Positions 1-64,000 of a stretch of 64,000 nt of DNA are shown here, in pieces (positions within the stretch are counted from its first letter, which is position 1; each line of letters begins with the position of its first letter). The DNA lies in contig NW_026570311.1 in NCBI RefSeq assembly GCF_019649055.1, positions 540,020-604,019 of the forward strand, given 5' to 3'. Position numbers and translations under genes: made by a program. The notes beneath the pieces were generated by a model, which saw only the letters and a program-made list of their open reading frames with translations, searched no databases and was not told the DNA's origin. Origin of the DNA: Paramacrobiotus metropolitanus (taxonomy: Eukaryota > Tardigrada > Eutardigrada > Parachela > Macrobiotidae).

Positions 1-390
1 TTTGGACACCGCTTTCAGGAGCATCTTGTAGGTCTTACTCCAGTTAAGAACCATCGGTAAATACACGCAATAACTGATGAACAGTATCCCGTATCCGGAT
101 AGCGCGCGCCGCAGCTGGAACGGTCTCCATAGGACCAGCGACAGACCGCAGATGGGGACGAGGAGCATGCCACAATAGATCAAGATGACCAACCACCTTT
201 TCCGCGTACATCCCTGTGGGCCGGAGGCTGATCCTTCGCTGGTTGTGTCGGCCGCGGTTCGCGCCGTAATTTCAACGGCGGACGTCCCGACCATGGGAAT
301 GCGGGTCTCATCTCCGGAGACGGCTTCATTGTAATCCGGAGGCTCGTCGTGGTGTGAAGGAGCACTGGCCAGCGGAAATTTCTCGGTCAT
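1..390 (-). CDS. Membrane protein with N-terminal PPxY motif, partial (5' part only)
   Basis: The reading frame opens at an ATG at 390 and runs open to the window edge, so about 130 N-terminal residues are visible. The first ~60 residues are hydrophilic and Ser/Thr/Ala-rich, with PPDYNEA near residue 17, a PPxY-type motif of the kind that binds WW domains of NEDD4-family ligases. A basic patch (CTRKRW) follows, then two hydrophobic segments, roughly residues 66-84 and 94-111. No signal peptide is seen, so the N-terminus is probably cytoplasmic. I do not recognise the family. The rest, including any further helices, lies outside the window. Confidence 0.55.
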   Translation of the reverse strand, partial: MTEKFPLASAPSHHDEPPDYNEAVSGDETRIPMVGTSAVEITARTAADTTSEGSASGPQGCTRKRWLVILIYCGMLLVPICGLSLVLWRPFQLRRALSGYGILFISYCVYLPMVLNWSKTYKMLLKAVSK

Positions 391-920
391 CGTTTTACAG
401 ACTGGTGAGATGTACAAATTAAATAACTGGAGATTTCGCGTACTATCCAAATATATCAGATATTATTTAAATTGGCAATTGCACAAGCCGCAATTCCTGT
501 GGTGTTTGTACACATCTATGTATGGTAATTATAGGAACCATCTCTTGAATTGCAGGTGATGTACGGACATTCTCCCGGCGTGATGGAAATAAAGGATTGT
601 TGAATAATTTGGTGAGGCGTGCAATTTTAATGGCTGGAATGATAAAACACGCATTCCAGATCAAAATTATTAGCGTTGAGGTAAGGACTATGGGACGTTG
701 ATGCAGCGAACTCGCAGCTGTGTCAGCATGCTGCTCATGCTTTCAACCGATCGATTTATTGATGACCCTGGCGAGTGTCTATACTGACTGTACATAGTGA
801 TCGTACAGGAAGCTGCCGTTACCACGGCGTGTATTTACGCTGAATCGTTTATTTTATACTCGTACTTTGTACTGTACTGAAACTGAATGATTATTATGCC
901 GCTATCCCGGTAACAAAGAT
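391..920. other. Intergenic, nothing recognised
   Basis: This is AT-rich spacer between the membrane-protein start and the TTAA element. Short open frames here have no recognisable content. Confidence 0.5.
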
Positions 921-924
921 TTAA

Positions 925-2876
925 GGGATTTGGCCCGGTACATAGCACCAAATTCGTGTAGACACACGGAAACTTTCGCTGTCGCCCACTCCCAAACACT
1001 TTTCTGCATTGCTTTATGATATTTTTAAGGAACGAAGATCCACGGAAAAAGGAATTCCACGGTGGAATTCCGTTTTCCAAATCCGCGATCCAGGCGACCT
1101 GCTTGGATTTGGAAAACGGAATTTAGGAAATCCGTGGAATTCCGCTTTCCGAATGGAAATCCAAATTTGTGTATTTGGATTTCCAAACGTACGAAAACTT
1201 CCGAAATTATCGAAACTAAGCCGGCAGCTTCTCACTTTTTTCACATTTTTGCCATAAAACCCCTGTCAGTTTCAGCAGTTTTCAATTTTCTTTGGCGGCA
1301 TGAAAACAAAACGTAATGCACTGTTTATATTGCTACAACAAAAATTCCAGCGCACTAGCATTTAATGAGTGCAAAAATGCTCACTGTCTCCCACCCGGTA
1401 CTAATGATTAGGTATGTAACGCACTAATAATAATTTTGAAAACATTAATGCTACTGTATATGATTTTATCTATCACTTACATACAAGATCCCGAAGCCGA
1501 TCAGTTGAATGAGAGCCTTTTGTTATGACAGTGTTGTTTTTTTTACCGTAACTAACTTATTCTTATGTTGAAAAACGAAAGTGCGAATACAATAAGGTGC
1601 TGTAACAAACCAAAATGGCATACGAGGTTGAAATTTGCATGCTAATATGGAATCTAGGACATAAACGAACTACTTTCGTTTTAAAAATTAACATTAGATT
1701 TTAAGTTATATTTTATTAAGGTTTTTCACTTTTCAACTGTTTTATTTCAGTAATTAGTATTTTTGTAAATACTCTAACAAGCCAGCTACGTAAATTTGTA
1801 ATAAGTCGGTAATAAACTTCAATGTTTCCACAAGTACAGTAAAACCGGTTTCGTGGTCTGGCAAAAAACGGTACTTTGCAGTTGAATCATGCTTGAAACT
1901 ATGAATCTGCAGCGATCAACTAGACGGCATTAACTGAAATGGTGTTTAATTGGTAGCCGAGTTACGCTGGATAGCTATCTGCGGGAAAACAAAGCTAAAA
2001 AATGGTATTCCAGCGAAAATTGTAAAATCCTTGGATTTACGGAAATCCATTTGGATTTCCGTAAATCCACGGAATCCATGGAAATCCATGGCAATTTCCT
2101 TTCCAAATCCTTTCCACGGGCCCGAACCCGTGGAAATTCGTTCCTTAGATATTTTGTAACCAAAAGATTTGTATACATAGGCGTGAGATCCGTTTTTGCG
2201 CGCAACATCCGGTTGCGGCGTTATGAGGGTAACAATATTCCAGAAGTTTAAATGCATTCAGGTGTACCAAAAGTCTCATTATGGACCGATCCCTTTCAAA
2301 TTTTGCATGTAAATGCGCATAACCATGAAGATCGTTTTTACACCGATCCACTGTTCTAGGATGTCTTTCAAATTTTAAACTGAATTTCAAAAAGTTTAAA
2401 ATTCATTTTAAAATTTGAAAAAAATCGTGGAAGTCTGGATCCGTGTAAGAACGATCTTCATGGGTTATGCGCATTTACATGCAAAATTGAAAAGAAATCG
2501 GTCCATAATGAGACTTTTGGTACACCTGAATGCATTAAAACTTTTTGGAATATTTTTACCCCCATAACTCCGCAGCCGGATGTTGCGCGCAAAAACGGAT
2601 TTTACGCCTGTGTATACAAATCATTTGGCTACACAATATCAAAAGCAACCCAAAAAAGTATTTTGAAGTGCGCGAAAGCGAATACACCTGTCAATGGATG
2701 GAGTCGAAAAGTTAATTGAACTCTTTCTTGTTGTGACAATTAAGCTTTTCTCACGGTTTGGCTAACTTCTGAGTTCTGAATGTTTCTTGATTTGTACTCT
2801 GCCGTCGTTTACAAATAAAAGTAGAACATTCCTGTCAATGTACATGAATTCAGTGCTATGTACCGGGCCAAATCCC
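925..2876. mobile_element. TTAA-flanked TIR element (piggyBac-like, non-autonomous)
   Basis: TTAA at 921-924 and at 2877-2880 bracket a 1952 bp segment. Its ends are inverted copies of each other for more than 40 bp: the left end reads GGGATTTGGCCCGGTACATA and the right end is the complement. TTAA duplication is the hallmark of piggyBac-type insertion. No transposase frame is visible inside. The interior holds palindromic GGAAATCC-rich stretches (about 1040-1200 and 2030-2130) and a large hairpin. Related single ends occur near 3600 and 22540. Confidence 0.6.
2147..2645. repeat. Large imperfect hairpin (arms ~200 bp)
   Basis: The left arm (about 2147-2360) and right arm (about 2440-2645) are inverted copies. 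Both contain the strings GTATACA, GCGCGCAACATCCGG (or its complement), AGTCTCATTATGGACCGAT and ATGCGCATAACCATGAAGAT with few differences. The loop is about 80 bp and AT-rich. It lies wholly inside the TTAA-flanked element. Confidence 0.65.
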
Positions 2877-2880
2877 TTAA

Positions 2881-4220
2881 TACGATTGGGCATCCAAATT
2901 GTCTTTAACCATCGCAATTTTTTTAAAAATTCGAGTCATTTAACCAGCTCCCATCAAGCATACAATATTTATATGACATTGTACTTACAAGTTCAAGTAC
3001 ATTGGTCTTTGCTGTATTAAAGCGAAACGTTAGCTTGTGCAAGCAGTCCTAATAAAATGGTTGTAAAATTCAAATGAATAATTAATATTCTTCCAGATAA
3101 CGGGTTATCAATATCAGTCTTTCACAATTTACATGCGGCACACTAAAGCATGTAAAATATTCTGTAATCTGTGCAGGTAATTGGAATAACAGAATCTAAA
3201 ACAAACCTAAAGTTTATGGCCGATACAATTATTGTGTAAATATCGACGTGTTTGTCTTTTGGAAAAGCGGACCGATTACATAGCGTAATGTCAATCGCCG
3301 ACCGGCTTGACGTCCGTTATAATTGTCGAACATTAAATAGTCATAATAGTCAGCGGAAATGCCGGCATCCTTGGTATTGTGATATGCATTATCAAAACCA
3401 TCGCTGCAGACGGATCTGAATTATTCGGTACCGGTATTTAAAGGTAATTCATGCGCATCTGATTTTAACTGGGCACATCCGAAATGCTAGTATAATCAGT
3501 ATACTTGTTTATTCGGGGGTTGTACAAAGTAAGCTTTTGCCATGAGCAGACATGGTTATAAGCTGTCTGCTACCCACGTTTTCCATTATTAAAACTTCCA
3601 AGTTACCCGGCACATTGAACCAAATTCGTGTACAACCCACGAGAAGTTTCGCTTCTGAGCACTTCCAGACATTATTTTTGGATGGCATTTAGCATTGTGC
3701 AGCCAAATGATTTTTATACGTAGCAGCGTAGGAGAGAAATCCTTTTGTGCGTGCAACATCCAGTTGCAGGCTGCAGAGGAATGAGGGTAACAAAATTCCA
3801 GCAAAATTAAATGCATTCAAGTATAACAAAGTCTCATAATCAACCGGTCGTCTTTAAATTTTGCCAGTAAATTCCTATAACTACGCAGATCGATCTCACA
3901 CCGAAGTGCCCGAACCATGTGGCACCAACACAATATTCGAATTTTAAACTAATTTGTCAAAATTGTAGAATGAATTTTTTTAAAAAAACTGATAGAATTC
4001 TGGATCGGTATAAGAACGATTTTGCCGGTAAAAACGTCTTACATGAATAGAATCTTCTCCAATTTTTTCCACTGGCAAATTCACTTAACGTCCAACGATC
4101 AAAACATATAAAACATATACGTGAAATAAAATCAAAACATAAAAACAGAGTGACAATGCCACACATTTTGCTTTTGGAATGATTTATGGCGCAGAGAAAG
4201 GTCAGCCGCAACACCATGCA
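2881..4220. other. Intergenic with partial copy of the 925-2876 repeat
   Basis: From about 3590 to 3960 the sequence repeats, in diverged form, the end of the 925-2876 element (CACATTGAACCAAATTCGTG) followed directly by its hairpin-arm sequence (CAACATCCAGTTGC, AAGTCTCATAAT). It looks like an internally deleted relative. The rest is AT-rich spacer without recognised genes. Confidence 0.45.
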
Positions 4221-5296
4221 CTACAGCGTGTGAATCAGACTCTGGTGCACCAGCCACCGCCGATGCCATCGCTTCCACGCGGTTAACACCGACTGGCGGA
4301 TCTCCTTGAAGAGCGTAAACAGGACCACCTAATTACGAAGCAATTTTCTCCCAAATAACAGTCATTACGCGCTACCATAATAACGCAAATTAGCGGCAAT
4401 CTACGTGCCGGTGAATCTACAGAATACCTTACCGTGTTAATCACATAGGGTGTCGTGAAAATGAACGACAAGAACAGCTCCAACGCGGCGCTGCGCTGCT
4501 CCTCCGCGACCGCACTATAGATTCCCGACGGAATCAGGTAGAACATCAGAAACGAGAAGTACAGTAACACCCGCCCGGCGATGCCGTTGCCGGCGTTGGG
4601 CGCGATCTTGACCCGCCGGCGGCGTTTCAACGACACGCGCTGCAGCAGCTCCCGCTTGGTCTTGCGGACTTTCAGAATAATCAATAAATAGAAGAGGGCG
4701 ACCAAGGCGAAGGGGACGTAGATCCCAATGAACGGCAGCCAGAACGCCAGCGGACACTCCCGGCGACAACACCAGGCGTGCCACGGACTGGCCGCACAAC
4801 AATCATCCCGGCTGTGCACCGGGAGGTTCACCGCCACCGGGATCATCCAACTTAGAGCCACTTTTACGTACAGCCATTTCCGCTGCCGGCACAGCGCGGC
4901 GCGCTGTAGAAAGACGTTGAACAGTCGGTGCAGCGCCAGGAATAGCCAACTCCAGTATGTGGCGTGTAGGTTCACCAGGAACATGTAGTGGGCGTAGTGG
5001 GCGATTTCCGGGATGACTTCCGGGTGTTCTTCGATGTGGATGAGATAGACGAGGACTGCGCGTACCGGCATACTCACCGTGGTCATCAGGAGGTTTGTTG
5101 AAAAGTAGTTAAAAATTAAAATCCCGGCGGATGTCCGCAGGAAAGTGGTGGCGAAAAACAGGGAAATGTAGATGGAGTGTACAAGGATACTTAGTACGCA
5201 AGCAACTAAGATCGCAATAAACCACACTTGGACATAGTAGCCGGCGTTCCCGGATGTTGTCCAGAAAACCGGGAAGATGTTACAGGAACAGTTCAT
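4221..5296 (-). CDS. Rhodopsin-like 7TM receptor (divergent GPCR)
   Basis: Two exons are read on the minus strand: 5296-4433 and 4328-4221, joined across a 104 bp intron (donor GTAAGG, acceptor AATTAG). The product is 323 residues. Seven hydrophobic segments can be picked out. The position usually held by DRY after helix 3 reads HRLFNVF, and helix 7 reads PYVINTVVLF in place of NPxxY, so both family switches are altered. A long basic third cytoplasmic loop contains KLRKTKRE-like charge (VRKTKREL, LKRRRRVK). Two Cys pairs lie in the second outer loop. The N-terminus is very short (about 20 residues) with an NCS sequon at residue 2. A copy of the first coding stretch lies just upstream. The ligand cannot be predicted; loss of the canonical switches suggests an unusual or orphan receptor. 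Confidence 0.75.
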
Positions 5297-5358
5297 CCTC
5301 GGGAGGAACAGTATCCAGCGCTTAAACTGATCATTAAAATTGTAAGCACTAATGGAGA

Positions 5359-5439
5359 TTATAACCGCACTTGGATAAAGTAACTGGCTTCCCCGGACGT
5401 GGTCCAGAAAACCGGGAAGATGTCACAGGAACAGCTCAT
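5359..5439 (-). pseudogene. Duplicated first coding stretch of the GPCR
   Basis: An ATG at 5439 opens 26 codons that repeat the receptor's start (MSCSCDIFPVFWTTSGEA against MNCSCNIFPVFWTTSGNA) and then stop. The copy ends within the region coding helix 1. It is a local partial duplication about 140 bp upstream of the real start. It could act as a short upstream open frame if transcribed. Confidence 0.6.
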
Positions 5440-6550
5440 TCTCGCGATGGGAAGACGAAGTGTCTCTTCGTTATTTCACGCGGATGGTGGAGATTATAAA
5501 CACACTGCCTGCTTCTAATCGCAGCTCAATAAAGGTTAGACAAATATAATGACACATTGGAGGAACACAGGACGTCATGTGGCCGCCCTTACCAGCCGCG
5601 CATGTGTCGGGGAATAACGTCATTAAGGCCCCGCCGCCGATTAGGAATTAGCGGTAAATCCGCGCAGCAGTATTGTACTGTGCAATGTCGAGTTGGGTTT
5701 GAAAGTCACGCTCGCCCGACAGCGATGATTGCGCAATGCCGGTGATTAGCTGCGATCAATATCGACTGTAGTGTAAAGCACCTGGGTCATGTGTCTCCCG
5801 TCTGCGCACCGCGGTGATGCGGGAATTGAGACAATCAGGAGAGCACGGTGTGCGCGATAAGGATAATAATGTGTACTTTCTACGTGTTGCTTTGAGTGCG
5901 ATTTTGACAGATGTGGCCTTGACTCTGGGGACAATCAACGGTTCGATCAATACGGTTTTACACTGTGTTTTTATACTTCCCTATCGGAAGTTCATTCGCA
6001 CTTTATGAAAGTGGCGATACTTGTAAATTCGACGGAAACGTGATCGCGGTTTTTAGTGGCGTTTTATGCTTTTCGATTTTTCCTGTTTAATCAATTTATG
6101 TTAATCAGGATGACAAGTGTCCCATTTTCGAGGGAAAGAGTAGAAATCGGCCAGTCGGTCCGCGGTGTAAATATTCAATCGATAAACAGTGTGCAAGCGG
6201 AACACAACCAGTACGCAGCACACCGTCAGCACTGTGTTCGAACAGAGAACTCCACGTCTCCAGTTCCACGTTTTTTCGTCACGTTTGTTACTTACTGTAC
6301 ATGTTTCCTGTACCCGTCATCATTATTCACACGCCACTTTCTCAAGCGTAACTGCTTCGTTAAAAGCCTTTAATTGACAAGTATTCCACGCGATGCAGCG
6401 CCTATTTGAAATGCATGAGAATTTTAAATCAACATTCCGCTGTTCGCCATTGATGCAGATCATGCGGGTACAGATTCCGCCGGCGCATAAATAATCGAGT
6501 TACGTAACCCTGTCTGCCGTATTCATGTTCAAACATGCACGGATATTAAA
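5440..6550. other. Intergenic, nothing recognised
   Basis: Divergent spacer between the minus-strand GPCR and the plus-strand calpain. Both promoters should lie here. The short frames present do not resemble known proteins. Confidence 0.45.
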
Positions 6551-6572
6551 AGAGAAAGAGAGAGAGAGAGAG
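6551..6572 (+). promoter_or_regulatory. GA-repeat upstream of calpain
   Basis: An uninterrupted purine GA tract lies about 220 bp before the calpain start codon, with further AGACAGAGAGAAAGAGAAA at about 6650. GA tracts are common in animal core promoters and bind GAGA-type factors in insects. Regulation of this gene is inference from position only. Confidence 0.3.
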
Positions 6573-6792
6573 CGACCGTGAACGCCGCTCTCTCGTACAC
6601 ACACGTCAGCTAAAAATCCCATAGAACACATCGCACATTGCTGCAGAGCAGACAGAGAGAAAGAGAAACCGGTCTCTGTCTGGCTGATTGAGACTGCAAT
6701 TCACAGACCGTCTATCAACACACGCTGGTTCGTTTTACATCCCCCGTGCATCCCCAGTATCCTGTTTATCCACAAACAACCCATCCCCGAAA

Positions 6793-9700
6793 ATGCCGCT
6801 GGATTTTCTGAATAAACTGGGCATCAGGCCGCCGCCGTTGAACGTGCGGACACTGCAGGGGATGGGCCGCGATCTGGGCTTGTTCAACCAGTCATCGCTG
6901 CATAAAAAGCAGACGTACGTTGCGTTGAAGCAGCAGTGTCTGCAGTCGGGAACGCTTTTTGAAGATCAGGAGTTCCGTTGCGAGGCGGCGTCGTTGTTCT
7001 ATACCAATAATCACAAAATCCCGGTTAATGCTGTCCAGTGGCTGCGGCCTAAGGTAGGCTGCTATTGCGTCTGAATAACTTTTCCTTTTTAAGCATCGGA
7101 TTCAGTGTCTGCAATGACGTCATTTTAGCCGATTTACGCTTCACCTGAACAAGCGAATGAAACAGCAGAGATGCTGTTAACACGATTGATGATTTTTCTG
7201 TTTATATTTTTAGGAAATCAATCCCAACGCCAAGCTGGTTCGCAGCAGCGGCCAATCGCCGGACGGGACCGGCCGCACTGACCAGTTAGGCCGCGACGTT
7301 AGCCAAGGACAGATAGGCAACTGCTGGTTCGTGGCGGCCTGCTCCGTTCTGGCTGAATTCCCCAAACTGTGGCGTGCCGTAAGTGCTACAGAATAAGTGG
7401 CATCATTCTGTGTCTTTTATGGTTGAACGGGGTGCAGGTGATTCCCGATCATCCGGAGCAGGAAATCCAAGGCGGTACTAGCGCTGGCTACGCAGGCATC
7501 TTCCACTTCCGCTTCTGGCGGTTTGGCGAGTGGACGGATGTCGTGGTGGACGACCGGCTGCCGTGTCTCAACGGGCAGCTCATCTTCTGCAAGAGCAAAC
7601 AAGGGGATGAGTTCTGGGGATCGCTGCTGGAGAAGGCTTATGCGAAGTGAGTACAGTACATTCCTTGACACACTACCCGCAACAACAAAATTTGATGCAG
7701 TTGTCCGAACCTGCGCATTTGTATGTATGCAGTAGTCAGTACGTAGGTGTTACGTTGGTCGTGGCTACGTTCTTTTATATGGTTTTCTGCGGCAAATGCA
7801 CTTGTGTCAGAAAAGTGCGATGCCACCGCTTCCTGTGTGCAAAATTGGTTCTCTTCTTGGAATAGGTTAAATGGCTGCTACGAAGCACTGGACGGTAAGC
7901 GTCACATTATCCAAAAATTATCCACATGGACGGCAAACAGGAAACGTTCTTTTCATAGGAGGAAACCTAACGGATGCCTTGGTGGACTTTACGGGTGGAA
8001 TGGCGGAGAGTGCCGACTTGAAGACGGAATACCAGGGCCCAGACCAGCAGGCGGCGCTGTACAGTCTCATGGAGAAGGAGCTGCAGTTTAACGGGCTCAT
8101 GTGTGCCGCCGTCGCCGTAAGTGCTTCTCGCCTCGATCCCTGCATAACGAACGATTTGGATAGTATGACGTGCAGACTAGAATGTTTTCATAGATTTATT
8201 CGCGGGATGAGATGGAAGCGGTACTGCAGAACGGACTGGTCAAAGGTCACGCGTACGGCATAACCAATCTGAAGACGGTGAAGAACAGCGAAGTCCCGGG
8301 GTTGTTGTCGTTTCTGGGGATGGGCGGGGGGACGGCGGTGCGGTTGGTACGGCTGCGGAATCCCTGGGGACGGAAAGAGTGGAATGGACGGTTCAGTGAC
8401 GGGTAAGACCATGCATTTGGTAGATTGTAACGAATGCTTAATGCTGCTCTTCATTCGGACCTACCAAACAGCTGCAGAAATTGTTAATTATGCTCCTGCA
8501 GTCGCTTTCATCGTAATGCTACACATATGTATTTAGTATAGGCGCTTCGAAACCACATTTTTAAAATTCAGTGTAATGGAATAAATGGTCAAACGTTTTT
8601 TCGAATCATTTCTGTTGTAACAGTAAGATACAGTATCTGTAAGAACGTTTGACAGCGCATGGCTGGTTGTATGGAAACAGAGTTAACATTTATTTTGTTT
8701 TTAACGATTTTAGTTCTGCCTCCAGTAGCATAGCTCATATAATTTTGCCCATCCGAGAAAAAATAAATTTCTCAAAAGTTGTAAACGTTAGATACATAAT
8801 TTTGGTCAGAATAAACGTGTCAGTCTGTGGTCAACGCTGATCGCCCTTTTGGTGGATGGTCGGTATCTGCCACCGCACTACATTTCGAGCACTATTTTTA
8901 TGTAAACAGTATCGGTTGAAAAATTATAACATTACAGTAATATTATATACAGATACTACAGTGATAGTCTCGTTTCAAAATTGGTAGATTAATAGATTTA
9001 CTGTTGTACATATTTTTAATTGCCAATTGTGATCCGAATATAAACTATGAATATTTAATAATAATATTAACAATAACGATAAAATTATGAATAATTTATT
9101 ATTTACATACTGTTAAATTTGTTTATTTATTTTTCCACAGTTTGTGGTGCAGTACTGAAATTTCTACTCAATAACAAAGCACCCACTGGTAATACAAGTT
9201 GAAAGAAAACACAGGTAGAGAAATATGTGTATGAAGTACAGCAATATGACATTGTTTATTTTGGTGTTTAAGATAACGTTGCAGCACAGGATTATAATTC
9301 GTTAATAAATTCCGTTATATCCGCGGCACAGAGTTAAAGATAAAACCACGAAACGCTCTTTTACTAAGAGCACCCATCGACGTAACGAAAAGCTTGCGCT
9401 GGTAATAATGATACTACAGAGTTGTATACCGGAAATGATCAGACGAAAGTTAAAGGTTATACTTGCATTGGCTATTGATGATACGCTGATGATATGGAAT
9501 AATTGCTTTTCCGGCCTTACAGATCGGCCGAGTGGAACAACATCAGCCAGCAGAAACGGCAGGAGCTGGGGCTGGTGTTCGAGGATGACGGGGAGTTCTG
9601 GATGGCGTTCGATGATTTCTGCGAGCACTTCTCCAGCGTGTCCATCTGCCGCATCATCCACACCAGCATCATCGGGACGATTATGAGCGGCGGCGCCAAG

Positions 9701-12700
9701 AACTGGAGTGAGGGCGTGTTTAAGGGGGCCTGGAAGCAGCCCGACAAGGCCGGCGGCTGCGTCAACAACCGCGAGAGCTTCTTCAACAATCCCCAGGTAC
9801 CGTTCGTGCTTAATGAAGTCCGGGCACAAAGGTCACTGCGCATTACGGAGCACCTTGGATAGTTTGTCCAACGGTTTGTCTGGCATAATAAAATTTAGTT
9901 AGATTTCCAAGCACGGTGTACCTTGAGCGCAGAACAGGTTCTTCGACTTTCATCGCATTCCGGACACTTTCATAATAAAGATCTGCGTACCGGACATCAG
10001 AGACAGCTCAGACAGGGTACAGTCTGTGCGCTGTTCCATACTTTACAGTTGTAAGAAAAAATGGCAGTTTTTATTAATGTCGTATGCAAGCGTGAGTAAA
10101 AATACTAATTATAACGAAATCAATTTTTGAAAGGTTGTTATGTGGAACAACGTGGCGATTTTCGATATCGTGTCTTTTGTGTCCGGTACGCGAATCCATA
10201 TTGCCAATTATGCAAAATGTCTGAAATGCGTAAGAAGTCAAAACATGCATTACTGCTGAATGTAAAAGTATGCAGCGGCTTAAGGCGTGTTGTGTATAGA
10301 AGTACCGTTACTTTATTATACCTTTTAATATAGCTTTTCTGGTTTGTTCTTCTAGTTAGTCGCTCCTAGCGTAGCAAATGATGATGCCGTACTTATCTGT
10401 AATTGCATGAAGTGACAAGCGTCTTTCTCGCCATTATAGGGTGTGAATATAAATGTATCGTAGTGCAGTGGCCGCTTAGTTAGTACGCCGACATGTTTCC
10501 CGCGAGATTTACATAACGTTTCTTAAACCAATCAAAAGGATTTAACTGTTAGTGTGAACTTTTACCATTTTTATTTTTCTTATTAACTTGGTGTTTGTTA
10601 ATTCAACGTGTTAGCCTAACAATAAAATCACTGTGAATTATGACTTATTAATTCTTTTAAAAAATTAGTTTTTCAAACTAACTTTTTTGGCATTGGCTGA
10701 TATATATGGGCTATGTGGTATTTTAAAATTTTGTACATATTTTGCATCACTAATCACTATGTATTTCAGCACATATTAGTTCTCTAAGCGCTGAGATTTG
10801 CAATCATTTCCGGTGCTTCCGCTGTTTTGCTGTTCCGGGTAGTATGCGTATTTTTTAACGTTCACCTGAAATATTTGCTGTTGCTAGCCAAGTGACAAAA
10901 TTTTCCTCCGATTATTTGCGTATTGTGTGACAAGACAGATTACTGTAGTTCGCTCACTGTATCGTGGGCGTGTGATGCATTCGACGTTTATTGTTGGTAT
11001 ATAAATAAGGCGCGTTGCAGTACCGGTTCGACGTGGCCACGGCGGACGAGCAGGTGCTGATCGGGCTGTCGCAGCCGGACAACCGGTACCTGCGCTCGGC
11101 GGGGCAGGGCAACTACCTGGCCATCGGGTTCTACGTGATGCGCATCGAGTGCAACCGCAAGACGCGGGTGCGGCTCTTCAAGGACAAGGCCGGCATGTCG
11201 CAGTACACGCCCGCCCGCACCGTCACGCTGCGGCTGAACCTCCGGCCGGGCCGCTACTGCATCATTCCCACCAGCTTCGAACCCGGCCAGGAGGGCAGCT
11301 TCCTCCTGCGCATCTACACCAGCTACGACTGCAATGCCGGGTAAGTGCTGATATACGGGCCAACGTTAGCCGAATTTGTAAATGCTTTTAATAAATTTTT
11401 ATTTCTTTGCAATGCTACGTATTGACGCTACATAATGCTGTTTAATTACGCCACCAAGTAAAATGTCTAGGAAAAATTTGACATTTTTTTATTGATTACA
11501 TTAACATCATTTTCGTAGATACAAAGTACGAGAAATTTAATTGAAATTATTTAAAACAGCAAAATAACCACACATAAGCATAATATTAAAACGCTGCTCT
11601 TAAAGCTTTAATATCTACGCAGATACGCCGCATCACCGAATGTTGTACTTCCTTTCACATAATTTATCCTGTACTGCTGTAAGATAATAATATCTATATT
11701 ATTTTAAATTTATGCTTAACAATCGCTGTTCGTATACTGCAGTACAGTACGTGTAAGTAAGTACGTACACCTTTTTATTCCACAACTTGTCAATTAACCG
11801 CTTTTCTACCGGCTAGCATTAAGCGGAATTATCATACCGCGCCGGCAGAATAGCTTTATAAAAAATATTTATATAGCCGGTTTATTTTGCCGGGTGTGGA
11901 AAATATGGGAAACGTGCTATCAGCGCATTCGGCGCTGGTGATCGTTGTTGTCACGTTCCACACTTGTTTGTCGGGCCTTATACCGGGAAAAACCCCGGTG
12001 GCAACATTGTACACGGTGGCTGCTATAGCCGTGTTGGCAGCCGCAGTCAGCCGGCAGCGGTCATCGATCTCGCCAGCGCTGGTTTTAAATGCAGCATTGA
12101 TAATATTAAATTTTAATAGCGCTTGTGTACTCGACTACTCGTACATATGTTGCAAAGTGCAAGTGGTTTAAATCGGTCGTACGTCCTTACGGTTGAATGA
12201 GAATGAGTTGAATGACCAATCGGCTCAACTCTATACGATCAGTAAAGCCGCTGGATCGTACAACGCCGCTATCGGCGGCGCCGTATGCAACCGGATGCCG
12301 CGCGATCGTACTGCTTCTTGTCGGCGTGCCGCGTACGTATTAAACCGAGTGCGGTGTATAAGCGTGTCTCGATCGACTGGGAATCTGCCCTGTGCACGGT
12401 ATAATCGCTTATCGCTCCGTACCGATCGCAACCAAAACAAAACGGTACCTGGATATTCTCGCCGCTACATAAACCGAGCCTTTTTCCTCTTGGCTCCGTC
12501 TCATTTGGATTTTTCCAGTTTTGCATCTTCGTAATTTCTCGCAAGGCATTTTTCTTCGACATTTCTCAATAATCCAGCCAGAATGTATCGCAGCCAGTAC
12601 GATCGTGATGATGACAGCAACCGCTGGGGAAACAACCGTGACCACAATGAGGTACGTGCATTCCTAAATTCCCAGTAATAATTTGCTTTCTGGTGGAGTT

Positions 12701-15700
12701 TCCCGTCAGGCTCTATAATCTCGGTGCTTTTGCAGCGCTCCCGTGGATACTCCCTAGGCGCCACGGATCGCCACGACCGCCAACGTAAGTAACAATTTTT
12801 ATTTCCGCATTTTACATTAACTGCAAAGATTTGTTATACTTTGGTGGTATAATTTCCCTGTAGTTACTAATGCGCTAATAATGGTACAGTACCGGGACTT
12901 ACTGTAACAGTCATAATATAGATTTAAAAATCGATTTATTGGCAGTACTTTCTTACGTATCGTTTGATGGGCAGGCGACACCTACGGACGCAGCTCGTAC
13001 GGTCAAGGTCAGCAGGGATACGGCGCGGATCGTGACCGTTCCTGCGGCTACGGCGGGGATCACTACAACACGTCGCGCAGTGACTACGGCGCCCGCGGCG
13101 GTAACGGTGGCGACAGCTATCTGTCACGCGGCAATTACGGCGATCAATCGACTTCCCGGGGCGGTTACGGCGGCGACAGCCAGGGATTGCGCGGCAACTA
13201 CGGCGCTGATTATTCTGCTACCTCTCGGGGCGGTTACGGCGGCGACAGCCAGGGATTGCGCGGCAACTACGGCGGTGATTATTCGGCGTCCCGGGGCGGT
13301 TACGGCGGCGACAGCTATACCTCGCGTGGCGACAACTACGGCCGTTCGTACGGGGGAGCGGAGCAGTACGGACGCGGGATCGGCGGGGGGAACGAGACGT
13401 ACGGACGCCATCAGAGCGGCTACGGACAGGATTACGGACGCCAGGGCGGCTACGGCGGCGGCAGCAGCAGCTGGGACACCGGGCGCGGCAACCAGGGCAG
13501 CTACAGCCAGGGCATTCAAGGTCAGTGGAAATTTTTCAAGGTCACTGTTGTAACGTTGTTGACAACTTGCATGCAAATGGAAGAATTTTTTTTATAATTA
13601 ATTCTGTAATAAAATGTTATTTCGACGGGATTAATGTTTCTTTGGTAAATAAATCTGTAAATTAACTTTAAATTAATTCCTTTTTTACAATTTATTCTGT
13701 TTGAAATTATCTCAACGGGAACCAATACTGATTTCCTTTTGTAAATAATTCTGTAAATTTAATTTGAATAAATTTCTGTTTTACAATTTAATCTGTTTTA
13801 AATTGTTGTAACGGTAACTGGTATTTTTTTTTAACAGTTTTCTGCACTTTCGCTCGAATTCGTTATTTTTTCTAGTAATAAATTCTGTAATAAAACCAGT
13901 AAATTATTTGTCATGTTTTGCTGGTTATTTTATTGCACGATTTATTAATTATGATTTACTGCCGTTTTTCCCATTTGAGTTTTTGTGACGCCGTTTTGCA
14001 TGCAGTTGCAAAAATCCACGTCATAATATATTTTACGATTTGAAATTAATTCATGGATTTAGTAGATTAATTCCATCATTAAAAAACTGTCGGTTGTGGC
14101 AACGTACGATTTTGCTGAAAATTTAAAATTAATATCGCAAAAAATGTAGAATTAATTTCGCAGCAATTTTTCATGATTGGAGAAATTGATGAATATTTTT
14201 TTAATTGCAGGATACAGCCACAACCGCCACTGGTAGAGCGGATTTTCCTGGGTGAAGGAGTCTCGTTCCCGGCCCGGTTTCACCGGTTCCTCATATGGCG
14301 TCGTCATCGTTTTACCATGCTTGATCATGCGTTGTGCGGCTGAATTTTTTTTTACTAATTTCTGTTGCGTTTTGGCAGTTGGTTGACGGTAGAATTTACT
14401 AGTGTTCTCAATTGGTGACATTTTAATTTAATTGGACATTTTTTTGCTGAAGAGTTTTGCGCTTATAATTGACTTGTTTGGATCGATGTGATCGCCTAAC
14501 TGTTGTCGAGAAGAAATTAAAATCAGTGTAATAAATCGTTGGAAAATAATTTTGTAAAATGCACATCTGTAAAAATACAGTAAGCTGAGAATAATGATTG
14601 CTAATAAATTGCGGAAAGCATTAAATAAAATGCAGCACCGTACCTGCTTAGTGAATACGCTATATTTGATACCAACACGGAGAAAGGATTTTTTTTTGTA
14701 TGCACAGAAATTATGAGAATTTTCGCTTGGGTTCCTCCTCATCGGAGAAATTTAAATAAAAATATTTAATCAAAATATTTAATGAGAAATAATGCGTTTA
14801 TTCAGGAACGAACGTTCCAACGTCCAATAGCGCTGTGCTGGTGCTTTTATCGCGAGTAGTTATTCAAACATATGGCAATAATCTATTATTATTTCCAATA
14901 AAAATCGGTTTAATAATGCATTGATCTGTTTAATATTTCAATAGTTTATTATTCAGTTGCAGTATATTTTCCCGTTTTTCTGTTTTATTTATTTTTATTC
15001 TTGATATTTATTTATTTTCGAATATGAAGATTTATAAATGTAGTTTTCTATATGATTTTGGGTTAGGTGTCTGGACACCGATTTACCGAAACAGAAGGTG
15101 CTGGGCGGACTGATTTCGGCCGGCAGCATCGAGGCGCAGTACCTGACGACGGTCAACATTCGGCAGGTGAACGGATTGGCGCCGGGCAAGAACAACTCCC
15201 TGCCCGATCCCTACGTGACGTTGGAATGCGAAGGACGCAACGCCAAGACGCCGGTCATCCGCAACAGCACCGACCCGGTGTTCGACGAAATGGCCCTCTT
15301 CTACCGCAAGTCCCTCAACACCCACATCAAACTGCAGGTTAACTAAAATTAACAGAAAATCATATGCGCAGTGAAATGAGCTTTACAACCAATTAATGAA
15401 ATTTTGAGATGACAGTATTATTTACGGGTAATCAGAGCGAATAACACGCTCGGCGCATCGATACGTCTGCGTTGAATTAATCATATAACTTCAGAACAAT
15501 TAAATTGTAAATCTTTTAAAATTATTGGATGTATGTATCACATAATTTCAATAATGGGTTATTTTGAAATTTCTTGTGAATTAACATTTTTAATAATTTT
15601 TAAAATATTCCTTGACTATTTCGTTATTAAATATTCGTATATACCTTGTATTTGTGCAGTTCAAAAATGATGTACGGCGTAAAACAGTTTTACTGCTGGT

Positions 15701-16579
15701 ACTCGTTGTTAAATTTCTGCTAAAGATTTCGCGATAATTTATTTATACGGAAATATACCTCATAATAACAACTAATAATGCGTTATTTTTATTAACATTC
15801 CGATGTACTTGTACATTTACAATGGACGCCAAAATTGTCTTACACTTATGTAATCACAAAACTCGCGCAACCAAGCAGTTTTCTGTACTCAGACAGCCAA
15901 ATTTTTGACTGGCCATCGGCCTGCTGACATTTACACTTGCACCTTGCGCATTTCCCAACGAAAACCATCGACCAATATCTCAAACGAATGAGGAAAAAAT
16001 TTCAAGAATTTAGATACCAAACAAGGTGTTCTTTATAAGATCTAAGAGATAATCCAGGCATCCAAAGTTTCTCGTAAACATAGCATAGGATTTGCATCTG
16101 CGGTTTGGTTTCAGTTTTCACAAAAAATCGTGTGCTTTGTCTACGACAAACTAAAATGGCTCGATTTTCTCTTAGATCTCATGAAGAATGACCCGTTTGG
16201 TATCAAAATTATTGAAATTTTTTTGTCTTTCGTTTGAGATATCGCTTGATGGTTTTCGTTGGGAAATACGCCAGGAACAAGTGTTCGTATTCTTGCGCGC
16301 TTTCTGTTTATTGGTCATTTGGTCCTGGCCATTTATTTTTATTGGTCATTCGGTCCCGGACCGAATGTAAGAGAATTTTGGCTTCCATTGTAGGTAATCA
16401 ATAGCAATCTGGTGAAGGACGTGGTGCTGGGCGAGTGCCTGCTGCCGGCCGACCAGCTGACCAACGGACAGCAGCTGCAGTTCCAGGTGCCGCTGCACGC
16501 CAAGGACAATCCCGGCGCCGCCGTGTCCGGCGTCGTCGTCGTCGAGATCGCCACGTATGACGACTTGTCGGCGGTGTAA
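6793..16579 (+). CDS. Calpain-5-like cysteine protease (CysPc, C2-like, C2)
   Basis: Ten exons: 6793-7053, 7214-7378, 7438-7646, 7866-7894, 7959-8116, 8194-8402, 9523-9796, 11021-11340, 15067-15337 and 16394-16579. Phases agree throughout and give 693 residues. The calcium-activated protease core carries all three catalytic residues: Cys ~124 in [12 protein letters not shown], His ~293 in [10 protein letters not shown] and Asn ~330 in [11 protein letters not shown]. After the core come the C2-like calpain domain (exons 7-8) and a true C2 domain ([12 protein letters not shown], exons 9-10). There are no EF-hands, so this is the CAPN5/6 (TRA-3) architecture; human CAPN5 is about 640 residues. 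I chose the ATG at 6793 because the family has a short N-terminus; an in-frame ATG at 6688 would add 35 Ser/Pro-rich residues. Intron 8 (3.7 kb) contains another gene on the same strand. Confidence 0.9.
11341..12582. other. Calpain intron 8, part before nested gene
   Basis: AT-rich intron sequence. It includes the likely promoter of the nested Gly/Tyr-rich gene. A hydrophobic open frame at 11887-12171 has no recognisable similarity and I do not call it a gene. Confidence 0.4.
12583..14236 (+). CDS. Gly/Tyr/Arg-rich low-complexity protein, nested in calpain intron 8
   Basis: Four exons (12583-12651, 12736-12784, 12975-13520, 14211-14236) keep phase and give 229 residues. The N-terminal ~40 residues are charged ([18 protein letters not shown]). 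The rest is Gly, Tyr, Ser, Arg and Asp in loose repeats of SRGGYGGDS and LRGNYGxDYS; one unit of about 22 residues is repeated almost exactly at the DNA level near 13160 and 13228. The last exon encodes only GYSHNRHW and a stop. There is no signal peptide or membrane segment, so it should stay inside the cell. RGG/YGG composition is typical of RNA-binding or condensate-forming disordered proteins, but no RNA-binding fold is present; a structural role is also possible. A paralogue at 17791 shares the first intron position and phase, the last intron phase and the GY...HW ending. The gene lies wholly within a calpain intron. Confidence 0.7.
14237..15066. other. Calpain intron 8, part after nested gene
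   Basis: Very AT-rich. No gene is seen. It ends in the acceptor TTAG before calpain exon 9. Confidence 0.4.
15905..16330. repeat. Hairpin element in calpain intron 9
   Basis: Arms of more than 110 bp at about 15926-16060 and 16160-16300 are inverted copies. The left arm has ATTTCCCAACGAAAACCATC and TCTCAAACGAATGA; the right arm has the complements GATGGTTTTCGTTGGGAAAT and TTCGTTTGAGATAT. The outer ends start GGCC and finish GGCC. It is a MITE or foldback relic. Target-site copies are not clear, so the exact ends are uncertain. Confidence 0.55.
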
Positions 16580-17790
16580 ACACCCGCTTGGAAGTTTTTC
16601 ACGAACGCTTTTCACGTAGCTTGGCTTGCCGTTATTCTCTGGCTGTCGGTGTCATGGAAAAAATAATGTGATTATCAAATAGAGTTTTGCATTCACATGG
16701 TGACATGTTATTTTTTATTTACTTTATTTAATCTTGTGTACGACGTGGACATGACGGAATTTCTGAATTGCCATACTTTCTCATGTGTTGTTAAAGTGTT
16801 GTTATATTTTTGAGATAAAGTACTCGTATAAAATATCAGTTGTACTCGTATATACAATACGTGTACCCACAACAGTAAATAGAAAGATGTATTAAGTGAA
16901 ATAAATATGTAGTAAATATGTTTGTATATATGCCGCTTTTCTGGCAGCCAATAACTCGTGTAGCGTATTATTATTATTATTATTTATCTAAAAATTTAAG
17001 CAATTATGTAATAGTATAAATGTTTTTATATTTATATGTTATGCAAATATATCTAAAAATATAAGTGAAAAATATATTTTTATGTTTCTTGTATTTTTGT
17101 TTAACTGCGTGGAAACAATATCCTACGTATAGTGCTTATCGTATAAAGGTATCGTATAACTGTCAGCGACACATGAGAACTGAAAGGTAAATATTATTGA
17201 ACAAGCCGGCTGCAACAAAAACCACACGCATCGTCATCCCGCTACACTTAACCTGATGGTGTAACAAATCAACCGTTTTGCATGCGACATGTATCATTGT
17301 GTGCTTCTTCTATTCATATACGTAATATTCGGATGGCATTTCACGGAATATCCCCAACACATTCAATTACACTTTATAAAAAAATCGATAGTCGCTGGGC
17401 GATGCAGATGGCATATTCTCCATGTATTAACCATGTATAGCGTATAGCGCAACTCTGTATATCGCCATGTATAGCGCAACTCCAACCGGAACTTCCGCCG
17501 GTGCGGAATTGTATATTGTGTACTGTAAAGGTGCCGTGCTATTGTACATGCAGAAGTTGGTACATATGCAGTTATATCGACAGGTGGGAAAATCCTCTTG
17601 CCGGTAATTACGCCGTGTTGTGGAGAAAAAGGGGATATCTTTGCCAGCTTTTAGCTTTGCAGTTCGCTCGCTCTGTACTTTCTCTTAAGTAACTTATTTT
17701 GCATGATACATGTAGTAGGGACGTCTGTAAGGAGCTTATATACCATTAATTCCTGTTTTATACCGGATACCTCTTAACACGTAAAGAAAA
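16580..17790. other. Calpain 3' UTR and intergenic spacer
   Basis: AT-rich, with an AATAAA at 16899-16904 that could serve as calpain polyadenylation signal, and an ATT microsatellite near 16966. The sequence ATATATACC at about 17735 sits 50 bp before the next start codon and is TATA-like. Confidence 0.35.
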
Positions 17791-19340
17791 ATGAATGACA
17801 AGGGACGATTTTATTCCGGCCATAGCGACGATCACCGATATGGCCGGGCCTGGCGGGATCAGCAGAACGACGTAAGTAGCCGCTGGCATATTTTCATTAT
17901 TTGTAACGATGAAATGAATAGTGTACACTGTACAGCGTACTGGTTAGGTTGGAACCTGGGGCGCACCGGCATGTGATTTCGAAGACAGGAAATTTTATTA
18001 GTTTTTATTACGTTATTTTTTTTGCTGCGACAATCGTCGCGAATGATACAGTTATATAGACAGGCATTATGAATTATTGGTAAATGACTTTGTTGGTATT
18101 TTACAGCAGCACAGCCGCGATCGCGGCTACGACCGGGACCGGTATGCCTTCGGCTCCAGCCAGGCGGAGATCCACCGCCACGACCACCGGGACGCGGCGG
18201 AACTGCACTCCCGGGAGCCCTACCGCGACCGCAGTACTTACCAACCGGCGTACACACCCGCGCCGCGCATTTTACGCCCTCTCGTTGTAGGCGACTACAA
18301 CGGCCAACGGGACCATTCTACCGGCAATCAGTATGCTGGGAACTACGGCAGCGAGCCCCGCCATGCGCATCGCTATGGAGACGATCCCTTCGGCGGCCTG
18401 TCGCCCGTCCAGAATGGCCGGCACGGACGCGGATATGAAGGGCAGCCAGGATACCCGGGATACGGACAGGCAGCGTATGATCGCGGTCAGTCCAACGCGG
18501 GTGGACAAGGAAAAGGTGAGCCCAAGAAACCCACACCTTGGCGTTTACGTTTACCTTGGAGCAAAACGTGTCGTTTTCCGGAAACACCTTATATAATAAT
18601 TATGGCTCCATGTATTTATCCGAATAACTCATCGTAAAACTGAATTATTTATCATATGCATTACGATACTTGTAGCGCAGTGACTGCTTCCTAAGCGCGC
18701 TTAATATCATAAGTACTACCTGTACTTTTACACAAGAAATTAATCATCTGGCTTGCACAGGAAGTTCTGACAAACATAAATACATAGACAGATAGGAGAA
18801 TATCTAATATGCGCTATGTACTCGTACATGAAGCATATAAAACGTGCTTCCTGACCATGGTGAGAATGAAATGGTATGGAACTGAGCGTAACCCCGGTCT
18901 TTTTCCTCTCATTCTACCTTTACGCAATAAATAAATCGCCGGGCTAGTACAGATAATAAATTTATTGTTTGTGTGTTGTTAGTATGCGCACAGATTTATG
19001 TGTTTCTTATATAATATAACAAGTACATACACGTATATACACGTACAAGTTTATGTGTACAAGCTTATACTTTTCTTGTTGTTGTACACGTACAATTTTT
19101 TTCTTGTTGTAGTATGTGTGCTTCTTTTCTTTTTAACTTGCATTGAAAAACGATTTGACCAATAAAATGCGGATTACAAGTACCGAACATACTCGAACTG
19201 GTAAAAGTTGTAAAACTGCTGCCACCACTATTGCTACATGTAAATACTGTACTGTAAAGTCATAAGCATGATGCGAAAACCAACAATGTTATGGCTTTGC
19301 AGGATACGGGAACTACACTGGCGGTGGAGGCCATTGGTGA
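17791..19340 (+). CDS. Gly/Tyr/His/Arg-rich low-complexity protein, paralogue of 12583 gene
   Basis: Three exons (17791-17871, 18107-18515, 19303-19340) keep phase and give 175 residues. The start is charged (MNDKGRFYSGHSDDHRYGRA); the middle is rich in Arg, Asp, His and Tyr (RDRGYDRDRYAFGSS), then Gly/Tyr/Pro (GQPGYPGYGQAAYDRG). The last exon encodes GYGNYTGGGGHW and a stop, matching the GY...HW end of the nested gene. The first intron is phase 0 after a short acidic/basic exon and the last intron is phase 1, as in that gene. Compared with it, this copy lacks one small exon and is less repetitive and more His-rich. There is no signal peptide. The function is unknown; a disordered, RNA- or condensate-related role is inference from composition. 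Confidence 0.65.
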
Positions 19341-20302
19341 AGGCGCGTTGGAGGTCACTGGTGAAGGCACTGTGGAACACCGTTACACCGGTGTACTTTT
19401 TTTGTTACGACACTCATTAGAATGTTTTCGTTTAAAAATCATATCATTCTTCAGCTCTTGTATCTGTACAAGCGTATTCCAAAATGTTTTAAATTAACTT
19501 TTAATGGACGGATCTGGATAACATGCAAGAAAGCGCTGTAACAGCAAATGATCAGCGCAAATTAAATTGCTAAGTAAGTTTTCTTTGCAGTCTTTTCTGA
19601 GGCTTTTTCTGTCCCTGCTTGCGAAACTTGTGGCACATGGGGCAAAATCCTAAATTACTGTTCGTGGTGAAATGTTTTTTCATAAAACACACGAGATGTG
19701 TTCTACTCCGATTTTGAGACTATACGGATCAGTGCCAGCATCGCGTTAATCGCAGTAACATAGCGTATACAGTATATAAAAAAAGTTTTTCACTGATAGC
19801 AGACTTGCCGAAGTGTACCACGTGAGCACGCGGTGAAACAATGGTGTTGTACAGTGTTTTGTAGTACGGAATCTTTTTTCACACTTCCTCTACTCGTACA
19901 TCAAGTAAACCGATAAACACTTACACCGGCAAAACAGCATTATCATTACGATTTGCTGACGTGATTTACTGCAGTAAATTACTGAAGCCATAATCCACAT
20001 CCGGTATGTCGTTGCCTTGGGGAGATGTGCATTTACGTCAGCACCTACTTAACGCTGCAGCTGGTGTGGCCGCACTTACGAGTAGAGTATGTTGTGCTGA
20101 TGTCGCTGTATAACACAACACAGCGCGCTAGATTGGGTTGTCTAATAGAACAGGTTTCGGCTTCCAGTACATGTTGTGATTCATACCTTTACAGTTTGCA
20201 CGTATGTGTCTGCTTTAGAGAATACGTTGCAGAGCATCTACTCCGATGATGCTACATTTTTATCATTAATATTAATTCTTTCTGTGAATCCGGCTCAGAG
20301 GA
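19341..20302. other. Intergenic before F-box copy 1
   Basis: AT-rich spacer carrying the presumed promoter of F-box copy 1. Nothing else is recognised. Confidence 0.4.
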
Positions 20303-22836
20303 ATGGACCGCGATAACGCCGTGTACGTTCAGGGCCGCGATGAGCGTATGCGATACGGGCGTGTGGTAGACGTGGCAGAGGATGGCCTCTTCATCGACCT
20401 GCTCTGCCGCAACCGCCGACGTGAATACGCGCCGTTCGGCAGCGTCTTCTTCCCCGATCTGACGAGCTCCCAGGATCTCGTCCGTCTGTATACTCTACAA
20501 CGATCCGGTGTCCCGCTGGAGGTTCTGGTGCCGGAGACACCTTCCGGTCCGTGGATTTGGCACCCGGGCAAAATACGCTACGGAGGACAATATCCAGACG
20601 GTGGCGGGGCCGTTGTCCAGTGGACGAGCCCGGACAGCGGCGAGCGGTGTACCGATTTCGTCCCTGTCCAACGCCTGCGTCCCGTTATGGATGACGTCTA
20701 CACTAATGCATACTCCAGCCAATGCGTTCATCCAGGCACGTTTATCAAGCGCAGTGTGGACCTGGGCAGGAAGTATCGCTTGTTGTCTGCTGAAGAAGCC
20801 GAGGCGCTCATCAAGCGGCTGAATAGTTACGACCTATTTCTGCTTTCGCCGGTTTACATTGCTGACATTGTGGACGGCAAGTTGCATTACATTTGCCAGC
20901 TCAGTTATAATGAAAGCCTTATGTCCAGAACGGAACTGTCGGTAAGAAAGAGCTCGGATTCCGGCGGTAGATGTTCTGTTTTGTATACCGTCTGGCAGGT
21001 GCCCTTGTGGTTGCGTTTGCCGCGATAGATAATGAACGGTGTCTATCGCCGTCCCCGGATTTACACTCCGGCAAAGCCGTCCGCGCCACAATGCACAGTC
21101 TGGCAATACCGTCCGAGTGGAGTGAAATTCCAAATATCGAAGAGTTAGAATAATACTTGGCGGCAAAAATTATGTCGGGCGTTTTTTTGGGCCGGCGGAT
21201 GGTTTTGCCGGTTACGAACGCTCATAAGCCAGACGGTAGACTATGCTGTACTAGCAATGTGTTGCATGGTTTTCAGAAATCCGTTAACTACTTCAATAAG
21301 CAGCTGCTCAAAATGGTCCATGATCCCCCGGACACGACAACCCCGGCAATTGAAATGATCGCGTTACCAGCCGAATGCCAGCCGGCAACTTCGTCCAAAG
21401 ACGTTAATTCGGTAAGAACGAGTTCTGGTTTTGCGGTCGCCGGCAGATGTTATGCTTGGTTTTCTTGGTTTTGTAGTATTGGTGCCTTGTACGGTTTCAG
21501 GAAAGCGGGAACCGCTTCTATAACAAGTTGCTCAGATCGTTTAGGCGCCCTTCTGTAAGAAAGAAGCCCGAGGTAACGGATGACGGTATGACGATGCCCT
21601 TACCGGCCGAATTGTGGCAGGAGGTCTTTTCCCACTTGGACACCGTGACACAGACGAAGGTGCGTGCGGTGTGCGTCTTGTGGAGCCAGATCCTGGATGC
21701 GCCAGACCTGCGTTCTACGATCACCGTCCGCGATGATTATGACAAGAATGGCAGATTCGGCCATTTTCCCTCATTGGCGTCGATTTATAAGTGCTTACGC
21801 CCCGGCACGGACCGTCTTGCCATAACCCACCACCTTGACGGGGAGTGGATGAGTATGGACTACGCGATGATGTTTGCAGACATGATGCAGTTCATCGCTG
21901 CGCACCGCCGCGGCATCCACCTGCGTTCGGTGTATCTACAGCGCGTCAAACTGGACTTCGTGCTGGACAGCAGTGTCGATCACAGTCTCGTGGCCGAATG
22001 CGCCCTGCATCAGGCGGTGGAGCGCGCGTACTACTGGCTGCAGAATTTCACTACCAAATACCGCGGTTGGTGTTGCGATACGATCCACCAAGACGACTGC
22101 GATGCTGGCCTGCGAGTTTTATACCGATCCGCCGCGGGGATTTAAAGTAAAGTTTGAAATATAGAATTCCCAGCGCGCGCTTACCGCGCAATGATAAGGA
22201 CGGCTGCGCGTTGTGGGAGGCGTTGGAGAGTGCCTTACCGAAGCCGCGCAAGGAGGAACTGAACGCGCTAGGGAAATGGTTGGTAATGAGACGGGATTCG
22301 GATGCACAGTGCCACCTGAAGAAAGCCGTTTGCAAGGTAAACATGGCATTTAATTTAGGGAAGTGTGCTGAATTTGAAATGCAGAGTTTTATTTTACGCA
22401 TGAAACTCCGACCGGAAATGCGCCCACAAACGATTTTTACACCAGTGTAGACAAATCAGTTGGCAACAGAATGTCAAAAATAAGTATTTTTATTGCAAAA
22501 AAGTGTTTGGGGTTGTACATGTACACGAATTTGGCACAATGTACCGGTACACTTACCTTAAACCTTTCTATTTTAACTGCCAGTAAATTTAAATTTTTGT
22601 TTGTTTACCAGTTTGACGCTGTATGAATACACCGAGCTGATTACTTTATTTGGCAGATACTGTGTGCAGTACAATCGTTTGATCCGCGCCCGTCGTCACA
22701 CTACAGCGATAGAAAGTGGTGCGTGGACGGCCTGGGAAGCTTTAGGGTACAACTGAAAAAATTGTCGCGGATTTCTTTGCACTTCCTCGTGCAGTTACAC
22801 AAGCAGACGACGGAGGGAGGAAAGCGGCTTTTGTGA
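20303..22836 (+). pseudogene. FMRP-N-like/F-box family, copy 1 (frameshifted near C-terminus)
   Basis: Exons by comparison with copy 2: 20303-20941 (Agenet 1, Agenet 2 and KH0-like segment), 21277-21411, 21501-22336 (F-box at about 21590-21700, reading PLPAELWQEVFSHLDTVTQT) and 22657-22836. The first three-quarters is open and well conserved. In exon 3, near 22103, about five bases are missing relative to copy 2, so the frame ends in VLYRSAAGI; about 60 bp later a one-base gain leaves the exon out of frame with exon 4, although exon 4 itself is open (FDPRPSSHYSDRKWCVDGL). It could still make a truncated protein that keeps the F-box. The two indels could also be assembly errors, which read depth would settle. 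Confidence 0.7.
22510..22565. repeat. Solo end of the 925-2876 repeat family
   Basis: In reverse complement this reads GGTACATTGTGCCAAATTCG, close to the TIR of the TTAA element at 925. It lies in the last intron of F-box copy 1. Confidence 0.35.
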
Positions 22837-23878
22837 GAGCCTGATCCATTTTGCTACGTACTCGCTTTCCGGATTGTGTGTCCGGAGGCACGGAATTCTG
22901 CACGTTGTTCCACTTCCACAAGATAAAAACTCCTCTAAAAACTGATTAAGGGATAACCATGGTGGCTATGCCTGTACCAACCACGTGTTAGGACGATAGT
23001 GTTGTGCGGAATCTGTATCATACTTCCTGTATGTAGAGTATACCAGTAAATACCGCCATGTGTCTGTATATAGGTACACAACCATTACAGTACAGTATGG
23101 TAGATCCGCGAACTTGATGCACTGTACCAACTTATTTCGAAAATTCTGATTCCGGGTTTTGATAGCCTTTAGGCAGATATACATCTCAACGTTAGCACTA
23201 CGCTGCGGTTGCTCATGTGCATTACCAATTACTTGTTGCACATCCAAATACACAATACAGTATGGTTACTTCGGAGTATGGTATACAAATATTCTCCTCG
23301 CATATGCATGTGTATAGAAGAAAGGATCATAATATTTATTTGTACCCGGTCAAGTTCTACTGTAATCAGATAAACAAAACCTAGCATCTTTAGCAACAGA
23401 ACGGCGCTCCATTTCCCCTAGCACATTGAGCACATTGAGCACAATGTAAAACCTAGTACATTGAGCAACATAGCTTCTCCTCATTTCCCCTGTTTTGTGC
23501 CCAACGACGTCAACCCTGCCCAGCGGAATGAACCGTGTAAACCTGATATATATCAGCTAACTACGTAAATTCCGATTCCGGGTTTAATAGGCCTTGGGCG
23601 GATATATATCTCAAATTTAGTGATTATTGATTACCTTTAACGCTGCTGTAGCTCTACGTTGACAACAAGTTGTGTGTTACCCGTACAGATATGTTTACAA
23701 CGGGGTTTAAACTGCACTAAAAAGTATTCTTCGAGCATGTGCAACTGTCACAATATTTATTGGTAGCCGAGTCAACTCTAATCAGACAAACGAAATTCGA
23801 ACCTAGCATCTTCAGTACAAGAACCGCTCTCCAATTCCGCCATTTTGTACCTAAACGTCATCAACGTTGCCCCGTGAA
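22837..23878. other. Spacer between F-box copies 1 and 2
   Basis: Contains short direct repeats (ACATTGAGCACA near 23420-23470; GGCGGATATATATCTCAA near 23595, echoed near 23175). There is no gene. The conserved 5' flank of the family (exon-proximal CATTTTGT...AACGTCATCAACG) begins at about 23830. Confidence 0.4.
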
Positions 23879-25921
23879 ATGGACCGCGATAACGCCGTGT
23901 ACGTTCGGGGCAGCGATCAACGGATGCGGTATGGGCGTGTGGTAGACGTGGCAGATAACGGACTCATCATCGATCTGCTCTGTCGCAACCACCGACGTGA
24001 ATACGCGCCATTCAGCAGCGTCTTTCTTCCCCATCTAACCAGCTCCAAAGATCTGACCTGTTTGTATACTCTGCAGCAATCCGCCCCGCAACATTTGTTC
24101 ACTCTGTACCCGCTGGAGGTCCTCGTGCCCGAGACGCCCTCCGGTCCGTGGATCTGGCTGCCGGGAAAAATAAGCTGCCAGGGACCATGGGATAAGGCTG
24201 GAGGAGCCATTGTCCGATGGCGGAGTCCGGACAGCGGCGCGCTGTGCAGCGATTTCATCCCCGCCCAACGCCTTCGTTCCGTTCCGGATGCCAACGTTCC
24301 AGCCGTCCAGCAGGGCTCATTTATTAAGCGCAGCGTGGATCTAGGCAAGAAATATCGCTCACTGACCACCGAAGAGTCTGGGGCGCTTGTCAAACGGCTG
24401 AATAGTTACAGTCTGTGCCTCCTTTCCCCAGTTTTCATGGTTGAACTGGTGGATGGCAAGTTGCATTACATTTACAAGCTTGGTAATGCAGAAAGGAGTA
24501 TTTCACCCAGGAAGGTTTTGTCGGTAAGGGATGTTCGGCTTTGTACAACGTAAAGTTTCCAACAGTATTTCTAGTAAATCTGGGGTACGGTTTCCAGAAA
24601 TTTGTTATCCCATTCCATAAGCAGTTGCTCAAAATCGTTAAATATCCTCTTACTACTCTGGTTAACGACAACGGCAAGACATTGGCGTTACCGGCCCAAC
24701 ATCTGGTCGGTCATGCAGAAAGGTCAACCGCATCGGATGGCGGTACTTCGGTAAGCACGGGTTCCGATTTCGCCCACTGATGTTCTGCTGAATATGAAGT
24801 TCGCTATAGTACTGGCGTGTGGTACGGTTTTCAGGAAAGGGATGACCGTTTCCATAAAAAGTTTTTCCGGTTGTTCAGGCGTTCAGCTGAAAAAAGTAAG
24901 CCTGAGGCGAAGGAAATCGGTGTGACGATGCCGTTACCGGCCGAATTGTGGCAGGAGGTCTTCTCCCACTTGGACACCGTGACACAGACAAAGCTGCGCG
25001 TTGTTTGCGTCACGTGGAATCGGCTCCTGGATGCGCCAGCCTTGCGTTCCACGCTTGTCATCCGCGATAATTATAAGGAGGGCAGATTCGGCCATTATCC
25101 ATCCCTAGCGTCTATTTTTAAATGCTTGCTACCAGGTATAGAACGCATTGTCATAACACACCTTCAGGAAACAGAAGGAATGAGCAGGCACTATGCGCGG
25201 ATGGTTTTCGACCTGATCCAGTATGCGGTGGATCACCAGCTCGGCAACCGCCTGCGTACCGTGCATCTGCACCGCGTCAGACTGCAGTTTCTGCTTAGTT
25301 GCCGAGCCGAATGCGCCATGCATCAGTCGGCGGAACACACGTACTACTGGCTGCAGAAGTTCACTGCGAAATACCAGCGTTGGCACTGCCATACTGTCCA
25401 CCTAGTCGACTGCGTGGTGGTGTTGGACTGTGAGTTTTACACCGCTCCGCCGCGGGGATTTAAAGCGCACTCGAAGATTAATATCGGTACCTTGAGATTG
25501 CCGGGAAATGATGATTGCAGTGGTCGCGAATTCTGGGATGCGTTAGAGGCGGCACTGCCGCTACCCCATGAGCAGGAGCTGAGAAAGCTATTTCACTGGC
25601 TGACGGTGTGTCGGGATTCCAGTACACAGTTCTACTTCGAGAAAGCCGTATGCAAGGTGAAATTGATATTTATGTTTTCTTAAATCTGTCGCCAGTACAA
25701 TGTAATCCTTTCCGACTTCGATAGCACTGAACTGCTTTATGTTGCAGATACTGTGTGCAACGCAGTCATTTGATCCGCGTCCATGGTCGCATTACAGAGG
25801 GAAGCTGTGGTGCTTGGAGGGCCTGCGCGATTTGCAGTTGAAGAAGCTGTCGCGTGTAACCTTGTACTTCCTAGTTGAAGTGCAAAAACAAACGGCGGCG
25901 CGGGGACTGTGGCTGCTGTGA
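23879..25921 (+). CDS. FMRP-N-like/F-box protein, copy 2 (intact)
   Basis: Four exons (23879-24523, 24598-24750, 24835-25656, 25748-25921) are all phase 0 and give 597 residues. Residues ~3-52 resemble the first Agenet/Tudor repeat of FMRP (MRYGRVVDVADNGLIIDLL, then R..EYAPF..VF.P). Residues ~80-140 resemble the second (GPWIWLPGKI, then a V.W..PDSG stretch ending AQRLRSVPD). Residues ~148-215 resemble KH0. The F-box is at ~298-340 (MPLPAELWQEVFSHLDTVTQ), the domain that binds Skp1 in SCF ubiquitin ligases. The C-terminal ~250 residues are conserved in the family but unassigned. The family's usual upstream ATG (MPSG before MDRDN) is TTG here, so translation should start at MDRDN. Inferred role: an SCF substrate receptor whose N-terminus reads methylated or RNA-bound ligands. 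Confidence 0.75.
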
Positions 25922-27523
25922 GGGTCGGCAGACACTGCACAGTCTTGATAAGTGGCTACAATAGCACATGTGCCGCTTTGGTCAATGCTAAGCGCCGTTC
26001 GAGCGGAAATTAACCACTTACAAATAGTTATATCGTTCACTTTAATTTATATTACTGTCGTTCCACAAAGTTGTTTTGCTTTTATTTGCTATCAGTGACT
26101 CTATTAACTGATTTGGAGCCACAAGATGCAATTTATGTACAGGCCGTGTACCCGGGTACACTTGCTAAGGCTTCGCTAAACAGACGAAAAATAATGAACG
26201 ACAGATATCCATGTCGTTTGTCGAGATTGAGATTGATAGTATACATTTGCCTAAGATAGCCTTTACTCATTATTCATAATACTAATCCCAAAAACACGTT
26301 GCCGACGCATTATGAGGTGGTCATGACTTATTTAAATGTGATTCAGCAAACTCAGGACACAAATAAAAAATTAACAACATATTTTTTTTAAACAGCAAGC
26401 GCAGTATTTAAAGATCCATAAACCGATCTGGAACTGGCACGTAGTTTTTCTGACACGCTACTGACCAGCAATTACACCATTCTGCGTCACATGTGAATGG
26501 TTTGATGCGAAACAGATGTTTACCAAAACCAACACTGATCGTTTGCGATACTGATCGTTTTACTCTATAATCTTTCAAATCGCAACGTTTTCTTACTTAA
26601 AGCTAGAACTACTGACTTAATGCAGTTGCTTAATGTTTCCTTGGCCAGCATTCTCCTAACCGTGCATTCACAAAATAGATTCTGATATTATGTCGTACAC
26701 TGTGATATTTGTGTATGACATATTTTGGCTTTCTTGCCACATCACTTAAACATAAGAATAAAAAAATTATGGAGATTGTCTGTTGTTACACGATTAAATC
26801 AATTTTATATACGATGATGCTGTGTGGGACTTCATGTCGTATCGTGGACAATGTTGCAGTTAAATTAAATTAATAAGGAGCTTAAACAAATAATACGAGT
26901 ATTTTGCAAAATTCGACTCTTACTGTATCGTTTAATACTGGATTAGTATTCGTAGTAGATGAAAGCAGCTGATGTACTGCATCACGGCCCCTAGGTGTAA
27001 TGGTTTGTCAAATAATATGAACTACTCCTTTTGCAGAAGTTCCTCGATTTTCACATTCAGGCCTCCTAGGTGCACCGGCAGACGCTCTTGCAGCGCGCAA
27101 ATTGCATTTAAACACCGGTTCACCGTATTAAGCTGACGTAAAGTGACGTTTGAATAACAAGCTGCATGTTAAGTAGTGAATTTATTTGTTTCGTTGTCCC
27201 ATGTGCTTAGAAAGCAGTAACCGGAAATGGATGACACTTTGATCTGACGAATTGAGAGATTGCGACTGATATGAATGATATCACACTAACTTCGTCGTTA
27301 TTTTGGGTTCTTATTAATACGAAGTACCGTAGTCTACGTTCAATGGGCTGAATTGTTGGAACGTCAAATTGTACGAGTAATCGGAGCGTTACACGTCAAC
27401 TTTTGTACTAAATTATAAGCATTCCCAATCGGTGTGTTAAAATTATTTCGTTAGGCCGTTGAATTAAATGACAGAAGCGAAACTTTTTTATCAGTTTCAC
27501 TTAACAACACCTGTAGAACATTC
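25922..27523. other. Intergenic, nothing recognised
   Basis: AT-rich spacer between F-box copy 2 and the kinase. No repeat or gene is recognised. Confidence 0.45.
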
Positions 27524-29207
27524 ATGGCTGACCAGGAGGCGTTCAACGCGGAGGAATTTCGCACAATGTGGGAATGCCGGTACACGATCGTTCGTCATAT
27601 CGGGAATGGCACCTTCGGCCATGTCTACGAAGTAACGCTGACAAGCGATGATGGCAGTGAACGAACTGCGGCACTAAAGGTGACTAATCTCAAGAAACAC
27701 CAGTTTGCGAAGGAGTCCGCCAGAGACAAAATGCGCGAGCTGTTTGCAAAGTTGATGCAACTAAGTCATAAGAACATAGTTGTCTATCATCAGATCACCG
27801 TAGAGTCTGGATTATCCGGAGAGTTCATCACGGTGAACCTCCTGATGGATCTTTATAAAGGTAATCGAGAAAAAGTGAGGTTTATTAGTACGGTTTGATA
27901 GTACGGTTTAATAGTATGGTTTAAAAGTACGGTAAAAAACAGTACGGTTTAAAAGCGTCCCTTCGTTTGTAGGCGGAGACTTGACTTATCGTCTGAAGCA
28001 ACTGCTAGAAAAAACTCAGCTTCGTCAGAGTATTCCTGACAACAGTTCCGTCGCTTGGCTGTCATCCGATGTGGCAAAGATTACCGATTATGCCCAGCAG
28101 ATCGCCGACGGCCTTACGTATTTACACGGCAACAACATTATCCACGGCGATCTCAAACCCGGGAACATCTTCATCCATGTGACTCAAGACGGCAGCGAGA
28201 CACGTGATGTCCTGGTCATCGGGGACCTGGACGATTTCGTCCAGATCGCCGACACCGCTTTCTGTCTCGATGACACCAAGATCGACGAGATGACGCACGC
28301 CCGCGGCACTTACCGCTACATGTCGCCGGAAATGTACCTCAAATTAATACATAACCTCCTCGTCCATCCGGGACCGGGGACGGACATCTGGAGTGTGGGT
28401 TGTATTATGGCGGAAATGGTGCACTGTATTATGGGTCGCGGGGAGATGTGGCTGCGCCAGGTTGACGCGCCGCACCAGGTGAAGCAGGTTGAGAGTACCG
28501 TGGAGGGGGAGGAGTTCGCGCTGATGGTCTCCGCTGGGTATGTGCCTGTCGTAGCGGAGGGGGCACCAGCGGGCATGGCGGAATGTATCGGCCGCTGTTT
28601 GTGCTATAATAGCGCGGAGAGAACCAGCGCGGCGCAATTGCGGCAAGAACTGCACCACCCGGTCAGCGAACCGGGAGTTGTAACACCGACAACCTCAGGC
28701 TGTAAGGAGATGGGCGTTTACTTCTGTAAGCTGATGGGATTTTTGTTGTGTATTGCCGTGATTACCGTTTTTATGGATTTGTTGTATGGAGACTATGATG
28801 GGGTTCCCGATGCTTTGCCGGAAGAGGGAGAGTATGGACTTTATCCCCCATACGAAGAAACGGATTACGGGTGTGCGCCTGCTGGATGCAACGTGGAAAT
28901 TGTCACCCCAAACATCAGCGAACTGAGCCCTGGTTTGAACAACACGGATCGCGATCAGCCGGAGACGGGTCCCGGTCGTTCACGTGCTCGTATCTCCGTC
29001 GACAACTTTCCGCGGGATGATCATAAGAAAGTCCGGAATGAGCGGCGCGACGGGTTGCTTGAGAGGGACCAGCTGAAAGAGATGGCGGCGGAACGCATAA
29101 ATCAGCAGCGTGCCCCGGCACGAGGAAGGGTACCAGCTGCCGGCGCTGCACGGCCTTCCGCATCGCGGACGGCTGTGCGTGCTCGTGGCCGCTTGTTTCG
29201 TGGTTGA
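27524..29207 (+). CDS. Protein kinase with C-terminal membrane segment
   Basis: Two exons (27524-27860 and 27973-29207) are joined in phase 1 and give 523 residues. The kinase domain covers about residues 20-345: glycine loop IGNGTFGHVYE (~26), catalytic Lys ~52 in AALKV, catalytic loop IIHGDLKPGNIF (~170; HRD has become HGD), metal-binding motif GDLDDF (DFG has become DLD, ~197), activation-segment end GTYRYMSPEMY, and TDIWSVGCIMAEM. Lys, both Asp and Asn are kept, so activity is plausible, but loss of the HRD arginine and DFG glycine suggests regulation unlike that of ordinary RD kinases. After the kinase come one hydrophobic segment (~360-382, YFCKLMGFLLCIAVITVF) and an acidic then Arg/Ala-rich tail of ~140 residues. 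A kinase domain before a single helix with no signal peptide suggests a tail-side anchor with the kinase in the cytosol. Closest by feel to STE/MAP3K or NEK-type kinases; the family is not certain. Confidence 0.8.
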
Positions 29208-31136
29208 GCTTCGCATTGAGCGATACCGACGCAACCAGAATCAGGTAAACGCAGCGGCTTCGTTGTTCTTCTCGTTGTGCATACCAGTTTCTCGTTCAGG
29301 ACAATCTACGGACAAAATCAGCGCGTTTGTGTTGGTGGGGTCTTGGTAGTTGCTAGTGAATACGGCGATCACACAGTATTCACACTGTACGCTTAAATAA
29401 TCATGTAGCAAACCTACCCACGATTTATTTGTATAGTCAGTAAATATTTCGAATTTCTGATTTTTCCGTCAAATGCCAAATAACCTGATTGGTAAACGAC
29501 TGCTTACTTCGGCTGCCGTTACCCTTTCGACGTTTTGCTTGGGATTACCAAGTAGCTGCTGCGAGCTTTCTGTCTACAGTGTAATTCTTATACAGAGACT
29601 TGAGGATTGCGATTCTGAATAAAAGTTTCGGCGAATATTTGACCTTTGCAATAAACGGAAATGGTACGGTAGTCCGCACAAGATCACAGAACATCTGTAC
29701 TGGTATCTGCTCCCACATTGCTCACTGTTACACTTGTGAGCGGGGTTCACTAGCGTTGTGAGCGGGGGTTCACTAGCGTTCACACTCGTGACGCTACTCG
29801 CCATGGATTACGTGTCTGTGTTGTGTCTCGCCTCTGATTGGCTAGTGGGCGCGGCATAGCACGTGCTGCACAGTGATGCACACTGTGGAATTGGCTCCAC
29901 GATTTGACGATCGAGCTGCGCCGATCAGTGTTGATTTTCTGTGCTCCAGAATTGTCAATATTAAAAAGTTAGCAATTAGCGGTGCGACGTTTTGTGTTTC
30001 CGCATAGCTCGCAATCCAGATCGCATTGCTCGCTCCACAGGATCTATCCCGTTTAGGTCTCTGTCTCTGGATCCATTCTGGATCTAGCTTTAGACACTGT
30101 AAAGCGGAGCGTGGGCAATGAAACTTATGAGAAAGTTGCGAAAACGTTTTTAGTCTTCGACAACAAATTTTGCAGTATTTGTTTATAAGGTTTAATAAGT
30201 TGTATTGCGTTGCTCATGGTTTCAGTATCACGCCAGCGAAATTCTTTTCGTTCGGTTATCCTCTGATAACGCGCTTTACTGAATGGCAGATGTGAGACAG
30301 AACGTTGTGTGTTTTGATAGGGACTGATCGCCATGCGCATAATCTTTGTGATAAGTTCGTTTTCAATCGATCAAATTAAATCCGAAAACGTCGCCAAATA
30401 GCTTTGTTTGCGAACACATCACGCGATTGTCTTTGGGTTTTTCAGTTAACAAGGTACGAGTACAATTTTTAGGTTTCAAAGAATTTTTTTATATAAAGAA
30501 TTTTTTTCATATATGTAAGTTCAATTGCCGGTATAAGTTGCACATACAGTAAAACCTCGGTATTACGTACACTCTTAGGCACGTACACCCTCTGAATTGA
30601 GTACAGTTAAGGGCGTACCAAGGTTATTGTACAAGCGGTAAAATGCCCCTGAATTCCGTACACCTCTTAGTTACGTACGAATTTTTCTGTGCGGAGGGTG
30701 TACGTAAAAGCGAGGTTTTACTGTAAATGAGCTGCACATGCAAAAAATTTCCAGGATAACGCGGTAGTAGGTACTCGTATGTCCAACCGACGGCGTTATT
30801 TCTAATTAATTTGTTGCAACACACCAGCGTCGCATTACAGGCACCATGGCACATAGCGATAATACGTGATTGTGAATCCCATTAAAACAAGTCGAAATTG
30901 CGTTCATTTTTCGCTCCTTTGTTTATCCTGAATTGTTTACCTAGCTTACCAGATTAGGAACAGCAGACAGAAATGCAATCTTTTCTCCGCATTCTCGTTC
31001 CGAAACCGTAGTAAATGAAGTATTGTAATCCTTATCGGCGTTTCCCGTAAATATTATTACCAGAATGGTTCACGATTGTTTGCCACGCTGACAAAATCAG
31101 TTACGCAATGCGTGAGGGTACATGAGAGGCTATGGG
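29208..31136. other. Intergenic with one MITE
   Basis: Contains a 22 bp tandem duplication (GAGCGGGGTTCACTAGCGTT) near 29738-29780 and the MITE at 30547. Otherwise nothing is recognised. Confidence 0.4.
30547..30723. mobile_element. MITE of Tc1/mariner (pogo/Tigger) type
   Basis: A 177 bp element flanked by TA on both sides (30545-46 and 30724-25). The ends CAGTAAAACCTCGGTATTAC and, inverted, CAGTAAAACCTCGCTTTTAC form TIRs that extend into GTACACCCTC-like inner matches. The TA target and the CAGTAAAACCTCG end resemble Tigger/pogo-derived MITEs. It is too short to code for a transposase. Confidence 0.65.
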
Positions 31137-31143
31137 TATAAAA
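31137..31143 (+). promoter_or_regulatory. TATA box upstream of Ly6 gene
   Basis: TATAAAA lies 115 bp before the Ly6 start codon, which allows a start site near 31167 and a 5' UTR of about 90 bp. Prediction from sequence and spacing only. Confidence 0.4.
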
Positions 31144-31257
31144 TGTCATGCTTTTGCGGCCTGCCTGTACAATAATCATTCGCAAACCTGTTTTGACCTA
31201 TTTATTACACAAGAGAATTTGTCGTTAAGCAAAGAATACCGCTAAAAATATCCCGAA

Positions 31258-31941
31258 ATGTCGCGCATCGGTTTCGTACTGATTGTTCTTGGCACAATGG
31301 CTGTCGGTAAATTTAACATGCCTAGAAAGAAATTCTTTCTACTTCAGTGATACTAAAGAAAATTACGCTATCCGTATTTTTTTGTATACATAAACTGATA
31401 AACCTACAGTATACTAATGTTGTGTTCTGTAGGAGAAATATCAGCACTGAAATGCTACGTTCGACACGATATTAGTCAAGACGATAAAGAAGTCACCTGT
31501 CCGCCGCCTCTTGAATCGTCTCTAACGATGGTCTGCGTGAAAACGACTTTTGTACAGGACGCTAACAACGCTGATCTCTTCCTCGCCCTGACTGGTAAGA
31601 TTGTATATTATACATCACACACCCGTATTTTTATCTGCAACTGTTTATGTTAGTGAATACTGAATTTTTTGAATATTGAATTGAATTTTCTGAATCTAAT
31701 ATTGAATTTTCTGTCAGTGACATAATTAAGTATATGAACTGGGGATTTAGGCATGAAGAAAGGCTGCCGAATCCACCCGAATGTCAATTCAAAAGTGGAA
31801 TGTGCAACGGGAGCGATTGATAGTACTCACTACGAACACTGCTACTGCAACACCGATTTGTGCAATTCAGCTGATCACCGGACTGTGATGCCCTGGCTAG
31901 GATTGGGAATAATGGCTACAGTTTTCTTTCGATGGGTGTAA
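31258..31941 (+). CDS. Ly6/uPAR-type three-finger protein, GPI-anchored
   Basis: Three exons (31258-31306, 31433-31594, 31751-31941) with introns in phase 1 give 133 residues. An N-terminal signal peptide (MSRIGFVLIVLGTMAVG) is followed by a small domain with eight cysteines ending in HCYCNTDLCN, the Ly6 signature C-x-C...D-x-C-N. The last ~20 residues are hydrophobic (MPWLGLGIMATVFFRWV), as expected for a GPI-attachment signal. Such proteins sit on the outer cell surface; in invertebrates they modulate ion channels, receptors or septate junctions (the Quiver/Boudin group in flies). The gap between the third and fourth Cys is interrupted by an intron. No partner gene is suggested by the neighbours. 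The specific function is unknown. Confidence 0.8.
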
Positions 31942-32504
31942 ATTTTTCTCTAGTCCGGGACTATAACAACCGCAAGTAAGGGAAAAATGCCGATGGTGTG
32001 CATTCCATAGTTTGCACTTTAAAATGACATGATTATTTTTAACAGTTTTTCAAATGATACCCCCATGATTATCACAGCTTCGCAAGAATGCTGAAGTAAT
32101 CCGTACCAATACTGGAGACAGTTAATAGGTGAAAATCATAAAAAATACCACGTTTCTTGTAAATGCATTTAGCATCATTTCCACAATTTTGCGCTGTACA
32201 AGAAGCTATTGTTGCGTCCAATGAATTTCTTAAAAAAAGGTGGCATTTTTTGGTGGCGTTTCTGAGGACGGGTTTTGCGATTATAGCAGTGATTTTTGTT
32301 TATTTTCGTTTGTTCGTGGGTAGCAAAGATCTGGAATTTTTAATTAAGTAAAACCACAACCGGGCCCACCAACAATTATAACTGCCAGTTTGGCGTTAAA
32401 GTTCAATAACTGCTTGTATTCGGAATAAATTTAAAAATCTTTAAGCAACTAGAAAAACTGAGACAACTGAAAAAACTGAGACAAACAAAGTTGATTAAGT
32501 TTCG
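31942..32504. other. Intergenic, nothing recognised
   Basis: Spacer between the Ly6 gene and duplication block A. A short frame at 32163-32351 has a hydrophobic stretch but no recognisable similarity. Confidence 0.4.
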
Positions 32505-33442
32505 GCGATGCATTTTCCCCAACGAAATGGCGGGTCACCTCCTACACTGGAAAACGCAAAACGAGAAATCACGATGTGGCCCAAATTTTTTTTTATTTTG
32601 CCAATAATTGAACAGACAGCCGGGGAAAGACATCATCACTTTGGCTCCCTGGCGCGAAAACAAGAAGGCAAATCACGTGTACGCAAGGCAAGCAGAGGCA
32701 AATCACGTGTACCCATCTGCACTTCCAAGCAGTGCATCATAATATGTGAACCATACAGCTGCATCCAGGCTGATCCAGCGAAGCTCTAAGATTTTCCAGG
32801 TTGAACCAGCGAAACCGACTCCGCCTACGTTCTGAAAAATCCGGTGCTGATTTCACGCAAAGGATGGCGGAAAGCGATCAAATACACGGCTTGACGGATA
32901 CAGCGACTGAAAAACCAGAAGATCGACAGAATACAGGAACCGGATGTTTGTCGTCCACGTCAGCATTGCTCTTTTCGTTAAGTACTTTCACTCCGCACTA
33001 AGGGCTGTGTAGCGCCAAGCCGCGTGATCTTCCGAGAAGCCGGCAAAGATAAAAAGTTTCCTGCACTCACACTCTCAGAGTTTGGTAACGTCATCCCGTA
33101 ATGCACCGAGAAAAAAAACCGGGCATAACGGCACATACCAGAGTTCTTGGTACCGGCAAATTAAACAACTGAAGTGCCGGACACCACTGTTGCATTTGAT
33201 GTGGGTTTTCCTGATCTGTTCCAGATGAGCATCTCTGCTCTCAATCTGTAGGCTGCATTGCTGTTGCACTTTTAGACATATCAGCTGCATTATGTAGCTG
33301 CCGCAACCTTTTTGTTGTGCGTACCTGTACCTGCGACATAACCATAGCGCTTCCGCTTTTTTATAACAAGGACTAATAAGCAAAAAACCACAACTGCTGC
33401 CACTTTTGCATTGATGTTTAGTAACTGCTTGCTTTCGGAATA

Positions 33443-34738
33443 ATGGCCACTTATCCCAATCGCAGCTTTAACCAAACCAGTTTTACTGAAGACTCTGCTA
33501 ATCTTACCGAAGTCGTCGATGAATCGTACACAGACTATTACTATTTCAACAGCTGGATTTTCAGTGAGAATCTCGACGTCGTTCTCTGCTGTTTTTGTCT
33601 GACGCTGAATCCGCCCATCATCGCCCTCTTCATCCGGCTTCCCCATCTGCGCAGTTGTCTCGCCGTGTACGTGACCTTTCTGGCCGGCTGTAACATTCTG
33701 CAGGGCATCAGCTATCTCCTGGTGGTTTATCTGTCGTTCTTCCTCCAGAATATCAGCGATGACTGGGATTACTGTGTATTTTATGTTTATTTTCGCGAAG
33801 TGCTGCTGGCAATGCCGCTGCAGATGCACGCGCTGATCGCCTTGTCGCGCTTATGGGCCCTCAGTTTCCCGGCCGTATACGAGCGTCTCCACACGCCGGC
33901 GCTGGCTTGGATATTGTCTCTGGCGACGGCCGCGGCCACCAATCTCATTTATCTTCCCTTTATTCTCTGGGATCGCTTCTTCTCGCTCGAAGAATCCTCT
34001 GCTTGCGGCCGGAATATCATTATCTTTGGCAATGAGACAGTGACTGCTTTTTGGGCGGCACTGCAGATCATGGTGCACAATGTGCCCATGGTTTTCATCC
34101 TTGTCAGCTACCCACCACTGTTCTGGCTGTATCGGAGGGAACAGCGCCGCAAGGAGAAGCTCATCGAGAAGCAGGCGGAGTTGCTGAACTGTTATTCGGT
34201 CAATTTGAGCCGGCGTGCATTCATAGATGCGATATATTTTCCGAAAGAGCAACAGGTAACGCTGCACTATGGCATTGTTGTTGGGGTCAGTCACGGCCAC
34301 TAACTTGTTGAGCTTTGTATAAATAGGATGGATATACTAAAACATCTGTTTTAACTCGGCAAAATCCGTCGAGAAACGGTGTCTCTAAAGTGTAAGGAAC
34401 GAGACTTAAGCATGGCACACTTGATTCGCTCGTTGTGCATTTTTCAGGTACAGACTGTACAGCTGGTAGAGAAGAAACCGTTTTTCCGGATTCGTCCGTT
34501 CATGACGCTGACTGCGCTGACACTGAGCACCGTTATCTGCTCGACGCCAATGTTGGTCGTCTACGATATGTTTTTGACTGGTTCAATGTTGGTCAATGGG
34601 TTCGAGTATCGGATTGCCTGCTTGTTGATGCTCTGTCAGCCCATTCTGGATCCGGTGTTTTTCGCGCTGAGCATACATTCCGTGCGGCATACAATTGTTG
34701 TCGCAGTGGTCCGAACATGGAATTGGCTGCGGTCATAA
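33443..34738 (+). CDS. Rhodopsin-like 7TM receptor, block A copy (intact)
   Basis: Two phase-0 exons (33443-34255 and 34448-34738) give 367 residues. The N-terminus has three sequons (NRS, NQT, NLT) and an acidic, Tyr-rich stretch. Seven hydrophobic segments follow. The post-helix-3 motif is SRLWALSFP in place of DRY, and helix 7 has CQPILDPVFFALSI, a DPxxF form of NPxxY. Helix 6 is FMTLTALTLSTVICSTPMLV. A basic cytoplasmic loop (REQRRKEKLIEK) spans the intron. The nearly identical gene at 47391 is broken by a transposon, so this may be the only working copy of the pair. The gene at 39035-41961 (NRIWAVTFP, TLDPIY) belongs to the same broad receptor group. The ligand is unknown. Confidence 0.85.
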
Positions 34739-35143
34739 GAATTATTTTTTTAGGACTTTTTCGGGTGAGCTGGTCTGGTCTGTTTGGTCTGGTCGACCAA
34801 ATGGTCTGTTTGTTGATTTCCTACATGTTTTGAGTATTGTTCCTGATCTCATGAATCATGTACGATATAATGCGGTGATGTTCTTTTTATCAAACGAAAA
34901 GGGGAAATACTGTATGTAGAGCGCACTAGTTACTTAGCGCACTAGAGCACATTTGAACAGTAATTACAACGTTATAATCATGATAATACACCATTGCCGT
35001 ACAGTTGGATAATTCTACTGATGGGCAGGATGGTATCTATGTTCCGGTTTAACACAAAAATCTGGTCAACAACAAAAAGGCAGTATTAAAAGGCTATGAC
35101 AAAAATATTTCCTCTAGCTTCTCGTGATCCGGTATTGTGCCCA
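34739..35143. other. Spacer after receptor A
   Basis: Its first ~200 bp match block B after its receptor stop. The match is lost near 34950 and resumes near 36290, which marks a ~1.3 kb insertion in A. Confidence 0.45.
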
Positions 35144-35920
35144 TCACGCACAAAGCGTTTCCTCTCTGAATTTGTATGGAGATCCGCTGCCGGAAGAATT
35201 TTTCGCGCGAGGTTGTCCGGTAGCGGCTGCGACGAGGTGTCCGATTCTGTCGACCAGTTTCTTAGCTCCGTCGCCCAAGGGTCCGTATATTTCAAAAGCC
35301 GCGGCGGCAAAATTATACCTTGGCTGAAGCCACGCATGTTTCGCGAGCTTTTTCGTTTCCGCCAGCTCCGCTGCGGCACCGACGTTGACGGTGGTACGGT
35401 CAATATACGAACCTGCCAGGGTGTCCACACAGGTCACGTCTATTGCGAGTGGTTTGCCATTTTCCCATGGGATGAGCGTAACGACATCCGGCCTTTTATT
35501 AACTTTTATGCCTAATCCCTTTGGTTCCATTCTGGCAGGGAAACCACATGTCGTTAGCGCGCGAGCGAACTCTCTGCTGATGCCATCATGTCTAGGTAAA
35601 CGTCCAGCTGATCGTTTACACCGCATTCCGTGCCTCCCGAACTCGTCCACCCATTCACCGCAATTACACTCATGAGGGGTGACTATTGGGGCGCCTAATC
35701 GTAGAGCGACACTGGTTTGAAAATCAATATTTTCCAGCAGATTGCCTAAGCAAGCAGCTGGTAAGGCGTGGATCCAATAACCGGATTCAGGAGTCGACAC
35801 CGCCTTCAGGTGTGCAATTTCCGTGGCAGAGACACGGAGTGTCGAAAGGTGAGAGAGTGAACGCAGGGTTGCGACAGTGTCCCAGGCTTTTTGGATGCTT
35901 TGGAGAGGTTCAGCTGGCAA
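35144..35920 (-). mobile_element. Fragment of non-LTR retrotransposon polyprotein (zinc knuckle and endonuclease end)
   Basis: One open frame of 258 codons on the minus strand. It has a Cys/His motif (ECNCGEWVDEFGRHGMRC) followed by RSAGR, RPDVVTLIPWENGKPLAIDV and AAELAETKKLAKHAWL. The CCHC plus RPD...D-x-T pattern is what I know from the C-terminus of invertebrate reverse-transcriptase proteins with a restriction-like PD-(D/E)xK endonuclease (R2/R4/CRE type). No reverse transcriptase domain is present, so the copy is 5'-truncated. Above its start (35930-36010) lie short repeats of AGTATCTACTTACGCT. The frame is still open, which suggests a fairly recent arrival. Block B lacks it. Confidence 0.6.
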
Positions 35921-35929
35921 ACTATCAAA

Positions 35930-36012
35930 CTAGTATCTACTTACGCTATCTACTTACTTTACTTACGCTAGTATCTACTTATCAAACTAGTATCTACTTA
36001 CGCTACACGTGG
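35930..36012. repeat. Short tandem repeats AGTATCTACTTA(CGCT)
   Basis: Three to five imperfect copies of CTAGTATCTACTTA with CGCT or TTTA spacers lie at the edge of the retroelement fragment. They may be the element's junction or a tail repeat. Confidence 0.5.
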
Positions 36013-36529
36013 GGCCGCTGTTTTATGTTTTAAGCTTACAATTGCCTATTAACGTAATTTTAACATTGGTTAAAAAGATTCACTCTCCGGTCGCTCTATT
36101 GTAAACCTCTAATCGAAGCATCAGAAGAAGCATCTAAAGTAAGGACCTGTGCCGTGCCAACAGTTCAATGTGGTGGGTTTTGGGTTTGCTCTAGTCGGGA
36201 AGCCCTATTCGATCCACAAATCAACCGTGTAGGCACACACTGGAATGGGATAATATGACATTTGGGATCAGCAAAAGTCTCTCAGTCTGTGGTGTCGCTC
36301 AAATGTTTTTCGTGGGATACCTTAATAATAACAGTTTCGCAAATTTGCGCATTTGGGCAAAAGAGAACACTGTATTTGACGGACACTCACTCGTACGAGA
36401 AAACGTGTTCCAACTACAGTCGTTCTACAGTGCTCCACGCAAAGGTCACAGCTTCCGAGAAATCTCGGCTAAAATCGGTAACTGACGACGGTCGCTGGTA
36501 AATTTTCCGAAAATACCGCGCCTATAATA

Positions 36530-36873
36530 TAGGGGGAAAAATGTGTCTAGCCGAACCAGTCCCTTGTACTTCTGATGTAAGCCAGCTGGTGGTTTACGTT
36601 GTGGGTGCACAGCGTCTTATGTAAAGCGCTGCTATTAAGGCAGTGCGGCACTGACGGTACATGTGGTATTAGCTGCACCAGGCAGATCCGGGCTATAATG
36701 CAGTCTTAGCCTGTTTACCTGCAGTTGTACGAGTGCTGCTTATCTGTTATCAGTACCTCAAATCTTAATAGCAGCGCTTTACATAAGACGCTGTGCACCC
36801 ACAACGTAAACCACCAGCTGGCTTACATCAGAAGTACAAGGGATTGATTCGGCTAGACACATTTTTCCCCCTA
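36530..36873. mobile_element. MITE with long TIRs and TA target, present in block A only
   Basis: A 344 bp element whose ends (TAGGGGGAAAAATGTGTCTA and the complement) extend into inverted arms of more than 90 bp with only two or three differences. The flanks are TA-rich (CCTATAATA before, TATAATCTG after), in keeping with TA target duplication by a Tc1/mariner-type transposase. Block B at about 54700 has the uninterrupted sequence (CGCGCCCAAAACATAATCTG), an empty site. Confidence 0.75.
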
Positions 36874-37130
36874 TATAATCTGCTGCAGAATCATGCTGCC
36901 GGGAGCAGCGAAGAATCAACAATTGCAATTTTAGACAAAAAGATGGCTCAGTTCCGTATCCCATAATAGCCTGTACAGAGTACAGCAAGTGATCCTGTTC
37001 GAAACCAGTTTATTATGCTCGACTACGTGGAGTTCGCTCGTAGCGCAATGTAAAGCATGGTCTCATAAAAGTGTACGCTGCATTTTGCTGCAACTGGTAC
37101 GAAGAAAATAGTTTGCGCTCCCTTTCTGTA

Positions 37131-37226
37131 GTTTACGAGAGGTGTTGTATAGTAATACATAATTTTCTCGGCTGATTAGTTTACGAGAGGTGTTGTATAG
37201 TAATACATAATTTTCTCGGCTGATTA
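37131..37226. repeat. Tandem duplication of 48 bp
   Basis: Two identical 48 bp units start GTTTACGAGAGGTGTTGTAT. Block B has a single diverged unit at about 54940, so the duplication arose in block A. Confidence 0.8.
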
Positions 37227-37657
37227 GCGCGCTGGAAATCAAAATACGTAAATCGTACTTGCGAACACGGCACTCCCAAAAACCCTTTTTTATCAATCTA
37301 TTTTCAAAACCAATCATATCGCAGCGCACTACACGATACTCTTGGTCCGAAACATCCAGTTATTTTAATCTGGTGCGCAGTAAGCTGTGGTATGCGACGG
37401 ACCCATGCCGTTTTAAATCCTTTTGCCATCCAAAAGCACACTACTAGGTAGTGTTGTTTTCTGTTTCTAATTGAGCAGTAATTTGTATAGGCCATTATTT
37501 ACGAATACACTTTTCCTCGTCTTATTGGTCATTTTACAGATACATAGGTTGGTTGTAACACTACGCCTTCCACTTTACTGTAGTCCGCTGTGCCCATATT
37601 CTGCAACAGAAATCCGTTTCCGCACAGTGCTGAGAGGCCTGAAGCTTCCCCAGCGGA

Positions 37658-37822
37658 ATGGATCGCGACAACGCCGTGGACGTTCGGGGCAGCGATCAGC
37701 GGATGCGGTACGGACGCGTGGTAGACGTGGCGGAAGATGGCCTCTTCGTCGATCTCCTCTGTCCCGAGAGCTCTCTCTGTCCCAGGTCTCGTCCCAGTGA
37801 GAGAATGTCCAAGTTAGGACAT
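37658..37822 (+). pseudogene. F-box family copy 3, truncated after Agenet 1 start
   Basis: It opens MDRDNAVDVRGSDQRMRYGR and matches the family through GLFVDLLCP. At about 37764 family sequence ends abruptly and an unrelated 18-residue tail (ESSLCPRSRPSERMSKLGH) runs to a stop. Everything after (Agenet 2, KH0-like, F-box) is missing. This breakpoint is also the right edge of duplication block A. Confidence 0.8.
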
Positions 37823-38237
37823 TAGTGGATTGGTTCTGAACCACATGGAACCACCATGGAACCACAAGCGGACCAAGTGCGCTCTCACATGCCGACTTGC
37901 TGTCATGCTACCTCTAAGCCCCGTGAACCAATGGAACCAATGGAACCAACCAATGGAACCACCATGGAACCCAAGTGAACCAAGTGCGCTCTCTCATGCC
38001 GACACGCTGTCATGTCCATGTGGTTCCATTGGTTGATGTGAATACATTTTTTATGTGGTAGCTGCCAGGTTTTATCGCTTGCCATGCCATTGGCAGGTGC
38101 CACTGCCACGTTTAACATTCTGCCCGCTTCCCGTACTGTAAAAAATTCCTACACGCTAATTTTTCAGTACGAGTTTATTATTTAAATTTTAATAGTTTTA
38201 CAGCGTCTCACATTCACAGTAGGTCAACAACACTACG
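37823..38237. repeat. Low-complexity stretch rich in ATGGAACCA units
   Basis: Repeated CCAATGGAACCA and CATGGAACC units lie at 37840-38035, and a longer imperfect direct repeat contains CAAGTGCGCTCTCTCATGCC (two copies, near 37877 and 37981). No gene is seen. Confidence 0.55.
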
Positions 38238-38239
38238 TA

Positions 38240-38406
38240 CAGCTTAGGACAAAAAAGACGCATAACCCCACACCCAGATATCTGTACGCATGTGGCAAGT
38301 GCACTTGTACGACAATCGGATATTTTAGCTGAGCCGTACAGCGCACTGCACTGCATGCGTTCGGAATGCTGTGGGTGGGATTATGCGTCTTTTTTGTCCT
38401 AAGCTG
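38240..38406. mobile_element. MITE with 35 bp TIRs, TA target
   Basis: 167 bp, flanked by TA (38238-39 and 38407-08). The ends CAGCTTAGGACAAAAAAGAC and the exact complement extend to about 35 bp. Tc1/mariner type. Confidence 0.75.
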
Positions 38407-38439
38407 TATACACTATACACTGCTGTATTAAGATTGAAA

Positions 38440-38665
38440 AAAAACAGCCAAATTCTCCATTAACAATCTTATTCTTTCCTGGCAAAGTGCCCAAAACTGC
38501 TGCGGCATTTCCCTTCATGATAGCCAAACTAATGCGCTGTTTAAGAAAGACCGGGGATCTGCTCTCGCCTGTCTTTTCCCTAATCAGACGTCCAAAGAAA
38601 CTGACCACTTCCTTAGCAGCTTCTCCTAGGGCTCCCATCGAGTACGAGTTTTGTACATTTGTTTC
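38440..38665 (-). mobile_element. Second retroelement C-terminal fragment
   Basis: A minus-strand frame reads SMGALGEAAKEVVSFFGRLI and FLKQRISLAIMKGNAAAVLG. This pattern (GPLG...F...R....TGE.R...FL.QR.S.AI..GNAA..LGT) is what I know from the extreme C-terminus of the same invertebrate reverse-transcriptase proteins as the 35144 fragment. It begins close to the MITE end. Only this tail is preserved. Confidence 0.45.
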
Positions 38666-39647
38666 ATCGCATTCCAGTGAATCCTGACAGTTCAGCCCTG
38701 TATTCCTCATGTACCACGTTAGTTTCTTTGGCTCGTTTTCATTTACTAGGTTGCATTCCTTACGCGGTTATATATTTGTAAAACTGATACGTGTGAAAAA
38801 AAATTGTGCATCTGTAATTGTGAACAGCGTGAATCTGTACAAGTGTATCCATACAAGCATTACTGCGATGTTTTTCCGATGCCGTTACGATGCTTTTATG
38901 ATTTTGCTGCATTTCCATCGATTACCTAATCATTTTTCATACTAGGTAGAACCTCTACGCGGAGTCTTTGAATTACTCTGTACTTATTACGTCATGATGT
39001 TATGGCAAGGTGCACTGCATTCAGATTTTAAGTGTTAATTCTGTGAAGCTGTGCAACGAAGCATCCCTCGGAGTGTCGTCTGGATATCTTCCAAACCGGC
39101 GGTAATATAGATTGGATCCAGTGTCGCTTGCAGGAGCATCATGGTAGCACCAATCTGGTTGAAAACCGTGTTGCTGTATCTGTATAGTAAACCGAGCTTT
39201 AAATAAACCGTATTAGGCAGCCAGCAGATACCTGCCGTGATGGTAAGTATGGTGAGAACTTTGTAGCCGCCCGATCGCCGGCGGACGGTTTGGTTGCCGC
39301 CGGCCGCTGCAGATGGATTCACTAAGGCAAGGTCATTTTCTCTTTGCGCTGCTCTGACTTGCCTTCGCCGTCTTCGCTTCAGCAAAATATACGGAAAACC
39401 AAAGAAAATTGCAACTTGTGGCAATGTGTAAAACCAGAATTCCGTAAATGTTAGCAACTGCCACTGTGTGCGGCTTTGACTGGAGTTCACTAAACAGTAA
39501 GGAATATCCAGAAGGAAACGGTAATACATCGCATCGCGAATCAGTTCCGGCAGCAGGAGAGCGTTAATGTATATCCAAGTGGCCAGGCAGATGGCGAAAG
39601 CCACCGCCTTCGTGTGGTGGCTTCGGTAGCTGACCGGAAAGGTTACG

Positions 39648-41575
39648 GGCAGGGGATAAAAGGTGGCAGTGGCACCTGCCATTGGCAACTGCCACCGGCA
39701 GTGGCAGTTGCCACTACGCGTTCTGGCAAGCGATAAAACGTGGCAACTTAGAAAAACTTAGAATCAGCTTGAGACAGTTCTGTGATCCAACGATAAGGTC
39801 CACAGGAAGAATCTTTGTGCCTACAGGGAGACCCTCAGCCTGAGCCATGTGCCTGCGCCTTCCACTGCAATGAGAGCTGCAACGCTGTTCAGCAAACGCA
39901 ACCCTCACGAAATGCCCCCAAATCAGTGCCGCTTACAATCATAGCGCGGTAATGCGACGGTATTACAAAAGCATTCCATTCGTGCATTTAAATTAAACCA
40001 ATGAATTTCGAAAAATCGTTTGATCATGGATGACATCCTGACACATGTCTTGAATGACTGAACTAACTATAATGCTTCACCCCTTGATAAGCGTAGTGTA
40101 AAACAAACTTCTTTGACAAAGGAAGGATTGTGAAGAGGAAAGGAGGGAAATAAGAAACATATCTGTCATAAAAAAAACGAAAATTTAGAAAAGTCGTCGT
40201 GTAGTGTTTAATTTTTCGCTTCAGTGCTCGCAGTGCACGAAAGCTGATACGAGCGCTTATAGTTGCTGGTACATGCAATTCCTTAAGAAATCTTCATGTT
40301 CATTCAACACGAACGCTGTCGAGTGTGCCTGTGTAGATCTCTGTAAAGTGTAAATAGTAAATAAGTACTGCAATCAAATTAATCGAAGAGCCGCGGCGGA
40401 CGCAGTGCAAGCCGAATTGCAAGGCGCCTTTGCCCTCTGATTAATGGGACACATCTGTCCCAGACTTGTGGTAAGGCAACGAAAGGGAAAAGAACAGAGC
40501 GATTGATTCTGGCAGACAAAGAGCGCGCCTGCCTTTATTTTTTAATGTACACTAGGTACGAGGATGGAGTAAATGAGCTCGATGCACCCGAGCAAGGGGT
40601 AACAGAGCTCGTTATCCGTAATCGTGCCTGTGCAATACGGCCAGCCAACAAGAGACGGCAGTTTGATCTATAACGCAGAATAACTGAAACAGCCGTTGAG
40701 ACCGATAGCTACCTTTTTCTCTATAGACTCAAATGTTAAACAAGATCGCTTGTGTGACGTGTCTTACACATTTCTAAAGAAAACCACTCAACCCGCATTT
40801 CAAAAGAATAAGAAAAAAATGGCAAGATTTTTGATACCAAGAAAGTTATTATTAAGGATGACAGAGAAAAGTTATCGCCATTTCTGTTTCTCGTAGACAA
40901 AGCATAGAGTTTGTGCGTGGACCCGACCGTGGATCGAGGGCCCGCGCTCAAGCTCGGACTTGGACTACTAAAACTTGGACTTGGACCATACTTGGACTTC
41001 CTAACTTGGACTTGGACTTCTCAACTTGGACTTCTAAATTGGTCTTCCCCTTAGAAAAAAATAGTAAGAATAATAAACCAAAGAAAACTAAGAAAACTAA
41101 GAAACCTAAGAAACCTAAGAATCCTAAGAATCCTACGAAACCTAAGAGCCCTGAGATACTTACGAAACCTAAGAAAGTCCAAGTTGAAGCTTAGAAGTCC
41201 AAGTTCTAAAAGTCCAAGTTAAAAGTCCAAGTTTTAGCAGTCCATGTCCGAGTTAATTGTGGTCCAAGTCCAAGTTTTCGTAGTCCAAGTCCGAGCTTGA
41301 GCACGGGCCTGGATCGAGGTCTCATACTAAATCTATGAGACTCGGGGTCTGCCTCAGCTGAGGTGTCCAGGAATAAGGTCTATAGTTTGCACTTGTGAAA
41401 GTACACAGATTCTCCCTACAAACAGAACTTATCGTGAATGGCACAATCTTTACAAGCTGGTTTTTAATTTTTCAAGTTGCCACTTTTTATCGCTTGCCAG
41501 AACGCGTAGTGGCAGCTGCCACTGCCGGTGGCAGTTGCCAGTGGCAGGTGCCACTGCCACCTTTTATCCCCTGCC
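39648..41575. mobile_element. 1.93 kb Mutator-like element with long TIRs and perfect 9 bp target duplication
   Basis: Flanks are AAGGTTACG at 39639-39647 and at 41576-41584, a perfect 9 bp duplication of receptor coding sequence. The ends start GGCAGGGGATAAAAGGTGGC and are inverted for about 100 bp, with inner GGCAGTTGCCACT palindromes. There is no transposase frame inside, so it is non-autonomous. Nine-base duplications with long TIRs fit the Mutator superfamily. A second element is nested inside at 40939. Confidence 0.85.
40939..41309. mobile_element. Nested foldback element, perfect 9 bp target duplication
   Basis: TGGATCGAG at 40930-40938 and 41310-41318 flanks 371 bp. The ends GGCCCGCGCTCAAGCTCGGA and, inverted, GGCCCGTGCTCAAGCTCGGA continue into arms built of CTTGGACTT units. 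The centre is a run of AAGAAACCTAAGAAACC units. The same end sequence and design recur at 59542. It inserted into the 39648 element after that element had arrived. Confidence 0.8.
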
Positions 41576-41961
41576 AAGGTTACGGCCCAAATGCGGTTGA
41601 CGGTGATGAGCATGTGGCTGTGCGTAATCGCAGAGCTGATGACGTATTCCATATACACATAGTAAGTACAGGCGGCGTACCCGAACGGCCATCTATCGAA
41701 CAAGGTGATCGCGACGTCCAGCGGTCCAACTGCTAGTAAACGCAACAAGTTCGCCAGTATCAGGTTGATGAGATAGATGTTGAACGGTGTGTAACTCGAA
41801 TTCGCCCTTAGAAACGCTAGCAAAACTATGCAATTTGTTATGCCCCCAGCTGCAGTAATGATCAGAATCCAGACTGGAAAGGCGCTCCAGTTTAGTGCAG
41901 CTTCCGAAATTTTGAATGTTGGCATGACTGAAATGTTCGCTGCGGGCTCGGTTCTGTTCAT

Positions 41962-44324
41962 TTTGTTTATCTCGAGGGTTTTACGTCTTACAACGGAGTT
42001 ATGCAGACACAGACGCAAAACACTGAGACGATACTGTCTTGACAACAAGCTGTAAGCCAGAATGATAAATATTCGCTTGCTGAAATACAGATTAAGGCTA
42101 CGAAACGCTGTTTACGTCTATGCAACCTTCTTATGCAGTCACAGACTCACAGGAAACAATACTGCCCGCATGCACAAGCCTTTGTTAATTGTAAACACTG
42201 TAGCGATTTCATAAAATTTAATGACAAACACCTGCCAGATGTCGTAAAGAACGTTGCCGTAAGAACCTTCCATGGATTGTCTGACGGAAATGTCACTTGA
42301 ACCGGATGAGCGACGGATGGTTGCCAATGTCATCCTTAAAAGTTCCTGAAATAACACTTGTTGAACCGAGTTAACTCGGGGATTATTTAGGATAATATCT
42401 GCAAAAGAGCGCTGTATCCCGGAAGTGCGAGTGCATGACCTTCCTTCTTGGTCTTTGCTAATCTTTCCAAAGCATCTAATTAGGGGTGCAGTTTTACTGT
42501 GGTGCATTGACCAACATGGGACATATCGACAACAAAGAGTGCCGCAAGCTGGTGTAACATGCACATACCTACACAGTCAGATTGTTTTGTTGTTGTTCAG
42601 TACAGCAGAAGCGTAAGCCAAATTTAACGGTCGAACTGCTTAGATGTAACTCCATGTTGTGGCGAAGTAATTGCACCTCGGCTGTATGATTATCCAGCCC
42701 AGGGAGTGGTTAGAATATTGTAATACTCTGTGGATGAATCCATTGAAAAAGTTTGACCGTTTGAGACTTACCATTGTATGACAGCATGACACTGCCTGCG
42801 GAGCGCCATCAAAGGTTGATTGAATAATTTCGTTTACGAAAAACGGTTTACTTGCATCACGCTAGGTAATACTGGAGAGTGGAGATATTCGAAAGCATGT
42901 TTCTGGCTGTTTATCGCTCTTTCCTCAGCGCCCTGTTTCACCATCGTACATGTTGTTAGTGATAATATTTGTACGAGCGATAAGACCACCCAGTTATGAT
43001 TCATTCCATCGCGTTATGAATTTGTGTGCACTTTACCGGGTACTTCTCCTTCTCATGAATTTCTAGAATTCAGTCTTGTTCAGCTTGCTACAGCTTGCAC
43101 CATCTACTTGATCAACTTGTCCTAAACTCTTGCCCTAAACCTTGCTCCGTTTCTTGAACGCCTTGTCATTAAACATGCCTTGAGTTACGTTGTTGCGTTT
43201 GACCGCTTGGGATGAACCTGTGTCATCCCAATTGGAACCACCGGTGCAATTGTGTCACATCAGTAAGAGCGTCCTCGGCCAGCATCGTTGCCGGCTGTGC
43301 CACCTTTTATCCCAACAGCCGCATAATCGTGGTAAAGACTGATCGTCACCCCACTAGAAGCTAGAGCAGCCAGATAGGCTGTTGTTGCAATATGTAGTCA
43401 TCTTCCTCATACCTTTCTGCATTCGCATCCCTAAAAACAAGGCTTCCGCGATCGAGAAAATGGCAGAATATATACAGATAGTTTGCTACTACGCTAATAA
43501 AAACTGCTTAGCCGCGTTTTTGGAACTGATTTAAGCGTTTGCCACAAGGGATCGGTCTGGTTGTCTTGGTTAGTCCTATACGGAAATGGAAACATCCAAG
43601 CTGCCGCAGGTGGATTGAGTTTCCTAACCACATCGCAAAACTTGTTGGTCTCACAGGGTTACATAGTGCCACTGCGACCAGAAAATTAAATCTACCTGTA
43701 TTTCAATGTACATCTACCCAAATCGCAGCGGGCAGCAGGTGCGTCTGAGTGCGAACAGGAAAAGCTTGTGCGTGTCCTGTTTCACAGGCTATTCCTGTTT
43801 CCTGTAAATGTGTGCTGAAAGGGAATGTCATTACTGACTACCGCATCATTTAGTAGTTTTTCACCTCGTGGGCGCGCACATTTTTTCACGGTCTCCTCCG
43901 AGTCGACAGGTTTAAACGATGTGGCTTGCATTTATTTCCAAAACGCTCGGAGATGACATTGTTAGAATGTACAAGTAGAGCTAAAACTGTATCTAGCCGA
44001 AGAAGCGACGAGGTGACATACGATTTATGCCATAGGGGCCTCGAGTTAACTTTTGTGATCCTTCCAGGAAGCGGTATTTTTGCTGTTATTTTTGTTTGTT
44101 TTTTTCAGGAAGCGGTATTTTGTTTTCTGTTTTATTTTTGTTTTGCTTTTATTTTTGTTTCTGTATTTTTGCTTGTTTATTTTTGTTGTTTTTGTTGTTT
44201 TGTTTTATGTTTGTTTTTTGTTTTAACCACTGGGAATCTTTACGCGAGGTTCCCAGTGGTTCGGTCCCTTTGCCGCTGCGGCATCTCATATAACACAGTC
44301 ATAACACGACTACATATCAAACGC
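41962..44324. other. Intergenic, mostly unrecognised
   Basis: No gene can be supported. A T-rich low-complexity run (TTTTTGTTTTG type) covers 44080-44225 and is bracketed on its left by two copies of CAGGAAGCGGTATTTT. A minus-strand frame at 42242-42564 has possible splice sites but no recognisable similarity. Confidence 0.4.
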
Positions 44325-44470
44325 ACTAATGAAAGGTCAGCCGTGCGGGGTGGAAATCCCCAGAAACAGCGAATCAGCTACCTGTGAGGGCGGGCGTCCC
44401 GCCCTTACAATCAAAAACATAAAATCTTATTTAATCACAATCATCGTTACACGGCTGACCTTTCATTAGT
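44325..44470. mobile_element. Small MITE (146 bp)
   Basis: The 21 bp ends, ACTAATGAAAGGTCAGCCGT plus one base, are perfect inverted copies. Inside is a GC palindrome GGGCGGGCGTCCCGCCC. The target duplication is not clear. Confidence 0.6.
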
Positions 44471-44789
44471 ATCCTTTTAAAATCGTTAGCGGGCGTAAAG
44501 TGTGGTCATGAACTGTCGTGTGAAATACTTCATAAAAGAACCCGTTTCTGCAGATAACCAGACCGAGAATGTGAAATCCTCCTCAGTTTTTTCAGAGCTC
44601 CAGCCACAGTACAGTAAGCCATTGGACCACAGTTAAGATCGAAAGATCAGAGCAATGACGAGCAAGCTTTGAAACAATTGCCATCTGCTTGCGCTGTAGT
44701 GACAGTGTAGTGTTATTTACTTGCTGTCTGACAGCCTGTCGTATTGCTGGTGACACATGGCGCTTTGATAACTCGAAACGATGAAGGAT

Positions 44790-45162
44790 CTCCTAATGGA
44801 GAAACCAGCAAACTCTTCTCATTACTCGCAATGGATGGACCATATTCAGTCCGCTATTCTTCACAGCGTGCCACGCGTAATTCTGGCCCACCGTCATTCG
44901 CCGCACCAATTCATGCCACTGCTGTTTACTCGGCATCGGCAGCGCCGCCTCCAGCACATCCCACAACGCGCAACTTATATCATCGCTTGGCTGCAGTCGC
45001 TGTCGAGCTGCTCCGATTCTGACCACAAGGCGTGTCCACGTGAGAAAAGACCGCTTGCCACAATTCTACCGGTAAATACGCCATGCCCACATCATTGTCA
45101 GTAGGAGACGTGATGATTGATCATGCTGAAGAGCGCGTTACGGAAAAAAGCACAGGTTCGCT
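44790..45162 (-). pseudogene. F-box family remnant on the opposite strand
   Basis: An acceptor matching the family (ACGGTCTGCAG) at about 45162 leads into FRNALFS, a stop, then an F-box start (LPVELWQAVFSHVDT) at about 45085-45040. An internal deletion then joins straight to the family's C-terminal region (SCALWDVLEAALPMPS, about 44965-44910). It has several stops and frame changes and no N-terminal module. It is the only copy on the minus strand. Confidence 0.65.
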
Positions 45163-46444
45163 GCAGACCGTACTACACAGGTATTAACTCGTGACAAATC
45201 GCAGCAAGTAACGTAACAGCTGCCCTCGTTATTCAAACTATTTTTTACCGAAAACGCTTTCTTGGACAAAGTGGTTCCTTCTCCCAGCTGGGAAATGCAT
45301 TCCAATATCCCCTTCACGTATAATGCCGTTTATATTACATGACTAGAAATTCGCACAGAATATGTCAATAGCTGGAATGACAGAAATATCTCAACAAGCG
45401 CTTTAAGATAATTTCAAGTTGGCATTGTGATGGTCATCGAGATGACCAGTGGTCAAGGTCTCAGGACAATTTTAAAATGAAAAAGCACCGATATGTAACA
45501 TCACATAAGTACTGCTTGGGTATTTCGGCATAGCTGGTCACTTGTACTTGTGGGCGACTCGCTTATGCACCTATGCTATACATACCGGCAACCCAGGCGC
45601 TCGCTACATTTATTTACAACTGGCTCAACACCGCTTCACAGCCAGCCGCTCTAAACACATCGAGCGCGCTTTTTATATGCGCGCGAGAAACTCATAGCTG
45701 GCGCAAAACCTGCAAGCTCACTGCTTGCATAACGCTTGCTCACTGGTCACATAACTCGCTACCAGAAACATCTAGAACATACGAGCACTAATCTCATAAC
45801 ATGCCTTGCGGCACACACTATCATTGTGTGTAGCGTAGCTACCACATTCTTATGTTTCGGCCAACTGGTCATCGGCCTTAATGTAGATGACGCGTACGGT
45901 AAACCGTGCGAGAGACGTGTACAAGCTTGTCCCGTAATTTCCATCGTAAAGGTACAGCTAGCGCGAAATTTGCGCTTGAAACGATGGCCACTTCACTACG
46001 TTTATCGGATTGCCTAAATGCGCTCCGCAGTTAGATTGTCCATTACTGCACCGACCGTTTTCTAACCACCTTCAGCCAGGCAGTTACTATTATTATCATT
46101 AAAATTTAATTATCTGGCGTGCACCAAGCCACCAGCCAGCCAAATGAATGTTACGTGCTTGAACAGTGTGGCGTGGCGTGCCGTAGTACGAATTTACGCG
46201 CAACACGTAAATTTGTAATGTTCGCTGTTCTGATGCGATGGACATTACGGGACAAGCTTGTACAGTAGAAGTAATGCTGCTTCCGGTCGTGCTACTGTAT
46301 ACGATACTGGAAAAGAAACAGGAGGTTCTATAGTTATACCTTAAGAAACCAAAAAAATAAAGAAACCCTAAAAAGTTTAGGAAACGCTAAAGATCCATAA
46401 GAAAAGTAAGACGGTTTAGTAACACGGTACCTCGACTTATTAAT
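45163..46444. other. Intergenic, nothing recognised
   Basis: No gene, repeat or element could be recognised. Short frames at 45573-46017 have no similarity that I can name. Confidence 0.4.
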
Positions 46445-48639
46445 GGTCGAAGAATTTCCGCCAACGAAATAGCAAGTCACCAATTACGTTCTATCCATCA
46501 AGGAGAACGCTCAAGAGAAGAAGTCCCGACTACGGCTCCCGAAACTTGTTTATTTGCCACATAAATCAACAGAAAGCATGGAAAGGACGTCATCACTTAG
46601 CCGACGCTGCGTTAAAACAGAAAACAAAACAGGCGGATCGCCCATACACAACTGCGCTTTTGCCTTGTAGGTAACACATTAACCGTACAGCTGCTTCCCG
46701 ACAAATCAAAGATTTTTCAGGCTAAGCTAGGGAAACCGGCTCCGCCTAGGTTCTACTAAATCCGGTGCTGACTCCATGCAAAGGATAGTGGAAAGCGATC
46801 AAATACAGCGCCTGATGGATACAGCGAGTGAAAAACCAGGAGATCATCAGCCGACATGAACAGGATGTTTGTCGTCCACGTCAGCAATGCTCTTCTCGTT
46901 AAGTACTTTCAGCCAACAGACTAAGCACTGAGACCTGTGTCGAGTCAAGCCGCGTGATCTCCCGAGAAGCCGGCAAAGATAAACAGTTTGCTGCACTCAG
47001 AGTTTGGTAACGTCATCCCGTAATGCACCGAGAAAGAAACGTGGCATGACGGCACAAACCAGAGTTCTTGCTATCGATAAATTAAACAACTGAAGTGCTG
47101 GGATCCAATGTTTCATTTGACGTGGGTTTTCCTGATCCATTTCCGATAAGCATCTCTGCTCGAAATCTTTAAGCTGCATTAGTGCTTCACCCTGAATCTG
47201 TATGCTGCATTACTGTTGCAGTTTTGGATAGATCAGCTGCATTATGTGGCTGCCGTAATATTTTTGTTGTGCATATCCGTGCCTGCGCCGTAACCACAAA
47301 ATAACCCTACCGCTTTTAATAAGAAAGACTAATAAGCAAAACCACTGCCACTTTGGCGTTAATGTTCGGTCCCTGCTTGCTTTCGGAATAATGGCTACTT
47401 ATGCCAATAGCAGCTTTAACCAAACAAATTCTACTGAAGATTCTGCTAATCTTACCGAAATCCTCGATGAACTGTACACAGACTATTCCTATTTCCACAG
47501 CTGGATTTTCAATGAAAATCTCGACGTCGTTCTCTGCTGTTTGTGTTTGACGCTGAACCCGCCCATCATCGCCGTCTTCGTCCGGTTTCCCCATCTGCGC
47601 AGTTGTCTCGGCGTGTACGTGACCTTTCTGGCCGGCTGTAACATCCTGCAGGCCATCAGCTATCTTCTGGTGGTTTACCTGTCGTTCTTCCTCCAGAATA
47701 TCAGCGAAGACCGGGATTACTGTGCGTTTTATGTATACTTTCAACAAGTGCTGCTCGCAATGCCGCTGCAGATGCACGCGCTGATCGCCTTGTCCCGTTT
47801 ATGGGCCCTCAGTTTCCCGGGTTCATACAAGCGCCTCCACACACCGATGCTGACCTGGATATTGTCCCTGGCGATCGCGGCAGCCACTCATCTTATGGTC
47901 CTTCCCTTTATTTTGTGGGATCGCTTCTTCTCGCTTAAGGAATCCGGTGCTTGCGATCGGGGTAGCTTTGGCAATGAAACGATGACATATTATTGGGAAA
48001 TACTGCAGTTCATGGTGCACAATGTGCCCATGGTGTTCGTCCTTGTCAGCTACCCACTCTTACTCTGGCTGTATCGCAAGAAACAGCGCCGCAAGGAGAT
48101 GCTCATCCAGAAGCAAGCGGAATTACTGAACTGTTATTCGGTCAACCTGAGCCGACGTGCATTTATAGATGCAGTATATTTTCCCAAAGAGGAGCCACAG
48201 GTAATGGTGCACAATGCTGCATTTGTTAGGGTCCATCACGGTCACTAACTTGCTGAACTTTATAAAAACAGAATGAACTAAAGATAAAAAATTTGTTTTT
48301 AGTCAGCAAAACCCGTCAAGTAACGCTTTTTTCGATTGTGTCTCCAATTTGCAAGCAACGAGATTTGCGTACCGGCACACTTGGTTCATTCTTATATCAT
48401 TTTTTCAGGTACAGATGGTAGAGAAGAAACCGCTTTTTCGAATTCGCCCGTTCATGACGCTGACTGTGCTGACACTGAGCACTGGCCGAGCACGGCCAGG
48501 GTCAAAAAGAGGGAGGAATTTTGAGAGGGAGGAATTTCTGCGTGGTCAAAAAGAGGGAGGAATTTTTGAAACGAGGAACGGAGGAATTTTGATATGGTCA
48601 AAAAGAGGGAGGAAATTTTTCGAAGTTCAAATGAAGTAC

Positions 48640-49080
48640 TTAGGGACCTCGAACCCAGGTCTCCGAGGTCGCCACCAGCATTTTCTCATTATATGCACAG
48701 TTTGAAGGGCTGACTCGAACTTAATTATTCGGGGACCTCAAACTCTGGTCCCCGAGGTCGCACCAAAATTACTTATAGCTCGCTTCTGCCTGCCCGGGTC
48801 GTAATTCAAGACATGTTGAGGTTCGATGAAATGAAAGTGCCAGTGACCTTTAGGTCTCCTCGTGACCTTTGGGTCGCCACCGATTTACATGGTGAATCCT
48901 AAATAGTTTAACATGATGAGTCGAACTTAAGCACTCGGGGACCTCGAACTGGGTCCGTGAGGTCGCCACCACGATATGTACCACATATGCGCAGTTTGCT
49001 GTGCTGGGTCGAACAGAAGTGCTGGGCGTTCTCGAATTGGGTCACCGAGATCGCCATCACAATATGTACCATATATTCCA
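48640..49080. repeat. Subterminal repeats, ~90-110 bp units
   Basis: About five diverged units each hold GGGGACCTCGAAC, GAGGTCGCCACCA and (in most) GTCGAAC. Inverted counterparts lie at about 53300-53380 and 53820-53950. One right-hand unit has GGGTTCGAGGTCCC, which resembles a tRNA B-box, but no tRNA fold is present. Confidence 0.65.
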
Positions 49081-49745
49081 AATATTTCTAAATATTTCTT
49101 AATATTTCTAAATATTTCTAAATATTTCTAAATATTTCTAAATATTTCTGAATATTTCTGAATATTTCTGAATATTTCAAAATATTTCTAAATATTTCTA
49201 AATATTTCAAAATATTTCAAAATATTTCAAAATATTTCAAAATATTTCAAAATATTTCTAAATATTTCTAAATATTTCAAAATATTTCTAAATATTTCTA
49301 AATATTTCTAAATATTTCCAAATATTTCTAAATATTTCTAAATATTTCTAAATATTTCTAATTATTTCTAATTATTTCTAATTATTTCTAAATATTTCTA
49401 ATTATTTCTAAATATTTCTAAATATTTCTAAATATTTCTAAATATTTCTAAATATTTCTAAATATTTCTAAATATTTCTAAATATTTCTAAATATTTCTA
49501 AATATTTCTAAATATTTCTAAATATTTCTAAATATTTCTAAATATTTCTAAATATTTCTAAATATTTCTGAATATTTCTGAATAATTCTGAATATTTCAA
49601 AATATTTCTAAATATTTCAAAATATTTCAAAATATTTCAAAATATTTTAAAATATTTCAAAGTATTTCTAAATATTTCTAAATATTTCAAAATATTTCTA
49701 AATATTTCAAAAATTTCTAAATCTTTCTAAGTGTTTCTAAATATT
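49076..49745. repeat. 10 bp AT-rich tandem array (TAAATATTTC)n
   Basis: About 65 copies of a 10 bp unit, mostly TAAATATTTC, with patches where the first base is A or G or where ATT replaces AAT. Each variant is clustered, which suggests local unit expansion. Degenerate inverted versions appear near 53150-53240. Confidence 0.9.
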
Positions 49746-50740
49746 TCTATTTGTTTTTTTGATGTTTAAATGTCTGTTTTTTTAATGTTTAAATTTTAAC
49801 TATTGAGTAGTGTACCGGCGCTTGCAGTCATTGTTATCGTGGTGGCTATTGCCTATTAAAGACTTTCTATTTCTAAATATCTCTATCTAAATATTTTTGT
49901 TTCTAAATATTTTCAAATATTTCTAAATTTTTTAAGAACCTATTAAATTTTCGGTTATCGGATCTCCAGATTTCTGGTTACAGTACCTGAACAGATCTAA
50001 AAACACAACTTCCACTCGTAAATATTTTTAAAATGCCTCACACCTAAGTACCTAAACTTCGCCGAAAAAAAATCGATTTGTGGAATTCATTGTTTCGCGT
50101 GTTTCACTTAAGCGACCATGGCTCATTCATTTTCATAGTGTTTCACTTAAATCACCATACGAGTGGAAACTTCACTTTTTTTATTTTTTTTAAAATTGTT
50201 TAAAACGTGAAGAAATCTAAACAACAAAAAAACTTAACAGTTACATAGATATTTGAATCTTTGAACACGAAAATATCAAGGCCGGTGGCTATAATATAGT
50301 AATATCAAAATTACTGAAAACAAGGGATATCTGAATAGTTCAATATAGATGCCAAAATACCTTAGATGTGTAGATTTAAGTATCTCGAAAAGCCAAAGTT
50401 CGAAGTAAATAATAGCCCTAATCTCGATTTACCGATACATACTGCCATCTTTAAAACCATAAGAAGGCTCATTATCTTAGGTTAAATCTAAGTAGCTACC
50501 CGAAATCCACTTCAGCACTGGTCGGGTACAATAGCCTAAACTCAAAACGAATATTATCTGAGGCAATAATCTGGTTTTCAAAAATTTTGCGCTGAAACAC
50601 CGATATAACAGTTACATTGAATTTTTTTTCCTATATATTTCGTATACATTCATCTGCACAGGATCACTTACACAATGATGAAAAGCGATTCGCAACAGAA
50701 CTTTACTGCCAATGTTAAGGGCTGAATATAATTTCTATGT

Positions 50741-50903
50741 CTCGTTCCGAATTCAAAGCGAATTTCGTTATGGTACGGTTGCTCAACCGCACGAAGTGGC
50801 TGTAGGCAGTGGCCACGCCTACAGATACGTTACGCGGAGCCACCTCGCGAGGTAGAGTTGCTGTATCGCAACGAAATTCGCTTCAAATTCTGGACGAGGC
50901 CTT
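50741..50903. mobile_element. MITE nested in the 5.6 kb element
   Basis: The ends CTCGTTCCGAATTCAAAGCG (left) and, inverted, CTCGTCCAGAATTTGAAGCG (right) extend through AATTTCGTT for about 45 bp. The element is 163 bp. The target duplication is unclear. Confidence 0.55.
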
Positions 50904-51521
50904 AATAGCTCTGCCATTTTGTGTTACGTAAACCGTAGACGTAAAAGCTCTGATTAGAGTGTTTGAGTATATCGGAAAAGTAAAATACCGCAAATATAAA
51001 ACTGGATAATAAAACAAGCTTTTTTGAAACTGTCATTTCACTTCAAAATACCTAAACATTTAAGTATCAAAATATTTAGCATGCCGAACTTTATTTATCT
51101 AGAACCTCTACGTTTTTATCCCTGCTGAATATGTTGTAATCTATTACTTTATGTAATGCTACTGTAGAGATAAATTCGATCACCACTTCAGATCAAATTT
51201 TTTTAATGGTTACCGCAAGCTTTGGATCATAAATTCATACTATATTTTGATAAAGTTTCTTTATTTTATCACTGTTTGGATTCTAAAACTGCAGTGGAAA
51301 AACGAAGTCTTGCTAAAACGGTATTAAGTATTTGAAACACTGATTTTTTAAAGCAAATCAACAGCGCATTTCCTTTATCTGCGAATGACGCATTGTAACA
51401 CAACGACACATGACACAATGTTTCATAATGAGACTTTTTGATGTGCCGGTTTGTTGTAAAATTCATTGAAATCTCGTATAATATGTAGTATCCCCTAGTA
51501 TATGGTCTCCTACGCCCTTAA

Positions 51522-52975
51522 CCCTCCAGCGGGCGGTACCCGAAGGAGTGCGAATTTCCTTTTGAAAATCGGGATTTACCGATGAAAAAAACCAATTAAG
51601 ATAGGGAATTTTTTGTGAGCTTGTGCTGACCATAGGTCAGCGGTGGTGACTAGGGTGTTTGCCAACGCCAATGCCCATAGACGGTCTACAGCATATAAAT
51701 GCTTATTTTTGTAACAATTAGGCTAACAGGAATAAAGTAAAAGCACTTACTTCATCAAATAGCACAAAAAAAGTACTTTAAAACAGAAGTATAGAAGTGG
51801 TCAACAATTTGACCAATGGTCAGTAAAAAATTAAAAACTGCCAAAACCCGTTTTCTTGCATTTTGACCACTGCTACATATAAAAAACGTAGAAAACAAGC
51901 GATTTTGAGACTAATCCTTCCCAAAACTTTCATCAGTCTCTCCAATTGTACTAAACGAAGCAGTCTTTGTGCAATTTAACATTGCACTTCTTGCATTTCT
52001 GACACACCGAGTTACCTTCCCACTGCGTGCATTGTTTGGCTTTGCACGTTTCCTGGATGTGGCCGCAGTTGCCGGTATGGGGAAAGCGGCGGAAATGGTT
52101 CAGATGCAAAGGCGATTGGCGCCGAACCAGATATTAGTTGTCACTAGCACTTTTTCGAACGAAATTCATTAGTGACCGGATGTGACCTATATAAGGCTGT
52201 TCGGAATCGTTAACATCACTGATATTATCATTACAGTTCGCAGTCGCCCGAGACTGGTCAAAAATTTGCATGTTTTTTTAAGGCTACGTGGCTTCACCGC
52301 TTTGCTTGCCCAAGCGGTGCATCGGTATTCGGTATCGAAGGTGGAACGCGGCAGAAAGCAGTGTTGTGCTGCCATTTCAATTACAGAGCTACAATTATAC
52401 ACTGACGGTAGAATTAGAATCTCGTCTACCATGCCGACCGCCCGGGGTGGTGTTCAGCAACCCCATGTTTTGCCAACCTCCTACAACCAAACCGCATGGC
52501 GCATGTTTGGCGTCCGAACCGATATTAAATTATTCCGGTTACGTAGCGATAAGAATCTGTCGAAAGTGCACCCGCCCGTGTATTCACAACCCTTCATGGG
52601 CATTGGTGTTGGCACGCAACACACGTTTTTGACGGACTGCGGTCATCTATGGTTCAACTTATAGAATCTGCGTTGGACATTTTTGAATAAAGCGTTGTCA
52701 TTTGTACCTTGCTGATTTATCTCCGGTTTAATTACTCATCCACTAATTAATTAATTAGCAAGATCTGCGAGAGGTCAGAAAGTCCGAAATTGGTCATTTT
52801 TGGACACCTGTTGTTTGTAATTAACTTAAGATACAAGTTTGAGTTCTGTTGTTACTGCTGCTTTAAGGTCCCTTGTTGCTAATTATGCAAAGGGATATCA
52901 ATTAACTGTTCGCGATCACTTGGAAAAAAATTCTGAACACCATGTTGCGCCCTGACGCCAATGCCCGTCAACGGG
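51522..52975. mobile_element. piggyBac relic, TTAA-flanked
   Basis: TTAA at 51518-51521 and 52976-52979. The element ends are CCCTCCAGCGGGCGG and, inverted, CCCGTTGACGGGCATTGGCG, both starting CCC after TTAA as piggyBac elements do. A minus-strand remnant of the transposase C-terminus lies inside. It is nested within the 5.6 kb element. Confidence 0.7.
51951..52130 (-). pseudogene. piggyBac transposase, C-terminal Cys-rich domain remnant
   Basis: The minus-strand frame reads LNHFRRFPHTGNC, then GHIQETCKAKQCTQ, VCQKCKKCNVKLHKDCFV and a stop. Spaced C-x2-C pairs ending C-x3-L-x3-CF just before the stop are typical of the RING-like zinc domain that ends piggyBac transposases. Upstream the frame is closed by stops and a shift, so this is only a relic. 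Its direction and place near the left TTAA end fit a transposase read leftwards. Confidence 0.65.
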
Positions 52976-54307
52976 TTAAGGCAAACGGAGAGCGGTTTAA
53001 TTTAAAATTTATAAGGCATCAACACGTAAGCAGTAACACGTATGCGCTGAAGCTGCAGGATCGGCGTTGCAGATTGGGCTCTTAGTTATAGATGTTAAAT
53101 ATAGTCAGGAATACGTCGAAAAATATCTAGATTACTTTGAAATATATTTAGGGATATGTAGATGTATAATAAGAAATATCAGCGAAAATATTTAGAAATA
53201 TTAAATTTTTAGAAATTTTGGATTATTTAGAAATATTCCTGGTTTCTACGTCCTCCAGCAGTGTTTGATAAAGCACATCAAACTTTGCATATAAAATATA
53301 TCTCGTGATGGCGACTTGGGAGACGCGGTTCTAAGAACCCCCAGCCCTTCAGATCGACTCAGCACAGCAAACTGTGTGTAACAGACAAGCACGAGGAGAT
53401 CACGAGTGATGCTTTATTGTACCAATCAAGTGGGAACAATGCTGCGTGATAGCAGGAAAGCAAGAACAAAGCAATAAGCAAGTGTATGCTAAGTGGGTTC
53501 TTGAGCGTCTGATGGCGTGAAAGAAGCAACTGGCGGCAAACACGTGCTGTGTGCCATCAGCTGTGTGATGATGCGCAGACTGGACTCTATCCAACGCGAG
53601 CGTATGAACGCTGAGTCATACTGCGAGAGAGGAACGAGAGAGCAAGTGTGGCTCAGTGTATGCGCTGCGTATATCCGCTTCAGCGGATGAATGCAGTGCA
53701 GCAGCACACGTACGTACAGCGAGAGAGGCGATAACGGCAAGCAATGGTGCAAGTACGTCCAGTGTGGACCGTACGCATCAGGCGCAGTCGTACGCCTCTG
53801 ACATGTGCATATGTGATACATCTCGTGGTGGCGACCTCAGGGACCCAGTTCGAGGTCCCGAGTACTTCAGTTCGACTCATCCCTTGTAAGTGTGTATATC
53901 ATGAGCAAAATAATGGTGGCGACCTCGGAGACCTGGGTTCGAGGTCCCTAAGTACTTCATTAGAACTTGAAAAATTCTCCTCTTTTGACCATATCAAAAT
54001 TCCTCCCTTCCTCGCTTCAAAAATTCCTCCCTCTTTTGACCACGCAGAAATTCCTCCCTCTCACAATTCCTCCCTCTTTTTGACCCTGGCCCTAAGCACC
54101 GTTATCTGCTGCACGGCTATGTTGGTCGTCTACGATATGTTTTTGACTGGTTCGGTGTTGGTCGATGGGTTCCAGTATCGGATTGCCTGCTTGTTGATGC
54201 TCTGCCAGCCGATTCTGGATCCGGTGTTCTTTGCGATGAGCATACATTCCGTGCGGCATGCTATCGCTGTCGCCGTGGTCCGAACATGGAGACGGCTGCG
54301 GTCATAA

Positions 54308-56014
54308 TAATCATTATTTTCAGACTTTGTCCGATGAGTTGCGGCCGATGGTCTGTTTGTTGATTTCGTGCATCTGATTGAGTGAAGTTCCGATCTCATG
54401 AATCATGCACGATATAATGCCGGATGTAATGTTTTTTTATCAAACTACGCATAGCGCGTTAGTAGTTTCGTTCAAATGTTTCTCGTAGGCGACCTGAGTG
54501 ACAGTAGCTGCATATATGCGTATTTGCGCCAAAAATAACACTATATTTGACAGATACTCACTCGTACAAGAAAAACTGTATCAACTACCATCGTCCTACA
54601 GTGTTCGGCGCAAAGGTCACAGCTTCCGAAAATCTCGGCTGAAATCGGTAATTGACGACGGGCGCTGGTAACCATTCCGAACATACCGCGCCCAAAACAT
54701 AATCTGCTGCAGTAACGTGCTGCAGGGAGCAGCGACGAATCAAAAACTGCCTTTTTCGACAAAAAGATGGCTCAGTTCCACGTCCATATCCATATTCCCC
54801 TGTACAACGAGCGATCCTCTTCACAACCACTTTATTGAGTTCGCATGTGGCGCAATGCAGTGCATGGTCATTTAGAAAGATTAAGCTGCATTTTGCTGCA
54901 GTCGTTACGAAGAAAATAGTCTGCGCTCCCTTTTTGTAGTGCACGAGAGATGTTGTACAGTAATACTTACCTAATTCTCTCGGGTGTTTAGCGCGCTGGA
55001 AATCAAAATACGTAAATCGCACTCGCGAACACGACACTCCCGAAAACGCTCTTTTCTCTCTTTCACTCCTTCAAAACCAGTCATATCGCAGCGCGCTAAA
55101 CGATGCTATTGGTCCGAAACTTGGTCCGAAACATCCGGTTATTTTAGTCTGGTGCGCATGACGTGATATAGCTACGGTAGCGATGTTGTACGTAAAGTGG
55201 CGAATTTACTTATACGTTCCATTTTTCGCTTGTACATTCTCGATCTTTCTCTTTTGTGTTCGGATTCACTTTTGGTTGCTTCTTTTTGCTGAAAAAGGCA
55301 CGCAGAGATCAGTACGATAGGAATAATTACCGTAATGATCTATCCTACCGACTTTACTCAACGACAGAGTATGAGCTAATACCTCAATGTGGCATAGCTA
55401 AGTCTAAGAATCTACGTGAAGCGAGAAACTGCATCTCCGACGATAATTTATTTCTAAACTCCGAAGACTGCTAAACTCAGAACGAGAGAACTGATGATCT
55501 AAAGTACTGCCACTCACGGACTTATATAAACACGGTGCATCCGTGTAGAAGCAACCAAAAGTAAATCCGAACACAATAGAGAAAGATCGAGAATGTACAA
55601 GCGAATAATGGAACGTACAAGTAAAGCCGTCACTTTACGTACAACATCGCTACCGTAGCTATATCCCGTCACGCAGTAAGCTGTAGTATTGGACGGATCC
55701 ATGTCGTTTTAAATCCTTTTGCCGTTCGAAAGCCCACTACTAGGTTCTTCATTTGATCATATTTGTTGAGCGAAGCTCGCCTTGTACATATTGAGAATAA
55801 TAAACTACTAGGTTGTTGTTTTCTGTTTCTAATTGTGCAGTAATCCGTCTAGGCCATTATTTACGAATACATTTTTCAAATCTTTCCTCACTTACTGGTT
55901 ATTTTACAGAAAGGTTGGTGGGAACACTACGCCTTCCACTTTACAGAACTCCGTTGTACTTTTGCCCAAATTTTGCAGCAGAACTACGTCGTATAGTGCT
56001 CAACGTCGTCAAGC
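54308..56014. promoter_or_regulatory. Conserved 5' flank of F-box copy 4
   Basis: Matches the flanks of copy 3 (36400-37657) and copy 7 (61930-62727) over most of its length: CGCAAAGGTCACAGCTTCCG, AATCTGCTGCAG, TTTTAAATCCTTTTGCC and CACTACGCCTTCCACTTTAC. In all three a TTTTACAG lies about 100-120 bp before the start, which may be the acceptor of a 5' UTR intron. The promoter function is inferred from conservation and position. Confidence 0.45.
55159..55671. mobile_element. 513 bp TIR element, 4 bp target duplication, block B only
   Basis: CGCA at 55155-55158 and 55672-55675 flanks the element. The ends TGACGTGATATAGCTACGGT and, inverted, TGACGGGATATAGCTACGGT extend to arms of about 130 bp. 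The empty site is seen in block A (GGTGCGCAGTAAGCTG at about 37370) and again at about 62452. Confidence 0.75.
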
Positions 56015-57419
56015 ATGCCCAGCGGAATGGACCGCGATAACGCCGTGGATGTTCGTGGCAGCGATCAACGGACGCGTGGTGGACGTGGCGCAAGATGGCC
56101 TCTTAGTCGACCTCCTCTGTCCCAACCGGCGACGCGAGTTTGTGCCATTCGGCAGGGTCTTCTTCCCACGTCCAGCGAGCTCAGACGATTTCGCCCGTTT
56201 CGATGCCAGAGGGCAGCCCAACGCCTCGGTGGAAATTCTAGTACTGGAGACGCCATCAGGTCCGTGGATTTGGTTGCCGGGTGTAATGAACTGTGGGGAA
56301 GACGACGTGACCTGCGCAACAGACGGAGGAGTCGTTGTCCGTTGGAAGAGTCCGCCAAGCGGCGTGATGTGCACCGACTACGTCCCCATCCTTCGCGTTC
56401 GCCTGGTTCAAGACTCCGACAACAACGCCGCACTCAGTGCTTGTGTCCGTCCAGGCACATTCGTCAAGGGCAATGTCAACCTGGGCAAGGAATTTCACTC
56501 GCTGTCCACTGGGGAAGCCGAGGCCCTCATCAAGAAAGTGAACGCTAGCAAACCTTTCATTCTGTCCGACGTTTTCGTGGCTGCCCTCGTGAAGGGCAAG
56601 TTAGAATACATCTACCAAAGAACTCCTTCATCCAAAGAACTCTTTGCGGTAAGACAGTGTCCAAATTACGACAGCAGATGTGGCGCCTGACCGCAGAACT
56701 AACGTGTTGTACGGTTGACAGCTCGCCTTCACCCGCTTCCGCAGGAAGTTGTTCCGAATAATCACGTCTTCTGCTGACGAGGATGCCGGCATGGCGAGGA
56801 CGTTGCCGTGGAATTGTGGCAGGAGGTGTTCGCCCACTTGGACACGGTGACACAGACGAAGCTGCGCGTTGTGTGCGTCACGTGGAACCGCATCCTGGAT
56901 GCGCCAGCACGCCGTTCCATACTCGTCATCAGCGATGATTATGACAAGATCGGCGAATCCCGCTATTTTCCATATTTGGCGGCGGTGTATAACTGCCTTC
57001 GACCCGGCACGGAGCACGTTGCCATAATGCGCCAAAACGGGAGAGAAGTGGACCGGGAATGGCTCTCGAAGGTGTGCAACATGGTGCGATATGTGGCAGA
57101 CCAGCAAACCGGAATCCGTTTGCGCACACTTTTTGTGCACCCTCTTAGCCCTTGCGTACACGGGGAGTTCTGCTTTTTGGTTGATGCCGAGCGTGTCGTT
57201 TATTCGCCGGGAATAAACGGTGGTTACTGCTGGCTGAAAAAGTTTTGGAGCGCAAGCGGTGAAGTGGGATACCGTGGCATGCCATTCTGTCCGCCACCCT
57301 TTTTGTTATGGGAAAAAACGGCGCCTGGATACGAAAACTCCGATTTAATTTACGAGGTTTTCAGAACGTACTCGATCAAATACTCCAGACCGGTCTACTT
57401 TGATGGCCCCACTTAGATA
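56015..57419 (+). pseudogene. F-box family copy 4 (two frameshifts, altered N-terminus)
   Basis: Starts MPSGMDRDNAVDVRGSDQR at 56015, but about 10 bp (the codons for MRYG) are deleted near 56072. After that the family frame (GRVVDVAQDGLLVDLLCPNR) is only reached from a different upstream frame; an ATG at 56048 would give MFVAAINGRVVDV and rescue it. Exon 1 ends at 56648 and the F-box exon starts at 56722 (LAFTRFRRKLFRII), with no middle exon. A one-base loss near 56806 (TTGCCGTGGAATTG) shifts the F-box out of frame with its exon start. From there WQEVFAHLDTVTQTK runs open to 57419, with a C-terminus that diverges from the family after CWLKKF. Likely dead, though each half is still open. Confidence 0.7.
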
Positions 57420-58213
57420 CCTGATTGACTGCTTCATTTTGGTTTGATTCGCTTTTTTTCTGCTTCATTTTCATCTGATTTGCCTTTTCTTTTGCTTCAC
57501 TGGTAATTAATTTTATTTGCTTCGCCAGATTTTCGACTTTTTATTTGTCTTCGGAGCTTTATGAAACACATTATGCGAAAGTGTTTTCTACGCTTGGAGT
57601 TGAAAAACTGATAAAGTTGGAAGTTGCGTTCATACCCATCCCGCTGCCAGCTGACTCCGGTTGGATTGCACTGAGTACCTGGCGCTGGGTTATCTCCTCA
57701 AAATGCCATAGAAGTATCCACACAGTCCATTTGGACGAACACTGATCGAGAGGATAAACTAGTCATTTCTAGAATCTCGTCGCCGACACCAAAACGATGT
57801 TTACGATGAAACGCACTCGTCTCCATATTTCACCGATCGAGCGCATTTGATTAAACCCAGTTAAGCAGCTCGCACGTAAAGCTTGCAGATATGGAGGCTC
57901 TATACGACGTCATTGGTCGAAAGCGAGGCAGTCGGTATTTTAGCCGGTGTTGCGTTGCGTTGCGGTATGGGACGGCTCATTCAGTTCATCGTTTTTCCGT
58001 CACTCAGAAGCACACTGGGGTTGGTTCTATTCCTGAATATACAGCAACTTGTATAGGCTACGGCATTTAGTGCTTACCGATATATTTTGGAATTCTTTCT
58101 GTGAGTAGTTTTTCCATTTACAGATGCGTAGGAATACCTTTCACTTTACTGTATTCCTCTTTGCCCATATTCTGCAGCCGAGCTCCGTCACCTTGTGCTA
58201 AACGTCGTCAGCC
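57420..58213. other. Spacer between F-box copies 4 and 5
   Basis: Contains the family's shared 3' spacer (TTTATTTG.CTTCGGAGC) and 5' flank elements (TTTACAG, TTCACTTTACTGTA). No gene. Confidence 0.45.
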
Positions 58214-59990
58214 ATGCCCAGCGGAATGGACCGCGATAACGCCGTGGATGTGCTGGGCAGCGATCAGCGAATGCGGCACGGACTCGTGGTGGACGTGGCA
58301 AAAGATGGTCTCTTCGTCGATCTGCTCTATCCCAACCGACGACGCGAGTTTGGACCATTCGGGCAGCGTCTTCTTTCCATAACCGATGAGCCCCAGCGAT
58401 TTCGCCCGTTTATCTTCCCAGCAATGGTCCAGCGTGTCGGTAGAGATACTGCTACCGGAGACGCCATTGGGTCCGTGGATTTTGCTGCCCGCTGAAATGA
58501 ATTGTGGGGAAGACGCGGTGCCGTGCGCAGTGGACAAAGGGGCCTTGTCGACTGGAAGAGTCCGCAAAGCGGCGTGATGTGCACCGACTACGTCCCCATC
58601 CAGCGCATTCGTCCACTTCCTGACCTCGACAATAATACCGCACTCTGCGCTTGTGTCCGTCCCGGCACAGTTTTCAAGGGAACCATGAACCTGGGCAAGA
58701 GATTTCGCTCGCTGTCCACTGCAGAAGCCGAGGCGCTCATCAAGCGACTGAACAGCTGCCGCCTGTCTCTTCTATCCGAAGTTTTTCTCGTTGCCCGAGT
58801 GAATGGGAATTTGGAGTACATTAAATTTTACCAGCGGGCACAAGGAACAACTTTGTCCACAAAAGCGTTTTCGGTAAGAAAGGCCTCGAATTACCACGTT
58901 ACTCGTTGCGATTTGTCAAGAACTAGTACTGTATGTGGTACGATCTGCAGCGCACCTCCGCCATTTTCCGTGACGCAGTGAGCATGATCATGTCTACCAC
59001 CTATGATGCGGATATGGCGCAGATGTTACCTGTGGAATTGCGGCAGGAGGTCTTTTCTCATTTGGACACCGTGACGCTGACGAAGATGCGGGCTGTGTGC
59101 ATCACGTGGAACCGGATCCCCGAAGGGCCAGCGCTGTGTTCTACGATCGTTATCCGCGGCATTTGTGACAAGAACGGCGGAATCGACCAGTTTCTTTCAC
59201 TGGCAGCGATTTACAATGCCTTACGACCGAACATGAAGTACATCGTCATAACGCATAAAGGAGAATCAATGGGCCCGGCTTCCGCTATGATGGTGTGCAA
59301 CATGATACCATACGTGGCCGATGAGCAGGCCGGCATCCGACTGCGCACACTTCACCTGCACCGCCTCTGTCTGGAGTCGTCCGCTCATTGCATGAGAGAC
59401 ATCACCGCTGCAACCGAATCTGCCATACAACAGCGCGCAAGGCTCCGTTGTTTTCCTTGGCTGCTGGATTTTTTTGTCAAATGCTCTAGTGGGATACCGT
59501 GTAATACCATTTACTTAACGAAATGCGTTGCTGCCTTTAAAGGCCCTGACTCCAACTCTGATTCTGACCACCCAAACTCTGACTCTGACTACTCAAAGTC
59601 TGACTCTGACCGCTCAAAGTCTGACTGTGCTCAAACCTAAGAAACTGAGGTTTCTTAGGTTTCTAGGTTTCTCAGGTTTCTTAGGTTTCTTAGTTTTCTT
59701 AGGTTTCTTAGGTTATTCTTAGGTTATTCAGTCAGAGTCAGAGTTTGGACAGTCAGAGTCAGACTTTGAGTAGTCAGAGTTTGAGCGGTCAGAGTCTGAG
59801 TCAGAGCTTGAGCGCGGGCCTGCTTTAAACTGCCAACTTGATCCGTCTGCGCCGTTATCGTTTAACCGTACTCGGATTCGTTGGAGATCAACATCAGAAC
59901 TCCGCGACTGCAGCTAAGCGGTGGTATCGGTTGCGCGTTGTGGGATACGTTGTCGGTGGCGGAGGTTACTTTAAACAACTTTCCGTTTTC
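58214..59990 (+). pseudogene. F-box family copy 5 (stop, two frameshifts, foldback insertion)
   Basis: Starts MPSGMDRDNAVDVLGSDQRM. Near 58360 an extra G (TTCGGGCAGCG against TTCGGCAGCG) shifts the frame; the correct frame then meets a TAA at about 58381, and near 58543 one base is lost. Exon 1 ends at 58873. The F-box exon starts at 58951 (RTSAIFRDAV) and reads MLPVELRQEVFSHLDTVT through NTIYLTKCVAAFK, where a foldback element enters at 59542. Family sequence resumes after 59820 (RLQLSGGIGCALWDTL). The final exon was not found. Confidence 0.8.
59542..59820. mobile_element. Foldback element inside F-box copy 5
   Basis: 279 bp. The right end GGCCCGCGCTCAAGCTCTGA (inverted) equals the ends of the 40939 element; the left end keeps GGCCC then TCTGACT units. 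The arms are TCTGACTCTGACTACTCAAAG repeats and the centre is a palindromic AGGTTTCTTAGG run. Flanks GCCTTTAAA and TGCTTTAAA give an imperfect 9 bp duplication. Confidence 0.7.
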
Positions 59991-60410
59991 GGCATCTGTG
60001 GCTTATGTACGAAAGAGTGTCACGCCGTAGTCTGCCACGTGGACTGTGGACACGGGACCGTCCGCGTTCCAATTGGAATTCAAATGCTGCTTCGTTTACT
60101 TTGCTGTGCTGCTTAATTTGCTCCTTCCTTTTTATTTGGTTCATTTGGTGTCTTTAAAGATTATTTGCTGCGCCCGATTACAGGGTTTTTATTTGGCTTC
60201 GGAGCACCACGATACATTTCAGTAACAGTTTGCTTGAAGGGTTTCCTTCTACCGTTGCGCTTAATTTTACGAGCAAGTTTGGACAACTGATAAAAATATC
60301 TTAATGTTGCTTTTATATCGATACTCCTATCGCTGCTAAGACGCCGGGAAAACTGTCGACGGGCGCTGGTTAATTTTCCGAAAATTCTAAGGACTCCATA
60401 ATACGTAGTT
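59991..60410. other. Spacer before F-box copy 6
   Basis: Holds the shared 3' spacer of the family (TATTTGGCTTCGGAGCA near 60190), then 5' flank sequence (GGGCGCTGGTTAATTTTCCG) that runs directly into the last codons of exon 1. Confidence 0.45.
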
Positions 60411-61693
60411 CCAAGGAAGAGGTTTCGGTAAGACAGAGTCCGAACTCCGGGTTACGACATCAGATGTTTTGCTTTGCTACATATTTAGTATTTTTTAATG
60501 CCTGCAGGAAGCCTTCACCCGCTTCCTCCGTAAGAACTTGTTCAGAATCATCATGTCCCCTCCTGACGAGCAGGAAACGGATGCCGGCATGGCGAGGATG
60601 TTAGCGGCCGAATTGTGGCAGGAAGTCTTTTCCCACCTGGACACCGTGACGCAGACGAAGCTGCGTGTTGTGCGCGCCGCGTGGAACCGGATCCTGGATG
60701 CACCAGCGTTGCGTTCCACGATTGTCATCCGCGATGATTATGACGAGAACGGCCGTTTTCTATCTTTGGCGGCGGTCTACAATTGCCTGCGTCCCGGCAC
60801 GCAGCGCGTTGTCTTAACGCCCGAGATTAAGGGAGGACGGGACATGGAGTACGTCAGGAAGGTGTGCAACATGGTGCGGTATGTGGCTGCTCAGCAAACC
60901 GGAATCCGACTGCGGACACTGCTTCTGCACCGTGTCCTCTTCGTGTCTTCCGTCGACTGTGCTACCGACTCTGCCCGACAGCAGTCGGAGAAATACGGTT
61001 GTTTTTATTGGCTGCACGATTTTCTGGCCAAATGCCGCGATGGGATAACGTGTGGCACCCTTCAGTTAGCCAGCTGCGTTGCTGTTTTGCTTTGTGAACT
61101 GGATTCGTCATCGGTCAAGGATTCTCCAGTTCGGGTGGAAATCGAAATCGGCACTGCGCGACTGCAGCTCAGTGAGAATCTGGACTGCGCGCTGTGGGAT
61201 GCGTTGGAGTCGGCGCTGCCGATGCCGAGTGAAGCGGAGCTGCTTACATTAGTCCAGAAAGTGGGTGGAAATTCAGTTGGGCATTCGGGCGGAGATGACA
61301 GGGAGGCAGTCAGACCTCCAGTGGCAGTGTGGGATTTGGCTGAGAAGAGAACCGTTTGCGAGGTTAGAACGACAACCATAATTTTCTTTCCAAGAATGAC
61401 GTTTTTTCTTGCGCTTTAAACATTAAACAGTACACTGAAACTTACCTTGCAGATGCTGTGTGTTTACACAGTCGTTCGATCCACCACGACCCTCATCGCA
61501 TTACCGCGGGAGGAAGTGGTGTGTCGGCGGTCTGCGAGATCTGCAATGGGAGAAATTATCGCGCATCACCTTGCACTTCCTCGTTGACTTACAGCGACGC
61601 TTTGAGGGTCTTTCCCATTTTATGGGCGTATCAGTGGATCGTCTAAAAACGCTTCGTGATCGGCGTTTTGAGCGATTCGGGCGGAATTCGTAA
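60411..61693 (+). CDS. F-box family copy 6, lacking the FMRP-N-like module
   Basis: Only the last few codons of exon 1 (SKEEVS, to 60427, then GTAAGACA) remain; they abut 5' flank sequence, so the Agenet/KH0-like module has been deleted. The F-box exon 60508-61362 is open for 285 codons: EAFTRFLRKNLFRIIM, F-box MLAAELWQEVFSHLDTVTQT, then the full C-terminal region (IEIGTARLQLSENLDCALWD). The last exon has one extra base at its usual start, but a nearby acceptor (TTTACACAG, exon from 61472) restores the frame to FDPPRPSSHYRGRKWCVGGL and a longer tail ending at 61693. An in-frame ATG at 60553 (MSPPDEQET) could start an F-box-only protein. The coding status is uncertain: it may be a pseudogene or a shortened F-box gene. 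Confidence 0.5.
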
Positions 61694-62727
61694 ACTTAGT
61701 TTGATGCTTTCTTTTTATCTCATTTAGTCACTTTAAACTTTATCTACTTCGCCATAATACCGGCTTTTATTTGGCTTTGGAGCAACCCGATACAGTTTGT
61801 TAGAGGGGTTTTCTGTACGGTTCGTTTACGGGAAAATTTTGACAATTTATAGAAATTTGATGTTGCTTTGATAAAGATAACGCTGCTAGCAGACACCAAA
61901 AAAACTAGATGTATCATGTACCTAATAATTAAAGAAGGGCGCTGGCAAACTTTCCAAAAATGCCGCGACCATAATTCCATAAGGGCGAACACTAATCTGT
62001 TGAAGAAACAAGAAACGAGCTGCGGGGAGCAACGGCGAATCAAGAACTGCGCGTTTCGGCAAAAGACGGCCCGGTTTCATATCCCATATTCCTCTGTACA
62101 GGGAGCGGTTTCTCTTTAACACAAGTTTTCCAGCTGAACAGCCTCGATTATATCGAGTTCGCATGTGGCAAAATGCAATGCATGGTTTTATAAAAATGCT
62201 AGTTGCCTTTTGGCTTCATCACAGGTTTCTATCGTTAAGGGGCTGCCAACGCAACGGGCACATCTTTACGAAGATCTCTGCGGCAGAATCAGGAACCACG
62301 GATCAAGAGCAGCAGAAAACGGTGCCGAGTTCGATATCTCGCATTCGCGTCCGAAAGAGCGAATCTTTTTAAAACGAGTCATATCACACCGCGTTACATG
62401 AAGACTGATTAAATTATTGGTTAAAACCGAAACATCCGGTTATTTTAGCCTGGTGCGCAGTAAGCTGTGATACGGGACGGATAAATACCGTTTTAAATCC
62501 TTTTGCCATTTAAAAGCACACTGGTGTTTATTTCTGTTTCTAATTATAAAGTAATTCGTCTAGACCACTATTTGCGAATATATTTTCCAAATCTTTCCTT
62601 GCATTATTGGTCGTTTTACAGGTTGGTAGGATTGTAGGAACACTACGCCTTCCACTTTACAGTACTCCGTTGTGTCCATATTCTGAAGCAGAAATCCGTT
62701 TCCGCATTGTGCTCAACGTCGTCAATC
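61694..62727. promoter_or_regulatory. Conserved 5' flank of F-box copy 7
   Basis: Begins with the shared 3' spacer of copy 6 (TTATTTGGCTTTGGAGCA) and continues as the same ~700 bp flank that precedes copies 3 and 4 (GGGCGCTGG.AA.TTTCC, TTAAATCCTTTTGCCAT, TTTTACAG, CACTACGCCTTCCACTTTAC). It lacks the elements inserted in blocks A and B, so it shows the ancestral arrangement. Confidence 0.5.
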
Positions 62728-64000
62728 ATGCCCAGCGGACTGGACAGCGATAGCGCCGTGGACGTTCTGTGCAGCGATCAACGGTTGCGGTACGGCCGCG
62801 TGGTGGACGTGGCGGAAGAGGGCCTCTTCGTCGACCTGCTCTGCCCCAACCGGCGACGCGAGTTTGCACCATTCGGCAGCGTCTTCTTTCCCCGTCCAAC
62901 GAGCTCGAAGCATTTCGACCGCTTCGATACCAATCAGTCCAGCGCCTCGGTGGAAATTCTGGTACCGGAGTCGCCATCGGGTCCGTGGATCTGGTTGCCG
63001 GGTGAAATAAGCTGTAGGGTAAACGGTGGGCCGCGCGCACTGGACGGAGGAGCCGTTGTCAGTTGGAAGAGACCGGACAGTGGCATGCTGTGCACCGACT
63101 ACCTTCCCGTCCAGCGTATTCATCCAGTTCCGGATTCCAATAACAACGCAGCACTCCACCGTTGTGCCCGTCCAGGCTCATTTGTCAAAGGCAGTGTCAA
63201 CCTGGGCAAGGAATTTCGCTCGCTGTCCAAGGGAGAAGCCGAGGCGCTCATCAGGCGACTGAATCGCTACCGACTGTTCAACCTGCCCGATGTTTTCTTC
63301 GTTGCCTTCATGAATGACCGGCTAGAATATATTTACCGGCTGCCAGAAGGAACCACTTTCTCTAAAAACCAGTTGGTAAGACTGGATTCGAGTAACGATA
63401 GCAGAGGTTGCGCTTTGCTACAAAGGGAAGAACTGATGTGTTTTACGGTCTGCAGGAAGCCCGCGCCCGCCTCCGGTATAAGTTGTTCAGCAAGATCACA
63501 TCTCCCACCGAAGAGGAAACAGCGAATGCCGAAATGGCGAGGATGCTACCCGTCGTATTGTGGCAGGAGGTCTTTGGTTCCTTGGACACCGTGACGCAGA
63601 CGAAACTGCGTGCTGTGTGCACCACGTGGAATCGGATTCTGGAGACGCCAGCGCTGCGTTCCACGATTATCGTCCGCGGAAATTACGATAACCAGGGCCC
63701 ATTCGGCCATTATCCATCCTTAGCGGCGATTAACCATTTCCTACGCTCCGGCACGCAGCGCGTTGCTGTAGCCCGGGAGTTTGCAGGAGAACGGATGAGC
63801 CTTTTCTACGTCGAGATGGTGCGCGACATGATACGCTATGTGGCGGATCAGCAAACCGGTATCCGCCTGAGTACACTTTTCCTGCACGGCGTCCGTCTTG
63901 AATCTCGCGTTGGCCGTGGTGATTACAGCGGCAGTATTGCCGGATGTGTACTGCATCAGCTTAAGAAATACCCGGGTTACTATTGGCTGCACGATACCCT
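62728..64000 (+). CDS. FMRP-N-like/F-box protein, copy 7 (open, runs off the window)
   Basis: Exon 1 (62728-63375, 216 codons) starts MPSGLDSDSAVDVLCSDQRL. It carries Agenet 1 (GRVVDVAEEGLFVDLLCPNR, ending FAPFGSVFFP), Agenet 2 (ILVPESPSGPWIWLPGEI, VVSWKRPDSGMLCTDY, VQRIHPVPD) and the KH0-like segment (FVKGSVNLGKEFRSLSKGEA). Exon 2 starts at 63456 (EARARLRYKLFSKI) and has the F-box (MLPVVLWQEVFGSLDTVTQT) and the following family region (IRYVADQQTGIRL); it is open to the window end. The middle exon found in copies 1 and 2 is absent. With copy 2 it is the best-preserved member here. Upstream ATG: the family start MPSG is present. The expected role is as for copy 2. Confidence 0.75.

Follow-up and report, generated by a model that had tools for sequence, protein, structure and literature searches.

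Vertebrates carry three FMR1-family paralogues, and nematodes and plants have large F-box expansions made up of very many clustered copies. The N-terminal region of the FMRP, FXR1 and FXR2 proteins (4QVZ, 4QW2, 4OVA, 3KUF, 3H8Z and 2BKD) consists of two Tudor repeats followed by the start of a KH0 domain, and the F-box receptors of SCF ubiquitin ligases (FBXL, FBXW and FBXO) have an F-box that fits its Pfam model, with a further region behind it. The two classes of protein have been tied together in trans: in the available part of one report, SCF-Fbxo4 acts on Fxr1, the fragile X protein being the substrate (PMC5688124). Here we describe a family from a tardigrade, an animal studied for its survival of drying, that has all of these arrangements in common, namely the order of Tudor repeats and KH0 start, the F-box with its further region, the clustering in very many copies and the tie between an F-box ligase and the fragile X family. 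The members of this very large family probably begin with an N-terminal module of FMRP that has been duplicated and has diverged (termed the head); across a phase-0 intron follow an F-box, some 200 further residues and a C-terminal exon, and the proteins are predicted to be SCF receptors with an FMRP-derived docking head. A literature search found an FMRP-like head joined to an F-box in none of the searchable papers.

Copies in the window and in the genome

The window, that is, the whole stretch of DNA analysed, comprises 64,000 nt of Paramacrobiotus metropolitanus (assembly GCF_019649055.1, NW_026570311.1:540,020-604,019, forward strand), and its 3' edge is the end of the contig. It holds five copies with head and F-box, an F-box copy lacking a head, and two fragments; of the five, three are broken, another runs off the contig end, and only copy 2 is both complete and open. 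Copy 2, on the plus strand like all features given here except one fragment, begins with a head of 215 aa (23879..24523), followed by a 274-aa exon with the F-box from about 24928 and the region after it (24835..25656; phase 0 at both ends) and by a conserved C-terminal exon of 57 aa plus stop (25748..25921); the three exons, joined in phase 0, form a reading frame whose only stop is its final codon. Copy 1 has a head of 213 aa with the tandem Tudor repeats and KH0 start (20303..20941; donor GTAAG at 20942, phase 0), an exon with the F-box (match from 21594) and following region that is disrupted, falling into three reading frames after about 22100 (21501..22351), and the matched part of the conserved C-terminal exon (22654..22797).

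The other copies comprise a head (56027..56657) whose frame shifts near 56070 and an F-box exon with an unmatched tail (56811..57245); a head with an in-frame TGA (58226..58885) and a further F-box exon with an unmatched tail (59026..59535); an F-box exon with no head upstream (60601..61257) and the matched part of its C-terminal exon (61466..61582); and a head (62740..63375; donor GTAAG at 63376, phase 0) with an F-box exon that the contig end truncates (63456..63998; match from 63546). The two fragments are a piece of exon 1 with 35 residues of the first Tudor (37658..37762) and, on the minus strand, 48 residues of the post-F-box region at 40% identity (44880..45020). An Rfam search of the window gave no match.

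A tandem family joining an FMRP-like head to an F-box, as put forward in the original prediction, is confirmed by the head profiles, F-box matches, linkage and exon phase described below. Its number of eight loci is right for the window only when the count takes in the headless copy and both fragments, and falls far short for the genome, in which three merged search listings (E limits of 0.01 for one and 0.001 for the two others) gave at least 416 head places besides FMR1; heads on their own and several pieces of a single head may be among them.

Homology of the head to the FMRP N-terminus

Scanned singly against Pfam, four window heads matched no family, and profiles were therefore needed. 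A profile of 53 window-type heads (54 passed the coverage filter and L062 was dropped as degenerate) was compared with all PDB chains; six of its ten matches, ranked first, were six distinct FMRP, FXR1 and FXR2 sequences (E values of 2.8e-7 to 6.5e-4), the next match being uL24m at 0.05, and Tudor proteins other than FMRP/FXR were not found down to an E value of 10. The same six sequences came first (1.2e-11 to 1e-8, next 0.19) with a profile of 15 divergent heads, taken from 17 with L087 and L112 left out, which shares no row with the 53-head profile, though it was picked with its help. Tudor1, Tudor2 and the opening strand and helix of KH0 are matched one after the other. Comparison of the head with FMRP by hhalign gave 97.1% and 98.3%, and L108, a single F-box-bearing head, matched human FMRP at an E value of 3e-10 and the genome's own FMR1 at 1e-7.

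In a Pfam scan of the 53 heads the commonest match was a weak one to the S1 barrel (6/53, best E value 0.12), against 3/53 for Tudor_FRX1 (best 0.00099) and 2/53 for Agenet (best 0.056), as might be expected if the head were a generic pair of Tudor or royal-family barrels merely resembling FMRP. This reading is, in our judgement, extremely improbable, since, with two profiles and a single sequence alike, the six FMRP/FXR sequences head the matches from the entire PDB, among which there is no other Tudor protein down to an E value of 10, and the match continues through both repeats into KH0.

The KH0 of the heads is, to judge from the residues and models compared, incomplete or diverged, and partly detected. 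Phe126, in the KH0-like part, is kept in 62 of 68 heads; across the genome, the FMRP KH0 model KH_9 matches the true FMR1 only, and it is absent from the families matched by the 53 window-type heads or by ten divergent heads. The Agenet Pfam model had no match above the cut-off in the genome. FMR1 is present in one copy as far as the KH0 model shows, and has two KH_1 stretches; Pfam gave no KH_1 match in any of the 53 heads, nor in the 48 F-box exons or the 26 C-terminal exons. Sequence comparison thus shows homology between the head and the N-terminus of FMRP over both Tudor/Agenet repeats and the first KH0 strand and helix. The FMRP-like head originally proposed, together with the profile search suggested for checking it, holds up for both repeats in profile and single-sequence matches and in part for KH0, of which the first strand and helix are matched and KH_9 is not. 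AlphaFold2 gave a mean pLDDT of 39 for three window heads and 51 for six window F-box exons, values too low for a structural claim or for independent support, and a Foldseek search with the predicted F-box exon structure returned nothing at an E value of 0.001 or below.

The head had also been proposed to read methylated lysine. The available part of PMC4259889 describes the FMRP mutants T102A and Y103L as losing nucleosome binding and Glu66 as stabilising the Agenet domains. At the corresponding columns, Thr102 is kept in 8 of 68 heads and Tyr103 in 4 of 68, with Cys at position 103 in 43 of 68; Glu66 is conserved in 52 of the 68 heads and Trp79 in 66. Only Thr102 and Tyr103 were used for the test, because PMC2970552, in the part of its text available, does not number the aromatic-cage residues. 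As the genome's own FMR1 is likewise without Thr102 and Tyr103, the test bears on methyl-lysine and not on ancestry. Methyl-lysine reading of the FMRP type was rejected on these counts, and we do not think that the head, with the residues that it carries, reads methyl-lysine the way FMRP does. It also seems unlikely that the head would be a substrate receptor that presents FMRP-type ligands (methylated lysine, RNA-granule proteins) for ubiquitination through the F-box. The FMRP homology across both Tudor repeats, the lowest dN/dS within the head in these same repeats (see below) and the retention of Glu66 and Trp79 would suit such a receptor, but the nucleosome-binding residues are mostly not retained, and strong constraint across many copies would be more in keeping with one partner common to the copies than with a reader specific to each.

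Joining of the head to the F-box exon

Among the 48 F-box exons that passed the coverage filter, 47 match PF00646 at an E value of 1 or below (best 1.4e-8), in agreement with the clear F-box originally reported. In single scans of four window exons, the matches at 21594, 24928 and 59026 were above the PF00646 cut-off, and the headless exon at 60601 matched nothing. The post-F-box region, about 200 residues long, and the C-terminal exon matched no known family, and Pfam recognised neither LRR nor WD40 repeats, nor any other known domain, after the F-box in the 48 members; weak, non-significant PDB matches were to FBXL3 (E value 0.24, F-box) and FBXW8 (0.43, F-box plus some 60 residues past it). 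The protein had been thought to end about 250 residues past the F-box start, which proved wrong, as a third, strongly conserved C-terminal exon follows the F-box exon.

A same-strand F-box exon lies within 3.5 kb downstream of 100 of the 150 head matches listed (median gap 270 bases), compared with 21 for an upstream F-box exon, a control inflated by tandem arrays, and 17 for the other strand; the count drew on 150 head places, 150 F-box places and 32 Pfam places hand-picked from 150 listed. When F-box loci were sampled at every eighth rank, 12 of 19 had a head upstream against none in the shuffled control, with L101 (E value 4e-5 over 27 positions) not counted; one more of the 19, L106, has by coordinates a head that starts outside the stretch examined. 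Seven of the 82 family loci have head and F-box within a single open frame, one of the seven with only part of the head. Donor candidates of the form GT[AG]AG were found in 20 of 39 head/F-box pairs, with none in the other 19 within the 135 bases scanned, and 20 of 21 candidates near the exon 1 end are in phase 0, bearing out the phase-0 joining originally proposed. In the four of six paralogue pairs that were scorable, 13 of 17 gaps in the between-exon stretch were not multiples of three, whereas all exon gaps were; base identity in that stretch ranged from 0.63 to 0.83, lower than in exon 1 for three pairs and higher for one (L050/L060, 0.81 versus 0.71). Exons 1 and 2 are also inherited together: across 37 loci the Mantel rho was 0.68, a value reached in none of 2000 permutations.

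The phase-0 donors, the confinement of frame-breaking gaps to the stretch between the exons, the single open frames and the correlated divergence of both exons together make it very unlikely that head and F-box belong to two adjacent genes that happen to duplicate together. That possibility draws on the existence of headless F-box exons (60601 in the window; L089 and L091) and on the 7 of 11 loci with a Tudor_FRX1 match that show no F-box match in the stretch examined (L066, with an F-box match beside its head, is counted in the F-box group). The evidence makes the head the predicted first exon of the F-box gene.

Selection and predicted function

Median dN/dS was 0.34 for heads (42 pairs), 0.47 for F-box exons (9 pairs) and 0.20 for C-terminal exons (297 of 319 pairs with a defined ratio, from 26 of 56 matches), with no pair above 1 in any of the three, the pairs not being independent of each other. 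Resolved by region in five pairs, the ratio was 0.15 for Tudor1, 0.26 for Tudor2, 0.49 for the KH0-like part, 0.39 for the F-box and 0.39-0.50 after the F-box, so that the first Tudor has the lowest value among the head and F-box-exon regions compared. These ratios show purifying selection on all three exons. Together with the fit of the F-box to its Pfam model in 47 of 48 exons, such selection argues against an F-box with no part in ubiquitination, whether in a structural or decoy RNP family or in a cluster formed by unequal crossing-over with many dead copies. We consider these readings improbable, even though some window copies are broken, stop codons lie inside some family matches elsewhere in the genome and, among the matches listed, family places are heavily clustered on few contigs.

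In the explanation that we prefer, an FMRP N-terminal module of two Tudor/Agenet repeats and a KH0-like start would have been duplicated, diverged and joined to an F-box; a single fusion event is consistent with the tree, though not proved by it. The predicted F-box would recruit SKP1-CUL1, which would make the family a set of SCF ubiquitin-ligase receptors; the genome contains four SKP1 loci. The head may serve as a common docking module that associates either with itself or with an RNP protein of the FMR1 type, and the less constrained post-F-box region and KH0-like part might carry the copy-specific choice of substrate. Possible, but doubtful, is the wider picture in which the FMRP N-terminus would be the constant arm of several hundred ubiquitin-ligase receptors of an innate-immunity-like or stress-granule-clearing kind, docking on RNP particles via the head and selecting targets via the variable post-F-box region. 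With an FMRP module copied very many times, and its copies compared under selection, the function of the FMRP N-terminus becomes open to study through paralogue variation.

Compared with FMRP, FXR1 and FXR2, the family has no KH1/KH2 match in the exons scanned, a diverged KH0, mostly other residues in place of Thr102 and Tyr103, and an F-box downstream. It differs from the FBXL, FBXW and FBXO receptors in that none of the LRR, WD40 or other known domains was found after the F-box and in the N-terminal position of the FMRP-like head, an arm that would be new among the known F-box receptors. The F-box expansions of nematodes and plants are not, to our knowledge, known to carry an FMRP-derived module. 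Whereas in the SCF-Fbxo4/Fxr1 system, as described in the available part of its report, the fragile X protein is a substrate in trans (PMC5688124), the present family is predicted to fuse the FMRP N-terminus to the F-box itself.

Gene copies in the window and across the genome

Contig C91 is 604 kb long, and the window is its terminal 64 kb. Searches by tblastn with the FMRP-like first exon (the head) and the F-box exon, combined with translation of the joints, located five copies that have both head and F-box, a sixth F-box copy that lacks the head, and two fragments; the eight loci of the original prediction are reached only when the headless copy and both fragments are counted. Only the second copy is complete with an uninterrupted reading frame. 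The three exons it contains, placed by tblastn and translation at 23879-24523, 24835-25656 and 25748-25921, join in phase 0 and give a predicted product of 546 residues. The contig breaks off within the last copy, and the remaining three show frame shifts, an in-frame TGA or loss of the tail; because the published assembly is described as Nanopore-based and polished with Illumina reads (PMC8277472), some of these frame shifts could be sequencing errors. In the first and second copies (heads at 20303 and 23879), a degenerate second version of the F-box-exon start (K..FNKQLLK...ALPAE), recognized by eye at 21277-21411 and 24598-24750, respectively, sits between the head and the F-box exon, with a further phase-0 GTAAG after it; judged from its sequence, it may represent an intragenic duplication or an alternative exon.

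The window also contains five frames for rhodopsin-type 7TM receptors (Pfam 7tm_1 above cut-off): two at 33425-34300 and 47259-48245, which by eye are near copies, and three on the minus strand at 39038-39757, 41467-42111 and 4286-5422. A protein kinase in two frames (27455-29204; second frame, Pfam Pkinase E 1.8e-21) adjoins the F-box cluster, and a low-complexity frame at 12968-13594, rich in Gly/Tyr/Arg with GGYGGDS repeats, resembles the tail of an RNA-binding protein and had no match in Pfam.

Across the 169.8 Mb and 533 contigs of the genome searched, three merged head searches gave, among the matches listed, at least 417 separate head places on at least 107 contigs, including FMR1 and possibly some places without an F-box or representing parts of one head; eight loci is therefore too low as the extent of the family. 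Sampling every eighth of the best 150 Pfam F-box matches genome-wide (n=19) revealed a same-strand head upstream, in the sequence fetched, at 12 loci and at none in a shuffled control. Among 12 F-box loci picked for having no listed head match, two of which also belong to the 19-locus sample, the profile detected a head at eight, one only partial. The C-terminal motif WCVDG(L/F), searched as a DNA pattern, had 142 occurrences, and its reversed control had 4. Since the Paramacrobiotus assembly is reported to be incomplete by BUSCO, at 72.9% (PMC11191345), further family copies may be missing from it. Searches of titles and abstract openings in the open-licence PMC literature (tardigrade F-box, fragile X or family expansion; F-box with Agenet or Tudor; nematode F-box expansion) found no description of an FMRP-headed F-box family.

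Linkage of the head and the F-box

Among the 150 head places listed, 100 are followed on the same strand by an F-box exon no more than 3.5 kb away, and for 82 of them the distance is 140-544 bases; the controls gave 21 F-box exons upstream, a count inflated by tandem arrays, and 17 on the opposite strand. In 20 of 39 head/F-box pairs exon 1 ends at a donor candidate, and 20 of the 21 candidates lay in phase 0, in agreement with the phase 0 join proposed originally. Four of six paralogue pairs could be scored; in these every exon gap was a multiple of three, while 13 of 17 inter-exon gaps were not; base identity of the inter-exon stretch was lower than that of exon 1 in three scored pairs and higher in one. 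Head and F-box share one open frame at 7 of 82 family loci, one of which (L092) has a partial head only. Furthermore, across 37 loci the divergence of exon 1 correlates with that of exon 2 (rho 0.68, a value reached by 0 of 2000 permutations), with an identical nearest neighbour for both exons in 20 of them. Taken together, these sequence features suggest that the head and the F-box belong to a single gene.

Relationship of the head to FMRP

The true FMR1 of this genome is a 630-aa open frame on contig C5 with Tudor_FRX1, KH0 and KH domains, aligning with human FMRP over 210 residues (E 1.5e-36). Window-type heads scanned singly against Pfam gave no match. A profile of 53 such heads, three from the window and 50 from loci elsewhere, was run against every PDB chain and retrieved 10 sequences at E <= 10. 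The top six, at E 2.8e-7 to 6.5e-4, were the six distinct sequences of FMRP, FXR1 and FXR2, and the other four were ribosomal protein uL24m (E 0.05 and above). The match proceeds from Tudor1 through Tudor2 and reaches the opening strand and helix of KH0. A second profile of 15 divergent heads, sharing no row with the first though chosen with its help, placed the same six FMRP/FXR sequences on top (E 1.2e-11 to 1e-8; next 0.19), and one divergent head (L108), used as a single query, matched human FMRP (E 3e-10) and the genome's own FMR1 (E 1e-7, 26% identity, 175 residues). Profile-profile comparison of heads with FMR1/FMRP/FXR1 gave 97.1% (E 5e-11) and 98.3% (E 2.6e-14). The predicted FMRP likeness of exon 1, including its two Agenet/Tudor repeats, is borne out by these searches; the KH0-like stretch is supported in part, as the profile match enters KH0 but the KH0 Pfam model, run over the genome, hits FMR1 alone, and KH0 is the weak point of the likeness.

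An unrooted tree of 43 heads separated F-box rows from FMR1, FMRP, FXR1 and head-only loci (branch support 95/97) with locus L066 placed among the F-box-bearing rows, where it is counted because an F-box match adjoins it; with L066 labelled head-only, the tree program counts two changes of the F-box label and three of the head-only label. The tree, which has several long branches (L066 and L069 most) and four head-only rows less than half filled, fits a single fusion of head and F-box. Seven loci (L063, L064, L065, L067, L069, L073 and L074) carry FMRP-like heads with no F-box match within the fetched stretch and lie with FMR1 in the tree, as a further set of paralogues of the FMR1 N-terminus; two of them, L063 and L064, score above the Tudor_FRX1 cut-off.

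Selection and proposed function

Median dN/dS was 0.34 for heads (42 pairs), 0.47 for F-box exons (9 pairs) and, lowest of the three, 0.20 for the C-terminal exon (297 pairs), and no pair exceeded 1 for any exon. By region, five pairs gave 0.15 for Tudor1, 0.26 for Tudor2, 0.85 for the linker after Tudor2, 0.49 for the KH0-like part, 0.39 for the F-box and 0.39-0.50 beyond it. These regional and pairwise values indicate that the compared heads are functionally constrained, the first Tudor above all. The C-terminal exon, whose consensus is LCAxQSADPRPSSHYRGKKWCVDGLxDLQLEKLSR, comes after the F-box exon and lies at 25748-25921, 22654-22797 and 61466-61582, was matched at 51 fetched loci in addition to these three window places, and returned nothing significant from PDB and Pfam.

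Nucleosome binding by FMRP is reported, from mutant data, to need Thr102 and Tyr103 (PMC4259889). Thr102 is kept in 8 of 68 heads and Tyr103 in 4 of 68, so that methyl-lysine reading, the activity originally suggested for the head, is unlikely for most of them. The usual role of F-box proteins is to bring substrates to SKP1-CUL1 ligases, and SKP1 has four loci in this genome; we favour a division of labour in which the head would serve as the docking part and the region after the F-box as the variable part.
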